DNA of 64,000 bases from Vicia villosa. Its lineage: Eukaryota; Streptophyta; Magnoliopsida; Fabales; Fabaceae. Shown here piece after piece: positions 1 to 64,000 of this stretch. Position 1 is the stretch's first letter, and every line of letters begins with the position of its first letter. The notes beneath the pieces are model-generated. The model did not search any database. It saw nothing but the letters and a program-made list of their open reading frames with translations, and was not told where the DNA came from. A program made the position numbers and the translations under genes. The stretch lies in NCBI RefSeq assembly GCF_029867415.1, contig NC_081184.1, positions 113,791,476-113,855,475 of the forward strand. The letters are read 5' to 3'.

Positions 1-3000
1 TACAGGAATCTGCCTCCTGACTCCATCCACTCCTGGACTGAACTGAAAGACCTTTTCCTAAGCCACTTCACGGTGTCTCGTCGGCAACCAAAGTCGGAGG
101 CGAACCTTGAAGCGGTAATCCAAGGCACCAACGAACCTCTAAGAGATTACCTCGACAGGTTCAACAAAGAAGTCGTCCAAGTGCAGACGACAGACTACAT
201 GAAGAGGTACCTCCTGGAACGGGGGCTCCTCCCCGGAAGTGACTTTAAGAAGGCCATCAAGATTGAGAAGGTCCACTCCATGAACGCCCTCCTTCGCAAA
301 GCTCAAGCTTTCATCGCATTCGAGGAAGGAGAGGCTGCTGCCATCAAAGCCTCGCGAGGTAATGACGCCGCTCGCAGTTCAAACTATGAGCACTCAGGCT
401 CGAAGCGAGGGCATGAAAAAAGGAAAGACGACAGGTCTCTCGACATCAAAGAGCGCCGAGGACCATCTGGTTGCTTCAACGACTACACCCCTCTGAACAC
501 CTCACGGGAGAGGATCCTGGCCGAATGCCAAAACACCGACTTCAAGAAATCGAACATCAGGCCCCCGAAGTCGAACCCCGCAAGGCCAGGAACCGACAAG
601 TCAAAGTACTGCAAATACCATAAAAGTCACGGCCATCTGACCGAGGAATGCATCCATCTCAAGGATGCCATTGAAACACTGATCAAGGAGGGTCGCCTTT
701 CGAGATACACAAAGAAAGGGGACCCTTCCCGAAGGGACGACCAAAGAAACTCTGACGAAGGGAACTCGCCGGATAACAGGCCCCTGCAAGTAGCACTGGC
801 CGTCACCCGACCAGAGGATTTCATGCCATCGGTCGGGATCCCTACCGCACTCAGCAAATGGGAAAGATTCCCATTCACCATGGTCGTCTCCAACGGCGGG
901 GATCCAGGCTCCCTCACCATCAGTTCAGTGAAGAGAAAGTTCGATGAATTGCTCAGCGCCAACGCGGACCTCGGCCCTACGCTGCGAAAGTTCCGGGGAA
1001 AGTCAGAACCAATCACCTTCTACCTGGAAGAACTGCCCGGCGGAGCTCCAAACGCCACAATTCCCCTGCTCGTCCGAGCTAGAATGGCGAATTTCGACGT
1101 CCGACGGGTCCTGGTCGACGAAGGCAGCTCGGTCGACATCATGTATTCCCACCTCTTCCAGACACTCCAGCTGGACGACTCACACCTCACTCCCTATGTG
1201 GGTTCGGACCTCCAAGGTTTCAACGGAGCTACCACCAAACCCTGGGGTTACGTCGAGCTGATTGTCACCTTCGGAGAAGGGGAAGCCTCCAGGCAAGTCA
1301 AAACCAGATTCTTGGTGATCGACTGCAAAACCCTGTACAATTGCATTATCGGGCGCCCCACTCTAGCCGAGCTAACCGCCGTACCCTCCACTGTCCACCT
1401 AAAGATGAAGTTTTACACGAGGACAGGACGAGTGGCCACCATCAACGCTGATATTGAAGCTGCCAGGAGAATCTTCGATGCCTCCGTCAAGGGACTAGAA
1501 CTGATCGCCCCTCCAACCAGCTCCAACAAAAAGCCAAGGGCCGAAGACAAACATCCTCGAGAAGACCAGCATCAGACAACCAACGTCAGCTCAGTCGACC
1601 TTGATGCACGGTTCACAGAAGAAGAACTGAAGATCGGGGAAGAGACGCGATCAAAGGCACCTCATCCCGTCCGACCTGTCCCAGACGGAGATTTCGAGCT
1701 GGTCCCCTTGGGCGACAACCCCGACAAAGCGGTAAAGATCGGCAAGGGCATCCCAGATCTACCAAGGAAGCAGCTCGTGGCCTGCCTTCGAGCCAATGCA
1801 GACTTGTTCGCCTGGAGCGCCGCAGAAATGCCCGGACTCGACCCCGAGGTCGCCTGCCACCACCTCTCCATCGATCCAGCCGTGAAGGCCATAGTTCGAC
1901 GTAGGCGTCGGCAGTCCCCCGAGAAAGCGGAGGCTGCCGAGAAAGCTGTAAAAGACCTCCTAGAGGCAAATTTTATTTCCGAGGCCAAGTATTCAACTTG
2001 GCTCTCAAACGTTGTACTTGTTAAGAAATCTAATGGAAAATGGAAAATGTGTGTTGATTACACTGATGTTATCCGGGCATATCCAAAAGACGCCTATCCT
2101 TTACCTAACATTGATAGACTGGTCGACAACTCGGTCGGCTATAAACTATTGTCTTTTATGGATGCTTATTCAGGTTACAACCAGATCCCCATGGCGAGGA
2201 GCGACAAGCAGTGCACAGCGTTTATGACAGAGTCGGGCAATTATTACTACAACGTAATGCCCTTCGGCCTCAAAAACGCTGGGTCCACGTATCAACGGAT
2301 GATGAACAAAGTGTTCCGAGGAGAGATCGGCGACACCCTCGAGGTATATATGGACGATATGATCGTCAAATCTCGAGAAGACACCGACCACACCTCCCAT
2401 CTCGAGCGGGTGTTTGAGCGGGCCAGGTCCTGCAAGATGCGCTTCAACCCGGAGAAGTGCACCTTCGGCGTCCGAGCAGGCAAATTCCTCGGTTTCTATT
2501 TGACCGAACGGGGAATAGAGGCCAACCCGGATAAATGCCGAGCATTCTCTGAACTCCCCACTCCTAACAATAAAAAATCCATCCAAGTCTTAAACGGGAT
2601 GCTCACCGCACTATCACGTTTCGTCGCGAAATCCGCCCAACACGCACTCCCTTTCTTTAAACTGCTACGCAAAGAAGCGGCCTTTGAATGGTCCGAAGAA
2701 TGTGAGCAAGCACTTTCACACCTCAAGCAAGTGCTCTCCAAACCGCCCGTCCTTTCTCGACCCGATGACAACGAGCCTCTGTATCTTTACTTAGCCGTTT
2801 CAAACGAAGCAGTCAGCGCGGCTTTGATCCGAGAAACCGAAGACGGGCAAAAACCCGTATATTTCACCAGCAAAGCCCTGCAAGGACCCGAGGTGCGATA
2901 CCAACAGATCGAGAAAGTCGCCATGGCCCTAGTGATAGCGGCCAGAAGGCTGCGATACTATTTCCTCGCCCACACCATCTTCGTTCGAACAGATCAACCC

Positions 3001-3135
3001 ATCAAGCAACTCCTCAGCCGACCAGATATGGCCGGCAGAATGCTGAGATGGTCCCTCGAGCTCTCGGAGTTCGACATACAGTACGAAAGCAGGAGGGCAT
3101 TAAAAGCTCAGGCGTTAGCAGACTTCGTAGCATAG
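1..3135 (+). CDS. gag-protease-RT-RNase H polyprotein (5' partial)
   Basis: Frame 1 is open from the first base to a TAG at 3133-3135, so the true start is upstream of the window. Residues below are counted from the first internal Met at base 73. The gag capsid part comes first. A knuckle-like C-x2-H...GH-x4-C motif (bases ~607-651) follows, as in Tat gag proteins. The aspartic protease has Asp349 in LVDEGSS, where the family usually has D-[GT]-G-S-S. RT follows, with FMDAYSGYNQ and catalytic YMDD at 759-762. The Ty3-type RNase H ends at LADFVA. The RT segment reads VDYTDVIRAYPKDAYPLP, where relatives usually have a more conserved LNKACPKD-like stretch; this may be drift. The frame continues after the TAG into the next ORF with no shift. 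Confidence 0.92.
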   Translation, partial: YRNLPPDSIHSWTELKDLFLSHFTVSRRQPKSEANLEAVIQGTNEPLRDYLDRFNKEVVQVQTTDYMKRYLLERGLLPGSDFKKAIKIEKVHSMNALLRKAQAFIAFEEGEAAAIKASRGNDAARSSNYEHSGSKRGHEKRKDDRSLDIKERRGPSGCFNDYTPLNTSRERILAECQNTDFKKSNIRPPKSNPARPGTDKSKYCKYHKSHGHLTEECIHLKDAIETLIKEGRLSRYTKKGDPSRRDDQRNSDEGNSPDNRPLQVALAVTRPEDFMPSVGIPTALSKWERFPFTMVVSNGGDPGSLTISSVKRKFDELLSANADLGPTLRKFRGKSEPITFYLEELPGGAPNATIPLLVRARMANFDVRRVLVDEGSSVDIMYSHLFQTLQLDDSHLTPYVGSDLQGFNGATTKPWGYVELIVTFGEGEASRQVKTRFLVIDCKTLYNCIIGRPTLAELTAVPSTVHLKMKFYTRTGRVATINADIEAARRIFDASVKGLELIAPPTSSNKKPRAEDKHPREDQHQTTNVSSVDLDARFTEEELKIGEETRSKAPHPVRPVPDGDFELVPLGDNPDKAVKIGKGIPDLPRKQLVACLRANADLFAWSAAEMPGLDPEVACHHLSIDPAVKAIVRRRRRQSPEKAEAAEKAVKDLLEANFISEAKYSTWLSNVVLVKKSNGKWKMCVDYTDVIRAYPKDAYPLPNIDRLVDNSVGYKLLSFMDAYSGYNQIPMARSDKQCTAFMTESGNYYYNVMPFGLKNAGSTYQRMMNKVFRGEIGDTLEVYMDDMIVKSREDTDHTSHLERVFERARSCKMRFNPEKCTFGVRAGKFLGFYLTERGIEANPDKCRAFSELPTPNNKKSIQVLNGMLTALSRFVAKSAQHALPFFKLLRKEAAFEWSEECEQALSHLKQVLSKPPVLSRPDDNEPLYLYLAVSNEAVSAALIRETEDGQKPVYFTSKALQGPEVRYQQIEKVAMALVIAARRLRYYFLAHTIFVRTDQPIKQLLSRPDMAGRMLRWSLELSEFDIQYESRRALKAQALADFVA

Positions 3136-4893
3136 ATGACCTCGATCGCCGACTCCCCGGACCCGACCAGTAACAAATGGACCATCTACGTAGATGGCGC
3201 CTCAAGCAGTTCGAGAAGCGGGGCAGGCATTATCTTAGAAAACGACGAAGGACTCATCATCGAAGTATCTTTAGTCCTATCTTTCAACACGTCGAACAAC
3301 CAGGCCGAGTACGAAGCCCTCCTTGCAGGCCTGAGACTTGCCGAGGATGTGGGCGCACGGGAGGTCAAGATCTACACAGACTCCCAACTCGTCGCATCCC
3401 ACATCAGCGGCGATTACCAAGCCAAAAACGACGTACTCGCCGAGTACCTCACGCTCGTCAAAGATAAGATGAAAAAATTCGTCAAAGCAGAAGTCGAGCA
3501 TATCCCCCGAGAACACAACTCGCGTGCCGACATATTATCCAAACTTGCGAGCACAAGAAAGAAAGGGGGAAACAAGTCGGTTATCCAGGAAATCCTACCC
3601 AGACCAAGCATAGGCGAAAACGCGCGAGCTCTACAAATATTCGCTATCGGGGACGACCATTGCTGGATGACCCCAGTATATAACTTCCTCACGAAAGACG
3701 AACTTCCCGCTGACGCGAAGGAAGCGTCAGCGATTAAAAGACGAGCCTGTTCGTATACTATCATCGAAAACAAACTATACCGACGAGGCTTCTCCATCCC
3801 TCTCCTTAAATGCATCGACGCCTCGCAAGCACTTGAGGTACTCCAAGAGCTTCACGAAGGAATCAACGGCCAACACCTTGGCGGACGATCACTAGCGAGG
3901 AAAGCCCTCAGAGCCGGCTACTATTGGCCGACCATGCAACAAGACGCCAAAGAATACGTCCAGAAATGCGACAAATGTCAGCGTCATGCCGACATGCACC
4001 TGGCTCCCCCGAACGAGCTCAAATCTCTCTCCTCGCCTTGGCCTTTCTCCACCTGGGGAATGGACCTCCTCGGACCTTTCCCGGTCGGGTCTTACCAGAA
4101 TAAATACCTAGTGATCGCTGTGGATTACTTCACGAAATGGATAGAAGCTGAAGCGCTCGCTAAAATCACGTCCCAAAACGTACTCCGCTTTTATAAGCGG
4201 AACATACTCGCTCGGTTCGGGGTGCCACAGGAGATCATAACCGATAACGGCACCCAGTTCACGGACAGAAAATTCCAGGAGTTTGTAACCAAACTCGGGA
4301 CGAAACAGCACTTCACTTCGGTCGAACACCCTCAAACGAACGGACAAGTTGAAGCCACCAACCGGGTCATTCTCCGTGGACTAAAGAGAAGGTTGGGCGA
4401 GGCGAAAAAAGCTTGGGTCGAAGAGCTACACAGCGTCCTTTGGGCATACAGGACGACCCCACATTCGAGCACAGACGAAACACCGTTCAAGTTAACCTAT
4501 GGCACCGAAGCCGTGATTCCCGTGGAGATCCGAGAACCCTCTCGTCGGACCGAGTCACCTCTCGAGGAGGAACTCAATGACGAAGCTATGAGAGAAGAGC
4601 TCGACATGGTCGAGGAAATCCGAACAGGATCTTCCCTCCGAGAAGCGAAATTGAAACAACAGATAGCCTTACGCCATAGCACTAAAGTTATCAAACGCGG
4701 ATTCGAAATCGGAGACTTAGTTCTCCGCAGAAACATGAAAGATTCGCGCGAGGGCAAACTAGCCCCGAACTGGGAAGACCCGTACCGAGTTTACGATAAA
4801 ACCGAAAACGGTGCGTATTACCTCGAGAACCTTCTCGGCGAAAAACTTGCTCGACCTTGGAACGCTGAAAAACTCAGACGCTATTACAGTTAG
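3136..4893 (+). CDS. archaeal-type RNase H and integrase (pol C-terminal half)
   Basis: This ORF begins at the ATG directly after the TAG that closes the upstream ORF and is in the same frame, so it is very probably the second half of one polyprotein. The additional RNase H occupies residues ~14-140, with Asp20 (YVDGASS), Glu58 (NNQAEYEA), Asp82 (IYTDSQL) and a final Asp in NSRADILSKLA. Integrase follows, with an HHCC zinc finger (HEGINGQH ... CDKCQ). Its catalytic triad is Asp310 (GMDLLGPFP), Asp370 (ITDNGTQF) and Glu406 (GQVEATN), an exact D-x35-E spacing. The C-terminal part ends in WNAEKLRRYYS. All catalytic residues I can check are present, so only the upstream stop obviously impairs it. 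Confidence 0.92.
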   Translation: MTSIADSPDPTSNKWTIYVDGASSSSRSGAGIILENDEGLIIEVSLVLSFNTSNNQAEYEALLAGLRLAEDVGAREVKIYTDSQLVASHISGDYQAKNDVLAEYLTLVKDKMKKFVKAEVEHIPREHNSRADILSKLASTRKKGGNKSVIQEILPRPSIGENARALQIFAIGDDHCWMTPVYNFLTKDELPADAKEASAIKRRACSYTIIENKLYRRGFSIPLLKCIDASQALEVLQELHEGINGQHLGGRSLARKALRAGYYWPTMQQDAKEYVQKCDKCQRHADMHLAPPNELKSLSSPWPFSTWGMDLLGPFPVGSYQNKYLVIAVDYFTKWIEAEALAKITSQNVLRFYKRNILARFGVPQEIITDNGTQFTDRKFQEFVTKLGTKQHFTSVEHPQTNGQVEATNRVILRGLKRRLGEAKKAWVEELHSVLWAYRTTPHSSTDETPFKLTYGTEAVIPVEIREPSRRTESPLEEELNDEAMREELDMVEEIRTGSSLREAKLKQQIALRHSTKVIKRGFEIGDLVLRRNMKDSREGKLAPNWEDPYRVYDKTENGAYYLENLLGEKLARPWNAEKLRRYYS

Positions 4894-5438
4894 AAACAAC
4901 CTAACGCTACCCAGCCGCTCATAGCGAACACGAGGAAAGGTTGGGCAAGGACTCGCGCCATGGTACAAGCGCGTATGCTCCACGACAGCGTCGGTCGGAT
5001 ACCCCCTATCAGGAGGCAAAGCCGACTACGCGGCGGGCCTTACACACAGACCCTCCGCGGAAGTACCTGCACGGCAGAACCCCAGCTCGCGATGGGATCG
5101 TTCACGCCGCGAGCACGTGGCCCCGACCGCGGCCTCGAGCTCGCTTATAGCGCACACCTGCTCTGCGCACCCGGACCGTTCCCTACACGCCCGGGCTATA
5201 AACCTCGGCTGAGCACAAACATAAATATTCGACAATAATCAGATAAGCACAAATAAACATTGGAGCATAAAACGCAGAATAGTATTAAAAACCGACCAAA
5301 CTGGCCGGAGATATCCAAATATTACAAAAAATTATCCGGGCATCGCCCAACTAACTTTACTTTGGCACGCAGGCCACAAAACATTGGCACGCAGGCCACA
5401 AAACATTGGCACGCAGGCCACTATCAAAAAGAAACTGG
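4894..5438 (+). other. post-pol noncoding segment
   Basis: The segment lies between the end of integrase and the convergent end of the antisense gene. It has no credible coding sequence and includes a short tandem repeat at 5364-5422. Both transcripts would need to end around here. Confidence 0.6.
5364..5422. repeat. 22-bp tandem repeat, about 2.7 copies
   Basis: The unit ggcacgcaggccacaaaacatt starts at 5364, 5386 and 5408; the third copy is partial. The repeat sits in the 3' untranslated region between convergent genes. Confidence 0.9.
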
Positions 5439-6329
5439 TCAGACGTCGTCATCCTCCTCCTCGGCACCGTTGTCCTCACCCTGGGGCTCCTGCTCATCTT
5501 CCCAGTCTTCGAACTCCGGATTTGACTCAATCTGCCCGTCCACAACCTTATTGTACGGACCGATGCCCTTCGTCACCAAGCGCGGATTGAGGACTTTCAG
5601 CTGATCCACCGCGGCTTTAAATCCAACCCCCAGGGTGGCAACACAGTCGACCTCCAGCTCCCTCACCTTGCCCAGAAGCTGGGAGCGGGTCACCAAGGCT
5701 TTCTCGTCTTCATCTTCCTCGGCAGCAGGGAGATGAGACCTCTCTAACTCAGCAATTCGCTCACGGAGCCTTTTTCCCTCGGCCTCCAAAGTCCTGACCT
5801 TGTTCTGCTCTTTACAGAGGTCTTCAACAATGCCGCTCTGAACCTCATACTTATCCTTGTACTGTTCAAACTCGTGCTCTAGCTCATCATATTTGGTCTG
5901 CAAAGCATCATAGTCCTTCTGAGGGCAGACCCTTTGGGCATTGAGGGCCAAGGCCAGGGCGGCCACCCTCATCATCCCTTCAAGATCCTCGGACAAGTCC
6001 TTATCCCGGGCCACCCGATCCCGCCTGACTATATGCCTCACCTCCTCGCGCTCCAGCAGCACATTTCTCTTCGAGAAGACCCCCCTGTGCAGAGTACATG
6101 AGGGCAGCACTATGTCATCCTCAGAAGGGTTGTCGTTGATAAGGGGGCGAAGTTCGGGGGTCCCCTCGTTCTTTTGTTTTTTCCCGGCCGGAGAACCTCC
6201 CGAAGTCGTCCCAATCGACGAAGGGGAGCCACCATCAGGCGCGCCCGCAACAGCCGCCTTGACTTCCTCGACCCGCGTTCGCTTCACGGTCAGCTTGACG
6301 GCCGCCTTGTTCTTTGCCCTCATCTTCAC
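5439..6329 (-). CDS. antisense ORF, second part: basic N-terminus, coiled coil, acidic tail
   Basis: This 296-residue ORF runs opposite to gag-pol. It is in the same frame as the 346-residue ORF beside it, separated by one TAG (6333-6335, minus strand). The two are therefore probably one interrupted gene. The N-terminus is Lys/Arg-rich (KMRAKNKAAVKLTVKRTR). Residues ~135-200 look like a coiled coil (YDALQTKYDELEHEFEQYKD; LEAEGKRLRERIAELERS). The last ~25 residues are strongly acidic. Antisense ORFs at this position are known in Tat elements, but their function is not established. I see no enzymatic motif. Confidence 0.7.
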   Translation of the reverse strand: MKMRAKNKAAVKLTVKRTRVEEVKAAVAGAPDGGSPSSIGTTSGGSPAGKKQKNEGTPELRPLINDNPSEDDIVLPSCTLHRGVFSKRNVLLEREEVRHIVRRDRVARDKDLSEDLEGMMRVAALALALNAQRVCPQKDYDALQTKYDELEHEFEQYKDKYEVQSGIVEDLCKEQNKVRTLEAEGKRLRERIAELERSHLPAAEEDEDEKALVTRSQLLGKVRELEVDCVATLGVGFKAAVDQLKVLNPRLVTKGIGPYNKVVDGQIESNPEFEDWEDEQEPQGEDNGAEEEDDDV

Positions 6330-6332
6330 AAT

Positions 6333-7373
6333 CTATTCATGCAGGTCGGCCATTTTTCCTGCAAAATAAAGAGTTAGAACCAAAAGGATATTTTTCGAAC
6401 AAGAAATAGTTATCTCACCTAACAAAATTATCGCATCCCCGTAACTCCCGCACTCGAGGATAGCTTTTGTGTTGATATACCGAGGCTCCAGCATAGGACC
6501 TCCATCTTCCTCAAATAAGGGATCCCCGTTGGGATATGTACATACTGCCGGTCTAAACCCGTCCACGAAAGAAGCGAGCCGCTGATACCCCCCCGTATCG
6601 CGCTCATTGAGATCCTCATCCTGGAAGATGTAATAGTCGGTCCCACGCTCGAAGTGGTCAGGCTGCCACTCCAACGGGAACCGAGCAGATGGGCCCACTC
6701 TCCTCACCCCGTCCTCAATATACTCGCGTTCCTCGAACAAATGGTTCTCGGCCTCAGGAGTGAGCGGCTTGATCATAAAATACCGACTCTTGAAATGCTT
6801 GATAGAGTCCTGATAAATGGCGAACAGCTTCTTCGGCTGCTTAAAGGACACCCAACTCCACTTGCCGTCCGGATCGCGCAACCTCTGCAAATGAAACACT
6901 CTGAAGAAAAGAGGCAGAGTCGCTTCGACCTCCAAGAACCCACATACAACTTCGAAGGCTCTTAGGAACGCGAAAGCGTTGGGATGAAGCTGAGACGGGC
7001 ACAAGCGCAACCAACTGAAGATACTCCGTTGCAAATGAGTGAAGGGAAGCCGGAGACCAGCCTCCTTAAAGACGAACTCATACATTGCGAAATGAGGACC
7101 AGTGAATTGCGAGCAGATCCTCTGATGAGATTTAGGCACAAAGGCGCCCCAAGAAGGCTCCTCGTCCTGGTCAAGGTCCTCGATGACATTAAAGGCTTCC
7201 TTAGGACGCGTCGAGAAACGCGACGCAATCGTCCTCGGAGCAACGGCCACCCATTCCTCAAGTTTCCTCGGGGAAGTCTCGACGACGGGAATGCCCTCGT
7301 CCTGCGAGCAACCAATAGCTTCATCCCCGTCTGATATGTCGAAGACGACATCATCTTTGTTCTCGTCGGCCAT
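6333..7373 (-). CDS. antisense ORF, first part: 'putative gypsy-type transposon' domain protein
   Basis: The 346-residue ORF starts with MADENKDD. Its middle, about residues 85-230 (for example MYEFVFKEAGLRLPF, SIFSWLRLCPSQLHPN, KWSWVSFKQP), matches what I recall of the plant family annotated 'putative gypsy type transposon' / Transposase_28. That family is carried antisense in Tat elements. The last ~20 residues before the stop (ITISCSKNILLVLTLYF) appear to be translated intron: GT...AG borders fit at 6418 and 6359, giving an in-frame 60 nt intron. The splice joins ...AIILLG to KMADLHE and then meets the TAG. Upstream lie a 3' splice site 4 nt before the ATG, a leader intron and a TATA box, so it looks like a gene with its own promoter. 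Confidence 0.75.
   Translation of the reverse strand: MADENKDDVVFDISDGDEAIGCSQDEGIPVVETSPRKLEEWVAVAPRTIASRFSTRPKEAFNVIEDLDQDEEPSWGAFVPKSHQRICSQFTGPHFAMYEFVFKEAGLRLPFTHLQRSIFSWLRLCPSQLHPNAFAFLRAFEVVCGFLEVEATLPLFFRVFHLQRLRDPDGKWSWVSFKQPKKLFAIYQDSIKHFKSRYFMIKPLTPEAENHLFEEREYIEDGVRRVGPSARFPLEWQPDHFERGTDYYIFQDEDLNERDTGGYQRLASFVDGFRPAVCTYPNGDPLFEEDGGPMLEPRYINTKAILECGSYGDAIILLGEITISCSKNILLVLTLYFAGKMADLHE
6359..6418 (-). other. predicted 60-nt intron in antisense gene
   Basis: On the minus strand the donor is TTAG|GTGAGA (GT at 6418-6417) and the acceptor is TTTATTTTGCAG|G (AG at 6360-6359). The length is a multiple of three and the segment between is AT-rich, unlike the GC-rich coding flanks. It is shorter than most plant introns. 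Confidence 0.6.
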
Positions 7374-7377
7374 TTAC

Positions 7378-7881
7378 CTGAAAAGCAGAGGAAACAGTGA
7401 ATTCGACTGGTCAAATCCACCCTTCCACCGCAAGTCAAGTGAAAGGGCGAGGAAAATAGACGAGGAAAGAATTCCGCCTCCCATTGAATACCGACGAACT
7501 AAATTAGAAGCACCCACAGAATAGTCACTAGGTGCAGCGATGGACGGTGAGTGCATCTAGCTCTCCGGCAAACTCATACCCTAACTGAGGCATGCAACCA
7601 CCTTTGCTCGTCGCATTCAAACTATTCTTGATTGATCCTAAAGCCTAGACGTCTCATACAACTATTCATGCCCCGCTCACTCAAGTCTCACTCGGCAAAC
7701 GCATGGGAATAGTAACGATCCCCTAGAACTACTCGGCAAACGCATGGGAATAGTAACGATCCCCTAGAACTACTCGGCGAACTCGTAAACCTTGCTCGAT
7801 ACATTCATCAATCCTACCCGCCGCGCTCAAGGCTAAAAAAATAAAACTTAAAGAAAAGCAAGAAGAAGACGAGAAACTTAC
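7378..7881 (-). other. predicted leader intron of antisense gene
   Basis: On the minus strand the donor is TTCAA|GTAAGTTTC (GT at 7881-7880) and the acceptor is TGCTTTTCAG|GTAAATGGCC (AG at 7379-7378), just before the ATG at 7373. The 504 nt between have no long coding frame and contain a 41-bp tandem duplication. Confidence 0.6.
7690..7779. repeat. 41-bp tandem duplication
   Basis: The unit begins actcggcaaacgcatgggaa. It starts at 7690 and 7731, with a partial third copy at 7772. It lies within the predicted leader intron. Confidence 0.9.
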
Positions 7882-7983
7882 TTGAAGGAGCGGAGAAGGG
7901 ATGTACGAGACGAAGAGGAGAGCAGTGAACGATCTTGAGGGTCTGAAAAATGTTAAGTGACAAATGAGTGAGCTCCTCACTCC

Positions 7984-7990
7984 TTATATA
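7984..7990 (-). promoter_or_regulatory. TATA box of the antisense gene
   Basis: The minus strand reads CCTATATAAGGAG here. A start about 30 nt downstream (~7955) would give a ~70 nt leader exon ending at the donor at 7882/7881. The chain of TATA, leader exon, intron and ATG is coherent. Confidence 0.55.
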
Positions 7991-8004
7991 GGAAAAGAAG
8001 GCCA

Positions 8005-8411
8005 AAGGGTGTCATGATGGCCTAGGCAGCCTAGGAGGCGCCATCATTGCCTACACCCCAAGGCGGCTCCACCCACGAAAAGAGGCCACGTGTCCTGAAA
8101 CAGCTTGGGAAACCCAAAGGGCGCAGTCAGCTTTCATGCCTAAAAACGGCGCAGCAATAATGGCAGTCTCCACAGCTGCCACCTGTCAATCGCGCTGACA
8201 AATGGTAACCGAAACGTGTCAAGTGGAAACCAAGGGACAGCCGCCTCCCCGGTTCCCATGGGCACCGGCCGACCACCATTCGGTCTTATGACCGGCACCA
8301 ACTCCTCTCCCCGTCAACCTAAGCGTGCGAGGAGTCCACCGTTGAAAACCATTGCTCGTGCTCTTGCTCGGCTAACCTCCTGGTTGAAGTCATCACCCTT
8401 ACAAGACTAAT
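8005..8411. other. GC-richer spacer between antisense promoter and PPT
   Basis: I see no credible gene. Short frames here lack any recognisable domain. The segment would hold upstream promoter sequence of the antisense gene. Confidence 0.5.
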
Positions 8412-8426
8412 GACTTGGGGGGCTCC
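8412..8426 (+). promoter_or_regulatory. polypurine tract of the Tat/Retand element
   Basis: gacttggggggctcc lies directly before the 3' LTR start TGTTCTGG. G-run PPTs of this form are usual for this lineage. The exact border is uncertain by a few bases. Confidence 0.65.
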
Positions 8427-8961
8427 TGTTCTGGACTGGGCCGAGCAGGCCCAGCTCTTCTCACTAGCCGAGCAGGCCCAAGTCATTTGGGCCCATTTAC
8501 TGGGTAACCGTCAAGAGTTATCCACGCGCGAAGACCACGCGTCACGCTTCAGCGAAGGATTCGGTCAACCATCTCCGAACCCTACGCTATGCTCATCCAG
8601 AACGTGAGTCTCCTGCTGACTCAGCCCTAGCACGTGACGTTCTGGCAGTTCCCTAGCACGTGGGCCTCCAGTTGGATTTGGCCCAATTAGGGAACCTTGG
8701 CCCAGCGCTGGGGGCTATAAATACCCTCTTTCACTAGAGGGTCAGGTATTCCATTCTTCACTCTCAACCCTCATTCTCTGATAGCTACTAACTTAAGCAT
8801 CGGAGAACCTTGCAGGTACCCCCCCCATCTTGCTCTCCAAGCCAGATTCCGCTGCCTTGACGATTCTTCTGATCAGATACGATCATCTCCTTCTCTAATA
8901 AATTCATCTCCTTCCCTCCTTTCTGTTGAACCAAAGAGATCCTAGGAAACTTCAACAAACA
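8427..8961 (+). repeat. 3' LTR of the Tat/Retand element
   Basis: The borders are TGTTCTGGAC...TTCAACAAACA, 535 bp, with TG/CA ends next to the PPT. A TATA box lies at 8716-8723. The 5' LTR is not in the window for confirmation, so the 3' border rests on the TG...CA rule and on the sharp change from GC-rich element to AT-rich flank. Confidence 0.75.
8716..8723 (+). promoter_or_regulatory. LTR TATA box
   Basis: GGGGGCTATAAATACC sits near the middle of the LTR, the usual place for the retroelement core promoter. Confidence 0.7.
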
Positions 8962-10007
8962 TGAAAATTAGGTTAGTGACTGGCTCACAAAATTCTGAGG
9001 AAGAATAAAAAAATGCCGAGTAGGTGAAAAGTGTAGAGTAGGTGAAAACTGCGCGCGCTATTGTACTCACAAACTTTTACAACTATACTGTACTGGTTTA
9101 GTAAGTTTGTTGTGTGATATTGTACAGTTTTTTTTTATAAGCGTGATATTGTACCGTTAGTCTATAATAATCTCTCATGAGCTTGATATAGTTAAATTTG
9201 AAGATGCTGATTTATGAAAGAACTTGGGTTTAAAGATTAATACTTTTATTATCTAAATTCTAACATTATAATATAGTTACTATGAGCTTTATTTTTTATT
9301 ATCTAATATAATGTTTTTATTTTACAATCAAAATCGTACCTCCACAATTCTCTATCAATTCACTTATTATTATCATTTCATTTAATTATACTTAATAATG
9401 AATTTTTAAATAAGTTAAAATTATATACTTATTTTTATTATTATTACTTTATTTTCATTTCACAACTAGCACTAACTCATTTCATATATGTTTGAAATCA
9501 CGGTGGAAATAAATAAAAATGCTAGTCTATGAGAAATTACTATTTGTAGCTTTTAGTTTTCATGTCAAAAAATTATTGAAACAAGGATGAAAACGTAAGG
9601 TGGCGGTGGAAATAATTGTTTTCAAACATACACTTCATTTTCAAATTTAACTTTGCATCATTTTTAACCTAATCATTTTTTCATATTCAAATAATTATAA
9701 TATTCATAATATATTTTTTTAAATATAGTTGATTTTGATATATTTGGTATTCTAAAAATAAATTTAATTATGTCTTCATAATCGATTTTACTTAAATTTA
9801 GAATGTGTAGCTTTTAAATTTAATCATAAATTTTAGATTGAAATCTAGTATTTAACTAATTTTGTATAAATATATCAAATCACAAAATTATTTTATTTTT
9901 AATTTACTTCAAGCATAATTAATTTTACAAAATTAATTTATATTAAAATTAAATTTGTTCATCAGAGAATCAAGCACGCTTGTTAAATATTTTAATAAAA
10001 CTAATGA
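8962..10007. other. AT-rich intergenic DNA
   Basis: No coding sequence, tRNA or recognisable element end is seen in this kilobase; poly-A/T tracts dominate. Confidence 0.6.
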
Positions 10008-10013
10008 GTTAAA

Positions 10014-10186
10014 AGGTAGTGCACTGACAGTGTAAAATAATTTTACACTGTCATCCAATAGAAAATTATAAATGTGCCATGTCATTAAGTTTTTTTTAAA
10101 TAAAAAAATTATTTAATTGGATACATGGGTGGTGATTGGTTGACAGTGTAAAACTATTTTACACTGTTGCATCATCCATTTTCTCA
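10014..10186. mobile_element. short palindromic MITE
   Basis: The two arms are inverted relatives of about 45 bp: tgcactgacagtgtaaaat... on the left and ...actgttgcatcatccat on the right. Each arm itself contains the palindrome ACAGTGTAAAAT(A)ATTTTACACTGT. The AT-rich centre has no coding capacity. Target-site duplication is unclear. Confidence 0.65.
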
Positions 10187-10261
10187 AAACTAATTTATAT
10201 TTAAATAATTACAATGTTCATATTTTTATATTAAAAATTATATAATGGTATTGACTTTCTC

Positions 10262-11394
<1,133 letters not shown>

Positions 11395-14300
11395 TGTAAC
11401 AACCTAAATCCTGAAACTTATATTTAAAGGATTACTCGACAATTTAAGGTGTTACAAATTACAGTCCTTCAACAAAACATATACACTTAGAAAACATGCA
11501 ATAGAAAAGTAAATAATATAAAACACATGTTATCTCATGCTCGTCATATTTTAAGCTCATTGCGGCAGAAATATGAACTTTGGTAATAAAACATAACAAC
11601 TTCAACTTTGGTCTTATAAAGACTTAACTTTCATAAAATAATTCAAATGGAGTTGTAACATCCAACTTGTAGAAACTTCAAAACAATTCAACATAAATAA
11701 TATTAAACTTCAACAAAACAAACTAATCAAATTCAAACATAATAAAAATTCCTCATTCCCAGTATAACCGAATCGGAGCACTAAACCACTAAGAAAATGG
11801 TTAAAAAAAGTGAAAATAACTCCAAGAGCTATCTTCCACTTACAGCAGCAACTTCTAATCCTGGTTATCTGCAAGATGTCCATGGTGGACAACATTAAAG
11901 TAAAGGGGTGAGAATACACTTCCATAATTTAGCGGTGCAAACAAGCAAAGGTAGAATATCACATAACAACAAGTACACACGTCAATCATAATAACATCAA
12001 CATAACAAGTATTCTCATCCATACAACACATCAGCAAATGATCATTCAAAAATGCATCACTAATGCAATGTACTCAACAACTGACTCGTCATGCATGTGG
12101 TATCAATATGAACACTCATGTTCATATCGCTCATGATTCCCTCTCTAAAACTAGAGCATGTAACACTCTTATTTCCCCGCGCATAATATAACGAAATAAA
12201 TCAAGAATATATCACATTTTTACATCAGGATGTCACGCATCTCAAATCACAACATTTTTTTAACACTTATAGTTTAACATAAAACATTTAACACATATCA
12301 TCGCATGCTCACCTTCACTTAGGGTATCATCATAGCAAAATCTATCAAATAAGCATGCTTCACAAATCATACTAGTCTCTAATTAACATAAGCATCAAAA
12401 CATTAAGAGTATAACATCCAACTTTCTAATTAACATAAATGGAAATAAAAAGCATCGTTCGCCCCGCCCAATGTTACAGATAAAAGCAACATAATTGTAA
12501 GAATGCAAAACTAAAAAGAAAGAAACAACTTACCTCCATCCTCCAGCTCTAAGCAACTGCTTTGTTACCTGCTTGTTTGTACTCCAAAGTGGAGCACAAG
12601 CCACAACAACAACAGAGGGTTGAGAATTCACATCAATAATTAAACGGTATAAACTGTAAGGTATAACATATACAACTATATGTATTTCACAACAGTCACA
12701 CAATCACATTCTCACACCCAATTCAACATCATACACAATCATGATTAAGCATACAATTCATTATACAATGTGACTCAACTATGCAACTCGATGCATATGC
12801 ATGTGGTACCAACTCGACAAACGGTTCCTCATTCGAACCGGGTCTCGCACCAAACTCCGAGCCCTGCACCGAGCATGGGATAAGTCACAAAATCTCGCAC
12901 CGAACTTGTGAACTCGTTTCTTTCACATTAACAATGACATATGATACATGTCATACAATTCAATGCAACTCAACAACCACTACAATGTTTAAGGTCCACA
13001 CCGACCATAAACAACATGCATTGACAACAACATAATAATCCTACACCGAACTATTATTTAACAACCCCCAACAATCAACAACAACAACATAGTTATACTC
13101 ATATAGCAGCAAGTATTCCAAGGTACACATAACAACTCACCACAATATCATTAACACATTCATACACATTCACCATTCGTCACATAGTTCATAAAATCGA
13201 TTAAAAATTATTTTTATTCATCAATGCACATCAAAACAGCACCAAACACCACCCAACAGTAGCCGACAATTCACATAAGTTGAAATAATCGAAAAAACTG
13301 CAATTTAATACAAGAAGACATCCAATTTACGCAAGTTACAGGTGCATGACGGGTTACTCATCACGGGCATGGCTCCCGCCACCACCATCAAAACACAAAC
13401 ATGTCACCTGCTTGACGACCGATTCCAAAATTGAGCATGGGCTCCATGACGGGTTACCTGTCATGGCCATGGCGCCCGCCATAGATCTTCATCCCCTCAA
13501 CAGACACCAAAACACATCATACATGTCATATATTCATTTATATCACCTAATTACATCAAATCAACATTTTTAATTTAATATTTCATGAAATTACATTATC
13601 TTCAAAACCTTTAAAACTCCATCAATGGTGAATATATCACAACATAAAAACATAATTATCACACATGAATGTACATGACTTTTATCCACCAATTCATCAC
13701 ACATAGCAAACTAATCACCAATAACATAATTATAGTAACAAAATACATAATTCATGCAACACCCCATTGCCCTATTGAAGGTTAAGGATTCCTTTAAGTC
13801 TACCCCTCATGCATATACTTGTTTGTTGAATAAGTCTCCCTTATTACATGGTTATACTAACAATAGTTGAATGATCTTTATTTGATATTCTTCTCTCCCT
13901 CAACCTCTAACCTCTCCTCGCACGTTCTCTTGCCCTAGCCTTTTCTCTATTTTTCTACGTACTATGAAAAACTTCCCCTAATCTCTCAACTTTCTTCTTA
14001 TAATAACCAAAAATCCTTAATTTGGATTTCCCTCTTCTAACCTCACTTGCTCACAACATTCCAACATGCATGTAAACACATGCACATATGGCCCCTATCT
14101 GACTGTGCACAACACCAATAACTCTAGCAATATAATCAAATAGGCAAATATATCAGCAGACAACAATATTTAATCTCAACAAATATCACCATAACATTCA
14201 TTAGTTTTGCCACACAACATAATTCAGCATTTATCAATAAATTCATTAAATCGATTAAAATCATGGTTAGTTACTAAGTTACATCAACATAATATCCAAC

Positions 14301-15491
14301 AATAGCCAAACAGTAGACCAACAATCAACAATCTCGAAAAAAATCGAAAAAGACAATTAATTCCAGCAACTGGGCAAATTACGCCCTCACTGGCAGCATG
14401 ACGGGTTACCCGTCACAGGCGTGACGCCAGTCATCGACCTTAAACACCACACTGGTCATCCCCATGATGATCGTCCCAGAAAAATGGCCTGGGCAACATG
14501 ATGGGTTACACGTCAAAAGGGTGACGCCAGTCAGCACCCTCAAGGCTCATGACGACCAGGGTGTCATGGCGATGGCGCCGCCATCGACCTACAAAATGCA
14601 TAATTTCGTTTTCTGCATAGAGTTCAATTCAGAACACCGATTTTCCATTCCAGGCACTCAAAGATGACTCAAAACATTTCATACATCACATATAAACATT
14701 AATATCATATTATCACCTCAAACTAACACCTTTAATCACTTATTTTCATAATTTCACAAAATCATTATAACCTTAAAAAATATCAACAATGGCATAAACA
14801 TGAAAAAAAAAACTCATACAAAATATTTAGCACATATTAGTACACGAATTTGATCATCAAAATCATCATATAACATGAACACAACACAATTATCAGTCTT
14901 CATATACAACACATACAATCCTATTAAAGGTTAAGGATTCTTCAATTATACCCATCATTCTTAAACACCCATTAAAGAAGATATCTCCCCCCTTACCTGG
15001 TTTTCCTAGCAAGAAATCTGAATCTGCATTGGTTTGAAAGGATTTTTCCTTCAACTTCTAGCCTCTTTCTTGACTCACTTTTGCCTCTAACCTCTTTCTC
15101 TATTTTACGCATTGATCAGAATTAGGGCTCTCTAAACTTATATTAACCTAATTAGCCAACTTCCAATATTTATATTTTCCTCCCCGCATTTATTCCTCTC
15201 TTACTCCTAATTCCCTTATATTTCTCTTATTTTCCACTTTGACCCTATTTCTCTATTCTAACTCAAATAGATCAAATAATTACTATTATTTTAATTGATT
15301 AAAATTCTAAATAAATTCTAATCAACTCTGCCACTTTCAACTTACTCTCTACACCTTTACCTTTATAACACACACCCTCCAATTCTTATTTAATTAATCA
15401 ATACCATTCAAAATTAAATTAAATATTAACAAACACATATAAATTATAAATAAATCAATTAAAATAATTTAATTAAAATTGCGGTGTTACA
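11395..15491 (-). repeat. Tekay/Del-like LTR (single, ~4.1 kb)
   Basis: On the minus strand it starts TGTAACACCGC right after a polypurine tract and ends GGTTGTTACA at 11395, so the + strand reads TGTAACAACC...GGTGTTACA. The element is oriented minus. Integrase/chromodomain sequence lies just upstream of the PPT, as expected for the 3' end of a chromovirus. Long LTRs are typical of Tekay/Del. The left border is inferred from the matching terminal bases. No second LTR or PBS is present. Confidence 0.65.
13130..15200. repeat. diverged ~1.05-1.15 kb duplication inside the LTR
   Basis: Landmarks recur in order. gcatgacgggttac occurs at 13352 and 14397, each preceded by a cgattaaaa...ctcgaaaa-like stretch and followed by a GC-rich ggcgccgcc-like patch. 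aaaggttaaggattc recurs near 13787 and 14937, followed by CT-rich text. The copies are well diverged, so the duplication is old. Confidence 0.6.
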
Positions 15492-15506
15492 ACTCTCCCC
15501 CACTTA
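15492..15506 (-). promoter_or_regulatory. polypurine tract of Tekay-like element
   Basis: The minus strand reads TAAGTGGGGGAGAGT immediately before the LTR start TGTAACACC. This is the usual chromovirus PPT form. Confidence 0.8.
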
Positions 15507-15534
15507 AAGAAAATGTTTCCCTAAAAAATTACCT

Positions 15535-16100
15535 TAAGCAAACAGAGTTGAATATGACTCCTTCATCTGACTTTCCAGCTCCCAAGTCACGTTTCCACCA
15601 GCTTGTCCTCCTCAAAATACCTTCACCAAGACAATCTTCTTACCACGCAACTGCTTCAATTTTTTATCCTCTATCTGCATGGGTGATGCCTTAGCAGTCA
15701 GTTTTCCTCTCACAGCTACATCATCCAGAATATATCTCCTAAATTGAGATACATGAAACACATCATGAAGATTAGCAAGTTGCGGTTGCATTCCAATCCT
15801 CTGTAAGATATGGTACGGACCAATGAAATGCGACGTAATCTTTTGAGATTTCAAAGCTTGACCAACACCCGTTACTGGAGTAACCTTCAAAAACACATGA
15901 TCTCCCTCTTGGAACCCAAGTGTTTTCCTTCGCTTATCATGGTAGCTCTTCTGGAGACTTTGCGAAGCTCTCATCTTCTCTTAGATTACCTTGATGTTCT
16001 CAACCGTCTACTAACGATCAGATAGTTCAGGAGCCAGTGGTTCAGGATACAGACACCACCACTCGTGCATCTACGGAGCCATCAATACATATCGGAAATT
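15535..16100 (-). pseudogene. Tekay/Del integrase C-terminus with chromodomain (fragment)
   Basis: The minus-strand translation contains KMRASQSLQKSYHDKRRK, LGFQEGDHVFLKVTP and LANLHDVFHVSQFRRYI. These are hallmarks of the integrase C-terminal region of Tekay chromoviruses. A chromodomain-like end follows (MQIEDKKLKQLRGKKIVLVK, then NVTWELESQMKESY). A TGA at 15612-15614 replaces the codon expected to be Trp in KVFWGG, and another stop precedes KMRASQ. Decayed similarity extends to ~16100 (RRC... region), where the element is truncated. Protease, RT and the catalytic core are missing. Confidence 0.85.
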
Positions 16101-16830
16101 TTAGTTATAATGAAATTATTGGTATACCAGAAATTTCAAATACACTACTGGAAAATTCGTCCGGAAATTCTTTGTATCTCATCAGGGGTAAAATTGGAAT
16201 AAAAAATGGGGGGTGGCAAGATAAATACTCCAAAGTCACCCAAACCCAAACCAGAATGTGAAAGTTGATTATCTCCAAACCAATATCATGATAATTTGTT
16301 TGATACCACCCTTAAAATTAAATCTAACACCTTCTAATTTTTTATAATATCAAAAGTATGTTTGGTGTTTAAAAATATAGTACACTAATTAAAAATGCGA
16401 AATACACTCAAAAAAATCGGCAAGTCAAAACAGAAATCCTAAATATATTTTAATTATTTCCATATTCTTATAATCAAGATTATACATAAATAGCGAGCAA
16501 ACAGACAATAAATTGCACCACTATTTAAACTTTATTGGTCTTTTTCAAAAGCATTAGAGATTATTAGATTTTTTTCCTATAACCCTGAAAATTCGATAAT
16601 GTTAATTTATCAGTTTTTCCTTACCGATTTGTTTAAAAATCTCCAAAGATTACCTGATTTTTCACATGACCTTGAAAAATTAGGTAGTATTAATTTTTAA
16701 CGGTTGAAATTTTGTTGATACTTTTGTAAGTTTGTGTGGTCAATAATGATTCCAAACTTGTATAAGTATGCATAGTATGCTGCTAAAGAAACATTTGATA
16801 ATGTCTCAATATTGGTATATCACGTTGGTC
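16101..16830. other. AT-rich spacer
   Basis: A diverged ~89 bp direct repeat is visible (agagattattagatttttt near 16556, aaagattacctgattttt near 16645). No gene is supported; a 74-codon frame beginning at 16037 has no recognisable domain. Confidence 0.4.
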
Positions 16831-17110
16831 TTGTACTTCATTGGCGTGAAACCTCTAGTTGACTTTAGGCTCATAGAGGACACTCCTCTTAATGTTCTGA
16901 AATTCAAACTGAATAATATCGTGTACCATACAAACAACAAGAAGGTGTTTAAGACCGAGTATCATTCACCAATATTGATAATGAAGGAAATATTAGTTTC
17001 AGTAAGTTTGAGCAGAAAACGAGTGAAAATTTAAAAGTCATGTGGAGCATATATCACCGATATGAAAAAAATAGTCCGATTGTGGTGGATAGGACACTCA
17101 TACTAGTTGG
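16831..17110 (+). pseudogene. MULE/PMD-associated N-terminal domain fragment
   Basis: One frame gives KPLVDFRLIEDTPLNVLKFK...NNKKVFKTEYHSPIL. After a one-base shift near 16985 a second frame continues NISFSKFEQKTSENLKVMWS IYHRYEKNSPIVVD. I recall this arrangement (short ubiquitin-like segment, then '..MWSIY.RYS..GPIEVDATL') from the N-termini of legume transposon-type proteins related to MULEs and plant mobile domain proteins. The identification is from memory and moderate. The frameshift and the lack of continuation make it a pseudogene. Confidence 0.5.
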
Positions 17111-17280
17111 AGGCAGTGACACGTCATTTGAATGTCCTCCATCATGGGAAGATCCAACATCACCACCCGGCTCCACATGTGGGATAATACGAGGGTGTGG
17201 TACTAAAACGTGTCACTCTAAGCAATCATCCTCACACTACCTAAGAAATTGCACATCCATCTATCAATACCCTCAGATGG

Positions 17281-17640
17281 CATAATATGGATTGTTGAAG
17301 GATGCACTTAACGTACCCAAATTTACGCAAACACCTCTTTGGTAAATATTTAGCCATTAAAATCTCTCATCGCAGATAACCCAAAAACATGGCAATATCA
17401 TCAAAGTCCCGATGCACTCTATGGTATACGTAAGGTGTCCAGGTGACATCATTTATAGTCAACACATCGATCCTTCGCTTGTACTTGTGAAGACCTCATG
17501 GATATGAATGATTGGCTCTCCACTTGGTGGCCCGTGGAAGGCCAATGATAGGAAAACAAACACATTTGTAGCAAATAGACGGAAAATGCTCGTATATATG
17601 CAATACTACACAAGAAAAAGAAATTACATATACAAAATAT
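17281..17640 (-). pseudogene. plant mobile domain (PMD, MAIN/MAIL type) fragment
   Basis: The minus strand gives IYEHFPSIC, then PRATKWRANHSYP, then (after a stop) GLHKYKRRIDVLTINDVTWT PYVYHR, and later KRCLRKFGYVKCIL. The IYEHFP motif, the R-IDxLT-xDVxWxPY motif and the R-x2-RQFGYVQ-like motif, in this order, are characteristic of PMD proteins (often annotated 'serine/threonine-protein phosphatase 7 long form'). PMDs also occur in MULE transposons, which fits the fragment next door. At least two stops interrupt it. Confidence 0.7.
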
Positions 17641-17829
17641 ATTTGATAGATAAAAATTAAATAAATATTTATATTTGAAATAAAATTATATAATGTCAAA
17701 TATTCTGCTCGTTTAATTTATATTTGAAATAAATATTCTGTAAGTTGTCTCATCTCAAAGGCAACCACCTCTCCAAAGACATTATATAATGTCAAAAGGA
17801 GCACACCCTTATGCCCATGAGACATGCAA

Positions 17830-18113
17830 ATGCAATGTATGAACTCGAGCGAAAGAAAAAAGTCACTAACACTGAATCCTCTAAGGAGTTCCTGATGCTC
17901 ATCAAAAAATATTCGGAACCCATATTTTCTATTCTCTCCTCCATCTAAAAAGTCCTTTTCAAAAGCTACACGGCAAATAGAATTATTTGCATACTATCCC
18001 AACATCTTAGACAAATTGGTAGTTCCTGGATAAGAACCTGCAACCCTTTGAACTAAACTAGAAACTTCTTCTTCTCTAACAGCACTATACGAGTTTATCT
18101 CTTTTGAAACTAA
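17830..18113 (-). pseudogene. cytochrome P450 (CYP71D-like) exon fragment
   Basis: The minus strand reads SKEINSYSAVREEEVSSLVQ, RVAGSYPGTTNLSKMLG, stop, YANNSICRVAFEKDFLDGGE, then HQELLRGFSVSDFFLSLEFI H. This matches the helix C to helix F region of CYP71-clan enzymes: VREEEV, LSKML, NN.ICRVAFG, Y.ELLGGFSV.DFFPS. A TAG interrupts it and the usual Gly in AFG is Glu. No haem-binding Cys loop or other exon lies nearby. It is an isolated gene fragment, possibly carried by a transposon. Confidence 0.75.
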
Positions 18114-18724
18114 TTTACATTATAACCCTTAAAATAAACAATTATGATAAATAATATAAAAATAAAGTGATATTACCAAAAAAAAAGAAATTTGTCCGTT
18201 CATAAACAACATAGATAATCAAAACACCGATAAAATATTGATAAATTTCATACAACCATTATATTATCTATGATCAGTTGAACAATTTTTTCATCTTGAT
18301 GATCCATCTAATTCTATAAAAAAAAGTATAAAATTAAATTCTAGATATATAACTCATATACTACTATTATATATAATATATAATACAACACAACAACTTA
18401 TAAAATAACTAAATTCTTACAAACAAAATAATAAATGGAAATGAAAAAAATAACACATGAATAAATAAAAAAATGTTAGTCATATTAATAAAAATAATAG
18501 AGTTGCAAAAATTTATTATAATATTTTCTAAGAATAATTTAGTATTTTAATAAAAAATGAGGGTAATTTTATCAATATAATAAAAAATTATCTTATCATA
18601 ACTTCTCTTTATCCCTTTTCTCCAAATTCTCCAATTTGAGAAACAAAAAACTATTTAGGGAGAGAATTTGATTACCTCCAAATATGTAATTGTAAGATCT
18701 TATTTTCCTTCTCACTCTTTATAA
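18114..18724. other. AT-rich spacer left of the tandem array
   Basis: No features are seen. Identity with the array units begins abruptly at 18725. Confidence 0.5.
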
Positions 18725-19269
18725 TTTTCACAAAAGTTAACAATTGTTTTCAAGTAATAATTATATATAGGAAGTAGAAAATGAAGGGCAATGCCTACTT
18801 AGACTAAGTAATACCATCTAAAAATATACTTTTTGGTTGAGCATAATGCCTACTTAGACTAAGTAATGTCATTTAAATGTAATTTACTATGTTCTGTTAA
18901 AGAGTCGCGCAATAGATATGATATGACTTGATGAAAAAGTGTTTATAATGGGAGCCATACGTCGCAAGATAAATCGGTTCTGTTAGTTGAATTAGAACAA
19001 AATCCAAATTTTAAGATGGTTTCGAATTGTTATGTAGGATTGAGTTAAATCCAAACTCATTCTAAAATGTTAAAAAAAAATTACAGTGAATCTTGACGGA
19101 TGTTGTAATTCTAGTTTAGTTTGAAGAGCATTAATATAGTTGGTGAAAATGGAAGGATCAGTCTTCAGAGAATTAGAACTTGGTGTGAATCGACAACGAA
19201 AAATGTTAAATAGCACAAATATTGTGGAAACACATAACTGTGGGGTATAAACCAGGCACTACAAATATT

Positions 19270-19560
19270 AACCAAAAACTAGTCGGAATATGCGAAAAAC
19301 ACGAATGTTTCGTTTTTCCGAAAAACTCAATATTTCATATTTTGGAATAAAATTCGTTTTTTGTTAAAAACTCGATTTTTTCCTTTTGTTGAAAAACCTG
19401 ATTTCTTGTTTTTCCAAAAATCTTGATTTTTTTTTCAATTCTGAAGACAAGAAAATTGATTCCTTCGTTTTTTCGAAAAAAAACTCAATTTTTACCTTTT
19501 CCTGATAAACGCGATTGTTTTGTTTTTCTGAAAAAAACACATTATTTCGTTTTTCCGAGA
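19270..19560. repeat. T-rich degenerate repeat (ttttccgaaaaactc-like)
   Basis: About ten imperfect copies of a 25-35 bp motif (run of T, ccgaaaaa, c-t-c-g/a-a) occur in unit 1. Equivalent segments recur in every unit, for example 32885-33145, 49395-49660, 57590-57860 and 60885-61145. Open frames here on either strand are low-complexity artefacts. Confidence 0.7.
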
Positions 19561-20303
19561 GCTATATACATATTTACATCATGACATTACTGTACAACAA
19601 AATCCTAAAAAAATAAGGAGGTGAGGAATCATATAAAGCTGCAAAATTGATGTACATAATTCTGTTCTATATTTTGGAAGGGATTGGAGACCATCCCGTT
19701 GATAGAATTCTTTTTTCCAAATCCCGTAGATAATCTGTCTAGCTTTTGAATAAAACAAAAGCAGTGATATTTAACCAAGAACACTTCATCTATTCATGTT
19801 TCAAGTAAAAACAACTTAGCTTTAAAGAACAGTCGATCAAATCCATATGGAGGGGTCACTAAATGGTGTTGCCATATCTGATGAAAACTTGACTAGGTTC
19901 TCTCGAAAAATTAACATGTCACCCCCCAAATTAAACATGCCACCCCTCAAACCTACGAAAAAAATTAAACTGTCCAACCAATTTTCATTATCACATTTTA
20001 ACAAATTTACGGAAAATCCTAAAAAATAAGGGGTGGGGAATCGAATAATGTTGCAACTAAAGCTGCAAAATTGATGTAAATAATTCTGTTCTATATCTTG
20101 AAAGGATTAGAGACCATCCTGTTGATATAATTCTTTTTGCCAAAATCATGTAGATAAATCTATCTAGCCATCTATTCTTGTTTGAAGTAAAATCTATCAA
20201 ACCCGTATGGAGGGGTTTCTAAATTGTGTTGCCATAGCATCATCTATCAAACTCATATGGAGGAGTTTCTAAATTGTGTTGCCATAGCATCTGATAGAAA
20301 CTT

Positions 20304-21518
20304 TGAAGGATAGAAAAACACTTAGAAAGGGGGGGGGGTTTGAATAAGTGTAGTCTAAAAGCTTGAACCATAAAAACAATTTGCACAATTATTTTTATCC
20401 TGGTTCGTTGTTAACTAAACTACTCCAGTCCACCCCCTTGGAGTGATTTACCTCACCTGAGGATTTAATCCACTAATCTCAATAGATTACAATGGTTTTC
20501 CACTTAGCCCGCGACTAAGTCTTCTAGAGTATCCTGATCACAACCTGATCACTCTAGGAACAATTGCTTAGACACAAGCTAAGACTTTCTAGAGTATCCT
20601 GACCACCACGTGATCACTCTAGTTACAACTGCTTAGACACAAGCTAAGACTTCCTAGAGTATCCTGATCACACTTGATCACTCTAGTTACTTACAAATTA
20701 ATGTAATCAAATTCTAAGAGTATTACAATGCTTCTGAAAAGCTATAATCACAACAGTGATATTTCTCTTAAAGTTTAAGCTTAATCTCACTAATATATTA
20801 CAACAGCAATGTAGTGAGCTTTGATGAAGATGAAGTTTGTGAGCTTTGATTTGAACAGCGTTTCAGCAAGTTAGTATTCACAGAATTCGTCAGAATCGGT
20901 AACCTTGCTTCTCATCAGAACTTCATATTTATAGGCACTTGAGAAGATGACCGTTGGGAGCATTTAATGCTTTGCGTATTCCGTACAGCATTGCATTTAA
21001 TGTTTCACTCTTTTGTCAACTACCTCGAGCCTTGTTTACGCTGTGTCTACTGACGTTGCCTTTAATAGCTTCTAACGTTCCTTTTGTTAGTCAGCGTAGC
21101 CTGCCATCTTGTACTTTCCTCTGATCTGATGTTTGTGTATACAACGTTTGAATATCATCAGAGTCAAACAGCTTGGTGCAGAGCATCTTCTTGTCTTCTG
21201 ACCTTGAAGTGCTTCTGAGCGTGATACCATGAGAACTTCAGCGCTTCTGCTTCTGATCTCAAGTTCTTCTGATGCTTCCATAGACCCATGTTCTGATTCT
21301 GCTTTGACCATCTTCTGATGTCTTGCTAGACCATGTTCTGATGTTGCATGCTGAAACTTCTGAGTCAAAGCTTCTAAGCGCTGATTTGTGCATACTCTTT
21401 ATATATTTCCTGAAAGGGAAATTGCAGTGTATTAGAGTACCACATTATCTCATCCAAAATTCATATCCTTGTTATCATCAAAACTAAGAATATTGATCAG
21501 AACAAATCTTGTTCTAAC
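20304..21518 (-). repeat. Sirevirus 3' LTR
   Basis: On the minus strand it begins TGTTAGAACAAG after the PPT and ends CTATCCTTCA. It is nearly identical to the LTR at 29379-30595. Confidence 0.95.
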
Positions 21519-21532
21519 AATCTCCCCCTTTT
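21519..21532 (-). promoter_or_regulatory. Sirevirus polypurine tract
   Basis: The minus strand reads AAAAAGGGGGAGAT directly before the 3' LTR. Further GGGGGAGA tracts at ~21635-21660 and ~22488-22500 fit the multiple-PPT habit described for Sireviruses. Confidence 0.85.
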
Positions 21533-21634
21533 TGATGATGACAAAAACATATATAAATGATATGAATTTGCGATCAGAAAGAGCAGAAGGCTAAAAACAA
21601 TTACACAACTAAAGCATAAGCATGTGAATATGTC

Positions 21635-21680
21635 TCCCCCTGAGATTTATAATCTCCCCCTGAGATAGATAATCCCCCCT
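21635..21680 (-). repeat. additional PPT-like tracts
   Basis: Three copies of a ctccccctgaga(t)-like block occur within about 45 bp, read as TCTCAGGGGGAG on the minus strand. Confidence 0.7.
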
Positions 21681-21756
21681 GAAATAAATACTAGAAGATT
21701 TTTAATAATAAAAGACTTCCCTGAGTATTTCAGTAGAGACGTTCACATATGCTTGA

Positions 21757-22030
21757 TCTTCAGAACATTCATGACTTTTGATTCTTGCTTCCATAGGACA
21801 GCTTCAGAACTTTGAATTTCTTTAGATCCTCAGAACATTCACAACTTCTGATTCTTGCTTCCATCGGACAGCTTCAGAACTTGAATTTCTTTGATCTTCA
21901 GAACATTCACAGCTTCTGATTCTTGCTTCCATCGGACAGCTTCAGAACTTGAATTTCTTTGATCTTCAGAACATTCACAGCTTCCGATTCTTGCTTCCAT
22001 CAGGACAACTTCAGAGCTTGAATTTCTTCT
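21757..22030. repeat. ~68-bp tandem repeat, four copies
   Basis: Copies start with gatcttcagaacattca or variants near 21757, 21827, 21894 and 21962. Each contains ttcttgcttccat and gacagcttcagaact. The repeat lies in the region between the env-like ORF and the 3' LTR. Confidence 0.8.
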
Positions 22031-22657
22031 TACATCACTTCATGCTAGATTGTATCAGAACATTGTTGAATGTACCAGAGCATCATCAGAGCATCTCTAC
22101 ATCCTGAAATGTTATAGAACAACGCTAAACGACAAAAGTTAGCATGAATGAGTCAGAACATAGAATATGTTTCAGAACACATAATATGTATCAGAGCCAC
22201 ATAATATGTATCTGAACAAATAGACATAATGTTTCAGAGCATATTCTATCATCAGAATATCTGAACATTCTTCCTTCTTGCTTCTTGCTTCTGATTCTGA
22301 AGCTTCATAGCACTCAGCTTGCTTCAAGAATCCAAGAGCTTGATTCTTTAGACTTGCTTCTCCTTGAAGAGGATCTTCAATTCCTGCAACAACAAAACTT
22401 AAAGCATAGAACTTTGCAAATTATGTTAGAAATGTGAGGCCTTTTTACTCGGTAACTGATAATATTAATCAGATCATTTATCACATTTTCTCCCCCTTTT
22501 TGTCATAACATCAAAAACATAAAAGATTCAGATGAAATGCAAAAGACAATAGGAAAGAAACAGAATTAAACATTTTCATTGATTTGAAAGAGAAAGTACA
22601 CAAAAAGATGCAGAACAAACAGATGCAACAAGGAAAGAAAACTACAGTGGCCAAAGA

Positions 22658-23890
22658 CTAAGACCCTAGCCTAGACAAAATCTGCGCCAGTATGTCATGA
22701 ATCCTGTCAGTGCTTGCAGTTTTCCTTGCCATGAAGGAGCGAAACTCAGCATTGGTTGCTTCTTGCGTGTCCAAACGAGAAGCTAGCATGGCTTGATTCT
22801 GATGTAGAGCATCCAAAGTGTTCATCAGAGCTGAGGGTTCACCAGAAGAAAAAGCGCCAGAGCTTCTGCCAACAGGGACAGCAATCTCAGCAGGGCGATC
22901 TTCTGAAAGGTCTTCAGCTTCTGCACCTTCCATCTCAACATCTGAGTCTGACTCAGAATCAGCCTCAGCATATTCTGGTTCAGGCAACTCAGAAGCTCCA
23001 ACTTCCAACGCCTTAAGGATAGCTGCTAGGTTTGTTGGAGGAGTTAGACCAGCAACTTCTGCAGGATAAACCACTTCTGGAAAGACCATGTGAGGAGCGC
23101 TTTCAGAAGGGTTCATTCTGAACCAATTAAACAACCATTGAAAATCTCCAGTCAGCACTGGATTCCATGGTCTCCATACCACGATGTCTCTGCAGGGATT
23201 TCCTTCTTCCATCTCATCTGCAGGTATCCTCTCTTCAAGAACTCTTCTGTTCCTGATGAGATGTTGATAGCTGCTTTCACCAGCTTCCAAAAGAAGACCA
23301 CGAGCACCAGGTGCTTCAGTCATGATCCTTCTCTGGACATCCATAGCCCTAACCAGAAAATCCTGGCGAAAAGCTTCCCAGAGGTTGCAGGTAGCAGGCT
23401 CATCCAGATGGTTAAGGTGTGCAGCACCCAGAATCTCCAACCAGCTATTTACATCTGAGTGTAAAAGCTCTAGATAGGTATGAGTGGTAGGTGTTGGAGG
23501 GTTGACTGTGAATCTGGAATCAGGATACACACAGCTGTAGGGGTTAGGTGTTCTGGTGGGAAAAAGGTGTGAGAGAGATGAGGAGATATCTGTGAGATGG
23601 GTTGAGGGGGAAGAGATATCAGACGGTGATGATGGTGGTTGCAGAGAGATGAATGAAGAGGAAGAGGTGGTGGAGGTCTGTGCAGAGGGAGGTGATTGAG
23701 GGATACCTTCAAGGGGTTTAAACACACGTCTAGAGTAGTTTCCAGACATCATAGCTTCAAAAGGATTCACCTTGAGAGGATCGTAGGTGATCCTTATCCT
23801 TTTTGTTTGTTTTCAGATTCTTCGGTTGCCTTTCTCTTTTGTTTACGATCAGTTGCTTGATTTGATGAGCTTGACGAAGGTTTCATGGTG
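22658..23890 (-). pseudogene. Sirevirus env-like ORF
   Basis: This ORF lies downstream of RNase H, where Sireviruses carry their env-like ORF. An ATG near 23885 opens MKPSSSSSNQATDRKQKRKA. The frame ends at TAA (near 23797), and a one-base shift in the A-run joins it to RIRITYDPLKVNPFEAMMSG, open to 22658 (370 codons from a GTG at 23770). The N-terminal third is Ser/Pro-rich, followed by an acidic stretch (SESDSDVEMEGAEAEDLSED). The C-terminus is helical and possibly a coiled coil. I see no clear transmembrane segment, so the 'envelope' role is family lore and not visible here. Confidence 0.65.
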
Positions 23891-24348
23891 ACGTTGCAGA
23901 TAGAGAAGAACCGCTAGGGTTTATGATATGAATGCAGAGAGAGAGAGAGCAAAAAATGAAACTGAATGCAAGAGAGAGAAATATAAGAGGGAAAAGAAAC
24001 GTTTGAAGAATATAAAAGAAAAGAAATAAAAAGAAATGATGGATAGCATTTAATGTTACGTGACGTGAGGAGAGATAATTATGACAAAAGAAGTGATTAA
24101 CACAGTTACCTAAGTAGGCGTCCCATCAACTGCACGCATGCTTTTCCAGAAATAGTGAATACGTGTTCATTTTCTGGAGAGACTGGTGACAGCTGTTTTG
24201 CTTTAAAAGAGCTTCTGAATCAACTTAGATAAAGATACGTTAGAGATAACAGAATCAGAGATTCTAATTGATTAGTATCAGAACTTCTTATGGCTGCCTA
24301 GTCTTAACACATTTCAGAAGATACTCAAACAAAGATCTTCTCATCTTC
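23891..24348. other. Sirevirus spacer between RNase H and env-like ORF
   Basis: No coding sequence is seen. A gagagagagagagc tract (~23936-23950) lies just upstream of the env-like start. Confidence 0.5.
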
Positions 24349-25233
24349 TCATTCTGGGCACAAGTCCATACTGATATTCTTCAGAATGAACTTAAACCTA
24401 TCTTCAGCAAGGGGTTTTGTAAAGATATCAGCCCATTGATGGTCTGTATCCACAAAATTTAAAGATATAACACCCTTTTGAACATAGTCCCTTATGAAAT
24501 GATGTTTAATCTCAATATGTTTAGCTTTTGAATGTAAGATAGGATTCTTTGATAAACATATAGCAGAAGTATTATCACAGAAGATAGGAATGTTACTCTC
24601 ATATATCTGATAATCTTCTAGCTGACTTCTCATCCAGAGCATTTGTGTGCTACAACCAGCAGCAGCAACATATTCTGCTTCTGTTGTTGAGAGGGCAATA
24701 GTAGCTTGCTTCTTGCTGTACCATGAGATCAGATGACTTCCAAGAAATTGACAACTTCCAGAAGTGCTCTTTCTTTCAATTCTATCTCCAGCATAGTCAG
24801 CATCACAGAATCCTACTAAGTTGTATTCTTTGGATCTTCTGTAGACTAAACCAACATTAGTAGCACCTTTCAGATACCTCAGAATTCTCTTAACAGCAAT
24901 TAAATGAGATTCTCTCGGATCTGATTGGAATCTAGCACACAAGAAAACACTGAAGAGAATGTCAGGTCTAGAAGCAGTTAGGTATAGAAGAGAACCAATC
25001 ATACCTCTGTACACCTTCTGATCTACCTTCTTACTTACCTCATCCTTACCTAGGACGCATGTTGGATGCATAGGAGTTTTGGCTTCTTTGCTTTCAGAAA
25101 GATTAAACTTCTTCAGAAGTTCTTTCACATACTTCGTTTGATGAACATAGGTTCCATCAGAAGTTTGGTTGATTTGAATCCCAAGGAAATACTTGAGTTC
25201 TCCCATCATGCTCATTTCAAATTCAGCCTGCAT
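24349..25233 (-). pseudogene. Sirevirus RT C-terminus and RNase H (frameshifted from pol)
   Basis: This 294-codon frame begins MQAEFEMSMMGELKYFLG, normally continuous with RT, and ends shortly before 24349. The RNase H shows FCDADYAGD, STSGSCQFLG, ISWYSKKQATIALSTTEAEY and FCDNTSAICL, so the catalytic acidic residues are present. It differs in frame from the upstream ORF, which it overlaps by 22 bp. A one-base deletion around 25230 explains the split. Confidence 0.92.
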
Positions 25234-27017
25234 AGATCAGCAAACTCCTTTCCAAGTGTAGCATTAGATGTTCCAAAGATGATATCATCAACATATATTT
25301 GACAGATTAAAATATCCTTTTTAAAGGTTTTACAAAAGAGAGTAGTGTCCACTTTTCCTCTAGTGAAACCATTTTCTAGAAGGAAAGAACTTAAACGTTC
25401 ATACCAAGCTCTAGGAGCTTGCTTCAATCCGTATAATGATTTCTTTAATTTAAAAACATGATTTGGAGACTTGGAGTCTTCAAAACCAGGAGGTTGATGG
25501 ACATAAACTTCTTCATCTATATAACCATTTAAGAAGGCACTCTTGACATCCATCTGATAAAGAGTGATGTTGTGTTGAGTGGCAAAAGAAATTAATAGAC
25601 GAATAGATTCTAACCTGGCCACTGGTGCAAAGGTTTCTGTGTAGTCAATCCCTTCTTGCTGACTATAGCCCTGAGCAACCAGTCTGGCTTTGTTTCTTAC
25701 CACTTCTCCCTTCTCGCTTAGCTTGTTTCTGAATACCCACTTAGTGCCGATGATGTTAAATCCTTTTGGTCTAGGAACCAAGTCCCATACATCATTCCTT
25801 GTAAACGGATTGAGTTCTTCTTGCATGGCAATTATCCAGTCTGGATCTTCTAGAGCTTGATAAACAGAAGTTGGCTCGATCAAAGAAATAAGACCTAATT
25901 GACACTCTGCATTGTTCTTAAGGAATGCCCTTGTTCTGATGGGATCGTCTTTCTTTCCAAGGATCACATCTTCTGAATGAGCTGATGCAAGTCTGGGTGA
26001 TCTTCTGACTGTTGGCTCTTCAGAAATCCTGAGATTCTCTAAAGATGCAGCAACTTGATCTTCTGATCCATTGCTTCTGAGACTGCCAGCTTTTGCAGCT
26101 TTGCTTCTTGGTTCTACAGCTTCTGATATATCAATATCTATATCTGCAAAATTCTCAAGCTGCTTTGGTTTTTCAAGACCAAGCTTATCATCAAACCTGA
26201 TATTGATTGATTCTTCTACAATCAATGTTTCAGTATTGTATACTCTATAGCCTTTAGAGCGTTCAGAATATCCAAGAAGGAAACACTTTTGTGCTTTAGA
26301 ATCAAACTTACCAAGATGATCTTTAGTATTTAGAATAAAACATACACATCCAAAAGGATGGAAATATGAAATGTTGGGCTTTCTGTTCTTCCACAATTCA
26401 TAAGGAGTCTTATTTAGAATAGGTCTGATAGAGATTCTATTCTGAATGTAACATGCAGTGTTTATTGCTCCTGCCCAGAAATGCTTAGCCATATTGGTTT
26501 CATTGATCATGGTTCTGGCCATTTCTTGTAGAGTCCTATTCTTTCGCTCTACAACTCCATTTTGCTGTGGAGTTCTAGGACAAGAGAAATCATGGGCAAT
26601 GCCATTTTCTTTGAAGAACTCCTCAAAGAATTTGTTCTCAAATTCACCACCATGATCACTTCTAACCTTTATGATTTTGCACTCTTTCTCAGATTGGATC
26701 TGAGTGCAGAAATCAAAGAACACTGAATGAGACTCATCCTTGTGTTTTAAGAACTTTACCCATGTCCAGCGGCTATAATCATCAACGATGACTAATCCAT
26801 ATTTCTTCCCTCTAACAGATGCTGTTTTGACTGGGCCAAACAGATCAATGTGCAAGAGTTCTAACGGCCTTGAGGTAGACACAACATTCTTAGACTTGAA
26901 TGCAGGTTTGGAGAACTTGCCCTTCTGACATGCTTCACAAAGAGCATTTGATTTGTATTTCAGATTTGGGAGTCCTCTGACCAGATTTAGTTTGTTAATC
27001 TGAGAAATCTTTCTCAA
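25212..27017 (-). pseudogene. Sirevirus integrase and reverse transcriptase
   Basis: This 601-codon frame contains the second half of the integrase zinc finger (CEACQKGKF). The integrase core motifs are HIDLFGPVKT, VRSDHGGEFENKFF and PQQNGVVERKNRTLQ (D, D, E). RT motifs are TKWVFRNKL, YTETFAPVAR, QMDVKSAFLNG and YVDDIIFG. It is in frame with the protease fragment upstream but separated from it by one TAA. It ends at a frameshift before the rest of RT. Confidence 0.93.
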
Positions 27018-27050
27018 ACTAGCATGTCCTAATCTTCTGTGCCAGACCCA

Positions 27051-27482
27051 TTACTCCTCTGAAACAGACATAAGACAAGTCACCTTCTGCTTCTCAAGAT
27101 CAAAAATATCAATCTTATAAATGTTGTTCTTTCTCTTGCCTGTAAATAGGATTGAGCCATCCTTCTGACTTACAGCCTTGCAAGACTTTTGATTGAAGAT
27201 TATATCATAACCATTGTCACTTAATTGACTTATGGACAATAAGTTATGCGTTAATCCTTCTACAAGAAGTACATTAGTTATGGAAGGAGAGTTACCAAGA
27301 CTTATGGTTCCAGAGCCAATGATTTTGCCCTTCTGATCTCCTCCAAACTTGACTTCTCCACCTGGTTTAAGCACCAGGTCTTGGAATGTAGACCTTCTTC
27401 CCGTCATGTGTCGCGAGCACCCAGAGTCCAGGTACCATGACATTTTGCTTTTTGTCCTCTTTGCAGCCAAGGATATCTGCAA
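27051..27482 (-). pseudogene. Sirevirus protease region
   Basis: MSWYLDSGCSRHMTG carries the copia protease D-S-G. The frame ends at TAA (27051-27053), just before WVWHRRLGHA, the start of the integrase zinc finger. The stop is an in-frame nonsense change. The frame overlaps the end of gag by about 115 bp in a different frame, which could be natural gag/pol frameshifting or a mutation. Confidence 0.85.
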
Positions 27483-29292
27483 CAGAAATTATCTTCTCCT
27501 TAGGTACCCACAATTTCTTGGGTCCTTTCTTGTTAGTTCTCCTCAAGTTCTGATTGAACTTGGGTTTAGCATAATATATAACAGGAGGAACAACATGATA
27601 TTCTTTAGGTTTGTCAGCATGATATTTCTTAGGATGTGTCACATGCTTCTTGGTGTGAACAGTGTTAAAACTTTGTGCATGTGAAGTGAGCCTAATATCA
27701 TGTGCATGGCCATATTTGAACTGATCGTACAATGGCTTGTATGTGATCTTCAGATCATCAATAGGTTCAAATTTATGTGAGGTATCACCCTCATAGCCAA
27801 AGCCAAACCTTCTGTTTCCAGAAACTCCATATATCATAGAAGCAAGATGACTTCTGCCAATGCTTCTAGATAAGAACTTTCTGAAGCTCGAGTCATATTC
27901 TTTCAGAATATGATTGAGACTCGGAATGGATTTTTCTGTTTCAGAAGGAGATCCACTATCTTTGGATAGATTTAAAACTTTTTCCTTCAGTTCAGAATTT
28001 TCCACTTCCAGCTTCTTAGTTTCAAATTCAAACTGCTTCTTCAGCTTTTTGTATTTGATACTAAGATGAGCCTTGAGTTCCAGAAGTTCTGTTAAACTGG
28101 AAACTAACTCTTCTCTAGATAGTTCAGAAAATACCTCTTCAGAATCTGATTCTGATGTAGATTCTGATCCATCATCTTCTGTAGCCATCAGCGCGAAGTT
28201 GGCTTGCTCTCCTTCAGAGTCTGATTCTGATTCTGATTCAGAATCATCCCATGTTGCCATAAGACCTTTCTTCTTATGAAACTTCTTCTTGGGATTCTCC
28301 TTCTGAAGTTTTGGACATTCATTCTTGAAGTGTCCAGGCTCATTGCACTCATAGCAGACAGCCTTCTTCTTGTCAGATCTTCTGTCACCAGAAGATTCTC
28401 CTCGTTCAAATCTCTTTGAACTTCTGAAGCCTCTGAACTTCCTTTGCTTTCTCTTCCAGAGTTGGTTTACCCTTCTGGAGATCATGGACAGTTCATCTTC
28501 TTCTTCTGATTCTGATTCTTCAGAATCTTCTTCTTTAGCCTGAAAAGCGTTAGTGCATTTTTTAACATTTGATTTTAATGCAATAGACTTACCTTTTTTC
28601 TGAGGCTCGTTTGCATCCAGCTCTATTTCATGGCTTCTCAAGGCACTGATAAGCTCTTCCAAAGAAACTTCATTCAGATTCTTTGCAATCTTGAATGCTG
28701 TTACCATTGGACCCCATCTTCTGGGTAAGCTTCTGATAATCTTCTTTACATGATCAGCCTTGGTGTAGCCTTTATCCAGAACTCTTAATCCAGCAGTTAG
28801 CGTTTGAAATCTTGAGAACATCTTCTCAATGTTTTCATCATCCTCCATCTTGAAGGCTTCATATCTTTGGATTAGAGCAAGAGCTTTAGTCTCCTTGACT
28901 TGAGCATTTCCCTCATGGGTCATTTTCAATGACTCATATATATCATAAGCCGTTTCCCTGTTAGATATCTTCTCATACTCAGCATGAGAGATAGCATTCA
29001 GCAAAACAGTCCTACATTTATGATGATTCTTGAAAAGCTTCTTCTGATCATCATCCATTTCTTGCCTTGTAAGCTTTACGCCACTAGCTTTCACTGGATG
29101 TTTGTAACCATCCATCAGAAGATCCCATAGTTCACCATCTAGACCAAGAAAGTAACTTTCCAGTTTATCTTTCCAATATTCAAAGTTTTCACCATCAAAT
29201 ACTGGTGGTCTAGTATAACCATTGTTACCATTGTATTGCTCAGCAGAGCCAGATGTAGATGCAGGTGGGTTTGTTGGAATTTCACCAGCCAT
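27367..29292 (-). CDS. Sirevirus gag
   Basis: The 641-residue ORF starts MAGEIPTNPP, 90 bp inside the 5' LTR edge. It has the copia gag domain (FDGENFEYWKDKLESYF, EGNAQVKETKALALIQRYEA), a CCHC knuckle CYECNEPGHFKNEC at about residues 313-326 and an acidic Ser/Glu/Asp stretch. A long C-terminal extension typical of Sireviruses follows. Its last residues (VPGLWVLATHDG...) are the protease region read out of frame, so the natural end is probably near 27450. Confidence 0.92.
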   Translation of the reverse strand: MAGEIPTNPPASTSGSAEQYNGNNGYTRPPVFDGENFEYWKDKLESYFLGLDGELWDLLMDGYKHPVKASGVKLTRQEMDDDQKKLFKNHHKCRTVLLNAISHAEYEKISNRETAYDIYESLKMTHEGNAQVKETKALALIQRYEAFKMEDDENIEKMFSRFQTLTAGLRVLDKGYTKADHVKKIIRSLPRRWGPMVTAFKIAKNLNEVSLEELISALRSHEIELDANEPQKKGKSIALKSNVKKCTNAFQAKEEDSEESESEEEDELSMISRRVNQLWKRKQRKFRGFRSSKRFERGESSGDRRSDKKKAVCYECNEPGHFKNECPKLQKENPKKKFHKKKGLMATWDDSESESESDSEGEQANFALMATEDDGSESTSESDSEEVFSELSREELVSSLTELLELKAHLSIKYKKLKKQFEFETKKLEVENSELKEKVLNLSKDSGSPSETEKSIPSLNHILKEYDSSFRKFLSRSIGRSHLASMIYGVSGNRRFGFGYEGDTSHKFEPIDDLKITYKPLYDQFKYGHAHDIRLTSHAQSFNTVHTKKHVTHPKKYHADKPKEYHVVPPVIYYAKPKFNQNLRRTNKKGPKKLWVPKEKIISVADILGCKEDKKQNVMVPGLWVLATHDGKKVYIPRPGA

Positions 29293-29361
29293 CTTTTACT
29301 GAAGCATTTTTCTCTTCCTGAATCTTTTCTAAACACGGTTAAGTGCTTGCACCTTAGAACC

Positions 29362-29378
29362 GGCGCTCTGATGCCAAT
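29362..29378 (-). promoter_or_regulatory. Sirevirus primer-binding site (initiator Met tRNA)
   Basis: The minus strand reads TTGGCATCAGAGC directly after the 5' LTR. The canonical plant iMet PBS is TGGTATCAGAGC, so there is one mismatch. Confidence 0.85.
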
Positions 29379-30595
29379 TGAAGGATAGAAAAACACTTAG
29401 AAAGGGGGGGGGGGGTTGAATAAGTGTAGTCTAAAAGCTTGAACGATAAAAACAATTTGCACAGTTATTTTTATCCTGGTTCGTTGTTAACTAAACTACT
29501 CCAGTCCACCCCCTTGGAGTGATTTACCTCACCTGAGGATTTAATCCACTAATCTCAACAGATTACAATGGTTTTCCACTTAGCCCGCGACTAAGTCTTC
29601 TAGAGTATCCTGATCACAACCTGATCACTCTAGGAACAATTGCTTAGACACAAGCTAAGACTTTCTAGAGTATCCTGACCACCACGTGATCACTCTAGTT
29701 ACAACTGCTTAGACACAAGCTAAGACTTCCTAGAGTATCCTGATCACACTTGATTACTCTAGTTACTTACAAATTAATGTAATCAAATTCTAAGAGTATT
29801 ACAATGCTTCTGAAAAGCTATAATCACAACAGTGATATTTCTCTTAAAGTTTAAGCTTAATCTCACTAATATATTACAACAGCAATGTAGTGAGCTTTGA
29901 TGAAGATGAAGTTTGTGAGCTTTGATTTGAACAGCGTTTTAGCAAGTTAGTATTCACAGAATTCGTCAGAATCGGTAACCTTGCTTCTCATCAGAACTTC
30001 ATATTTATAGGCACTTGAGAAGATGACCGTTGGGAGCATTTAATGCTTTGCGTATTCCGTACAGCATTGCATTTAATGTTTCACTCTTTTGTCAACTACC
30101 TCGAGCCTTGTTTACGCTGTGTCTACTGACGTTGCCTTTAATAGCTTCTAACGTTCCTTTTGTCAGTCAGCGTAGCCTGCCATCTTGTACTTGCTTCTGA
30201 TCTGATGTTTGTGTATACAACGTTTGAATATCATCAGAGTCAAACAGCTTGGTGCAGAGCATCTTCTTGTCTTCTGACCTTGAAGTGCTTCTGAGCGTGA
30301 TACCATGAGAACTTCAGCGCTTCTGCTTCTGATCTCAAGTTCTTCTGATGCTTCCATAGACCCATGTTCTGATTCTGCATTGACCATCTTCTGATGTCTT
30401 GCCAGACCATGTTCTAATGTTGCATGCTGAACCTTTTGAGTCAAAGCTTCTGAGCGCTGATTTGTGCATACTCTTTATATATTTCCTGAAAGGGAAATTG
30501 CAGTGTATTAGAGTACCACATTATCTCATCCAAAATTCATATCCTTGTTATCATCAAAACTAAGAATATTGATCAGAATAAATCTTGTTCTAACA
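29379..30595 (-). repeat. Sirevirus 5' LTR
   Basis: This is the second LTR copy, 1217 bp. It includes a poly-G run at 29405-29415, a length variant of the run in the other LTR. Confidence 0.95.
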
Positions 30596-33526
30596 AACTT
30601 GACTAGGTTCTCTCTCTCTCAACATTTTTCTCCTTCTTAAGTTCAAGATGTCGATTCTGGAGGCATTTTAAACCAGTTAATGTAATATTGTCTAACAGAC
30701 GGTCATACGCACAAATGAAGCATTCCAATTCTCATATAAAAAGAATTGTTAGATCATTTCTACGATTCTACGAGCATCGATTAGTTTACTGTATTAGAAA
30801 TTCAATAAAAATACCACAACTCTAATTACAATATTGACATTGATAAAGTTATGTATATGGAGCATAATAGATTAACCTAGGACATTTTCTGTATTATTAA
30901 GGAATTGATTGCAACCTATCACAAACATGATTTTTTGTGCAATACATGTTTATTTAAGATAGAATTGATTTTGCCTCTAAACCTCTTATAGTAAAAGTAA
31001 TAAAAAGGTAATTTTGGCTTTAGCTTAACATATAGAGAACAAGAATCCAAATATAAAACACTTCACCTCAAGCTCAATCTTATTTCTTAACCGAACAATG
31101 AAATTATAGAAAAGTATATTATTACTTTAACTGAATCAATAAGGGAAAAACCTGCATCTGTAATAATAACAAGATATTTGATATCATATTCATTAGCGTA
31201 CTCATACTGCTCGCTAAGACTTGGATCAAGGACGGGGACAAAATGAATAACGGAACTTTAGATTATAATCCTAAATTATACAAATCAAAATTGCTTAGAA
31301 AACTCAACCTTAAAGTTCTCTTGCCATAATTCAAAAAATAGCTCCATGCGCTCCACCAACAAACCATTACCTCCTCCTGAGCACACAAGGATACCACCTC
31401 CTCTTGAGCACACAAGAATATTGATGCTAACTTCATTTCTGAAACAGCTGAGAAAGTCAAATGTGTATATATGAACCCATCATCAACTAAGCCAACTTCT
31501 ATTAAGTACTTCTGCTATTTGTGTTCATGTTAGCGTGCACACCACTCATGGGCACTACTGTATAATTGAAAAGCCAATCATAAGGAGATTATAGTGTAAA
31601 AAATAAGAAAACCAATAAAAAATGTGGCCTTAAGGATACTGACCGATTGAGTACAGAACAATTTTGAATTATTGTCTCTAAGGTAAGGCAGGGCTAGTTC
31701 CCACACCAGTGGGGAAATTTCCGTTCTGCATAATAGAAAAGACAGGCTATTAGAAACAACGTAAAACTCCTAGTCAAAAGAAGCTTTAAGTTGTCAAAGA
31801 TTGCTACATGCAGGAAGAAAACATCCTGAACAACTGAAGCAGATGCAAAAGAAACATGCCGATATCATCAGTTAAGTTAACTGACACTAATATGTTGAGC
31901 GTAAAGGTAACAAAAAGTATTGATAGCACAAGTGACAAACTACCACATTCAATAAGAACTTAATCATACTCAGACCAATGACTTTAAGCATGATTAGTTG
32001 ATAACACAACAAGGGACCAAAGCAAGTAACAATCAAATTATATAATGGTTAAAAATACATAGAAATACGGATTTTGAACACTATGCTAAAATAATAGAGA
32101 AAGTAGTGCAAAAGCTGCCAAGGACATTTTCTTTCCTATCATATACAGCTCAGAATTCAGATATAAACACCTTCTCTCCTCTACATTTAATATCTTGTTT
32201 TGTTAGGCTGAGGATCTTATTGTGAGTTTTTAGTTCTTCGTTCTTAATTTTGAAAGTCAATATCAAAATCAAAATTTGTTTGGATAAAACAGGGATGAGC
32301 TGGGTTTTCACAAAAGTTAACAATTGTTTTCAAGTAATAATTATATATAGGAAGTATAAAATGAAGGGCAATGCCGACTTAGACTAAGTAATGCCATCTA
32401 AAAATATACTTTTTGGTTGAGCATAATGCCTACTTAGAATAAGTAATGTCATTTAAATGTAATTTACTATGTTCTGTTAAAGAGTCACGCATTAGATATG
32501 ATATGACTTGATGAAAAAGTGTTTATAATGGGAACCATACGTCGCCAGATAAATCAGTTCTGTTAGTTGAATTAGACCAAAATCCAAATTTTAAGATGGT
32601 TTCGAATTGTTATGTAAGATTGAGTTAAATCCAAACTCATTCTAAAATGTTAAAAAAAAATTATAGTCAATCTTGACGGATGTTGTAATTCTAGCTTAGT
32701 TTGAAGAGCATTAATATAGTTGGTGAAAATGGAAGGATCAGTCTTCAGAGAATTAGAACTCGGTGTGAATCGGCAACGAATAATGATAAATAGCACAAAT
32801 ATTGTGGAAACACATAACTGTGGGGTATAAACCAGGCACTACAAATATTGACCAAAAACTTGTCGGAATATGCGAAAAAGACGAATGTTTCGTTTTTCCG
32901 AAAAACTCAATAATTCATAGTTTTGAATAAAATTCGTTTTTTTGTTAAAAACTCGATTTTATTCCTTTTGTTGAAAAACCTGATTTCATGTTTTTCCAAA
33001 AATCTTGATTTTTTTTCAATTCTGAAGACAAGAAAATTGATTCCTTCGTTTTTTCGGAAAAAAAAACTCATTTTTTACCTTTTCCTGATAAACGTGATTG
33101 TTTTGTTTTTCTGAAAAAAACACATTATTTCGTTTTTCCGAGAGCTATATACATATTTACATCATGACATTACTGTACAACAAAATCCTAAAAAAATAAG
33201 GAGGTGAGGAATCATATAAAGCTGCAAAATTGATGTACAAAATTTTGTTCTATATTTTGGAAGGGATTGGAGACCATCCTGTTGATAGAATTCTTTTTTC
33301 CAAATCCCGTAGATAATCTGTCTAGCTTTTGAATAAAACAAAAGCAGTGATATTTAACCAAGAACACTTCATCTATTCATGTTTCAGGTAAAAACAACTT
33401 AGCTTTAAAGAACAGTCGATCAAATCCATATTGAGGGGTCACTAAATGGTGTTGCCATAATATCTGATAAAAACTTGACTAGGTTCTCTCAAAGAATTAA
33501 CATGTCACCCCCCAAATTATACATGC

Positions 33527-36500
33527 TGTAGCAACCTGCCCTAAATTTTAATGTTTAGAGTCGCCACCTATTCTGAAGGGCGAATAGGAAACCCTACGCA
33601 GTTAAGAGATCAGGGTAAGATACTATATTCAGGTCCAGGGAAGGTGTTAGGCACCCTCAACCCTTTCCTATGGCTTTGAATCTAAGGTAACAGTTTATGG
33701 CTAAAATATTTGGGTTTTATAGCTAAGGAAGTGAATAGGGGAAAAATTGAGATTTTAGGGAAGGGGACTCACCTTGTTGCCAAGTGCCTACGTAACTCCT
33801 TATGGAGGATCAGAGTCAACGTAGTTCGGGCACAGGGTTGTACGCCTTAGAATTTGATATGAAGGGGTTTGAAGGCTTTTTGAATGGCCTATCGTAGTTT
33901 GAACTTGTGATTTGAAAGGCATTCTGAATTGCCTAGGATAAAAATCCGTAGTTTGATATTGAAGTTTTGAAAGGTTTGAAAAGTGTTTTTGAGGTTCGGG
34001 CGTACAACCCTGATTTAGTTTTGCACCATTAACCGCAACGATCAATAGATTCAATCGCCATAGTTAAAAGATTTGAAGTTGCACCGTTACCAATTTTAAT
34101 CAATTGATTTGATTATTACTAATAACGAATTAGGATATTTTTAATAATTTTTAATAATTAGTTTGCATCGTTACCCCTCGTAAATAATTGATTCGATTAA
34201 AAAGAATAATGAATTAAAGGGGTAAATGCTAATCATCGTAACCAATAGCTTTGGTTAAAACCGTTTAGCAGGATGAATATTATTTTAATTTATAGGATTT
34301 GATTAATTAAATTAACCGATTATTAATCATCGCGACCAATAAATTTAGTCGAAACGAATAATAATAATTTAAATCCTAATATTTTGATACTTTTGCCAAA
34401 TGGGATGGGGTAAACCCTAATACCTTAATATATTTCACTAGGGTTTTTGTGATTTATAATTAAAATTAAATTAATTAAATCAGGATGGTCGAATAATCGG
34501 GCGATAATCCTAACCTAATCCTAATTATATTATCTAATTCTAATTACCTAAACTAATTAAAACAAATAATATTAATTACCATTTTAATTTAAATAGCCTA
34601 AATAATAAAATAAATAAAAAAGCCTGGCTTCAATCCTGTGTGGGAAACACCTGAGGTCTATGATAGACCTTCAGCCTTGTGTACGTTAGATCAGGAGTGT
34701 AGGAGATCCTATGGCTGAGCATTGAGGTCCTATTGTGGTCTTCCTTTGGGCTGTGTGTGCTGGAATATGCTCCTGTACATTTGAAAAATAAAATAGCAAA
34801 CCTGGGGATCGAACCCAGGTCATCTCACTCCACAACAACACCCTTTTGCCAACTGTGCTGCTTTTGCACGCTGTTAGTATTCCCCAGCAAATAATTATAT
34901 AATAAAACAAGATTTTGAAGTGAATAAACCAAACGAATAGTCAAACGTGTGGGACCCTTTGGCTTTTGATCAACCAATTGAAAGAGGAGAGAGGTGGGAG
35001 CATGTGGTTGACTGGCCAATCACACTGTCTGCGCGTGGAAAGAGAAAGAAGGAAAACAGGATGACCAATGAGAATGCTATGGGACGCCATGCAAGCACTG
35101 AGCATGCCGGAGCTGCTTTCTTCTCCGGTGAAGCTTCACCTTCTCCGGTGAGCTGCTTCTTCGAACCTGCCAAACGAACCGCTGCAAGAACAAAAAAACT
35201 ACCCAGATCGCCTAAAAGCTATGCTACAAAATCAATGGAAACGTTAGTTTTGCGTGACAAGGCTTGTAGGTACGAGTTTCACGCTCCCCGACCTTAATGC
35301 CCTAGCTATGGCAACCTCACGTACCTGCGTCAAAACTCACCAACAAAGCGTCAAATCAACCTTAAACAATCACCTGATCAAGAACAAATGCACAAATACG
35401 ATTTAAATCACATGAATTGCGAGTTTGAGATAGGAAATCTTACTAACATGGTGTAACTTCGAAGGAGGGACTTCAGGCGTGTTACAAGCTTGAAGATAGG
35501 TTCAGAACCGTTCCCGGGAGTCTCAGGAAGACAATGAATCCCTTGGAATCGATTGAAACTCCTTGTCACGATTTTTTGATGATGCCCTAGGTTGTTGAAA
35601 TTTGTGGAACTTCAAACCCTAACCCTTGCTCCTCCAAAACCCCTCCCTCCGATCTGCATATGTTATCAGTATATATATGATTCTTTTAGGGTTACTAATG
35701 GGCTTCCAACATGATAGCAATCCAAGCCTTTAAGCCATGCACCATTCTTTCTAATTTTAAGATTTAATTGAATAAAAATTCCAAAAGTCACAAAATATGA
35801 AAATAGGTTTAGAAATTTTATTCATGTTATGGATGTGTTAAACTATTTGAAAAATCAAATCTTAGATTTTAAAACAAATTATTCCAATTTTATATGATTT
35901 ATCCATATTTATATGAATTAAAATTCAAATAAATAAAAGTAAATATTATAAAAATAAAATAACTATTTTATGAATCATCACAAAGCCCATGAACAAGTTT
36001 GAAATCCACATCTTAGGTCCTTTGGTTAATAAAGCCAAAATCACTTAATTAGGGCTTTGTGTATTTCTCCAAGATTGACCAACTTCTGAGCCTTGTATCT
36101 CCTTCAATATTCGCCATATGACCATGTACTAGGAATTTCTGGAAAGCTCAAAGAGTCCTCTAAATGACCTTTTTGGTTTCACCTCAATTGAGTCTTCCAC
36201 GTTTAAGTTATGAGCTTTGACCTAAAAGGTGTTTTTCGTTGACTTTTCGGAGGACCTATAATCTTTTGCACCATATCTCTCAAATGAAGCATTTCTAGCC
36301 TTGGCTTGTGAGAGACAAAGTTGTAGGGAATCCAATTGCCTTCAAAATAGGCTTTGAGTGGGGAATTTTTGATGTTCCATGTGAAAGTTATGCCCAGTCA
36401 AAGTTGGGTTGACTTTCTCCTAAGAAACCCTAATTTGAACCTTTTTGTATTTGTTCATCTCTGAGTTTCTATTAATGAAATTATGATCAATCTTTGATCA

Positions 36501-36701
36501 AATGATGGTTATACTCTTATTCACTTTATGTTGACCCAAAATTGAGAGTTTTTTGACTGTGCTTTGATTATGGTTGACTTTTAGGTCAAACCAGTTGACT
36601 GTGGGTTACCTGGACCATTGAGGGAGCAAAGTTTTGGATTTGAATCTTGAACTTTGAATCATTGTGAATGGAATATGGAAGGCAAAATTTGGGGTATGAC
36701 A
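33527..36701 (-). repeat. Ogre-like LTR a (3' LTR)
   Basis: The LTR is 3175 bp with + strand ends TGTAGCAACC...GGGGTATGACA. It is collinear with LTR b with few differences. Frames at 34947-35297 and elsewhere occur in both LTRs but show no domain. Confidence 0.88.
34804..34870 (-). repeat. tRNA-like (SINE-type) segment in LTR a
   Basis: On the minus strand an A-box-like GCAGCACAGTTGGC (~34863-34849) is followed by a B-box GGGTTCGATCCCC (34816-34804), with pol III-type spacing. The same segment is in LTR b, so it predates the LTR pair. Confidence 0.5.
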
Positions 36702-36722
36702 GCTGCCCCTGTTCAATCTTCT
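36702..36722 (-). promoter_or_regulatory. Ogre-like PPT region
   Basis: The minus strand reads GATTGAACAGGGGCAGC immediately before TGTCATACCCC. It is a weak polypurine tract, repeated beside LTR b. Confidence 0.5.
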
Positions 36723-37129
36723 TGAACCTGAAGAGGTAGAAGATGATTGGACACTAAAATGCCCTGAAATTTGCTTGCGTAGGGAAGGAGTTCTGTGGGA
36801 GATGGGCTTATAGATGCCACCTATTTGTTTGACAAGATGCTTGTCCAGAGCATATGCTCTTCATACCAGGATCATATTGATCGTATCTGAGGAGAGAGGA
36901 AGTAATGTCTTACATAAGACCACCTGAAGAGGTTCCTGAATAGGGTGTACCGAAGGTTGATGCGAAGAAGCTTAGGCTTAGGAAGAATGTCTTGGAGAAG
37001 ACTAACTAAGGAGTTCTATAAAAGAACTAGGTATATCTTAGAAAAGGTTGGATAAATATTTTAAGAAGGCTACCTAGAAAGGCATGATATGTCTTAAATA
37101 AGACTCACCTAGAAAGGCTCCTAAATAGG

Positions 37130-37640
37130 ATACGGGATATCTTAAACAAGACTTACCTAGAAAGATTCCTATAAAGGGAACGATATGTTTTAAACAAAAC
37201 TATCTAGAAAGATTCCTATAAAGGGAACGATATGTTTTAAACAAAACTATCTAGAAAGATTCCTATAAAGGGAACGATATGTTTTAAACAAAACTATCTA
37301 GAAAGATTCCTATAAAGGGAACGATATGTTTTAACCAAAACTATCTAGAAAGATTCCTATAAAGGGAACGATATGTTTTAAACAAAACTACCTATAAAGG
37401 TTCCTATAAAGGACATAAGACGTTTTAAACAAAACTACCTAGAAAGGTTCCTATAAAGGTCGTGAGATGTTTTAAACAAAACTACCTATAAAGGCTATGA
37501 AATATTTTAAACAAAACTACCTAGAAAGGTTCCTATAAAGGTCGTGGAACATTTTAAACAAAACTACCTAGAAAGGTTCCTATAAAGGATACGAAGCATT
37601 CTAAACAAAACTACCTACAAAGGTTAGGATATGTCTTAAA
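37130..37640. repeat. 47-bp tandem repeat array in the Ogre-like 3' untranslated region
   Basis: Copies of gattcctataaagggaacg spaced 47 bp (37164, 37211, 37258 and on) grade into diverged copies with cctagaaaggttcctataaa, about ten in all. The corresponding array at 46550-47010 belongs to the second internal fragment. Confidence 0.9.
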
Positions 37641-40319
37641 CAAGACTGCTTGGAAAGATTAGGATAATTGTCTTGGACAAGACTACCTCGATAGGTAAGA
37701 AATTCTTTGATTGCTTCTGGATTGTCTTTGAAGAAAGACTTGGGATGAGGTATTAGAATTGTATCTGTTAAGATTGAATCGTTGATACGATCGTATTTGC
37801 ACTGTAATTGGGTGATAACATCCTTTTGATTATGAAGTGACCTGAAAAGGCAGCGTTAGTTTTATGCAATGTCATGATGCATGTGTCATGTAATGAGATT
37901 CTCAAAATAAATAAGAATTATGCATGTATGCCGATCCCACACTGCGGGACGTAAATAGTACAGGCGTGGGAAGATCGATTACGCAACAATGCTCCTTGGG
38001 TGATACTAGTGTGACTTCCCGAATATCAGAGATTTTGAGACATGCCCCTTTATTTGAAGGAGGGACCTTTAGAGAGAACTCGAATTTCACCATGTATTGC
38101 CTGATATGCATTGCCCCAGTGTTTGAATTCTCGAAAGATATGCCCCTAGTCAATAGGATCCTTGATTGTATGCCCCTGTTTTTAGGAAAACCCTCTGAAC
38201 GTGGTTTCCCCATTCAAGGGTCTTTATCAGGAATGATCGTCTTTGATTAGACCAATTTCGAGGTCTCCTTAATGCTAAGTGTTGACTTGAATGTGAAGCA
38301 GATGCTTTTCAGAATGAGTCATGCGCTTCGGTCGCATCCTGACGGACAGTGATCTGCTGAGTACTCAGAATGAGATGATGTCTTCTATAAGACTACCTGA
38401 AGAGGTCCTTGGAAAGAATCGGAAATTGTCTTAAACAAGATTGCGCTTTAAACAAAGCTCAAAGGGATGTGTTTGTGCAGGGGGTCAAAAATATTCCTAT
38501 AGAGGATAAAGACTGTTTTAAGGAATGTGGGGTTCTAAACAAAACTTAGGGCAAAAACATCTTGAAGAAGATCACCCTAGAAAGGATGGTGAACTGTCTT
38601 AGAAAAGACTCTGTACTTTAAACAAAGTTTGACAAGGTTCTTGAAAGCATAAGAGAAGTTTGAATATGTCTTAAAAGACTAACTGGAAAAAGTTAAGAGA
38701 TGTCTTACAGAAGACTACCTAGAAAAGGTTCTTGGAAATGAATATGTCTTAGAGAAGACTGTCTGAAAGGGTTTGAAAATAGAAAGGATAAGAAGGTGGG
38801 TCTTTAAAAGACTGTCTGAAAAAGGCTCCTAGAAAGGGTAAAAAGTATTTGAACATGTCTTAAAGAAGACTATATGGACAGATTGAGAAATATCCTATAC
38901 AGGTTCCTGGAAAGGATGTGGGAGTGGCATTGACACCATCTGCTACTGAGTGACCTTTGTAACGTGCCCCTAGGTAATGGGCTTGCCCCATGGGCTCTTC
39001 AGCGTCTTCGAGAGATTTTATGGATCTTGATTAGATTTGCCCCATGTAAATGGTATACTGACGAGTTATGCCATGTGTACACATTAGCCATCCCAGTCAT
39101 GCGTAAGGGATGTTTCTTCTTTTGACGAGTTTTTAAAGCTACTTCGTCAGTCGATAGGATTTTTAGCCATTAGCCATGCCCCATGCAACTTCTCCCTGAT
39201 GTTTAAACATCTGAATCCACATAGACAAGTGTATTTTGTAATGAAATTCATAAGATGCGAATGCATATGTCTGTCTTGAAAGTTTAAAAACATTTTTTTT
39301 GAATAAAACAAAGTTTTTTTTGTAAGAAAGTGATATCAACTCAAGAGTTATAGTGGACCTTAAGGAGTCAGGATACCTTTTGGTAATAGTGTGCTTTCGA
39401 ACTGACCATGCTTCAGTTAGGACTTTTAAGGGTTGTAACGTGGCCTGGTTCACGGTTTAAAGAAACAAAGGATAGAGGCTCAAAGTTTATTTGTACCCAT
39501 CCCCATCTTCGTGATGTTCTCCAGTCCTATGCTCAGTTGACCATGCGTTTAAGCTCCAAAAGACTTTGGGAATACTGATTTTCATGATGGCTCAAGAACC
39601 AAAGATTTATTTGCAAAGGCAGTCATTTTCCTTGTAATATTTTTGTCGAGGTATATAGTGACCTCTTTTCGACTTTGTTATCCCTAACTTTTGCATGAAC
39701 TGTTCGTTTTAAAACTACAGTCAGCGGGATGCCCCAATTTTGCCTAAGTCTCCTTAATAGGTTTTGACTTAGCAGGCCCCTGCATTGCTTTCTCTTTTTT
39801 CTTTGCGGATATTGACTGCTAGGCTTAATTATGACGGAGAACCATTAGTGATTATGTTCAAAGGAACAATTTGGGATAATCAAGTTAACTGAGCAACTAC
39901 CCTACCCCAGGTTATGTATTAAGGGTTTTATTTTATATGAAGGAAAACTCCTACTTCTTTAGGCTCAAAGGGGCTGACAAGGGATTAACATCCTTATATC
40001 TCCATTATTTGGGAATTGAAACAATGCCTGTACATCGTCAACACGGTCTGTTCGAAAGCGTAGTGTATGAAATTGTGGTATCGTTTTCGTCATTCTCCCT
40101 CTAAAGGTGTACGAATTTTAACGAGAGTTGAATATCACAAATGAGAAAACCGAGTAAAAACACAGTTTTAAATATAGTGAGAACACTAGGAGTAAATCAA
40201 GACAAACGTAAGCAATGCATTAATGATTATTGTAAAGTACACAGCATATGTCGTAAGACTAATGTTTAAACAAACGGAAAGAAATTGCGAATGAAAACAA
40301 AGCTAATGATCTAAGAAAT
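37641..40319. other. Ogre-like internal noncoding region
   Basis: Degenerate gtcttaaa(c)aagact-like repeats continue to ~38900. The rest contains no recognisable pol domain on either strand. Confidence 0.6.
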
Positions 40320-40518
40320 CCTTCTTCTAGCCACCTATGGCGTTAGACTTGTGAGGATCTTCGAACTCAATGAGCCCTTCTTCAATCAAATCTTGGATCT
40401 TGTGCTTCAACGGCCCACAATCCTCTGTATCATGGCCAGGACTATCTGAATGATAAGCGCACCTAGCATGATGCTTGTACCCAGGAGCGGGGTTAGCCGG
40501 AGCTGAGTATGGAGGTAG
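40320..40518 (-). pseudogene. Ogre-type gag zinc-knuckle fragment
   Basis: The minus strand reads PYSAPANPAPGYKHH, CAYHSDSPGHDTEDC, then GPLKHKIQDLIEEGLIEFED and NAIGG before a stop. The C-x2-H...GH-x4-C knuckle followed by LKHKIQDLI is characteristic of Ogre gag. The fragment is cut at 40518 by the composite palindromic insertion. Gag sequence upstream of the insertion would lie beyond 41907, but I cannot recognise it with certainty. Confidence 0.8.
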
Positions 40519-40713
40519 TGTAACACCCTGGATTTCCGCTTACCCCACAGGGCTTCCGGCCTACCAAGCATGTCACCGGCTTAATCAATAATCCCCCCTA
40601 GGTCCGCTTACCGGCTGCCCAGGAAATATTGTTTTTGCCTCCCGCAGGAATCGAACCATGTACCTAGGGGTTAAGTACATATTCATAGCAATTCCTGCTA
40701 CCACTTGAGCTAC

Positions 40714-40779
40714 TAGCTCAATTGGTAGCAGGAATTGCTATGAATATGTACTTAACCCCTAGGTACATGGTTCGATTCC
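40714..40779 (+). other. tRNA-like pol III promoter head (best copy)
   Basis: A-box TAGCTCAATTGG is at 40714-40725 and B-box GGTTCGATTCC at 40769-40779. Arms of the same sequence exist in reverse at 40650-40711. It does not fold as a complete tRNA by eye, so it is called tRNA-like and not a tRNA gene. Confidence 0.6.
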
Positions 40780-40906
40780 TGCGGGAGGCAAAAACAATAT
40801 TTCCTGGGCAGCCGGTAAGCGGACCTAGGGGGGATTATTGATTAAGCCGGTGACATGCTTGGTAGGCCGGAAGCCCTGTGGGGTAAGCGGAAATCCAGGG
40901 TGTTAC

Positions 40907-40927
40907 ATTAAAAAGGCGCCTTTTTAA
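40907..40927. repeat. palindromic spacer between modules
   Basis: ttaaaa..ggcgcc..ttttaa is self-complementary. A near-identical spacer occurs at 41276-41295. Confidence 0.85.
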
Positions 40928-41906
40928 TGTAACACCCTGGATTTCCGCTTACCCCGCGGGGATTCCGGCCTACCAAGCATGTCACCAGCTTAATCAATAA
41001 TCCCCCCTAGGTCCGCTTATCGGCTGCCCAGGAAATATTGTTTTTGCCTTCCGCAGGAATCGAACCATGTACCTAGGGGTTAAGTACATATTCATAGCAA
41101 TTTCTGCTACCACTTGAGCTAGTTGGTCAATTGGTAGTGGGAATGGAATGAACATGTACTTGAACCCCAGGGTACAGGGTTCGATTCCCACGAAAGGCAA
41201 AAACTCTACTAGTGAGGGGGGTAGAGAAGTTCGTGAGGTAATAGTGCCGGGAACGCCGAAGGCTCGGGCTGTTACATTAAAAGGCGCCTTTTTAATGTAA
41301 CACCCTGGATTTCCGCTTACCCCGCGGGGCTTCCGGCCTACCAAGCATGTCACCAGCTTAATCAATAATCCCCCCTAGGTCCGCTTACCGGCTGCCCAGG
41401 AAATATTGTTTTTGCCTCCCGCAGGAATCGAACCACGTACCTAGGGGTTAAGTACGTATTCATAACAATTCCTGCTACCAATTGAGCTACTAGCTCAATT
41501 GGTAGCAGGAATTGTTATGAATACGTACTTAACCCCTAGGTACGTGGTTCGATTCCTGCGGGAGGCAAAAACAATATTTCCTGGGCAGCCGGTAAGCGGA
41601 CCTAGGGGGGATTATTGATTAAGCTGGTGACATGCTTGGTAGGCCGGAAGCCCCGCGGGGTAAGCGGAAATCCAGGGTGTTACATTAAAAATTTCTGCTA
41701 CCACTTGACCATATGGTCAAGTGGTAGCAGAAATTGCTATGAATATGTACTTAACCCCTAGGTACATGGTTCGATTCCTGCGGAAGGCAAAAACAATATT
41801 TCCTGGGCAGCCGATAAGCGGACCTAGGGGGGATTATTGATTAAGCTGGTGACATGCTTGGTAGGCCGGAATCCCCGCGGGGTAAGCGGAAATCCAGGGT
41901 GTTACA

Positions 41907-42907
41907 GGTAGCAGAGTTACCAAGTTCTGACTGAGCAGACGTTGCAAAGCTTGAGACAGTGGCATGTACAACGGGGTGAATGATCGTTTTGGCTTGGACC
42001 TCTAGGTGCGTTGGCCACCCTGTTGCTTTTGTTGATCCCTTGATCTCTTCTGCTGAAATCTTGTTGGATAATATGGTCGGGATATTAGGTTATCCTTCCC
42101 AATGGTCCCTTGTTCTGGAGATAGAAGAGAAATCTTCTCTTAATGCCATGAAAATAATGTGTATGCCATGCATGATATGCATGATATCCTTTTTTCTTTT
42201 TCTTTTTTTGAATAAAATATGATGCAAGGATGCCCCTGATGTATGATGAATGGAAAAAGAAATAATAAAAAAAATGATCAACACATATATATACATATAA
42301 CACATAATCACATAAGTTCATAGGTTCGACGTAGCGGCTCTCGGGAGCCAACCTTTTTATAGGGGGGTTCTAGAAGGTCTCATGGGGTCATTCGTAACCT
42401 CCGAGACTTTTTGTCTCTTCGGATTTTAGAACAACTCATTTTATCCATGAGGTTCGAATTTTTGGGGTAGGTTCTCGGAGAGATCAGCCAAGTATCCAGT
42501 CCTGCCCTCAACAAAGTCAAGCCTCGTTTTGGACATTTCCGAATACTCAACCCACTCCGAGTGGAGTTATCAATGAGACTCGTAGGCGATTCATGTCCCC
42601 TATTGATCTCAAAGTTAACTCCCACACTTAGGGTTTTAACACGACATAATATCCAGCAGTGCATATAAAAATATAACAGGCAATAAAATATAAATATATT
42701 CACATAAGCGATTAGATATAAACATATCCTAAATAATTAAATATTTTTAGATAAAAATAAATAAATAAACAAAATTTAAAAAAAATAAAAAAAATAATTA
42801 CAAACCCTGAAAAAAGCACGTTAGCCAAACCCTAAAAAAAGTTGCCAAACCTAAACCCTGCCAAAACCTAAAACCTATAGGAGCATAGTATTCACCATTT
42901 AAGTTAT
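41907..42907. other. Ogre-like 5' untranslated/gag-proximal region
   Basis: This is the region between the PBS and the composite insertion. No clear ORF1 or gag domain is recognisable. An A-rich tract lies near 42770-42800. Confidence 0.4.
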
Positions 42908-42926
42908 CCCCAGCAGAGTCGCCATC
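42908..42926 (-). promoter_or_regulatory. Ogre-like primer-binding site (tRNA-Arg type)
   Basis: The minus strand reads GATGGCGACTCTGCTGGGG right after LTR b. This matches the tRNA-Arg PBS form used by Ogre elements. Confidence 0.75.
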
Positions 42927-45900
42927 TGTAGCAACCTGCCCTAAATTTTAATGTTTAGAGTCGCCACCTATTCTGAAGGGCGAATAGGAAACCCTACGCA
43001 GTTAAGAGATCAGGGTAAGATACTATATTCAGGTCGAGGAAAGGTGTTAGGCACCCTCAACCCTTTCCTATGGCTTTGAATCTAAGGTAACAGTTTATGG
43101 CTAAAATATTTGGGTTTTATAGCTAAGGAAGTGAATAGGGGAAAAATTGAGATTTTAGGGAAGGGGACTCGCCTTGTTTCCAAGTGCCTACGTACCTCCT
43201 TATGGAGGATCAGAGTCAACGTAGTTCGGGCACAGGGTTGTACGCCTTAGAATTTGATATGAAGGGGTTTGAAGGCTTTTTGAATGGCCTATCGTAGTTT
43301 GAACTTGTGATTTGAAAGGCATTCTGAATTGCCTAGGATAAAAATCCGTAGTTTGATATTGAAGTTTTGAAAGGTTTGAAAAGTGTTTTTGAGGTTCGGG
43401 CGTACAACCCTGATTTAGTTTTGCACCATTCACCGCAACGATCAATAGATTCAATCGCCATAGTTAAAAGATTTGAAGTTGCACCGTTACCAATTTTAAT
43501 CAATTGATTTGATTATTACTAATAACGAATTAGGATATTTTTAATAATCTTTAATAATTAGTTTGCATCGTTACCCCTCGTAATCGATTGATTCGATTAA
43601 AAAGAATAATGAATTAAAGGGGTAAATGCTAATCATCGTAACCAATAGCTTTGGTTAAAACCGTTTAGCAGGATAAATATTATTTTAATTTATAGGATTT
43701 GATTAATTAAATTAACCGATTATTAATCATCGCGACCAATAAATTTAGTCGAAACGAATAATAATTTAAATCCTAATATTTTGATACTTTTGCCAAATGG
43801 GATGGGGTAAACCCTAATACCTTAATATATTTCTCTAGGGTTTTTGTGATTTATAATTAAAATTAAATTAATTAAATCAGGATGGTCGAATAATCGGGAG
43901 ATAATCCTAACCTAATCCTAATTATATTATCTAATTCTAATTACCTAAACTAATTAAACCAAATAATATTAATTACCATTTTAATTTAAATAGCCTAAAT
44001 AATAAAATAAATAAAAAAGCCTGGCTTCAATCCTGTGTGGGAAACACTTGAGGTCTATGATAGACCTTCAGCCTTGTGTACGTTAGATCAGGAGTGTAGG
44101 AGATCCTAGGGCTGAGCATTGAGGTCCTATTGTGGTCTTCCTTTGGGCTGTGTGTGCTGGAATATGCTCCTGTACATTTGAAAAATAAAATAGCAAACCT
44201 AGGGATCGAACCCAAGTCATCTCACTCCACAACAACACCCTTTTGCCAACTGTGCTGCTTTTGCACGCTGTTAGTATTCCCCAGCAAATAATTATATAAT
44301 AAAACAAGATTTTGAACTGAATAAACCAAACAAATAGTCAAACGTGTGGGACCCTTTGGCTTTTGATCAACCAATTGAAAGAGGAGAGAGGTGGGAGCAT
44401 GTGGTTGACTGGCCAATCACACTGTCTACGCGTGGAAAGAGAAAGAAGGAAAACAGGATGGCCAATGAGAATGCTATGGGACGCCACGCAAGCACTGAGC
44501 ATGCCGGAGCTGCTTTCTTCTCCGGTGAAGCTTCACCTTCTCCGGTGAGCTGCTTCTTCGAACCTGCCAAACGAACCGCTGCAAGAACAAAAAAACTACC
44601 CAGATCGCCTAAAAGCTATGCTACAAAATCAATGGAAACGTTAGTTTTGCATGACAAGGCTTGTAGGTACGAGTTTCACGCTCCCCGACCTTAATGCCCT
44701 AGCTATGGAAACCTCACGTACCTGCGTCAAAACTCACCAACGAAGCGTCAAATCAACCTTAAACAATCACCTGATCAAGAACAAATGCACAAATACGATT
44801 TAAATCACATGAATTGCGAGTTTGAGATAGGAAATCTTACTAACATGGTGTAACTTCGAAGGAGGGACTTCAGGCGTGTTACAAGCTTGAAGATGGGTTC
44901 AGAACCGTTCCTGGGAGTCTCAGGAAGACAATGAATCCCTTGGAATCGATTGAAACTCCTTGTCACGATTTTTTGATGATGCCCTAGGTTGTTGAAATTT
45001 GTGGAACTTCAAACCCTAACCCTTGCTCCTCCAAAACCCCTCCCTCCGATCTGCATATGTTATCAGTATATATATGATTCTTTTAGGGTTACTAATGGGC
45101 TTCCAACATGATAGCAATCCAAGCCTTTAAGCCATGCACCATTCTTTCTAATTTTAAGATTTAATTGAATAAAAATTCCAAAAGTCACAAAATATGAAAA
45201 TAGGTTTAGAAATTTTATTCATGTTATGGATGTGTTAAACTATTTGAAAAATCAAATCTTAGATTTTAAAATAAATTATTCCAATTTTATATGATTTATC
45301 CATATTTATATGAATTAAAATTCAAATAAATAAAAGTAAATATTATAAAAATAAAATAACTATTTTATGAATCATCACAAAGCCCATGAACAAGTTTGAA
45401 ATCCACATCTTAGGTCCTTTGGTTAATAAAGCCAAAATCACTTAATTAGGGCTTTGTGTATTTCTCCAAGATTGACCAACTTCTGAGCCTTGTATCTCCT
45501 TCAATATTCGCCATATGACCATGTTCTAGGACTTTCTGGAAAGCTCAAAGAGTCCTCTAAATGACCTTTTTGGTTTCACCTCAATTGAGTCTTCCACGTT
45601 TAAGTTATGAGCTTTGACCTAAAAGGTGTTTTTCGTTGACTTTTCGGAGGACCTATAACCTTTTGCACCATATCTCTCAAATGAAGCATTTCTAGCCTTG
45701 GCTTGTGAGAGACAAAGTTGTAGGGAATCCAATTTCCTTCAAAATAGGCTTTGAGTGGGGAATTTTTGATGTTCCATGTGAAAGTTATGCCCAGTCAAAG
45801 TTGGGTTGACTTTCTCCTAAGAAACCCTAATTTGAACCTTTTTGTATTTGTTCATCTCTGAGTTTCTATTAATGAAATCATGATCAATCTTTGATCAAAT

Positions 45901-46098
45901 GATGGTTATACTCTTATTCACTTTATGTTGACCCAAAATTGAGAGTTTTTTGACTGTGCTTTGATTATGGTTGACTTTTAGGTCAAACCAGTTGACTGTG
46001 GGTTACCTGGACCATTGAGGGAGCAAAGTTTTGGATTTGAATCTTGAACTTTGAATCATTGTGAATGGAATATGGAAGGCAAAATTTGGGGTATGACA
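42927..46098 (-). repeat. Ogre-like LTR b (5' LTR)
   Basis: This 3172 bp copy is collinear with LTR a at an offset of ~9400 bp. It contains the same tRNA-like segment at ~44201-44262. Confidence 0.88.
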
Positions 46099-47193
46099 GC
46101 TGCCCCTGTTCAATCTTCTTGAACCTGAAGAGGTAGAAGATGATTGGACACTAAAATGCCCTGAAATTTGCTTGCGTAGGGAAGGAGTTCTGTGGGAGAT
46201 GGGCTTATAGATGCCACCTATTTGTTTGACAAGATGCTTGTCCAGAGCATATGCTCTTCATACCAGGATCATATTGATCGTATCTGAGGAGAGAGGAAGT
46301 AATGTCTTACATAAGACCACCTGAAGAGGTTCCTGAATAGGGTGTATCGAAGGTTGATGCGAAGAAGCTTAGGCTTAGGAAGAATGTCTTGGAGAAGACT
46401 AACTAAGGAGTTCTATAAAAGAACTAGGTATATCTTAGAAAAGGTTGGATAAATATTTTAAGAAGGCTACCTAGAAAGGCATGATATGTCTTAAATAAGA
46501 CTCACCTAGAAAGGCTCCTAAATAGGATACGGGATATCTTAAACAAGACTTACCTAGAAAGATTCCTGTAAAGGGAACGATATGTTTTAAACAAAACTAT
46601 CTAGAAATATTCCTATAAAGGGAACGATATGTTTTAAACAAAACTATCTAGAACGATTCCTATAAAGGGAACGATATGTTTTAAACAAAACTATCTAGAA
46701 AGATTCCTATAAAGGGAACGATATGTTTTAACCAAAACTATCTAGAAAGATTCCTATAAAGGGAACGATATGTTTTAAACAAAACTACCTATAAAGGTTC
46801 CTATAAAGGACATAAGACGTTTTAAACAAAACTACCTAGAAAGGTTCCTATAAAGGTCGTGAGATGTTTTAAACAAAACTACCTATAAAGGCTATGAAAT
46901 ATTTTAAACAAAACTACCTAGAAAGGTTCCTATAAAGGTCGTGGAACGTTTTAAACAAAACTACCTAGAAAGGTTCCTATAAAGGATACGAAGCATTCTA
47001 AACAAAACTACCTACAAAGGTTAGGATATGTCTTAAACAAGACTGCTTGGAAACATTAGGATAATTGTCTTGGACAAGACTACCTGGATAGGTAAGAAAT
47101 TCTTTGATTGCTTCTGGATTGTCTTTGAAGAAAGACTTGGGATGAGGTATTAGAATTGTATCTGTTAAGATAGAATCGTTGATACGATCGCAT
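46099..47193 (-). mobile_element. second Ogre-like internal 3' fragment
   Basis: It matches 36702-37794 closely, including the 47-bp repeats, and stops at ...gatacgatcg. Array unit sequence resumes at cagttaatg (47194). Confidence 0.9.
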
Positions 47194-50100
47194 CAGTTAA
47201 TGTAATATTGTCTAACAGACGGTCATACGCACAAATGAAGCATCCCAATTCTCATATAAAAAGAATTGTTAGATCATTTCTACGATCCTACGAGCATCGA
47301 TTAGTTTACTGTATTAGAAATTCAATAAAAATACCACAACTCTAATAACAATATTGACATTGATAAAGTTATGTATATGGAGCATAATAGATTAACCTAG
47401 GACATTTTCTGTATTATTAAGGAATTGATTGCAACCTATCACAAACATGATTTTTCGTGCAATACATGTTTATTTAAGATAGAATTGATTTTGCCTCTAA
47501 ACCTCTTATAGTAAAAGTAATAAAAAGGTAATTTTGGCTTTAGCTTAACATTTAGAGAACAAGAATCCAAATATAAAACACTTCACCTCAAGCTCAATCT
47601 TATGTCTTAACCGAACAATGAAATTATAGAAAAGTATATTATTACTTTAACTGAATCAATAAGGGAAAAACCTGCATCTGTAGTAATAACAAGATATTTG
47701 ATATCATATTCATTAGCGTACTCATACTGCTCGCTAAGACTTGGAAGGACGGGGACAAAATGAATAACGGAACTTTAGATTATAATCCTAAATTATACAA
47801 ATCAAAATTGCTTAGAAAACTCAACCTTAAAGTCCTCTTGCCATAATTCAAAAAATAGCTCCATGCGCTCCACCAACAGACCATTACCTCCTCCTGAGCA
47901 CACAAGGATACCACCTCCTCTTGAGCACACAAGAATATTGATGCTAACTTCATTTCTGAAACAGTTGAGAAAGTCAAATGTGTATATATGAACCCATCAT
48001 CAACTAAGCCAACTTCTATTAAGTACTTCTGCTATTTGTGTTCATGTTAGCGTGCACACCACACTCATGGGCACTACTGTATAATTGAAAAGCCAATGCT
48101 AAGGAGATTATAGTGTAAAAAATAAGAAAACCAATAAAAAATGTGACCTTAAGGATACTAACCGATTGAGTACAGAACAATTTCGAATTATTGTTTCTAA
48201 GGTCAGGCAGGGCTAGTTCCCACACCAGTGGGGGAATTTCCGTTCTGCATAGTAGAAAAGACAGACTATTAGAAACAACGTAAAACTCCTAGTCAAAAGA
48301 AGCTTTAAGTTGTCTAAGATTGCTACATGCAGGAAGAAAACATCCTGAACAACTGAAGCAGATGCAAAAGAAACATGCCGATATCATCAGTTAAGTTAAC
48401 TGACACTAATATGTTGAGCGTAAAGGTAACAAAAAGTATTGATAGCACAAGTGACAAACTATCACATTCAATAAGAACTTAATCATACTCAGACCAATGA
48501 CTTTAAGCATGATTAGTTGATAACACAACAAGGGACCAAAGCAAGTAACAATCAAATTAAATAATGGTTAAAAATACATAGAAATACGGATTTTGAACAT
48601 TACGCTAAAATAATAGAGAAAGTAGTGCAAAAACTGCCAAGGACATTTTCTTTCCTATCATATACAGTTCAGAATTCAGATATAAATACCTTTTCTCCTC
48701 TACATTTAATATCTTGTTTTATTAGGCTGGGGATCTTATTGTGAGTTTCTAGTTCTTCGTTCTTAATTTTTAAAGTCAATATCAAAATCAAATTTTGTTT
48801 GGATAAAACAGGGATGAGCTGGGTTTTCACAAAAGTTAACAATTGTTTTCAAGTAATAATTATATATAGGAAGTAGAAAATGAAGGGCAATGCCTACTTA
48901 GACTAAGTAATGCCATCTAAAAATATACTTTTTGGTTGAGCATAATGCCTACTTAGACTAAGTAATGTCATTTAAATATAATTTACTATGTTCATTTAAA
49001 GAGTCACGCATTAGATATGATATGACTTGATGAAAAAGTGTTTATAATGGGAGCCATACGTCGCCAGATAAATCGATTTTGTTAGTTAAGTTAGACCAAA
49101 ATCCAAATTTTAAGATGGTTTCGAATTGTTATGCAGGATTGAGTTAAATCCAAACTCATTCTAAAATGTTAAAAAAAAATTATAGTGAATCTTGACGGAT
49201 GTTGTAATTCTAGTTTAGTTTGAAGAGCATTAATATAGTTGGTGAAAATTGAAGGATCAGTCTTCAGAGAATTAGAACTCGGTGTGAATCGGCAACAAAA
49301 AATGATAAATAGCACAAATATTGTGGAAACACATAACTGTTGGGTATAAACCAGGCACTACAAATATTGACCAAAAACTTGTCGGAATATGCGAAAAACA
49401 CGAATGTTTCGTTTTTCCGAAAAACTCAATATTTCATATTTTTGAATAAAATTCGTTTTTTTTGTTAAAAATTGATTTTTCTTCCTTTTGTTGAAAAGCC
49501 TGATTTCCTGTTTTTCCAAAAATCTTGATTTTTTTTCAATTCTGAAGACAAGAAAATTGATTCCTTCGTTTTTTCGAAAAAAAAACTCAATTTTTACCTT
49601 TTCCTGATAAACGTGATTGTTTTGTTTTTCTAAAAAAATACATTATTTCGTTTTTCCGAGAGCTATATACATATTTACATCATGACATTACTGTACAACA
49701 AAATCCTAAAAAAATAAGGAGGTGAGGAATCATATAAAGCTGCAAAATTGATGTACATAATTCTGTTCTATATTTTGGAAGGGATTGGAACCATCCCGTT
49801 GATAGAATTCTTTTTTCCAAATCCCGTAGATAATATGTCTAGCTTTTGAATAAAACAAAAGCAGTGATATTTAACCAAGAACACTTCATCTATTCATGTT
49901 TCAGGGAAAAACAACTTAGCTTTAAAGAACAGTCGATCAAATCCATATGGAGGGGTCACTAAATGGTGTTGCCATAGTATCTGATAAAAACTTGACTAGG
50001 TTCTCTCGAAGAACTAACATGTCACCCCCCAAATTATACATGCCACCCCTCAAACCTACGAAAAAAATCATACTGTCCAACTGTCATACCCCAATTTTTG

Positions 50101-52617
50101 ACCTAAGATACCACCTCATATCATAGCATATGCATCATTTGCATCTCTAACAAAATTGCATAGCTTGTGTTTGCTACTTGTGACTCAGCAGGATTTAATC
50201 AGGAAATCACTCATCAGTACAAGTAACAATCAATTAGGGTTTTGTTCTCCCTTCATATCAAATGAATCATCTTCATCAATAATCAACATTTGGTCCTCAG
50301 AGATTCATTTCAACAAACTCAACAGCTTTGAATCGACTGAATTAGGGTTTTGACTGAAGATAGCACACCCCTGACTTTTGCTCAGGATTTGACCTAATGA
50401 CTTGGGACATGACCTCAAGACCCCAAGTACATCACTTTGACCTAATCCATTGGCTCAAGACATCTCCTACACAAAGATTGATCAGACAAATCCTCAGATC
50501 AGGGTTTTGAACTATCAGGGACTGAAATCAGGGATCACATTTGGGAAACCCTAAAAATCCCCAGGAAGTCAATCAAAGGTTTCAATCATCCTCAAATAAT
50601 CCCTATGACAATATCCAATGGAAATTGCATCTCAATTCAAGACCTACAGTCATCAATCTCATCAAGTCGACAATTAGGGTTTTTGACCTAATTCACTGAA
50701 CAACTGACTTTTTAATCAGGAAATGGTGCCACAACTCAAAACATGGCTCAATATCCTCTAATGCTTCAATGTGATCCATTCATACCATTCATATGGTGAG
50801 GATAGCATGTTTCATTTGAAATCTCCAGAAACGCGATTCGTCTGAAAAAGTCAACTGTACAAGATCACCATTGACTTTTGGGGAATTTTGGTCAACCATG
50901 ACTTTTGAAGTTTTAAATCATCAATATATGATATGAGAAGTCATTTGATCAAGAGAAATCAAGAAAATCAATCAAGAATCAAAAAGTCAAAAGTTTGACT
51001 TTTCATACTTAGAAAAATTTCTAAGTGTTTTTCATGGTTTTTTCCAAACTTTGAAGAGGAATTTCTCAAAATTTCACCTACAAACTGAAAAAAACTTCCA
51101 ACATGAAAGTTGTAGATTTTGATCCAATAAACAACTTTGACACATATAATATTTTTCCGTAAGATCAACCATTTAAGAGATATGGAGCTTCAAAGTTGGT
51201 ACTTTTTGAAAACTTCACTTAAAACTTCATTTTTCTCAAAGTTCATGGATCTTTTTCACCCATTTCCTTAAAGGTCTTGAAGAAACTTTCAACTAGGGTT
51301 TTGAAGTATGCAACATGAGCTTTCCAAAATGTCCAAGAGCATGAAAAAATATGGAGTGTAGCTATGGTTTTGAATTATGCATTTAGTTATCATTTTCACT
51401 TGAATTTTCACCATTTTTCACTAAGTTTCAAGACTACATGACCTATAATCCAAGCAATGATGCAAAGAGGCAATAATTGAAGATATTTTCTCTGATTTGA
51501 GATCAGAATGGAAGAGGATAAGAAGCTTGAGTTTTAACCATGGTTTGGTCACTTTAACCATTTTGCATTAAATGTAAAAGATTCCTTTTTATCTCTTAAG
51601 CCAAATCATCAAACTTTGATCAAGTTGCAAAGCTCTGAGTTCAGACTCTTTGGCCTATAAATAGAGGTCCAAACTCCATTCAAAAACACACCAAAGTCTC
51701 ACAAATTATAGGCTTTCTCTTTCTTTCTTAGAATGCAAGTTTCTTAAGTTTCTAAGAGGTACAAAACTCAACCTTCAAACCCTTGAAGTTATGGCCAAAG
51801 TGATGGTTCTAGCAACTCATAAACATCATATGGGATGTGTTTGAACCACTCACACACCCCAAAACACCTGAAAACTCAAAATCATCATCTCACCTCCAAA
51901 TATGCATAACATGAGACTTATCATGCCAATTTTTGTTCAGGCTCAATTCTGTCCAAACTACCACTTCTAACATCATCCATATATCACATATGAACTATCC
52001 AATCCATCACATATAGCCAATAACCTCGGAATCATCAAATTCGATTCACTCTTGAAGCTTATGCAGATCGGGTACCATGGCCATGCCCAGATGAATTCAG
52101 ATGGTTCCAAGCATCCAGACACCTTCCATAAGGTCCATTGAAGCTATCCGGATCATCAAACAACTTCTGTAACACCTCCAAGCAAGAATTCGATTCTCAG
52201 TTGTGCCGTTTTTAAGGTAAGTGCTCATGAACTTCAAACTCATACTTGCACGCATCATAAATGAAATGTGAGCATACCATCTTGTTTCTGCACCTATGAG
52301 GATCATTAACCCTCAATCAATTGCATCATAACTTGCACATACACGATTTCACATTGAATTTCAGTTCTAGGGTTCTTCATGTTCATGCGAAAATTGACCC
52401 CCTTAGAGCAAAAATAAATGAATTATGAGGGCACCATCATGTTCCTCGTGAAAAACCGAGTGAGATAGACCCTTTACTTGATCAATTTGGTTCAGTTTCA
52501 AAGAATTTCAAAATTCAGTTGAAGGTGTGTTCTTGGCGCCAGATTTTGTTCAAAGTTTTCAAATATTTGTTTTAAAATATAATTGAATGGACGCGTGTGA
52601 ATAACAAGCTGCACGCG

Positions 52618-52690
52618 CAGCTCAGTTGGTTGTTGTTTTGGCTGGTAAGTATAAGGGCGTGGGTTCAAACCCTGGTGAAGACAAACCATT
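52618..52690 (+). repeat. tRNA-like segment inside the solo LTR
   Basis: A-box-like CAGCTCAGTTGG lies at 52618-52629 and B-box GGGTTCAAACCC at 52671-52682, followed by a T-run. It may be a SINE head or a domesticated pol III motif. Confidence 0.5.
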
Positions 52691-53305
52691 TTTTTTAACA
52701 CTATTTTCTTTCATTTTTCTTCACAACTTTAATTAATCATTTAACTAACCAAATCAATTCATTTTTGCTTCATTTTTTAAACACTATTCATTTAATATAT
52801 ATATTTTAAGGATATCAAAAAAAATCATCAAAAAATATTTATTTGATACATTTTTAAATAGGTTTAAAATGACTTATTTTTAAGTATTTTTAATACTTTA
52901 AATATTGTTTTTTTTCATTTAATTTTAACCTAATCACTTGTAAATATTTTTTGAATAAACCCTAATCATCTAAGTGTTAATTGAACACAATCTTTTTGTC
53001 TATCTTGATTAATTTAACTCCTTTCAAAATTCAAACCATTCTAAAACGAGCAATCGTTCTTTTCAAAACGATAAACCATTTTCTTTTGATTTTCAAAGAA
53101 AACTATTGATTAAATCTTTTTAATTGATCAATTGATTTTCAAAACGAAGTGGGGCCTCTCGAATATTAGAGAGTGTAAGTCCCATTTCTTTTCCTTTTGT
53201 ACAGTTTTTTAAACAATAAAACTTCTTCAAAATAAAATCTTTTCAAACAATTTTCAAATCATTTTCAAAACAACCAAACTTCAAAGAAACAAAGCTTTTC
53301 AATAT

Positions 53306-53517
53306 ACCATGGGCCTCCATGTAGGTATAAGTCCCAAGCCCTTTTGTACATACCCATTCCAGTACATGAAACTAGGTATTTCATTGTACGTCTTTTTGTA
53401 CATATCTCGATCAGTTTGATTTTTAACTTTGAATAACAAACCAAAAATGAAGGTTTCTTTAAATCTTCCCAAAAATACCATGGGCCTCCATGTAGGTATA
53501 AGTCCCAAGCCCTTTTG
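53306..53517. repeat. ~40-bp direct repeat pair in the solo LTR
   Basis: Two copies begin atgggcctccatgtaggtat, at ~53309 and ~53480. Confidence 0.8.
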
Positions 53518-53874
53518 GAAATACCTGTTTACATAGCTTTGAATAAATTCAAGTGGACCTCTCCCCGAGTATAAGTCCCGAGCCCCGTGTATACAAATGG
53601 ATCATGCTTACAGGTATATTTCCTTCATAAACTCCATTATATACACACACTCTGTCATATATATAATTGTTCGTACCTGTTCATGTTTGTTCATACTTGT
53701 TCATGTTTGTTCATATGTGTGATATGTGTGCTTGTTCAACTTAGTACAACACTAGGTTCCCCATAGCCTCCTATTGGGCTTCGTGCAAAGAATCTCCCTA
53801 GTTTAGGTTAGGACATAGAGTATGGTTTCCCGGTGAAATCGCTCTAAGAGCTCAAACCAACTATACCATGCCTC

Positions 53875-54045
53875 CCCTTGGGCTTTGTACAAACGAGTGA
53901 CCCTCCCATAGCCTCCTCTTGGGCTTACAATGCAAGGACCCTGGATTGTCCCTCCCATAGCCTCCTCTTGGGCTTACAATGCAAGGACCCTCGGATAGCC
54001 TCCTCTTGGGCTTCGTACAAGGACCCACGGGCTTCTTATAAGCAT
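53875..54045. repeat. tandem repeats with cctcctcttgggctt
   Basis: Four spaced copies of gcctcctcttgggctt occur, two of them followed by acaatgcaaggaccct. They are inside the solo LTR. Confidence 0.75.
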
Positions 54046-54149
54046 CCCCCAATATCCAAAACAAATACCCTAGGAGATTAGACATTTTTCATCTCTATGC
54101 TAGGAGTATCTCTTCTATATCATCACAAACAATCAATCAATCAAAATCA

Positions 54150-54370
54150 AACTTTTTGCCACAAGGCTGGCTAATCAATCAAACTTCTTTTTTGCCACAA
54201 GGCTGGCTAATCAATCAAACCGTTTTGCCACCATACTGGCTGATTAATCAAAGTTTTTGTCACAAGGCTGACTTCATTGAAACTTTTGCCACGAGGCTGG
54301 CTGATTAATCAAAACTTTTTGTCACAAGGCTGACTTCATTGAAAGTTTTTGCCACAAGGCTGGTTAAACA
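54150..54370. repeat. tandem repeats with gccacaaggctggctaatcaa
   Basis: Six or more variants of ttttgccacaaggctggct spaced 30-45 bp lie in the 3' part of the solo LTR. Confidence 0.8.
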
Positions 54371-57300
54371 AACAAAAATCAAACAGATGTATGTGATGAT
54401 ATAGATTAGATACATCTAGCATTTAGACGACATTTGTCTATTTTCCTTTGCTTCCACTAGCATAAGTGGGAACTACGATTGCTCTGACTTTCTCAACATC
54501 CCTTTGAGAATACGTAGGCACAAGGTCGATCCTTGGCGAGCAAAACAAAACACAAAAAACCATTCAAACCTTAGCACCCGTAGACCCCGAGCTACAGATG
54601 CTCTGATTCCCTCTAAGGGATATGTATGCAGAGGATCGCGATGATCTTTGCGAGCATAATCAAACAAACACCTTAGGTCCCACCTACTTCACAACAGAAC
54701 CTCTCAACAACATGGAATGAAAAACAAAGCAAAGAAACCTATAGAGTACTATAGATACGTTGGGTGCTAATACCTTCCCTTCGTATAACCAACCCTCTTA
54801 CCCAAGATCTCTCCCCCCACTTTTAGGTTATTGCAGCTTTTTTCCTTTTCCTCCTTTGGAAATAATAAAAAGTTTGGTCGATACAAAAGAAAAATCATTT
54901 TTTATGAGCACTCGAGCCCAAAGAAGGCATCAGGTGTCTCATCCCACAAAAAAGAGGAACAAAACGATTTTTCGCCCGCGACACCAACCAATTTTCATTA
55001 TCACATTTTAACAAATTTACGTAAAATCCTAAAAAATAAGCGGTGGGGAATCGAATAATGTTGCAACTAAAGCTGCAAAATTGATGTAAATAATTCTGTT
55101 CTATATCTTGAAAGGATTAGAGACCATCCTGTTGATATAATTCTTTTTGCCAAAATCATGTAGATAAATCTATCTAGCCATCTATTCATGTTTGAAGTAA
55201 AATCTATCAAACCCATATGGAGGGGTTTCTAAATTGTGTTGCCATAGCATCATCTATCAAACTCATATGGAGGAGTTTCTAAATTGTGTTGTCATAGCAT
55301 CTGATAGAAACTTGACTAGGTTCTCTCTCTCTCAACATTTTTCTCCTTCTTAAGTTCAAGATGTCGAACCTGGAGGCATTTTAAACCAGTTAATGTAATA
55401 TTGTCTAACAGACGGTCATACGCACAAATGAAGCATTCCAATTCTCATATAAAAAGAATTGTTAGATCATTTCTACGATTCTACGAGCATCGATTAGTTT
55501 ACTGTATTAGAAATTCAATAAAAACACCACAACTCTAATAACAATATGGACATTGATAAAGTTATGTATATGGAGCATAATAGATTAACCTAGGACATTT
55601 TCTGTATTATTAAGGAATTGATTGCAACCTATCACAAACATGATTTTTCGTGCAATACATGTTTATTTAAGATAGAATTGATTTTGCCTCTAAACCTCTT
55701 ATAGTAAAAGTAATAAAAAGGTAATTTTGGCTTTAGCTTAACATTTAGAGAACAAGAATCCAAATATAAAACACTTCACCTCAAGCTCAATCTTATGTCT
55801 TAACCGAACAATGAAATTATAGAAAAGTATATTATTACTTTAACTGAGTCAATAAGGGAAAAACCTGCATCTGTAGTAATAACAAGATATTTGATATCAT
55901 ATTCATTAGCGTACTCATACTGCTCGCAAAGACTTGGATCAAGGACGGGGACAAAATGAATAACGGAACTTTAGATTATAAACCTAAATTATACAAATCA
56001 AAATTGCTTAGAAAACTCAACCTTAAAGTTCTCTTGCCATAATTCAAAAAATAGCTCCATGCGCTCCACCAACAGACCATTACCTCCTTCTGAGCACACA
56101 AGGATACCACCTCCTCTTGAGCACACAAGAATATTGATGCTAACTTCATTTCGGAAACATTTGAGAAAGTCAAATGTGTATATATGAACCCATCATCAAC
56201 TAAGCCAACTTCTATTAAGTACTTCTGCTATTTGTGTTCATGTTAGCGTGCACACCACACTCATGGGCACTACTGTATAATTGAAAAGCCAATGCTAAGG
56301 AGATTATAGTGTAAAAAAATAAGAAAACCAATAAAAAATGTGACCTTAAGGATACTAACCGATTGAGTACAGAACAATTTCGAATTATTGTCTCTAAGGT
56401 AAGGCAGGGCTAGTTCCCACACCAGTGGGGGAATTTCCGTTTTGCATAATAGAAAAGACAGACTATTAGAAACAACGTAAAACTCCTAGTCAAAAGAAGC
56501 TTTAAGTTTTCTAAGATTGCTACATGCAGGAAGAAAACATCCTGAACAACTGAAGCAGATGCAAAAGAAACATGCCGATATCATCAGTTAAGTTAACTGA
56601 CACTAATATGTTGAGCGTAAAGGTAACAAAAAGTATTGATAGCACAAGTGACAAACTACCACATTCAATAAGAACTTAATCATACTCAGACCAATGACTT
56701 TAAGCATGATTAGTTGATAACACAACAAGGGACCAAAGCAAGTAACAATCAAATTATATAATGGTTAAAAATACATAGAAATACGGATATTGAACATTAT
56801 GCTAAAATAATAGAGAAAGTAGTGCAAAAACTACCAAGGACATTTTCTTTCCTTTCATATACAGTTCAGAATTCAGATATAAATACCTTTTCTCCTCTAC
56901 ATTTAATATCTTGTTTTAATAGGCTGGGATCTTATTGTGAGTTTTTAGTTCTTCGTTCTTAATTTTGAAAGTCAATATCGTAATCAAATTTTGTTTGGAT
57001 AAAACAGGGATGAGCTGGGTTTTCACAAAAGTTAACAATTGTTTTCAAGTAATAATTATATATAGGAAGTAAAAAATGAAGGGCAATGCCTACTTAGACT
57101 AAGTAATGCCATCTAAAAATATACTTTTTGGTTGAGCATAATGCCTACTTAGACTAAGTAATGTCATTTAAATATAATTTACTATGTTCATTTAAAGAGT
57201 CACGCATTAGATATGATATGACTTGATGAAAAAGTGTTTATAATGGGAGCCATACGTCGCCAGATAAATCGATTTTGTTAGTTAAGTTAGACCAAAATCC

Positions 57301-58140
57301 AAATTTTAAGATGGTTTCGAATTGTTATGCAGGATTGAGTTAAATCCAAACTCATTCTAAAATGTTAAAAAAAAATTATAGTGAATCTTGACGGATGTTG
57401 TAATTCTAGTTTAGTTTGAAGAGCATTAATATAGTTGGTGAAAATTGAAGGATCAGTCTTCAGAGAATTAGAACTCGGTGTGAATCGGCAACAAAAAATG
57501 ATAAATAGCACAAATATTGTGGAAACACATAACTGTTGGGTATAAACCAGGCACTACAAATATTGACCAAAAACTTGTTGGAATATGCGAAAAACACGAA
57601 TGTTTCGTTTTTCCGAAAAACTCAATATTTCATATTTTTGAATAAAATTCGTTTTTTTTGTTAAAAACTGATTTTTCTTCCTTTTGTTGAAAAACCTGAT
57701 TTCCTGTTTTTCCAAAAATCTTGATTTTTTTTCAATTCTGAAGACAAGAAAATTGATTCCTTCGTTTTTTCGAGAAAAAAAACTCAATTTTTACCTTTTC
57801 CTGATAAACGTGATTGTTTTGTTTTTCTGAAAAAATACATTATTTCGTTTTTCCGAGAGCTATATACATATTTACATCATGACATTACTGTACAACAAAA
57901 TCCTAAAAAAATAAGGAGGTGAGGAATCATATAAAGCTGCAAAATTGATGTACATAATTCTGTTCTATATTTTGGAAGGGATTGGAACCATCCCGTTGAT
58001 AGAATTCTTTTTTCCAAATCCCGTAGATAATATGTCTAGCTTTTGAATAAAACAAAAGCAGTGATATTTAACCAAGAACACTTCATCTATTCATGTTTCA
58101 GGGAAAAACAACTTAGCTTTAAAGAACAGTCGATCAAATC

Positions 58141-59722
58141 CATATGGAGGGGTCACTAAATGGTGTTGCCATAGTATCTGATAAAAACTTGACTAGGTTC
58201 TCTCGAAGAACTAACATGTCACCCCCCAAATTATACATGCCACCCCTCAAACCTACGAAGAAAATCATACAGTCCAACCAATTTTCATTATCACATTTTA
58301 ACAAATTTACGGAAAATCCTAAAAAATAAGGGGTGGGGAATCGAATAATGTTGCAACTAAAGCTGCAAAATTGATGTAAATAATTCTGTTCTATATCTTG
58401 AAAGGATTAGAGACCATCCTGTTGATATAATTCTTTTTGCCAAAATCATGTAGATAAATCTATCTAGCCATCTATTCATGTTTGAAGTAAAATCTATCAA
58501 ACCCATATGGAGGGGTTTCTAAATTGTGTTGCCATAGCATCATCTATCAAACTCATATGGAAGAGTTTCTAAATTGTGTTGCCATAGCATCTGATAGAAA
58601 CTTGACTAGGTTCTCTCTCTCAACATTTTTCTCCTTCTTAAGTTCAAGATGTCGAACCTGGAGGCATTTTAAACCAGTTAATGTAATATTGTCTAACAGA
58701 CGGTCATACGCACAAATGAAGCATTCCATTTCTCATATAAAAAGAATTGTTAGATCATTTCTACGATTCTACGAGCATCGATTAGTTTACTGTATTAGAA
58801 ATTCAATAAAAATACCACAACTCTAATAACAATATTGACATTGATAAAGTTATGTATATGGAGCATAATAGATTAACCTAGGACATTTTCTGTATTATTA
58901 AGGAATTGATTGCAACCTATCACAAACATGATTTTTCGTGCAATACATGTTTATTTAAGATAGAATGGATTTTGCCTCTAAACCTCTTATAGTAAAAGTA
59001 ATAAAAAGGTAATTTTGGCTTTAGCTTAACATTTAGAGAACAAGAATCCAAATATAAAACACTTCACCTCAAGCTCAATCTTATGTCTTAACCGAACAAT
59101 GAAATTATAGAAAAGTATATTATTACTTTAACTGAATCAATAAGGGAAAAACCTGCATCTGTAATAATAACAAGATATTTGATATCATATTCATTAGCGT
59201 ACTCATACTGCTCGCTAAGACTTGGATCAAGGACGGGGACAAAATGAATAACGGAACTTTAGATTATAATCCTAAATTATACAAATCAAAATTGCTTAGA
59301 AAACTCAACCTTAAAGTTCTCTTGCCATAATTCAAAAAATAGCTCCATGCGCTCCACCAACAGACCATTACCTCCTCCTGAGCACACAAGGATACCACCT
59401 CCTCTTGAGAACACAAGAATATTGATGCTAACTTCATTTCTGAAACAGTTGAGAAAGTCAAATGTGTATATATGAACCCATCATCAACTAAGCCAACTTC
59501 TATTAAGTACTTCTGCTATTTGTGTTCATGTTAGCGTGCACACCACACTCATGGGCACTACTGTATAATTGAAAAGCCAATGCTAAGGAGATTATAGTGT
59601 AAAAAAATAAGAAAACCAATAAAAAATGTGACCTTAAGGATACTAACCTATTGAGTACAAAACAATTTCAAATTATTGTCTCTAAGGTAAGGCAGGGCTA
59701 GTTCCCACACCAGTGGGGGAAT
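58141..59722 (-). pseudogene. GCN2-like 3' gene fragment, unit 4 (reference copy)
   Basis: On the minus strand the first segment has PTGVGTSPALP in one frame, then LETIIRNCSVLN one base off (59641-59722). An exon follows behind a clean acceptor (TTTCTGAAATG region), NEVSINILV... to ENFK (59310-59440). Next is FVPVLDPSLSEQYEYANEYD ...IKYLVIITDAG...DSVK (59127-~59245), ending at donor AAA|GTAATA. A 469 nt intron (59126-58658) ends CTCCAG. The last exon, VRHLELKKEK...ELVKFLSDAMATQFRN-like, runs 58657-58553 with a TGA. The last intron is phase 0 and the final exon is fully open here. The fragment lacks the kinase domains, and the first segment is frameshifted. Confidence 0.87.
58553..58657 (-). 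other. intact last exon of the GCN2-like fragment (unit 4)
   Basis: The exon has 34 codons plus a stop. It begins VRHLELKKEK, contains LVKFLSDAMATQFRN and ends at TGA (58553-58555). The acceptor CTCCAG directly precedes GTT CGA CAT. Only this copy has the short CT run that keeps the frame. Confidence 0.8.
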
Positions 59723-60308
59723 TTCCGTTCTGCATAATAGAAAAGACAGACTATTAGAAACAACGTAAAACTCCTAGTCAAAAGAAGCTTTAAGTTGTCT
59801 AAGATTGCTACATGCAGGAAGAAAACATCCTGAACAACTGAAGCAGATGCAAAAGAAACATGCCGATATCATCAGTTAAGTTAACTGACACTAATATGTT
59901 GAGCGTAAAGGTAACAAAAAGTATTGATAGCTCAAGTGACAAACTACCACATTCAATAAGAACTTAATCATACTCAGACCAATGACTTTAAGCATGATTA
60001 GTTGATAACACAACAAGGGACCAAAGCAAGTAACAATCAAATTATATAATGTTTAAAAATACATAGAAATACGGATTTTGAACATTATGCTAAAATAAAA
60101 GAGAAAGTAGTGCAAAAACTGCCAAGGACATTTTCTTTCCTATCATATACCTTTCAGAATTCAGATATAAACACCTTATCTCCTCTACATTTAATATCTT
60201 GTTTTGTTAGGCTGGGGATCTTATTAAGAGTTTTTAGTTCTTCGTTCTTAATTTTGAAAGTCAATATCATAATCAAATTTTGTTTGGATAAAACAGGGAT
60301 GAGTTGGG

Positions 60309-63300
60309 TTTTCACAAAAGTTAACAATTGTTTTCAAGTAATAATTATATATAGGAAGTAGAAAATGAAGGGCAATGCCTACTTAGACTAAGTAATGCCA
60401 TCTAAAAATATACTTTTTGGTTGAGCATAATGCCTACTTAGACTAAGTAATGTCATTTAAATATAATTTACTATGTTCATTTAAAGAGTCACGCATTATA
60501 TATGATATGACTTGATGAAAAAGTGTTTATAATGGGAGCCATAAGTCGCCAGATAAATCGATTTTGTTAGTTAAATTAGACCAAAATCCAAATTTTAAGA
60601 TGGTTTCGAATTGTTATGCAGGATTGAGTTAAATCCAAACTCATTCTAAAATGTTAAAAAAAAATTATAGTGAATCTTGACGGATGTTGTAATTCTAGTT
60701 TAGTTTGAAGAGCATTAATATAGTTGGTGAAAATTGAAGGATCAGTCTTCAGAGAATTAGAACTCGGTGTGAATCGGCAACGAAAAATGATAAATAGCAC
60801 AAATATTGTGGAAACACATAACTGTGGGGTATAAACCAGGCACTACAAATATTGACCAAAAACTTGTCGGAATATGCGAAAAATACGAATGTTTCGTTTT
60901 TCCGAAAAACTCAATATTTCATATTTTTGAATAAAATTCGTTTTTTTTGTTAAAAACTGATTTTTTTTCCTTTTGTTGAAAAACCTGATTTCCTGTTTTT
61001 CCAAAAATCTTGATTTTTTTTCAATTCTGAAGACAAGAAAATTGATTCCTTCGTTTTTTCGAAAAAAAAAACTCAATTTTTACCTTTTCCTGATAAACGT
61101 GATTGTTTTGTTTTTCTGAAAAAACACATTATTTCGTTTTTCCGAGAGCTATATACATATTTACATCATGACATTACTGTACAACAAAATCCTAAAAAAA
61201 TAAGGAGGTGATGAATCATATAAAGCTGCAAAATTGATGTACATAATTCTGTTCTATATTTTGGAAGGGATTGGAGACCATCCCGTTGATAGAATTCTTT
61301 TTTCAAAATCCCGTAGATAATATGTCTAGCTTTTGAATAAAACAAAAGCAGTGATATTTAACCAAGAACACTTCATCTATTCATGTTTCAGGGAAAAACA
61401 ACTTAGCTTTAAAGAACAGTCGATCAAATCCATATGGAGGGGTCACTAAATGGTGTTGCCATAGTATCTGATAAAAACTTGACTATGTTCTCTCGAAGAA
61501 TTAACATGTCACCCCCCAAATTATACATGCCACCCCTCAAACCTACGAAAAAAATCAAACTGTCCAACCAATTTTCATTATCACATTTTAACAAATTTAC
61601 GGAAAATCCTAAAAAATAAGGGGTGGGGAATCGAATAATGTTGCAACTAAAGCTGCAAAATTGATGTAAATAATTCTGTTCTATATCTTGAAAGGATTAG
61701 AGACCATCATGTTGATATAATTCTTTTTGCCAAAATCATGTAATAAATCTATCTAGCCATCTATTCATGTTTGAAGTAAAATCTATCAAGCCCATATGGA
61801 GGGGTTTCTAAATTGTGTTGCCATAGCATCATCTATCAAACTCATATGGAGGAGTTTCTAAATTGTGTTGCCATAGCATCTGATAGAAACTTGACTAGGT
61901 TCTCTCTCCCACAACATTTTTCTCCTTCTTAAGTTCAAGATGTCGAACCTGGAGGCATTTTAAACCAGTTAATGTAATATTGTCTAACAGACGGTCATAC
62001 GCACAAATGAGGTATTCCAATTCTCATATAAAAAGAATTGTTAGATCATTTCTACGATTCTACGAGCATCGATTAGTTTACTGTATTAGAAATTCAATAA
62101 AAATACCACAACTCTAATAACAATATTGACATTGATAAAGTTGTGTATATGGAGCATAATAGATTAACCTAGGACGTTTTATGTATTATTAAGGAATTGA
62201 TTGCAACCTATCACAAACATGATTTTTCGTGCAATACATGTTTATTTAAGATAGAATTGATTTTGCCTCTAAACCTCTTATAGTAAAAGTAATAAAAAGG
62301 TAATTTTGGCTTTAGCTTAACATTTAGAGAACAAGAATCCAAATATAAAACACTTCACCTCAAGCTCAATCTTATGTCTTAACCGAACAATGAAATTATA
62401 GAAAAGTATATTATTACTTTAACTGAATCAATAAGGGAAAAACCTGCATCTGTAGTAATAACAAGATATTTGATATCATATTCATTAGCGTACTCATACT
62501 GCTCGCAAAGACTTGGATCAAGGACGGGGACAAAATGAATAACGGAACTTTAGATTATAAACCTAAATTATACAAATCAAAATTGCTTAGAAAACTCAAC
62601 CTTAAAGTTCTCTTGCCATAATTCAAAAAATAGCTCCATGCGCTCCACCAACAGACCATTACCTCCTTCTGAGCACACAAGGATACCACCTCCTCTTGAG
62701 CACACAAGAATATTGATGCTAACTTCATTTCTGAAACAGTTGAGAAAGTCAAATGTGTATATATGAACCCATCATCAACTAAGCCAACTTCTATTAAGTA
62801 CTTCTGCTATTTGTGTTCATGTTAGCGTGCACACCACACTCATGGGCACTACTGTATAATTGAAAAGCCAATGCTAAGGAGATTATAGTGTAAAAAATAA
62901 GAAAACCAATAAAAATGTGACCTTAAGGATACTAACCGATTGAGTACAGAACAATTTCGAATTATTGTCTCTAAGGTAAGGCAGGGCTAGTTCCCACACC
63001 AGTGGGGGAATTTCCGTTCTGCATAATAGAAAAGACAGACTATTAGAAACAACGTAAAACTCCTAGTCAAAAGAAGCTTTAAGTTGTCTAAGATTGCTAC
63101 ATGCAGGAAGAAAACATCCTGAACAACTGAAGCAGATGCAAAAGAAACATGCCGATATCATCAGTTAAGTTAACTGACACTAATATGTTGAGCGTAAAGG
63201 TAAAAAAAAGTATTGATAGCACAAGTGACAAACTACCACATTCAATAAGAACTTAATCATACTCAGACCAATGACTTTAAGCATGATTAGTTGATAACAC

Positions 63301-63597
63301 AACAAGGGACCAAAGCAAGTAACAATCAAATTATATAATGGTTAAAAATACATAGAAATACGGATTTTGAACATTATGCTAAAATAATAGAGAAAGTAGT
63401 GCAAAAACTGCCAAGGACATTTTCTTTCCTATCATATACAGTTCAGAATTCAGATATAAATACCTTTTCTCCTCTACATTTAATATCTTGTTTTATTAGG
63501 CTGGGGATCTTATTGTGAGTTTTTAGTTCTTCGTTCTTAATTTTGAAAGTCAATATCAAAATCAAATTTTGTTTGGATAAAACAGGGATGAGCTGGG
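60309..63597. repeat. array unit 5 (intact, 3289 bp)
   Basis: This is an uninterrupted unit differing from unit 4 by scattered substitutions and small indels, for example in the CT run of the last GCN2 exon. Confidence 0.95.
61431..63010 (-). pseudogene. GCN2-like 3' gene fragment, unit 5
   Basis: The exon order is the same as unit 4: GVGTS ~62940-63010, NEVSI ~62600-62730, FVPVLDPSL ~62415-62540, VRHLELKKEK ~61945 and below, and copied exon ends at ~61796 and 61431. The CT run is changed to GTGGGAGAGAGA, which shifts the last exon. Confidence 0.85.
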
Positions 63598-64000
63598 TTT
63601 TCACAAAAGTTAACAATTGTTTTCAAGTAATAATTATATATAGGAAGTAGAAAATGAAGGGCAATGCCTACTTAGACTAAGTAATGCCATCTAAAAATAT
63701 ACTTTTTGGTTGAGCATAATGCCTACTTAGACTAAGTAATGTCATTTAAATATAATTTACTATGTTCATTTAAAGAGTCACGCATTAGATATGATATGAC
63801 TTGATGAAAAAGTGTTTATAATGGGAGCCATACGTCGCCAGATAAATCGGTTCTGTTAGTTAAATTAGACCAAAATCCAAATTTTAAGATGGTTTCGAAT
63901 TGTTATGCAGGATTGAGTTAAATCCAAACTCATTCTAAAATGTTAAAAAAAAATTATAGTGAATCTTGACGGATGTTGTAATTCTAGTTTAGTTTGAAGA
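63598..64000. repeat. array unit 6 (cut by window end)
   Basis: The first 403 bp of a further unit are present, so the array continues beyond the window. No GCN2 exon lies in this part. Confidence 0.95.

Follow-up and report, generated by a model that had tools for sequence, protein, structure and literature searches.

The question raised by this locus is what the tandemly repeated, GCN2-like DNA on C5 of Vicia villosa (genome size 2.03 Gb) represents and how it came into being. The window, i.e. the whole stretch of DNA analysed, comprises 64,000 nucleotides (C5:113,791,476-113,855,475). From its letters, a sequence-only reading had proposed an array with a period of about 3289 bp on the minus strand, extending from 18725 to 64000. 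Period and strand were borne out: the units of this repeat, hereafter array A, are 3289 bp long, lie head-to-tail on the minus strand, and the pieces are 95.8-99.3% identical (BLASTN) to the reference unit at 57712..61000. The array is not continuous, however, as unit DNA makes up only 16,416 of the 45,276 bp (36%) between 18725 and 64000. The remainder was contributed by three insertions, of which one carries retrotransposon proteins and the others are LTR-like. Array DNA is found in four segments of this interval, all on the minus strand. The first, 18725..20303, is a partial unit (reference-unit positions 2598-3289 and 1-892; 96-97% by BLASTN, with exon matches), which is cut at 20303 by the first insertion within the first copy of the last GCN2 exon. 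Units at 30595..33526 (reference positions 887-3289 and 1-529) and 47194..50081 (964-3289 and 1-567) show identities of 97% and 98-99%, respectively. The longest clean run, 12.4 kb, is opened by a unit at 54984..57711 (positions 563-3289; 98.2%), followed by the reference unit and by a unit at 61001..64000 (98.3%) that continues beyond the window to a scaffold gap at C5:113,858,888, 3.4 kb further on. Nine units with a whole or partial LVCSRGGG exon were counted in the DNA examined; since the block stops at the gap, this copy number is a lower bound.

The proposed relationship to the HisRS-like and C-terminal parts of GCN2 was confirmed. Both the exons and the introns of the array A unit align one after another with those of a full-length GCN2 gene on the same scaffold. 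In the reference unit, GVGTS of the GCN2 exon GNLPTGVGTSLALETIIQ is encoded at 59697..59711 (minus strand, as are all parts listed here), where a 5-nt insertion shifts the frame and leads to a stop. It is followed by the NEVSINILV(C/F)SRGGG exon part (59394..59438), which has 27 nt more than the gene (a repeat of LVCSGGG), and by the exon parts LLVERMELFFELWQENFK (59310..59363) and FVPVLDPSLSEQYEYANEYD (59184..59243), the latter with a 21-nt deletion across its splice acceptor. The last coding exon is present twice, as a gene-like copy 1 (58546..58676) and a slightly pseudogene-like copy 2 (58131..58204); the unit also contains additional intron DNA from further upstream, and the GGRYDYLL exon has been lost from it. 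A 108-aa peptide, joined by hand from the unit exons by leaving out the 27-nt repeat and using the duplicated exon end for its final residues, reached 25.1 bits with Pfam HGTP_anticodon (cut-off 21), barely exceeded the cut-off of 24.4 with HGTP_anticodon2 (24.5 bits) and matched the anticodon domain of cytoplasmic HisRS structures (E about 2e-4). The peptides had been ascribed to every unit. This holds for GVGTS, NEVSINILV and LLVERMELFF (each in 5/5 array A units reaching them), but FVPVLDPSLS occurs in four of five, the remaining unit having a 3-nt deletion, and VRHLELKKEK...FLSDAMATQFRN reads through in one of three units with a complete exon copy, while the other two have 2 additional nucleotides. 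Compared with a plant GCN2 (eIF2-alpha kinase 4) gene, the unit has the same 3'-end exon order, introns and protein segments, so that its description as a truncated, intron-containing fragment amplified head-to-tail in gene order was correct, but it is disabled, and the exons for RWD, for the kinase and for most of the HisRS-like part are missing. As judged from the exon/intron alignment and the disabling lesions, the unit is a GCN2-derived pseudogene fragment. A processed (retro-copied) pseudogene was ruled out because introns are kept in gene order.

The parental locus, to which the sequence-only reading had pointed, was found 0.24 Mb beyond the window. The full-length GCN2 gene lies at about 114.095-114.112 Mb of the same scaffold, on the strand opposite to array A. 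Its RWD, Pkinase, tRNA-synt_His and HGTP_anticodon2 domains, each above the Pfam cut-off, were read on a hand-joined 1190-aa exon set with approximate exon edges and a putatively unbroken spliced frame. At least two scaffold gaps lie between the window block and the gene, and orientation and distance thus rest on scaffolding. On the other side of the gene, at 114.13-114.25 Mb, there is a second array (array B) derived from a different GCN2 3' segment. Its junction, at which gene position 21236 is joined to 19721, was encountered nine times across two stretches that were read. For a single junction the breakpoints were inspected, and AAGATTGA is present at both of them in the gene. Identity to the gene is 82.5-84.3% for array A and 80.5-82.6% for array B, whereas the arrays are 76.1-79.0% identical to each other. 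A rearranged GCN2 pseudogene holding a 1.4-kb inverted repeat is located at about 113.729-113.736 Mb.

The 5-nt insertion in the VGTS exon, the repeat of 27 nt and the loss of the splice acceptor were each detected in 8/8 aligned array A units, in both blocks, and in none of nine array B units. The three lesions common to all aligned array A units indicate that an already decayed fragment was amplified. Hence, the earlier view of an amplified stress-kinase gene fragment stands as to the GCN2 3' origin, but the unit was disabled before its amplification and, moreover, looks mosaic, pseudogene-like in some parts and gene-like in others, when its segments are compared one by one. In an intron segment (17692-17912), four of nine array A units were tested and found to be 90.5-92.3% identical to the pseudogene and 82.2-84.5% to the gene. 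By contrast, copy 1 of the last exon with its 3' flank is closer to the gene in two units (88.9-89.6% versus 81.9-82.3% to the pseudogene; 89.6% versus 81.9% in the reference unit). Copy 2 with its 3' flank, compared in one unit, is 87.0% identical to the pseudogene and 84.6% to the gene. Since the difference for copy 2 is small and the pseudogene itself is 86.4% identical to the gene in the intron segment, more than the units are, it is chiefly the contrast of copy 1 with the intron segment that bears the mosaic reading; unequal rates could contribute to the segment-wise differences. A simple copy of the gene was rejected, as the nearest relative changes from segment to segment. The pseudogene lacks a counterpart to most of the gene-like part, and a parent for the founder was thus not found. 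The last exon differs from the gene by 3.6%, the flanking DNA by 8.8-18.5%. Recent gene conversion could be the cause of this closeness, but we think that constraint on the gene lineage would suffice.

Taken together, array A very probably is a tandem array of a noncoding GCN2 3' fragment, already decayed when amplified, near a full-length GCN2 gene, and arose through duplication in place, decay and unequal recombination within a single locus. GCN2 would first have been duplicated in inverted orientation, and the inverted copy would have decayed to the rearranged pseudogene now seen around 113.729-113.736 Mb. Recombination between the pseudogene and gene-like 3' sequence may then have produced a mosaic founder of 3.3 kb, which was presumably multiplied through unequal crossing-over before retroelements broke array A apart. 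Array B would be a second, probably independent tandem duplication, involving another GCN2 3' segment on the far side of the gene. The locus looks like neutral DNA turnover and not like the formation of new genes. It appears to have caught gene-derived repeat formation at one place, with gene, rearranged pseudogene, mosaic-looking unit and second array within 0.5 Mb, where breakpoints, event order and homogenisation can be read directly and a feedback of gene-end arrays on their source gene becomes testable.

Such a feedback might consist in RNA silencing, with transcripts of array A (on the strand opposite to the gene), array B or the inverted repeat giving rise to small RNAs that act on GCN2 mRNA. 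We regard this as unlikely. Array A of the window does share 74 distinct perfect 21-mers with GCN2 coding exon pieces, 67 of them in the last exon (67/88 positions matched), and an 80-nt perfect stretch with the gene in and just before the last exon, but such similarity is expected of any recent gene-derived repeat. In favour of silencing, the GCN2-derived inverted repeat of the pseudogene has arms that are 90.8% identical across a 631-bp alignment, and the folding energy of its inner 1180 nt is -686 kcal/mol, compared to an average of -206 kcal/mol for ten base-composition shuffles. On the other hand, it has no 21-mer in common with the GCN2 exon pieces and only five with the whole gene (both strands, low-complexity words excluded), and these low counts weaken it as an effective GCN2 silencer. 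In the soybean CHS I locus, inverted repeats act in this way, siRNAs down-regulating target mRNAs (PMC3804491). Both loci have gene copies that were rearranged, contain an inverted repeat and are related to working copies of the gene, but the GCN2-locus inverted repeat barely matches the gene. Our literature search found no report of gene-fragment arrays with siRNAs. The Stellate and Suppressor of Stellate repeats of Drosophila are, like array A, tandem, derived from a gene and related to a coding gene, but array A belongs to a plant, outside the animal piRNA system. Still less probable is a self-targeting cluster, in which two independently formed flanking arrays and the hairpin would feed small RNAs or chromatin marks back to GCN2; in that case the most likely route would be the last exon, in which array A and the gene are almost the same, and GCN2-derived repeats would act back on the amino-acid-starvation kinase.

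Array A had also been called a satellite in formation, which describes the process fairly, its units being head-to-tail and alike within the array. As a satellite, however, it is small and interrupted, and among the matches listed in the two genome scans 27/27 and 70/73 fall inside one 0.5-Mb neighbourhood. The nine units counted and this clustering would speak against high copy number in long arrays, although 39 of 432 candidates were scored in the DNA scan and array A runs into a scaffold gap. Array A resembles Fabeae satellite DNA in that its units follow one another head-to-tail, are alike and lie in a vetch-type genome rich in repeats; it differs in being gene-derived, with few copies seen and in a single neighbourhood. 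Satellite DNA is reported to originate frequently in tandem repeats of retrotransposons (PMC7004042); the species of that study is reportedly a Fabeae legume. No report of a GCN2 satellite or of GCN2 pseudogenes in legumes was found in the literature search (the matches for the latter concerned ABC transporters by title), and among the matches listed for gene-derived tandem repeats none was on point. The window gave no Rfam match at the gathering cut-off to any known RNA, including rDNA.

It is highly improbable that array A is an assembly artefact due to false repetition or mixed haplotypes. The first array A block terminates exactly at a scaffold gap and the published assembly, if it is the same one, had 36.8% duplicated BUSCOs, with duplicates purged (PMC10659084). 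However, divergence from the reference unit is 0.7-4.2% among the pieces, the longest clean run is shorter than the mean insert of the HiFi library (16.7 kb, same source), and the pieces bear different insertions. The first of these, at 20304..30595 (minus strand), is a Copia-type LTR retrotransposon with Pfam matches to gag (Retrotran_gag_2), integrase and RVT_2; its LTRs (20304-21520 and 29378-30595) are 98.7% identical and end in TG...CA, and the 5-bp target duplication is AACTT. The LTR-like second insertion (33527..47193) has 4.27-kb direct terminal repeats (33527-37793 and 42928-47190; 99.0% identical). At its site unit positions 530-963 (434 bp) are absent, and no clean target duplication was seen. 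The third (50082..54983) is a 4.9-kb solo-LTR-like insertion with TG...CA ends and the target duplication CCAAC. An element upstream of the window has 5.4-kb direct repeats, parts of which, both ends included, are 92-95% like this third insertion. The first and the third insertion thus each lie within array A units and are flanked by a clean 5-bp target duplication.

The reading of the units as small functional genes, each coding for an anticodon-binding domain of GCN2 type, was rejected as virtually precluded: the hand-joined exon peptides are still recognised by Pfam, but the frame-shifting insertion and the lost acceptor are shared by all aligned units, the GGRYDYLL exon is missing and the last exon is frameshifted in two of three window units. 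In the frame of the gene, the reference unit departs from it at 32 codons, 19 of which are amino-acid changing or stops, and the units are presumably devoid of coding function.

Array A is a genuine gene-derived tandem pseudogene array lying near a full-length gene for the stress kinase GCN2. Its period of 3289 bp, the spacing between neighbouring, near-identical minus-strand units, agrees with the sequence-only reading, but the array is not continuous over window positions 18725-64000 as had been claimed, and the observation as a whole was confirmed in part. By comparison with a reference unit (57712-61000), minus-strand unit DNA was assigned to 18725-20303, 30595-33526, 47194-50081 and 54984-64000, amounting to 16,416 of the 45,276 bp, with three insertions between these pieces. 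The LTRs of TE1, a Copia-type element, are 98.7% identical, and its target duplication is AACTT. TE3 is solo-LTR-like with the target duplication CCAAC. In TE2 (33527-47193) the terminal repeats measure 4.27 kb and share 99.0% identity; its site lacks 434 bp of the unit, and its short middle (5.1 kb) contains nested inverted repeats at 40516-41691.

Array A extends 3.4 kb beyond the window and there meets a scaffold gap of 100 N (113,858,888); a further gap is located at 113,889,644. A second block, interrupted once by other DNA, was found on the same scaffold (C5) at 113,973,321-113,985,858. Altogether, the stretches read contain nine units with a whole or partial LVCSRGGG exon. Within the window's block, six units (five inside the window, one just beyond) are 97.7-99.4% alike in the aligned segment, compared to 96.1-97.0% between this block and two tested units of the second one.

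The GCN2 gene resides on the plus strand of C5, the scaffold of the window itself, at about 114,095,410-114,111,790. Its exon readings span MGHSSNKKKRGG to FRNPSIWV, and in a hand-joined set of 1190 aa, whose exon edges are approximate and whose spliced frame is predicted, RWD, Pkinase, tRNA-synt_His and HGTP_anticodon2 all exceeded the Pfam cut-offs; this is the domain set of GCN2. A piece of about 140 bp in an intron (about 114,110,617-114,110,754) has an A-rich end and is flanked by two copies of AATTATACAATAGTGCC. It is missing from the seven array A and B units compared, and a short retroelement seems to have inserted here in the lineage of the gene.

The reverse-complemented unit aligns with the 3′ part of this gene, including the exons VGTS, NEAS/LVCSRGGG, AEYVPVPDPS and VRHLELKKEK, intron stretches and the 3′ flank, as expected from the proposal that the units carry GCN2 3′ exons with introns between. 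The GGRYDYLL exon (gene positions 20077-20169, between aligned stretches) is lacking. The last exon is present twice; its first copy is complete in three window units but in frame in one of them. The sequence-only interpretation was supported in part. In the gene's frame, the reference unit differs across four exons by 13 synonymous codon changes and 19 that alter the amino acid or introduce a stop. In all eight aligned array A units, drawn from both blocks, the VGTS exon holds a 5-nt insertion, the LVCSRGGG exon is 27 nt longer, and a 21-nt deletion has removed the acceptor of the following exon, so these three lesions are older than the amplification. None of them occurred in nine units of array B, which show other differences.

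Array B is located beyond the gene at 114.13-114.25 Mb and was read in two stretches (L033 and L034, 17 kb). Nine junctions link gene position 21236 to 19721, recurring about every 1.96 kb in L033 and in a composite of 2.94 kb in L034. A single junction was examined, and there AAGATTGA stands at both gene breakpoints. Over the exon-intron segment common to all, identity to the gene is 82.5-84.3% for array A and 80.5-82.6% for array B, compared to 76.1-79.0% between the arrays. On account of these values, the arrays may be read as having two separate origins, in an unrooted comparison of three groups without an outgroup.

The genome scan comprised 2,034,964,285 bases in 1,888 contigs (C5, 174,244,307 bases). 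All 27 peptide matches at E <= 0.001 fell within C5 113.82-114.24 Mb (69 of 69 candidates scored). Among the 73 DNA matches listed, 50 were in array B, 13 within or beside array A, four at the gene, three at a pseudogene and three, short ones, elsewhere; this list is incomplete since 39 of 432 candidates were scored and the window's last units are missing from it.

The rearranged GCN2 pseudogene (113,729,260-113,735,997, mostly minus strand) runs from gene position 22065 back to 12362 with inverted pieces and gaps, and no N run separates it from the window's block. For the intron segment 17692-17912, the identity of four units was 90.5-92.3% with the pseudogene and 82.2-84.5% with the gene; between pseudogene and gene it was 86.4%. 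The first last-exon copy was closer to the gene (88.9-89.6% against 81.9-82.3% to the pseudogene, two units), the second to the pseudogene (87.0% against 84.6%, one unit; a small difference taken alone). The unit thus reads as a putative mosaic of pseudogene-like and gene-like parts.

Neutral local turnover is the most likely source of the whole arrangement. It is unusual to see a gene, a rearranged pseudogene containing an inverted repeat, a mosaic-looking array and a second array combined, and this makes the locus a useful case for work on the formation of gene-derived repeats. Searches of open-licence PMC papers yielded none on a tandem array of GCN2.

Regarding possible RNA effects, the window's array has 74 21-mers in common with the GCN2 exon pieces, 67 of them among the 88 positions of the last exon. 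The controls, window 1-18724 and the other strand of the array interval, shared none. The array B stretches shared 33 and 18, the pseudogene region 12. Against the whole gene, low-complexity words excluded, the array has a perfect stretch of 80 nt that lies in the last exon and immediately ahead of it. The GCN2-derived inverted repeat of the pseudogene (113,730,978-113,732,393, about 59 kb before the window) carries a HisRS-like exon and intron DNA, and its arms are 90.8% identical over a 631-bp alignment. The inner 1180 nt could form one giant hairpin, with a predicted fold of -686 kcal/mol where ten base-composition shuffles averaged -206, but the repeat has five 21-mers in common with the whole gene and none with its exons.

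Just before the window (113,767,656-113,791,047), two 5.4-kb direct repeats, 99.8% identical and starting about 18 kb apart, read as a probable young long-LTR element. Long LTRs are a feature of legume Ogre elements. Within the window, the GC-rich stretch 3136-7373, where RNase H and integrase domains lie on the plus and a Transposase_28 frame on the minus strand, is further retroelement DNA.
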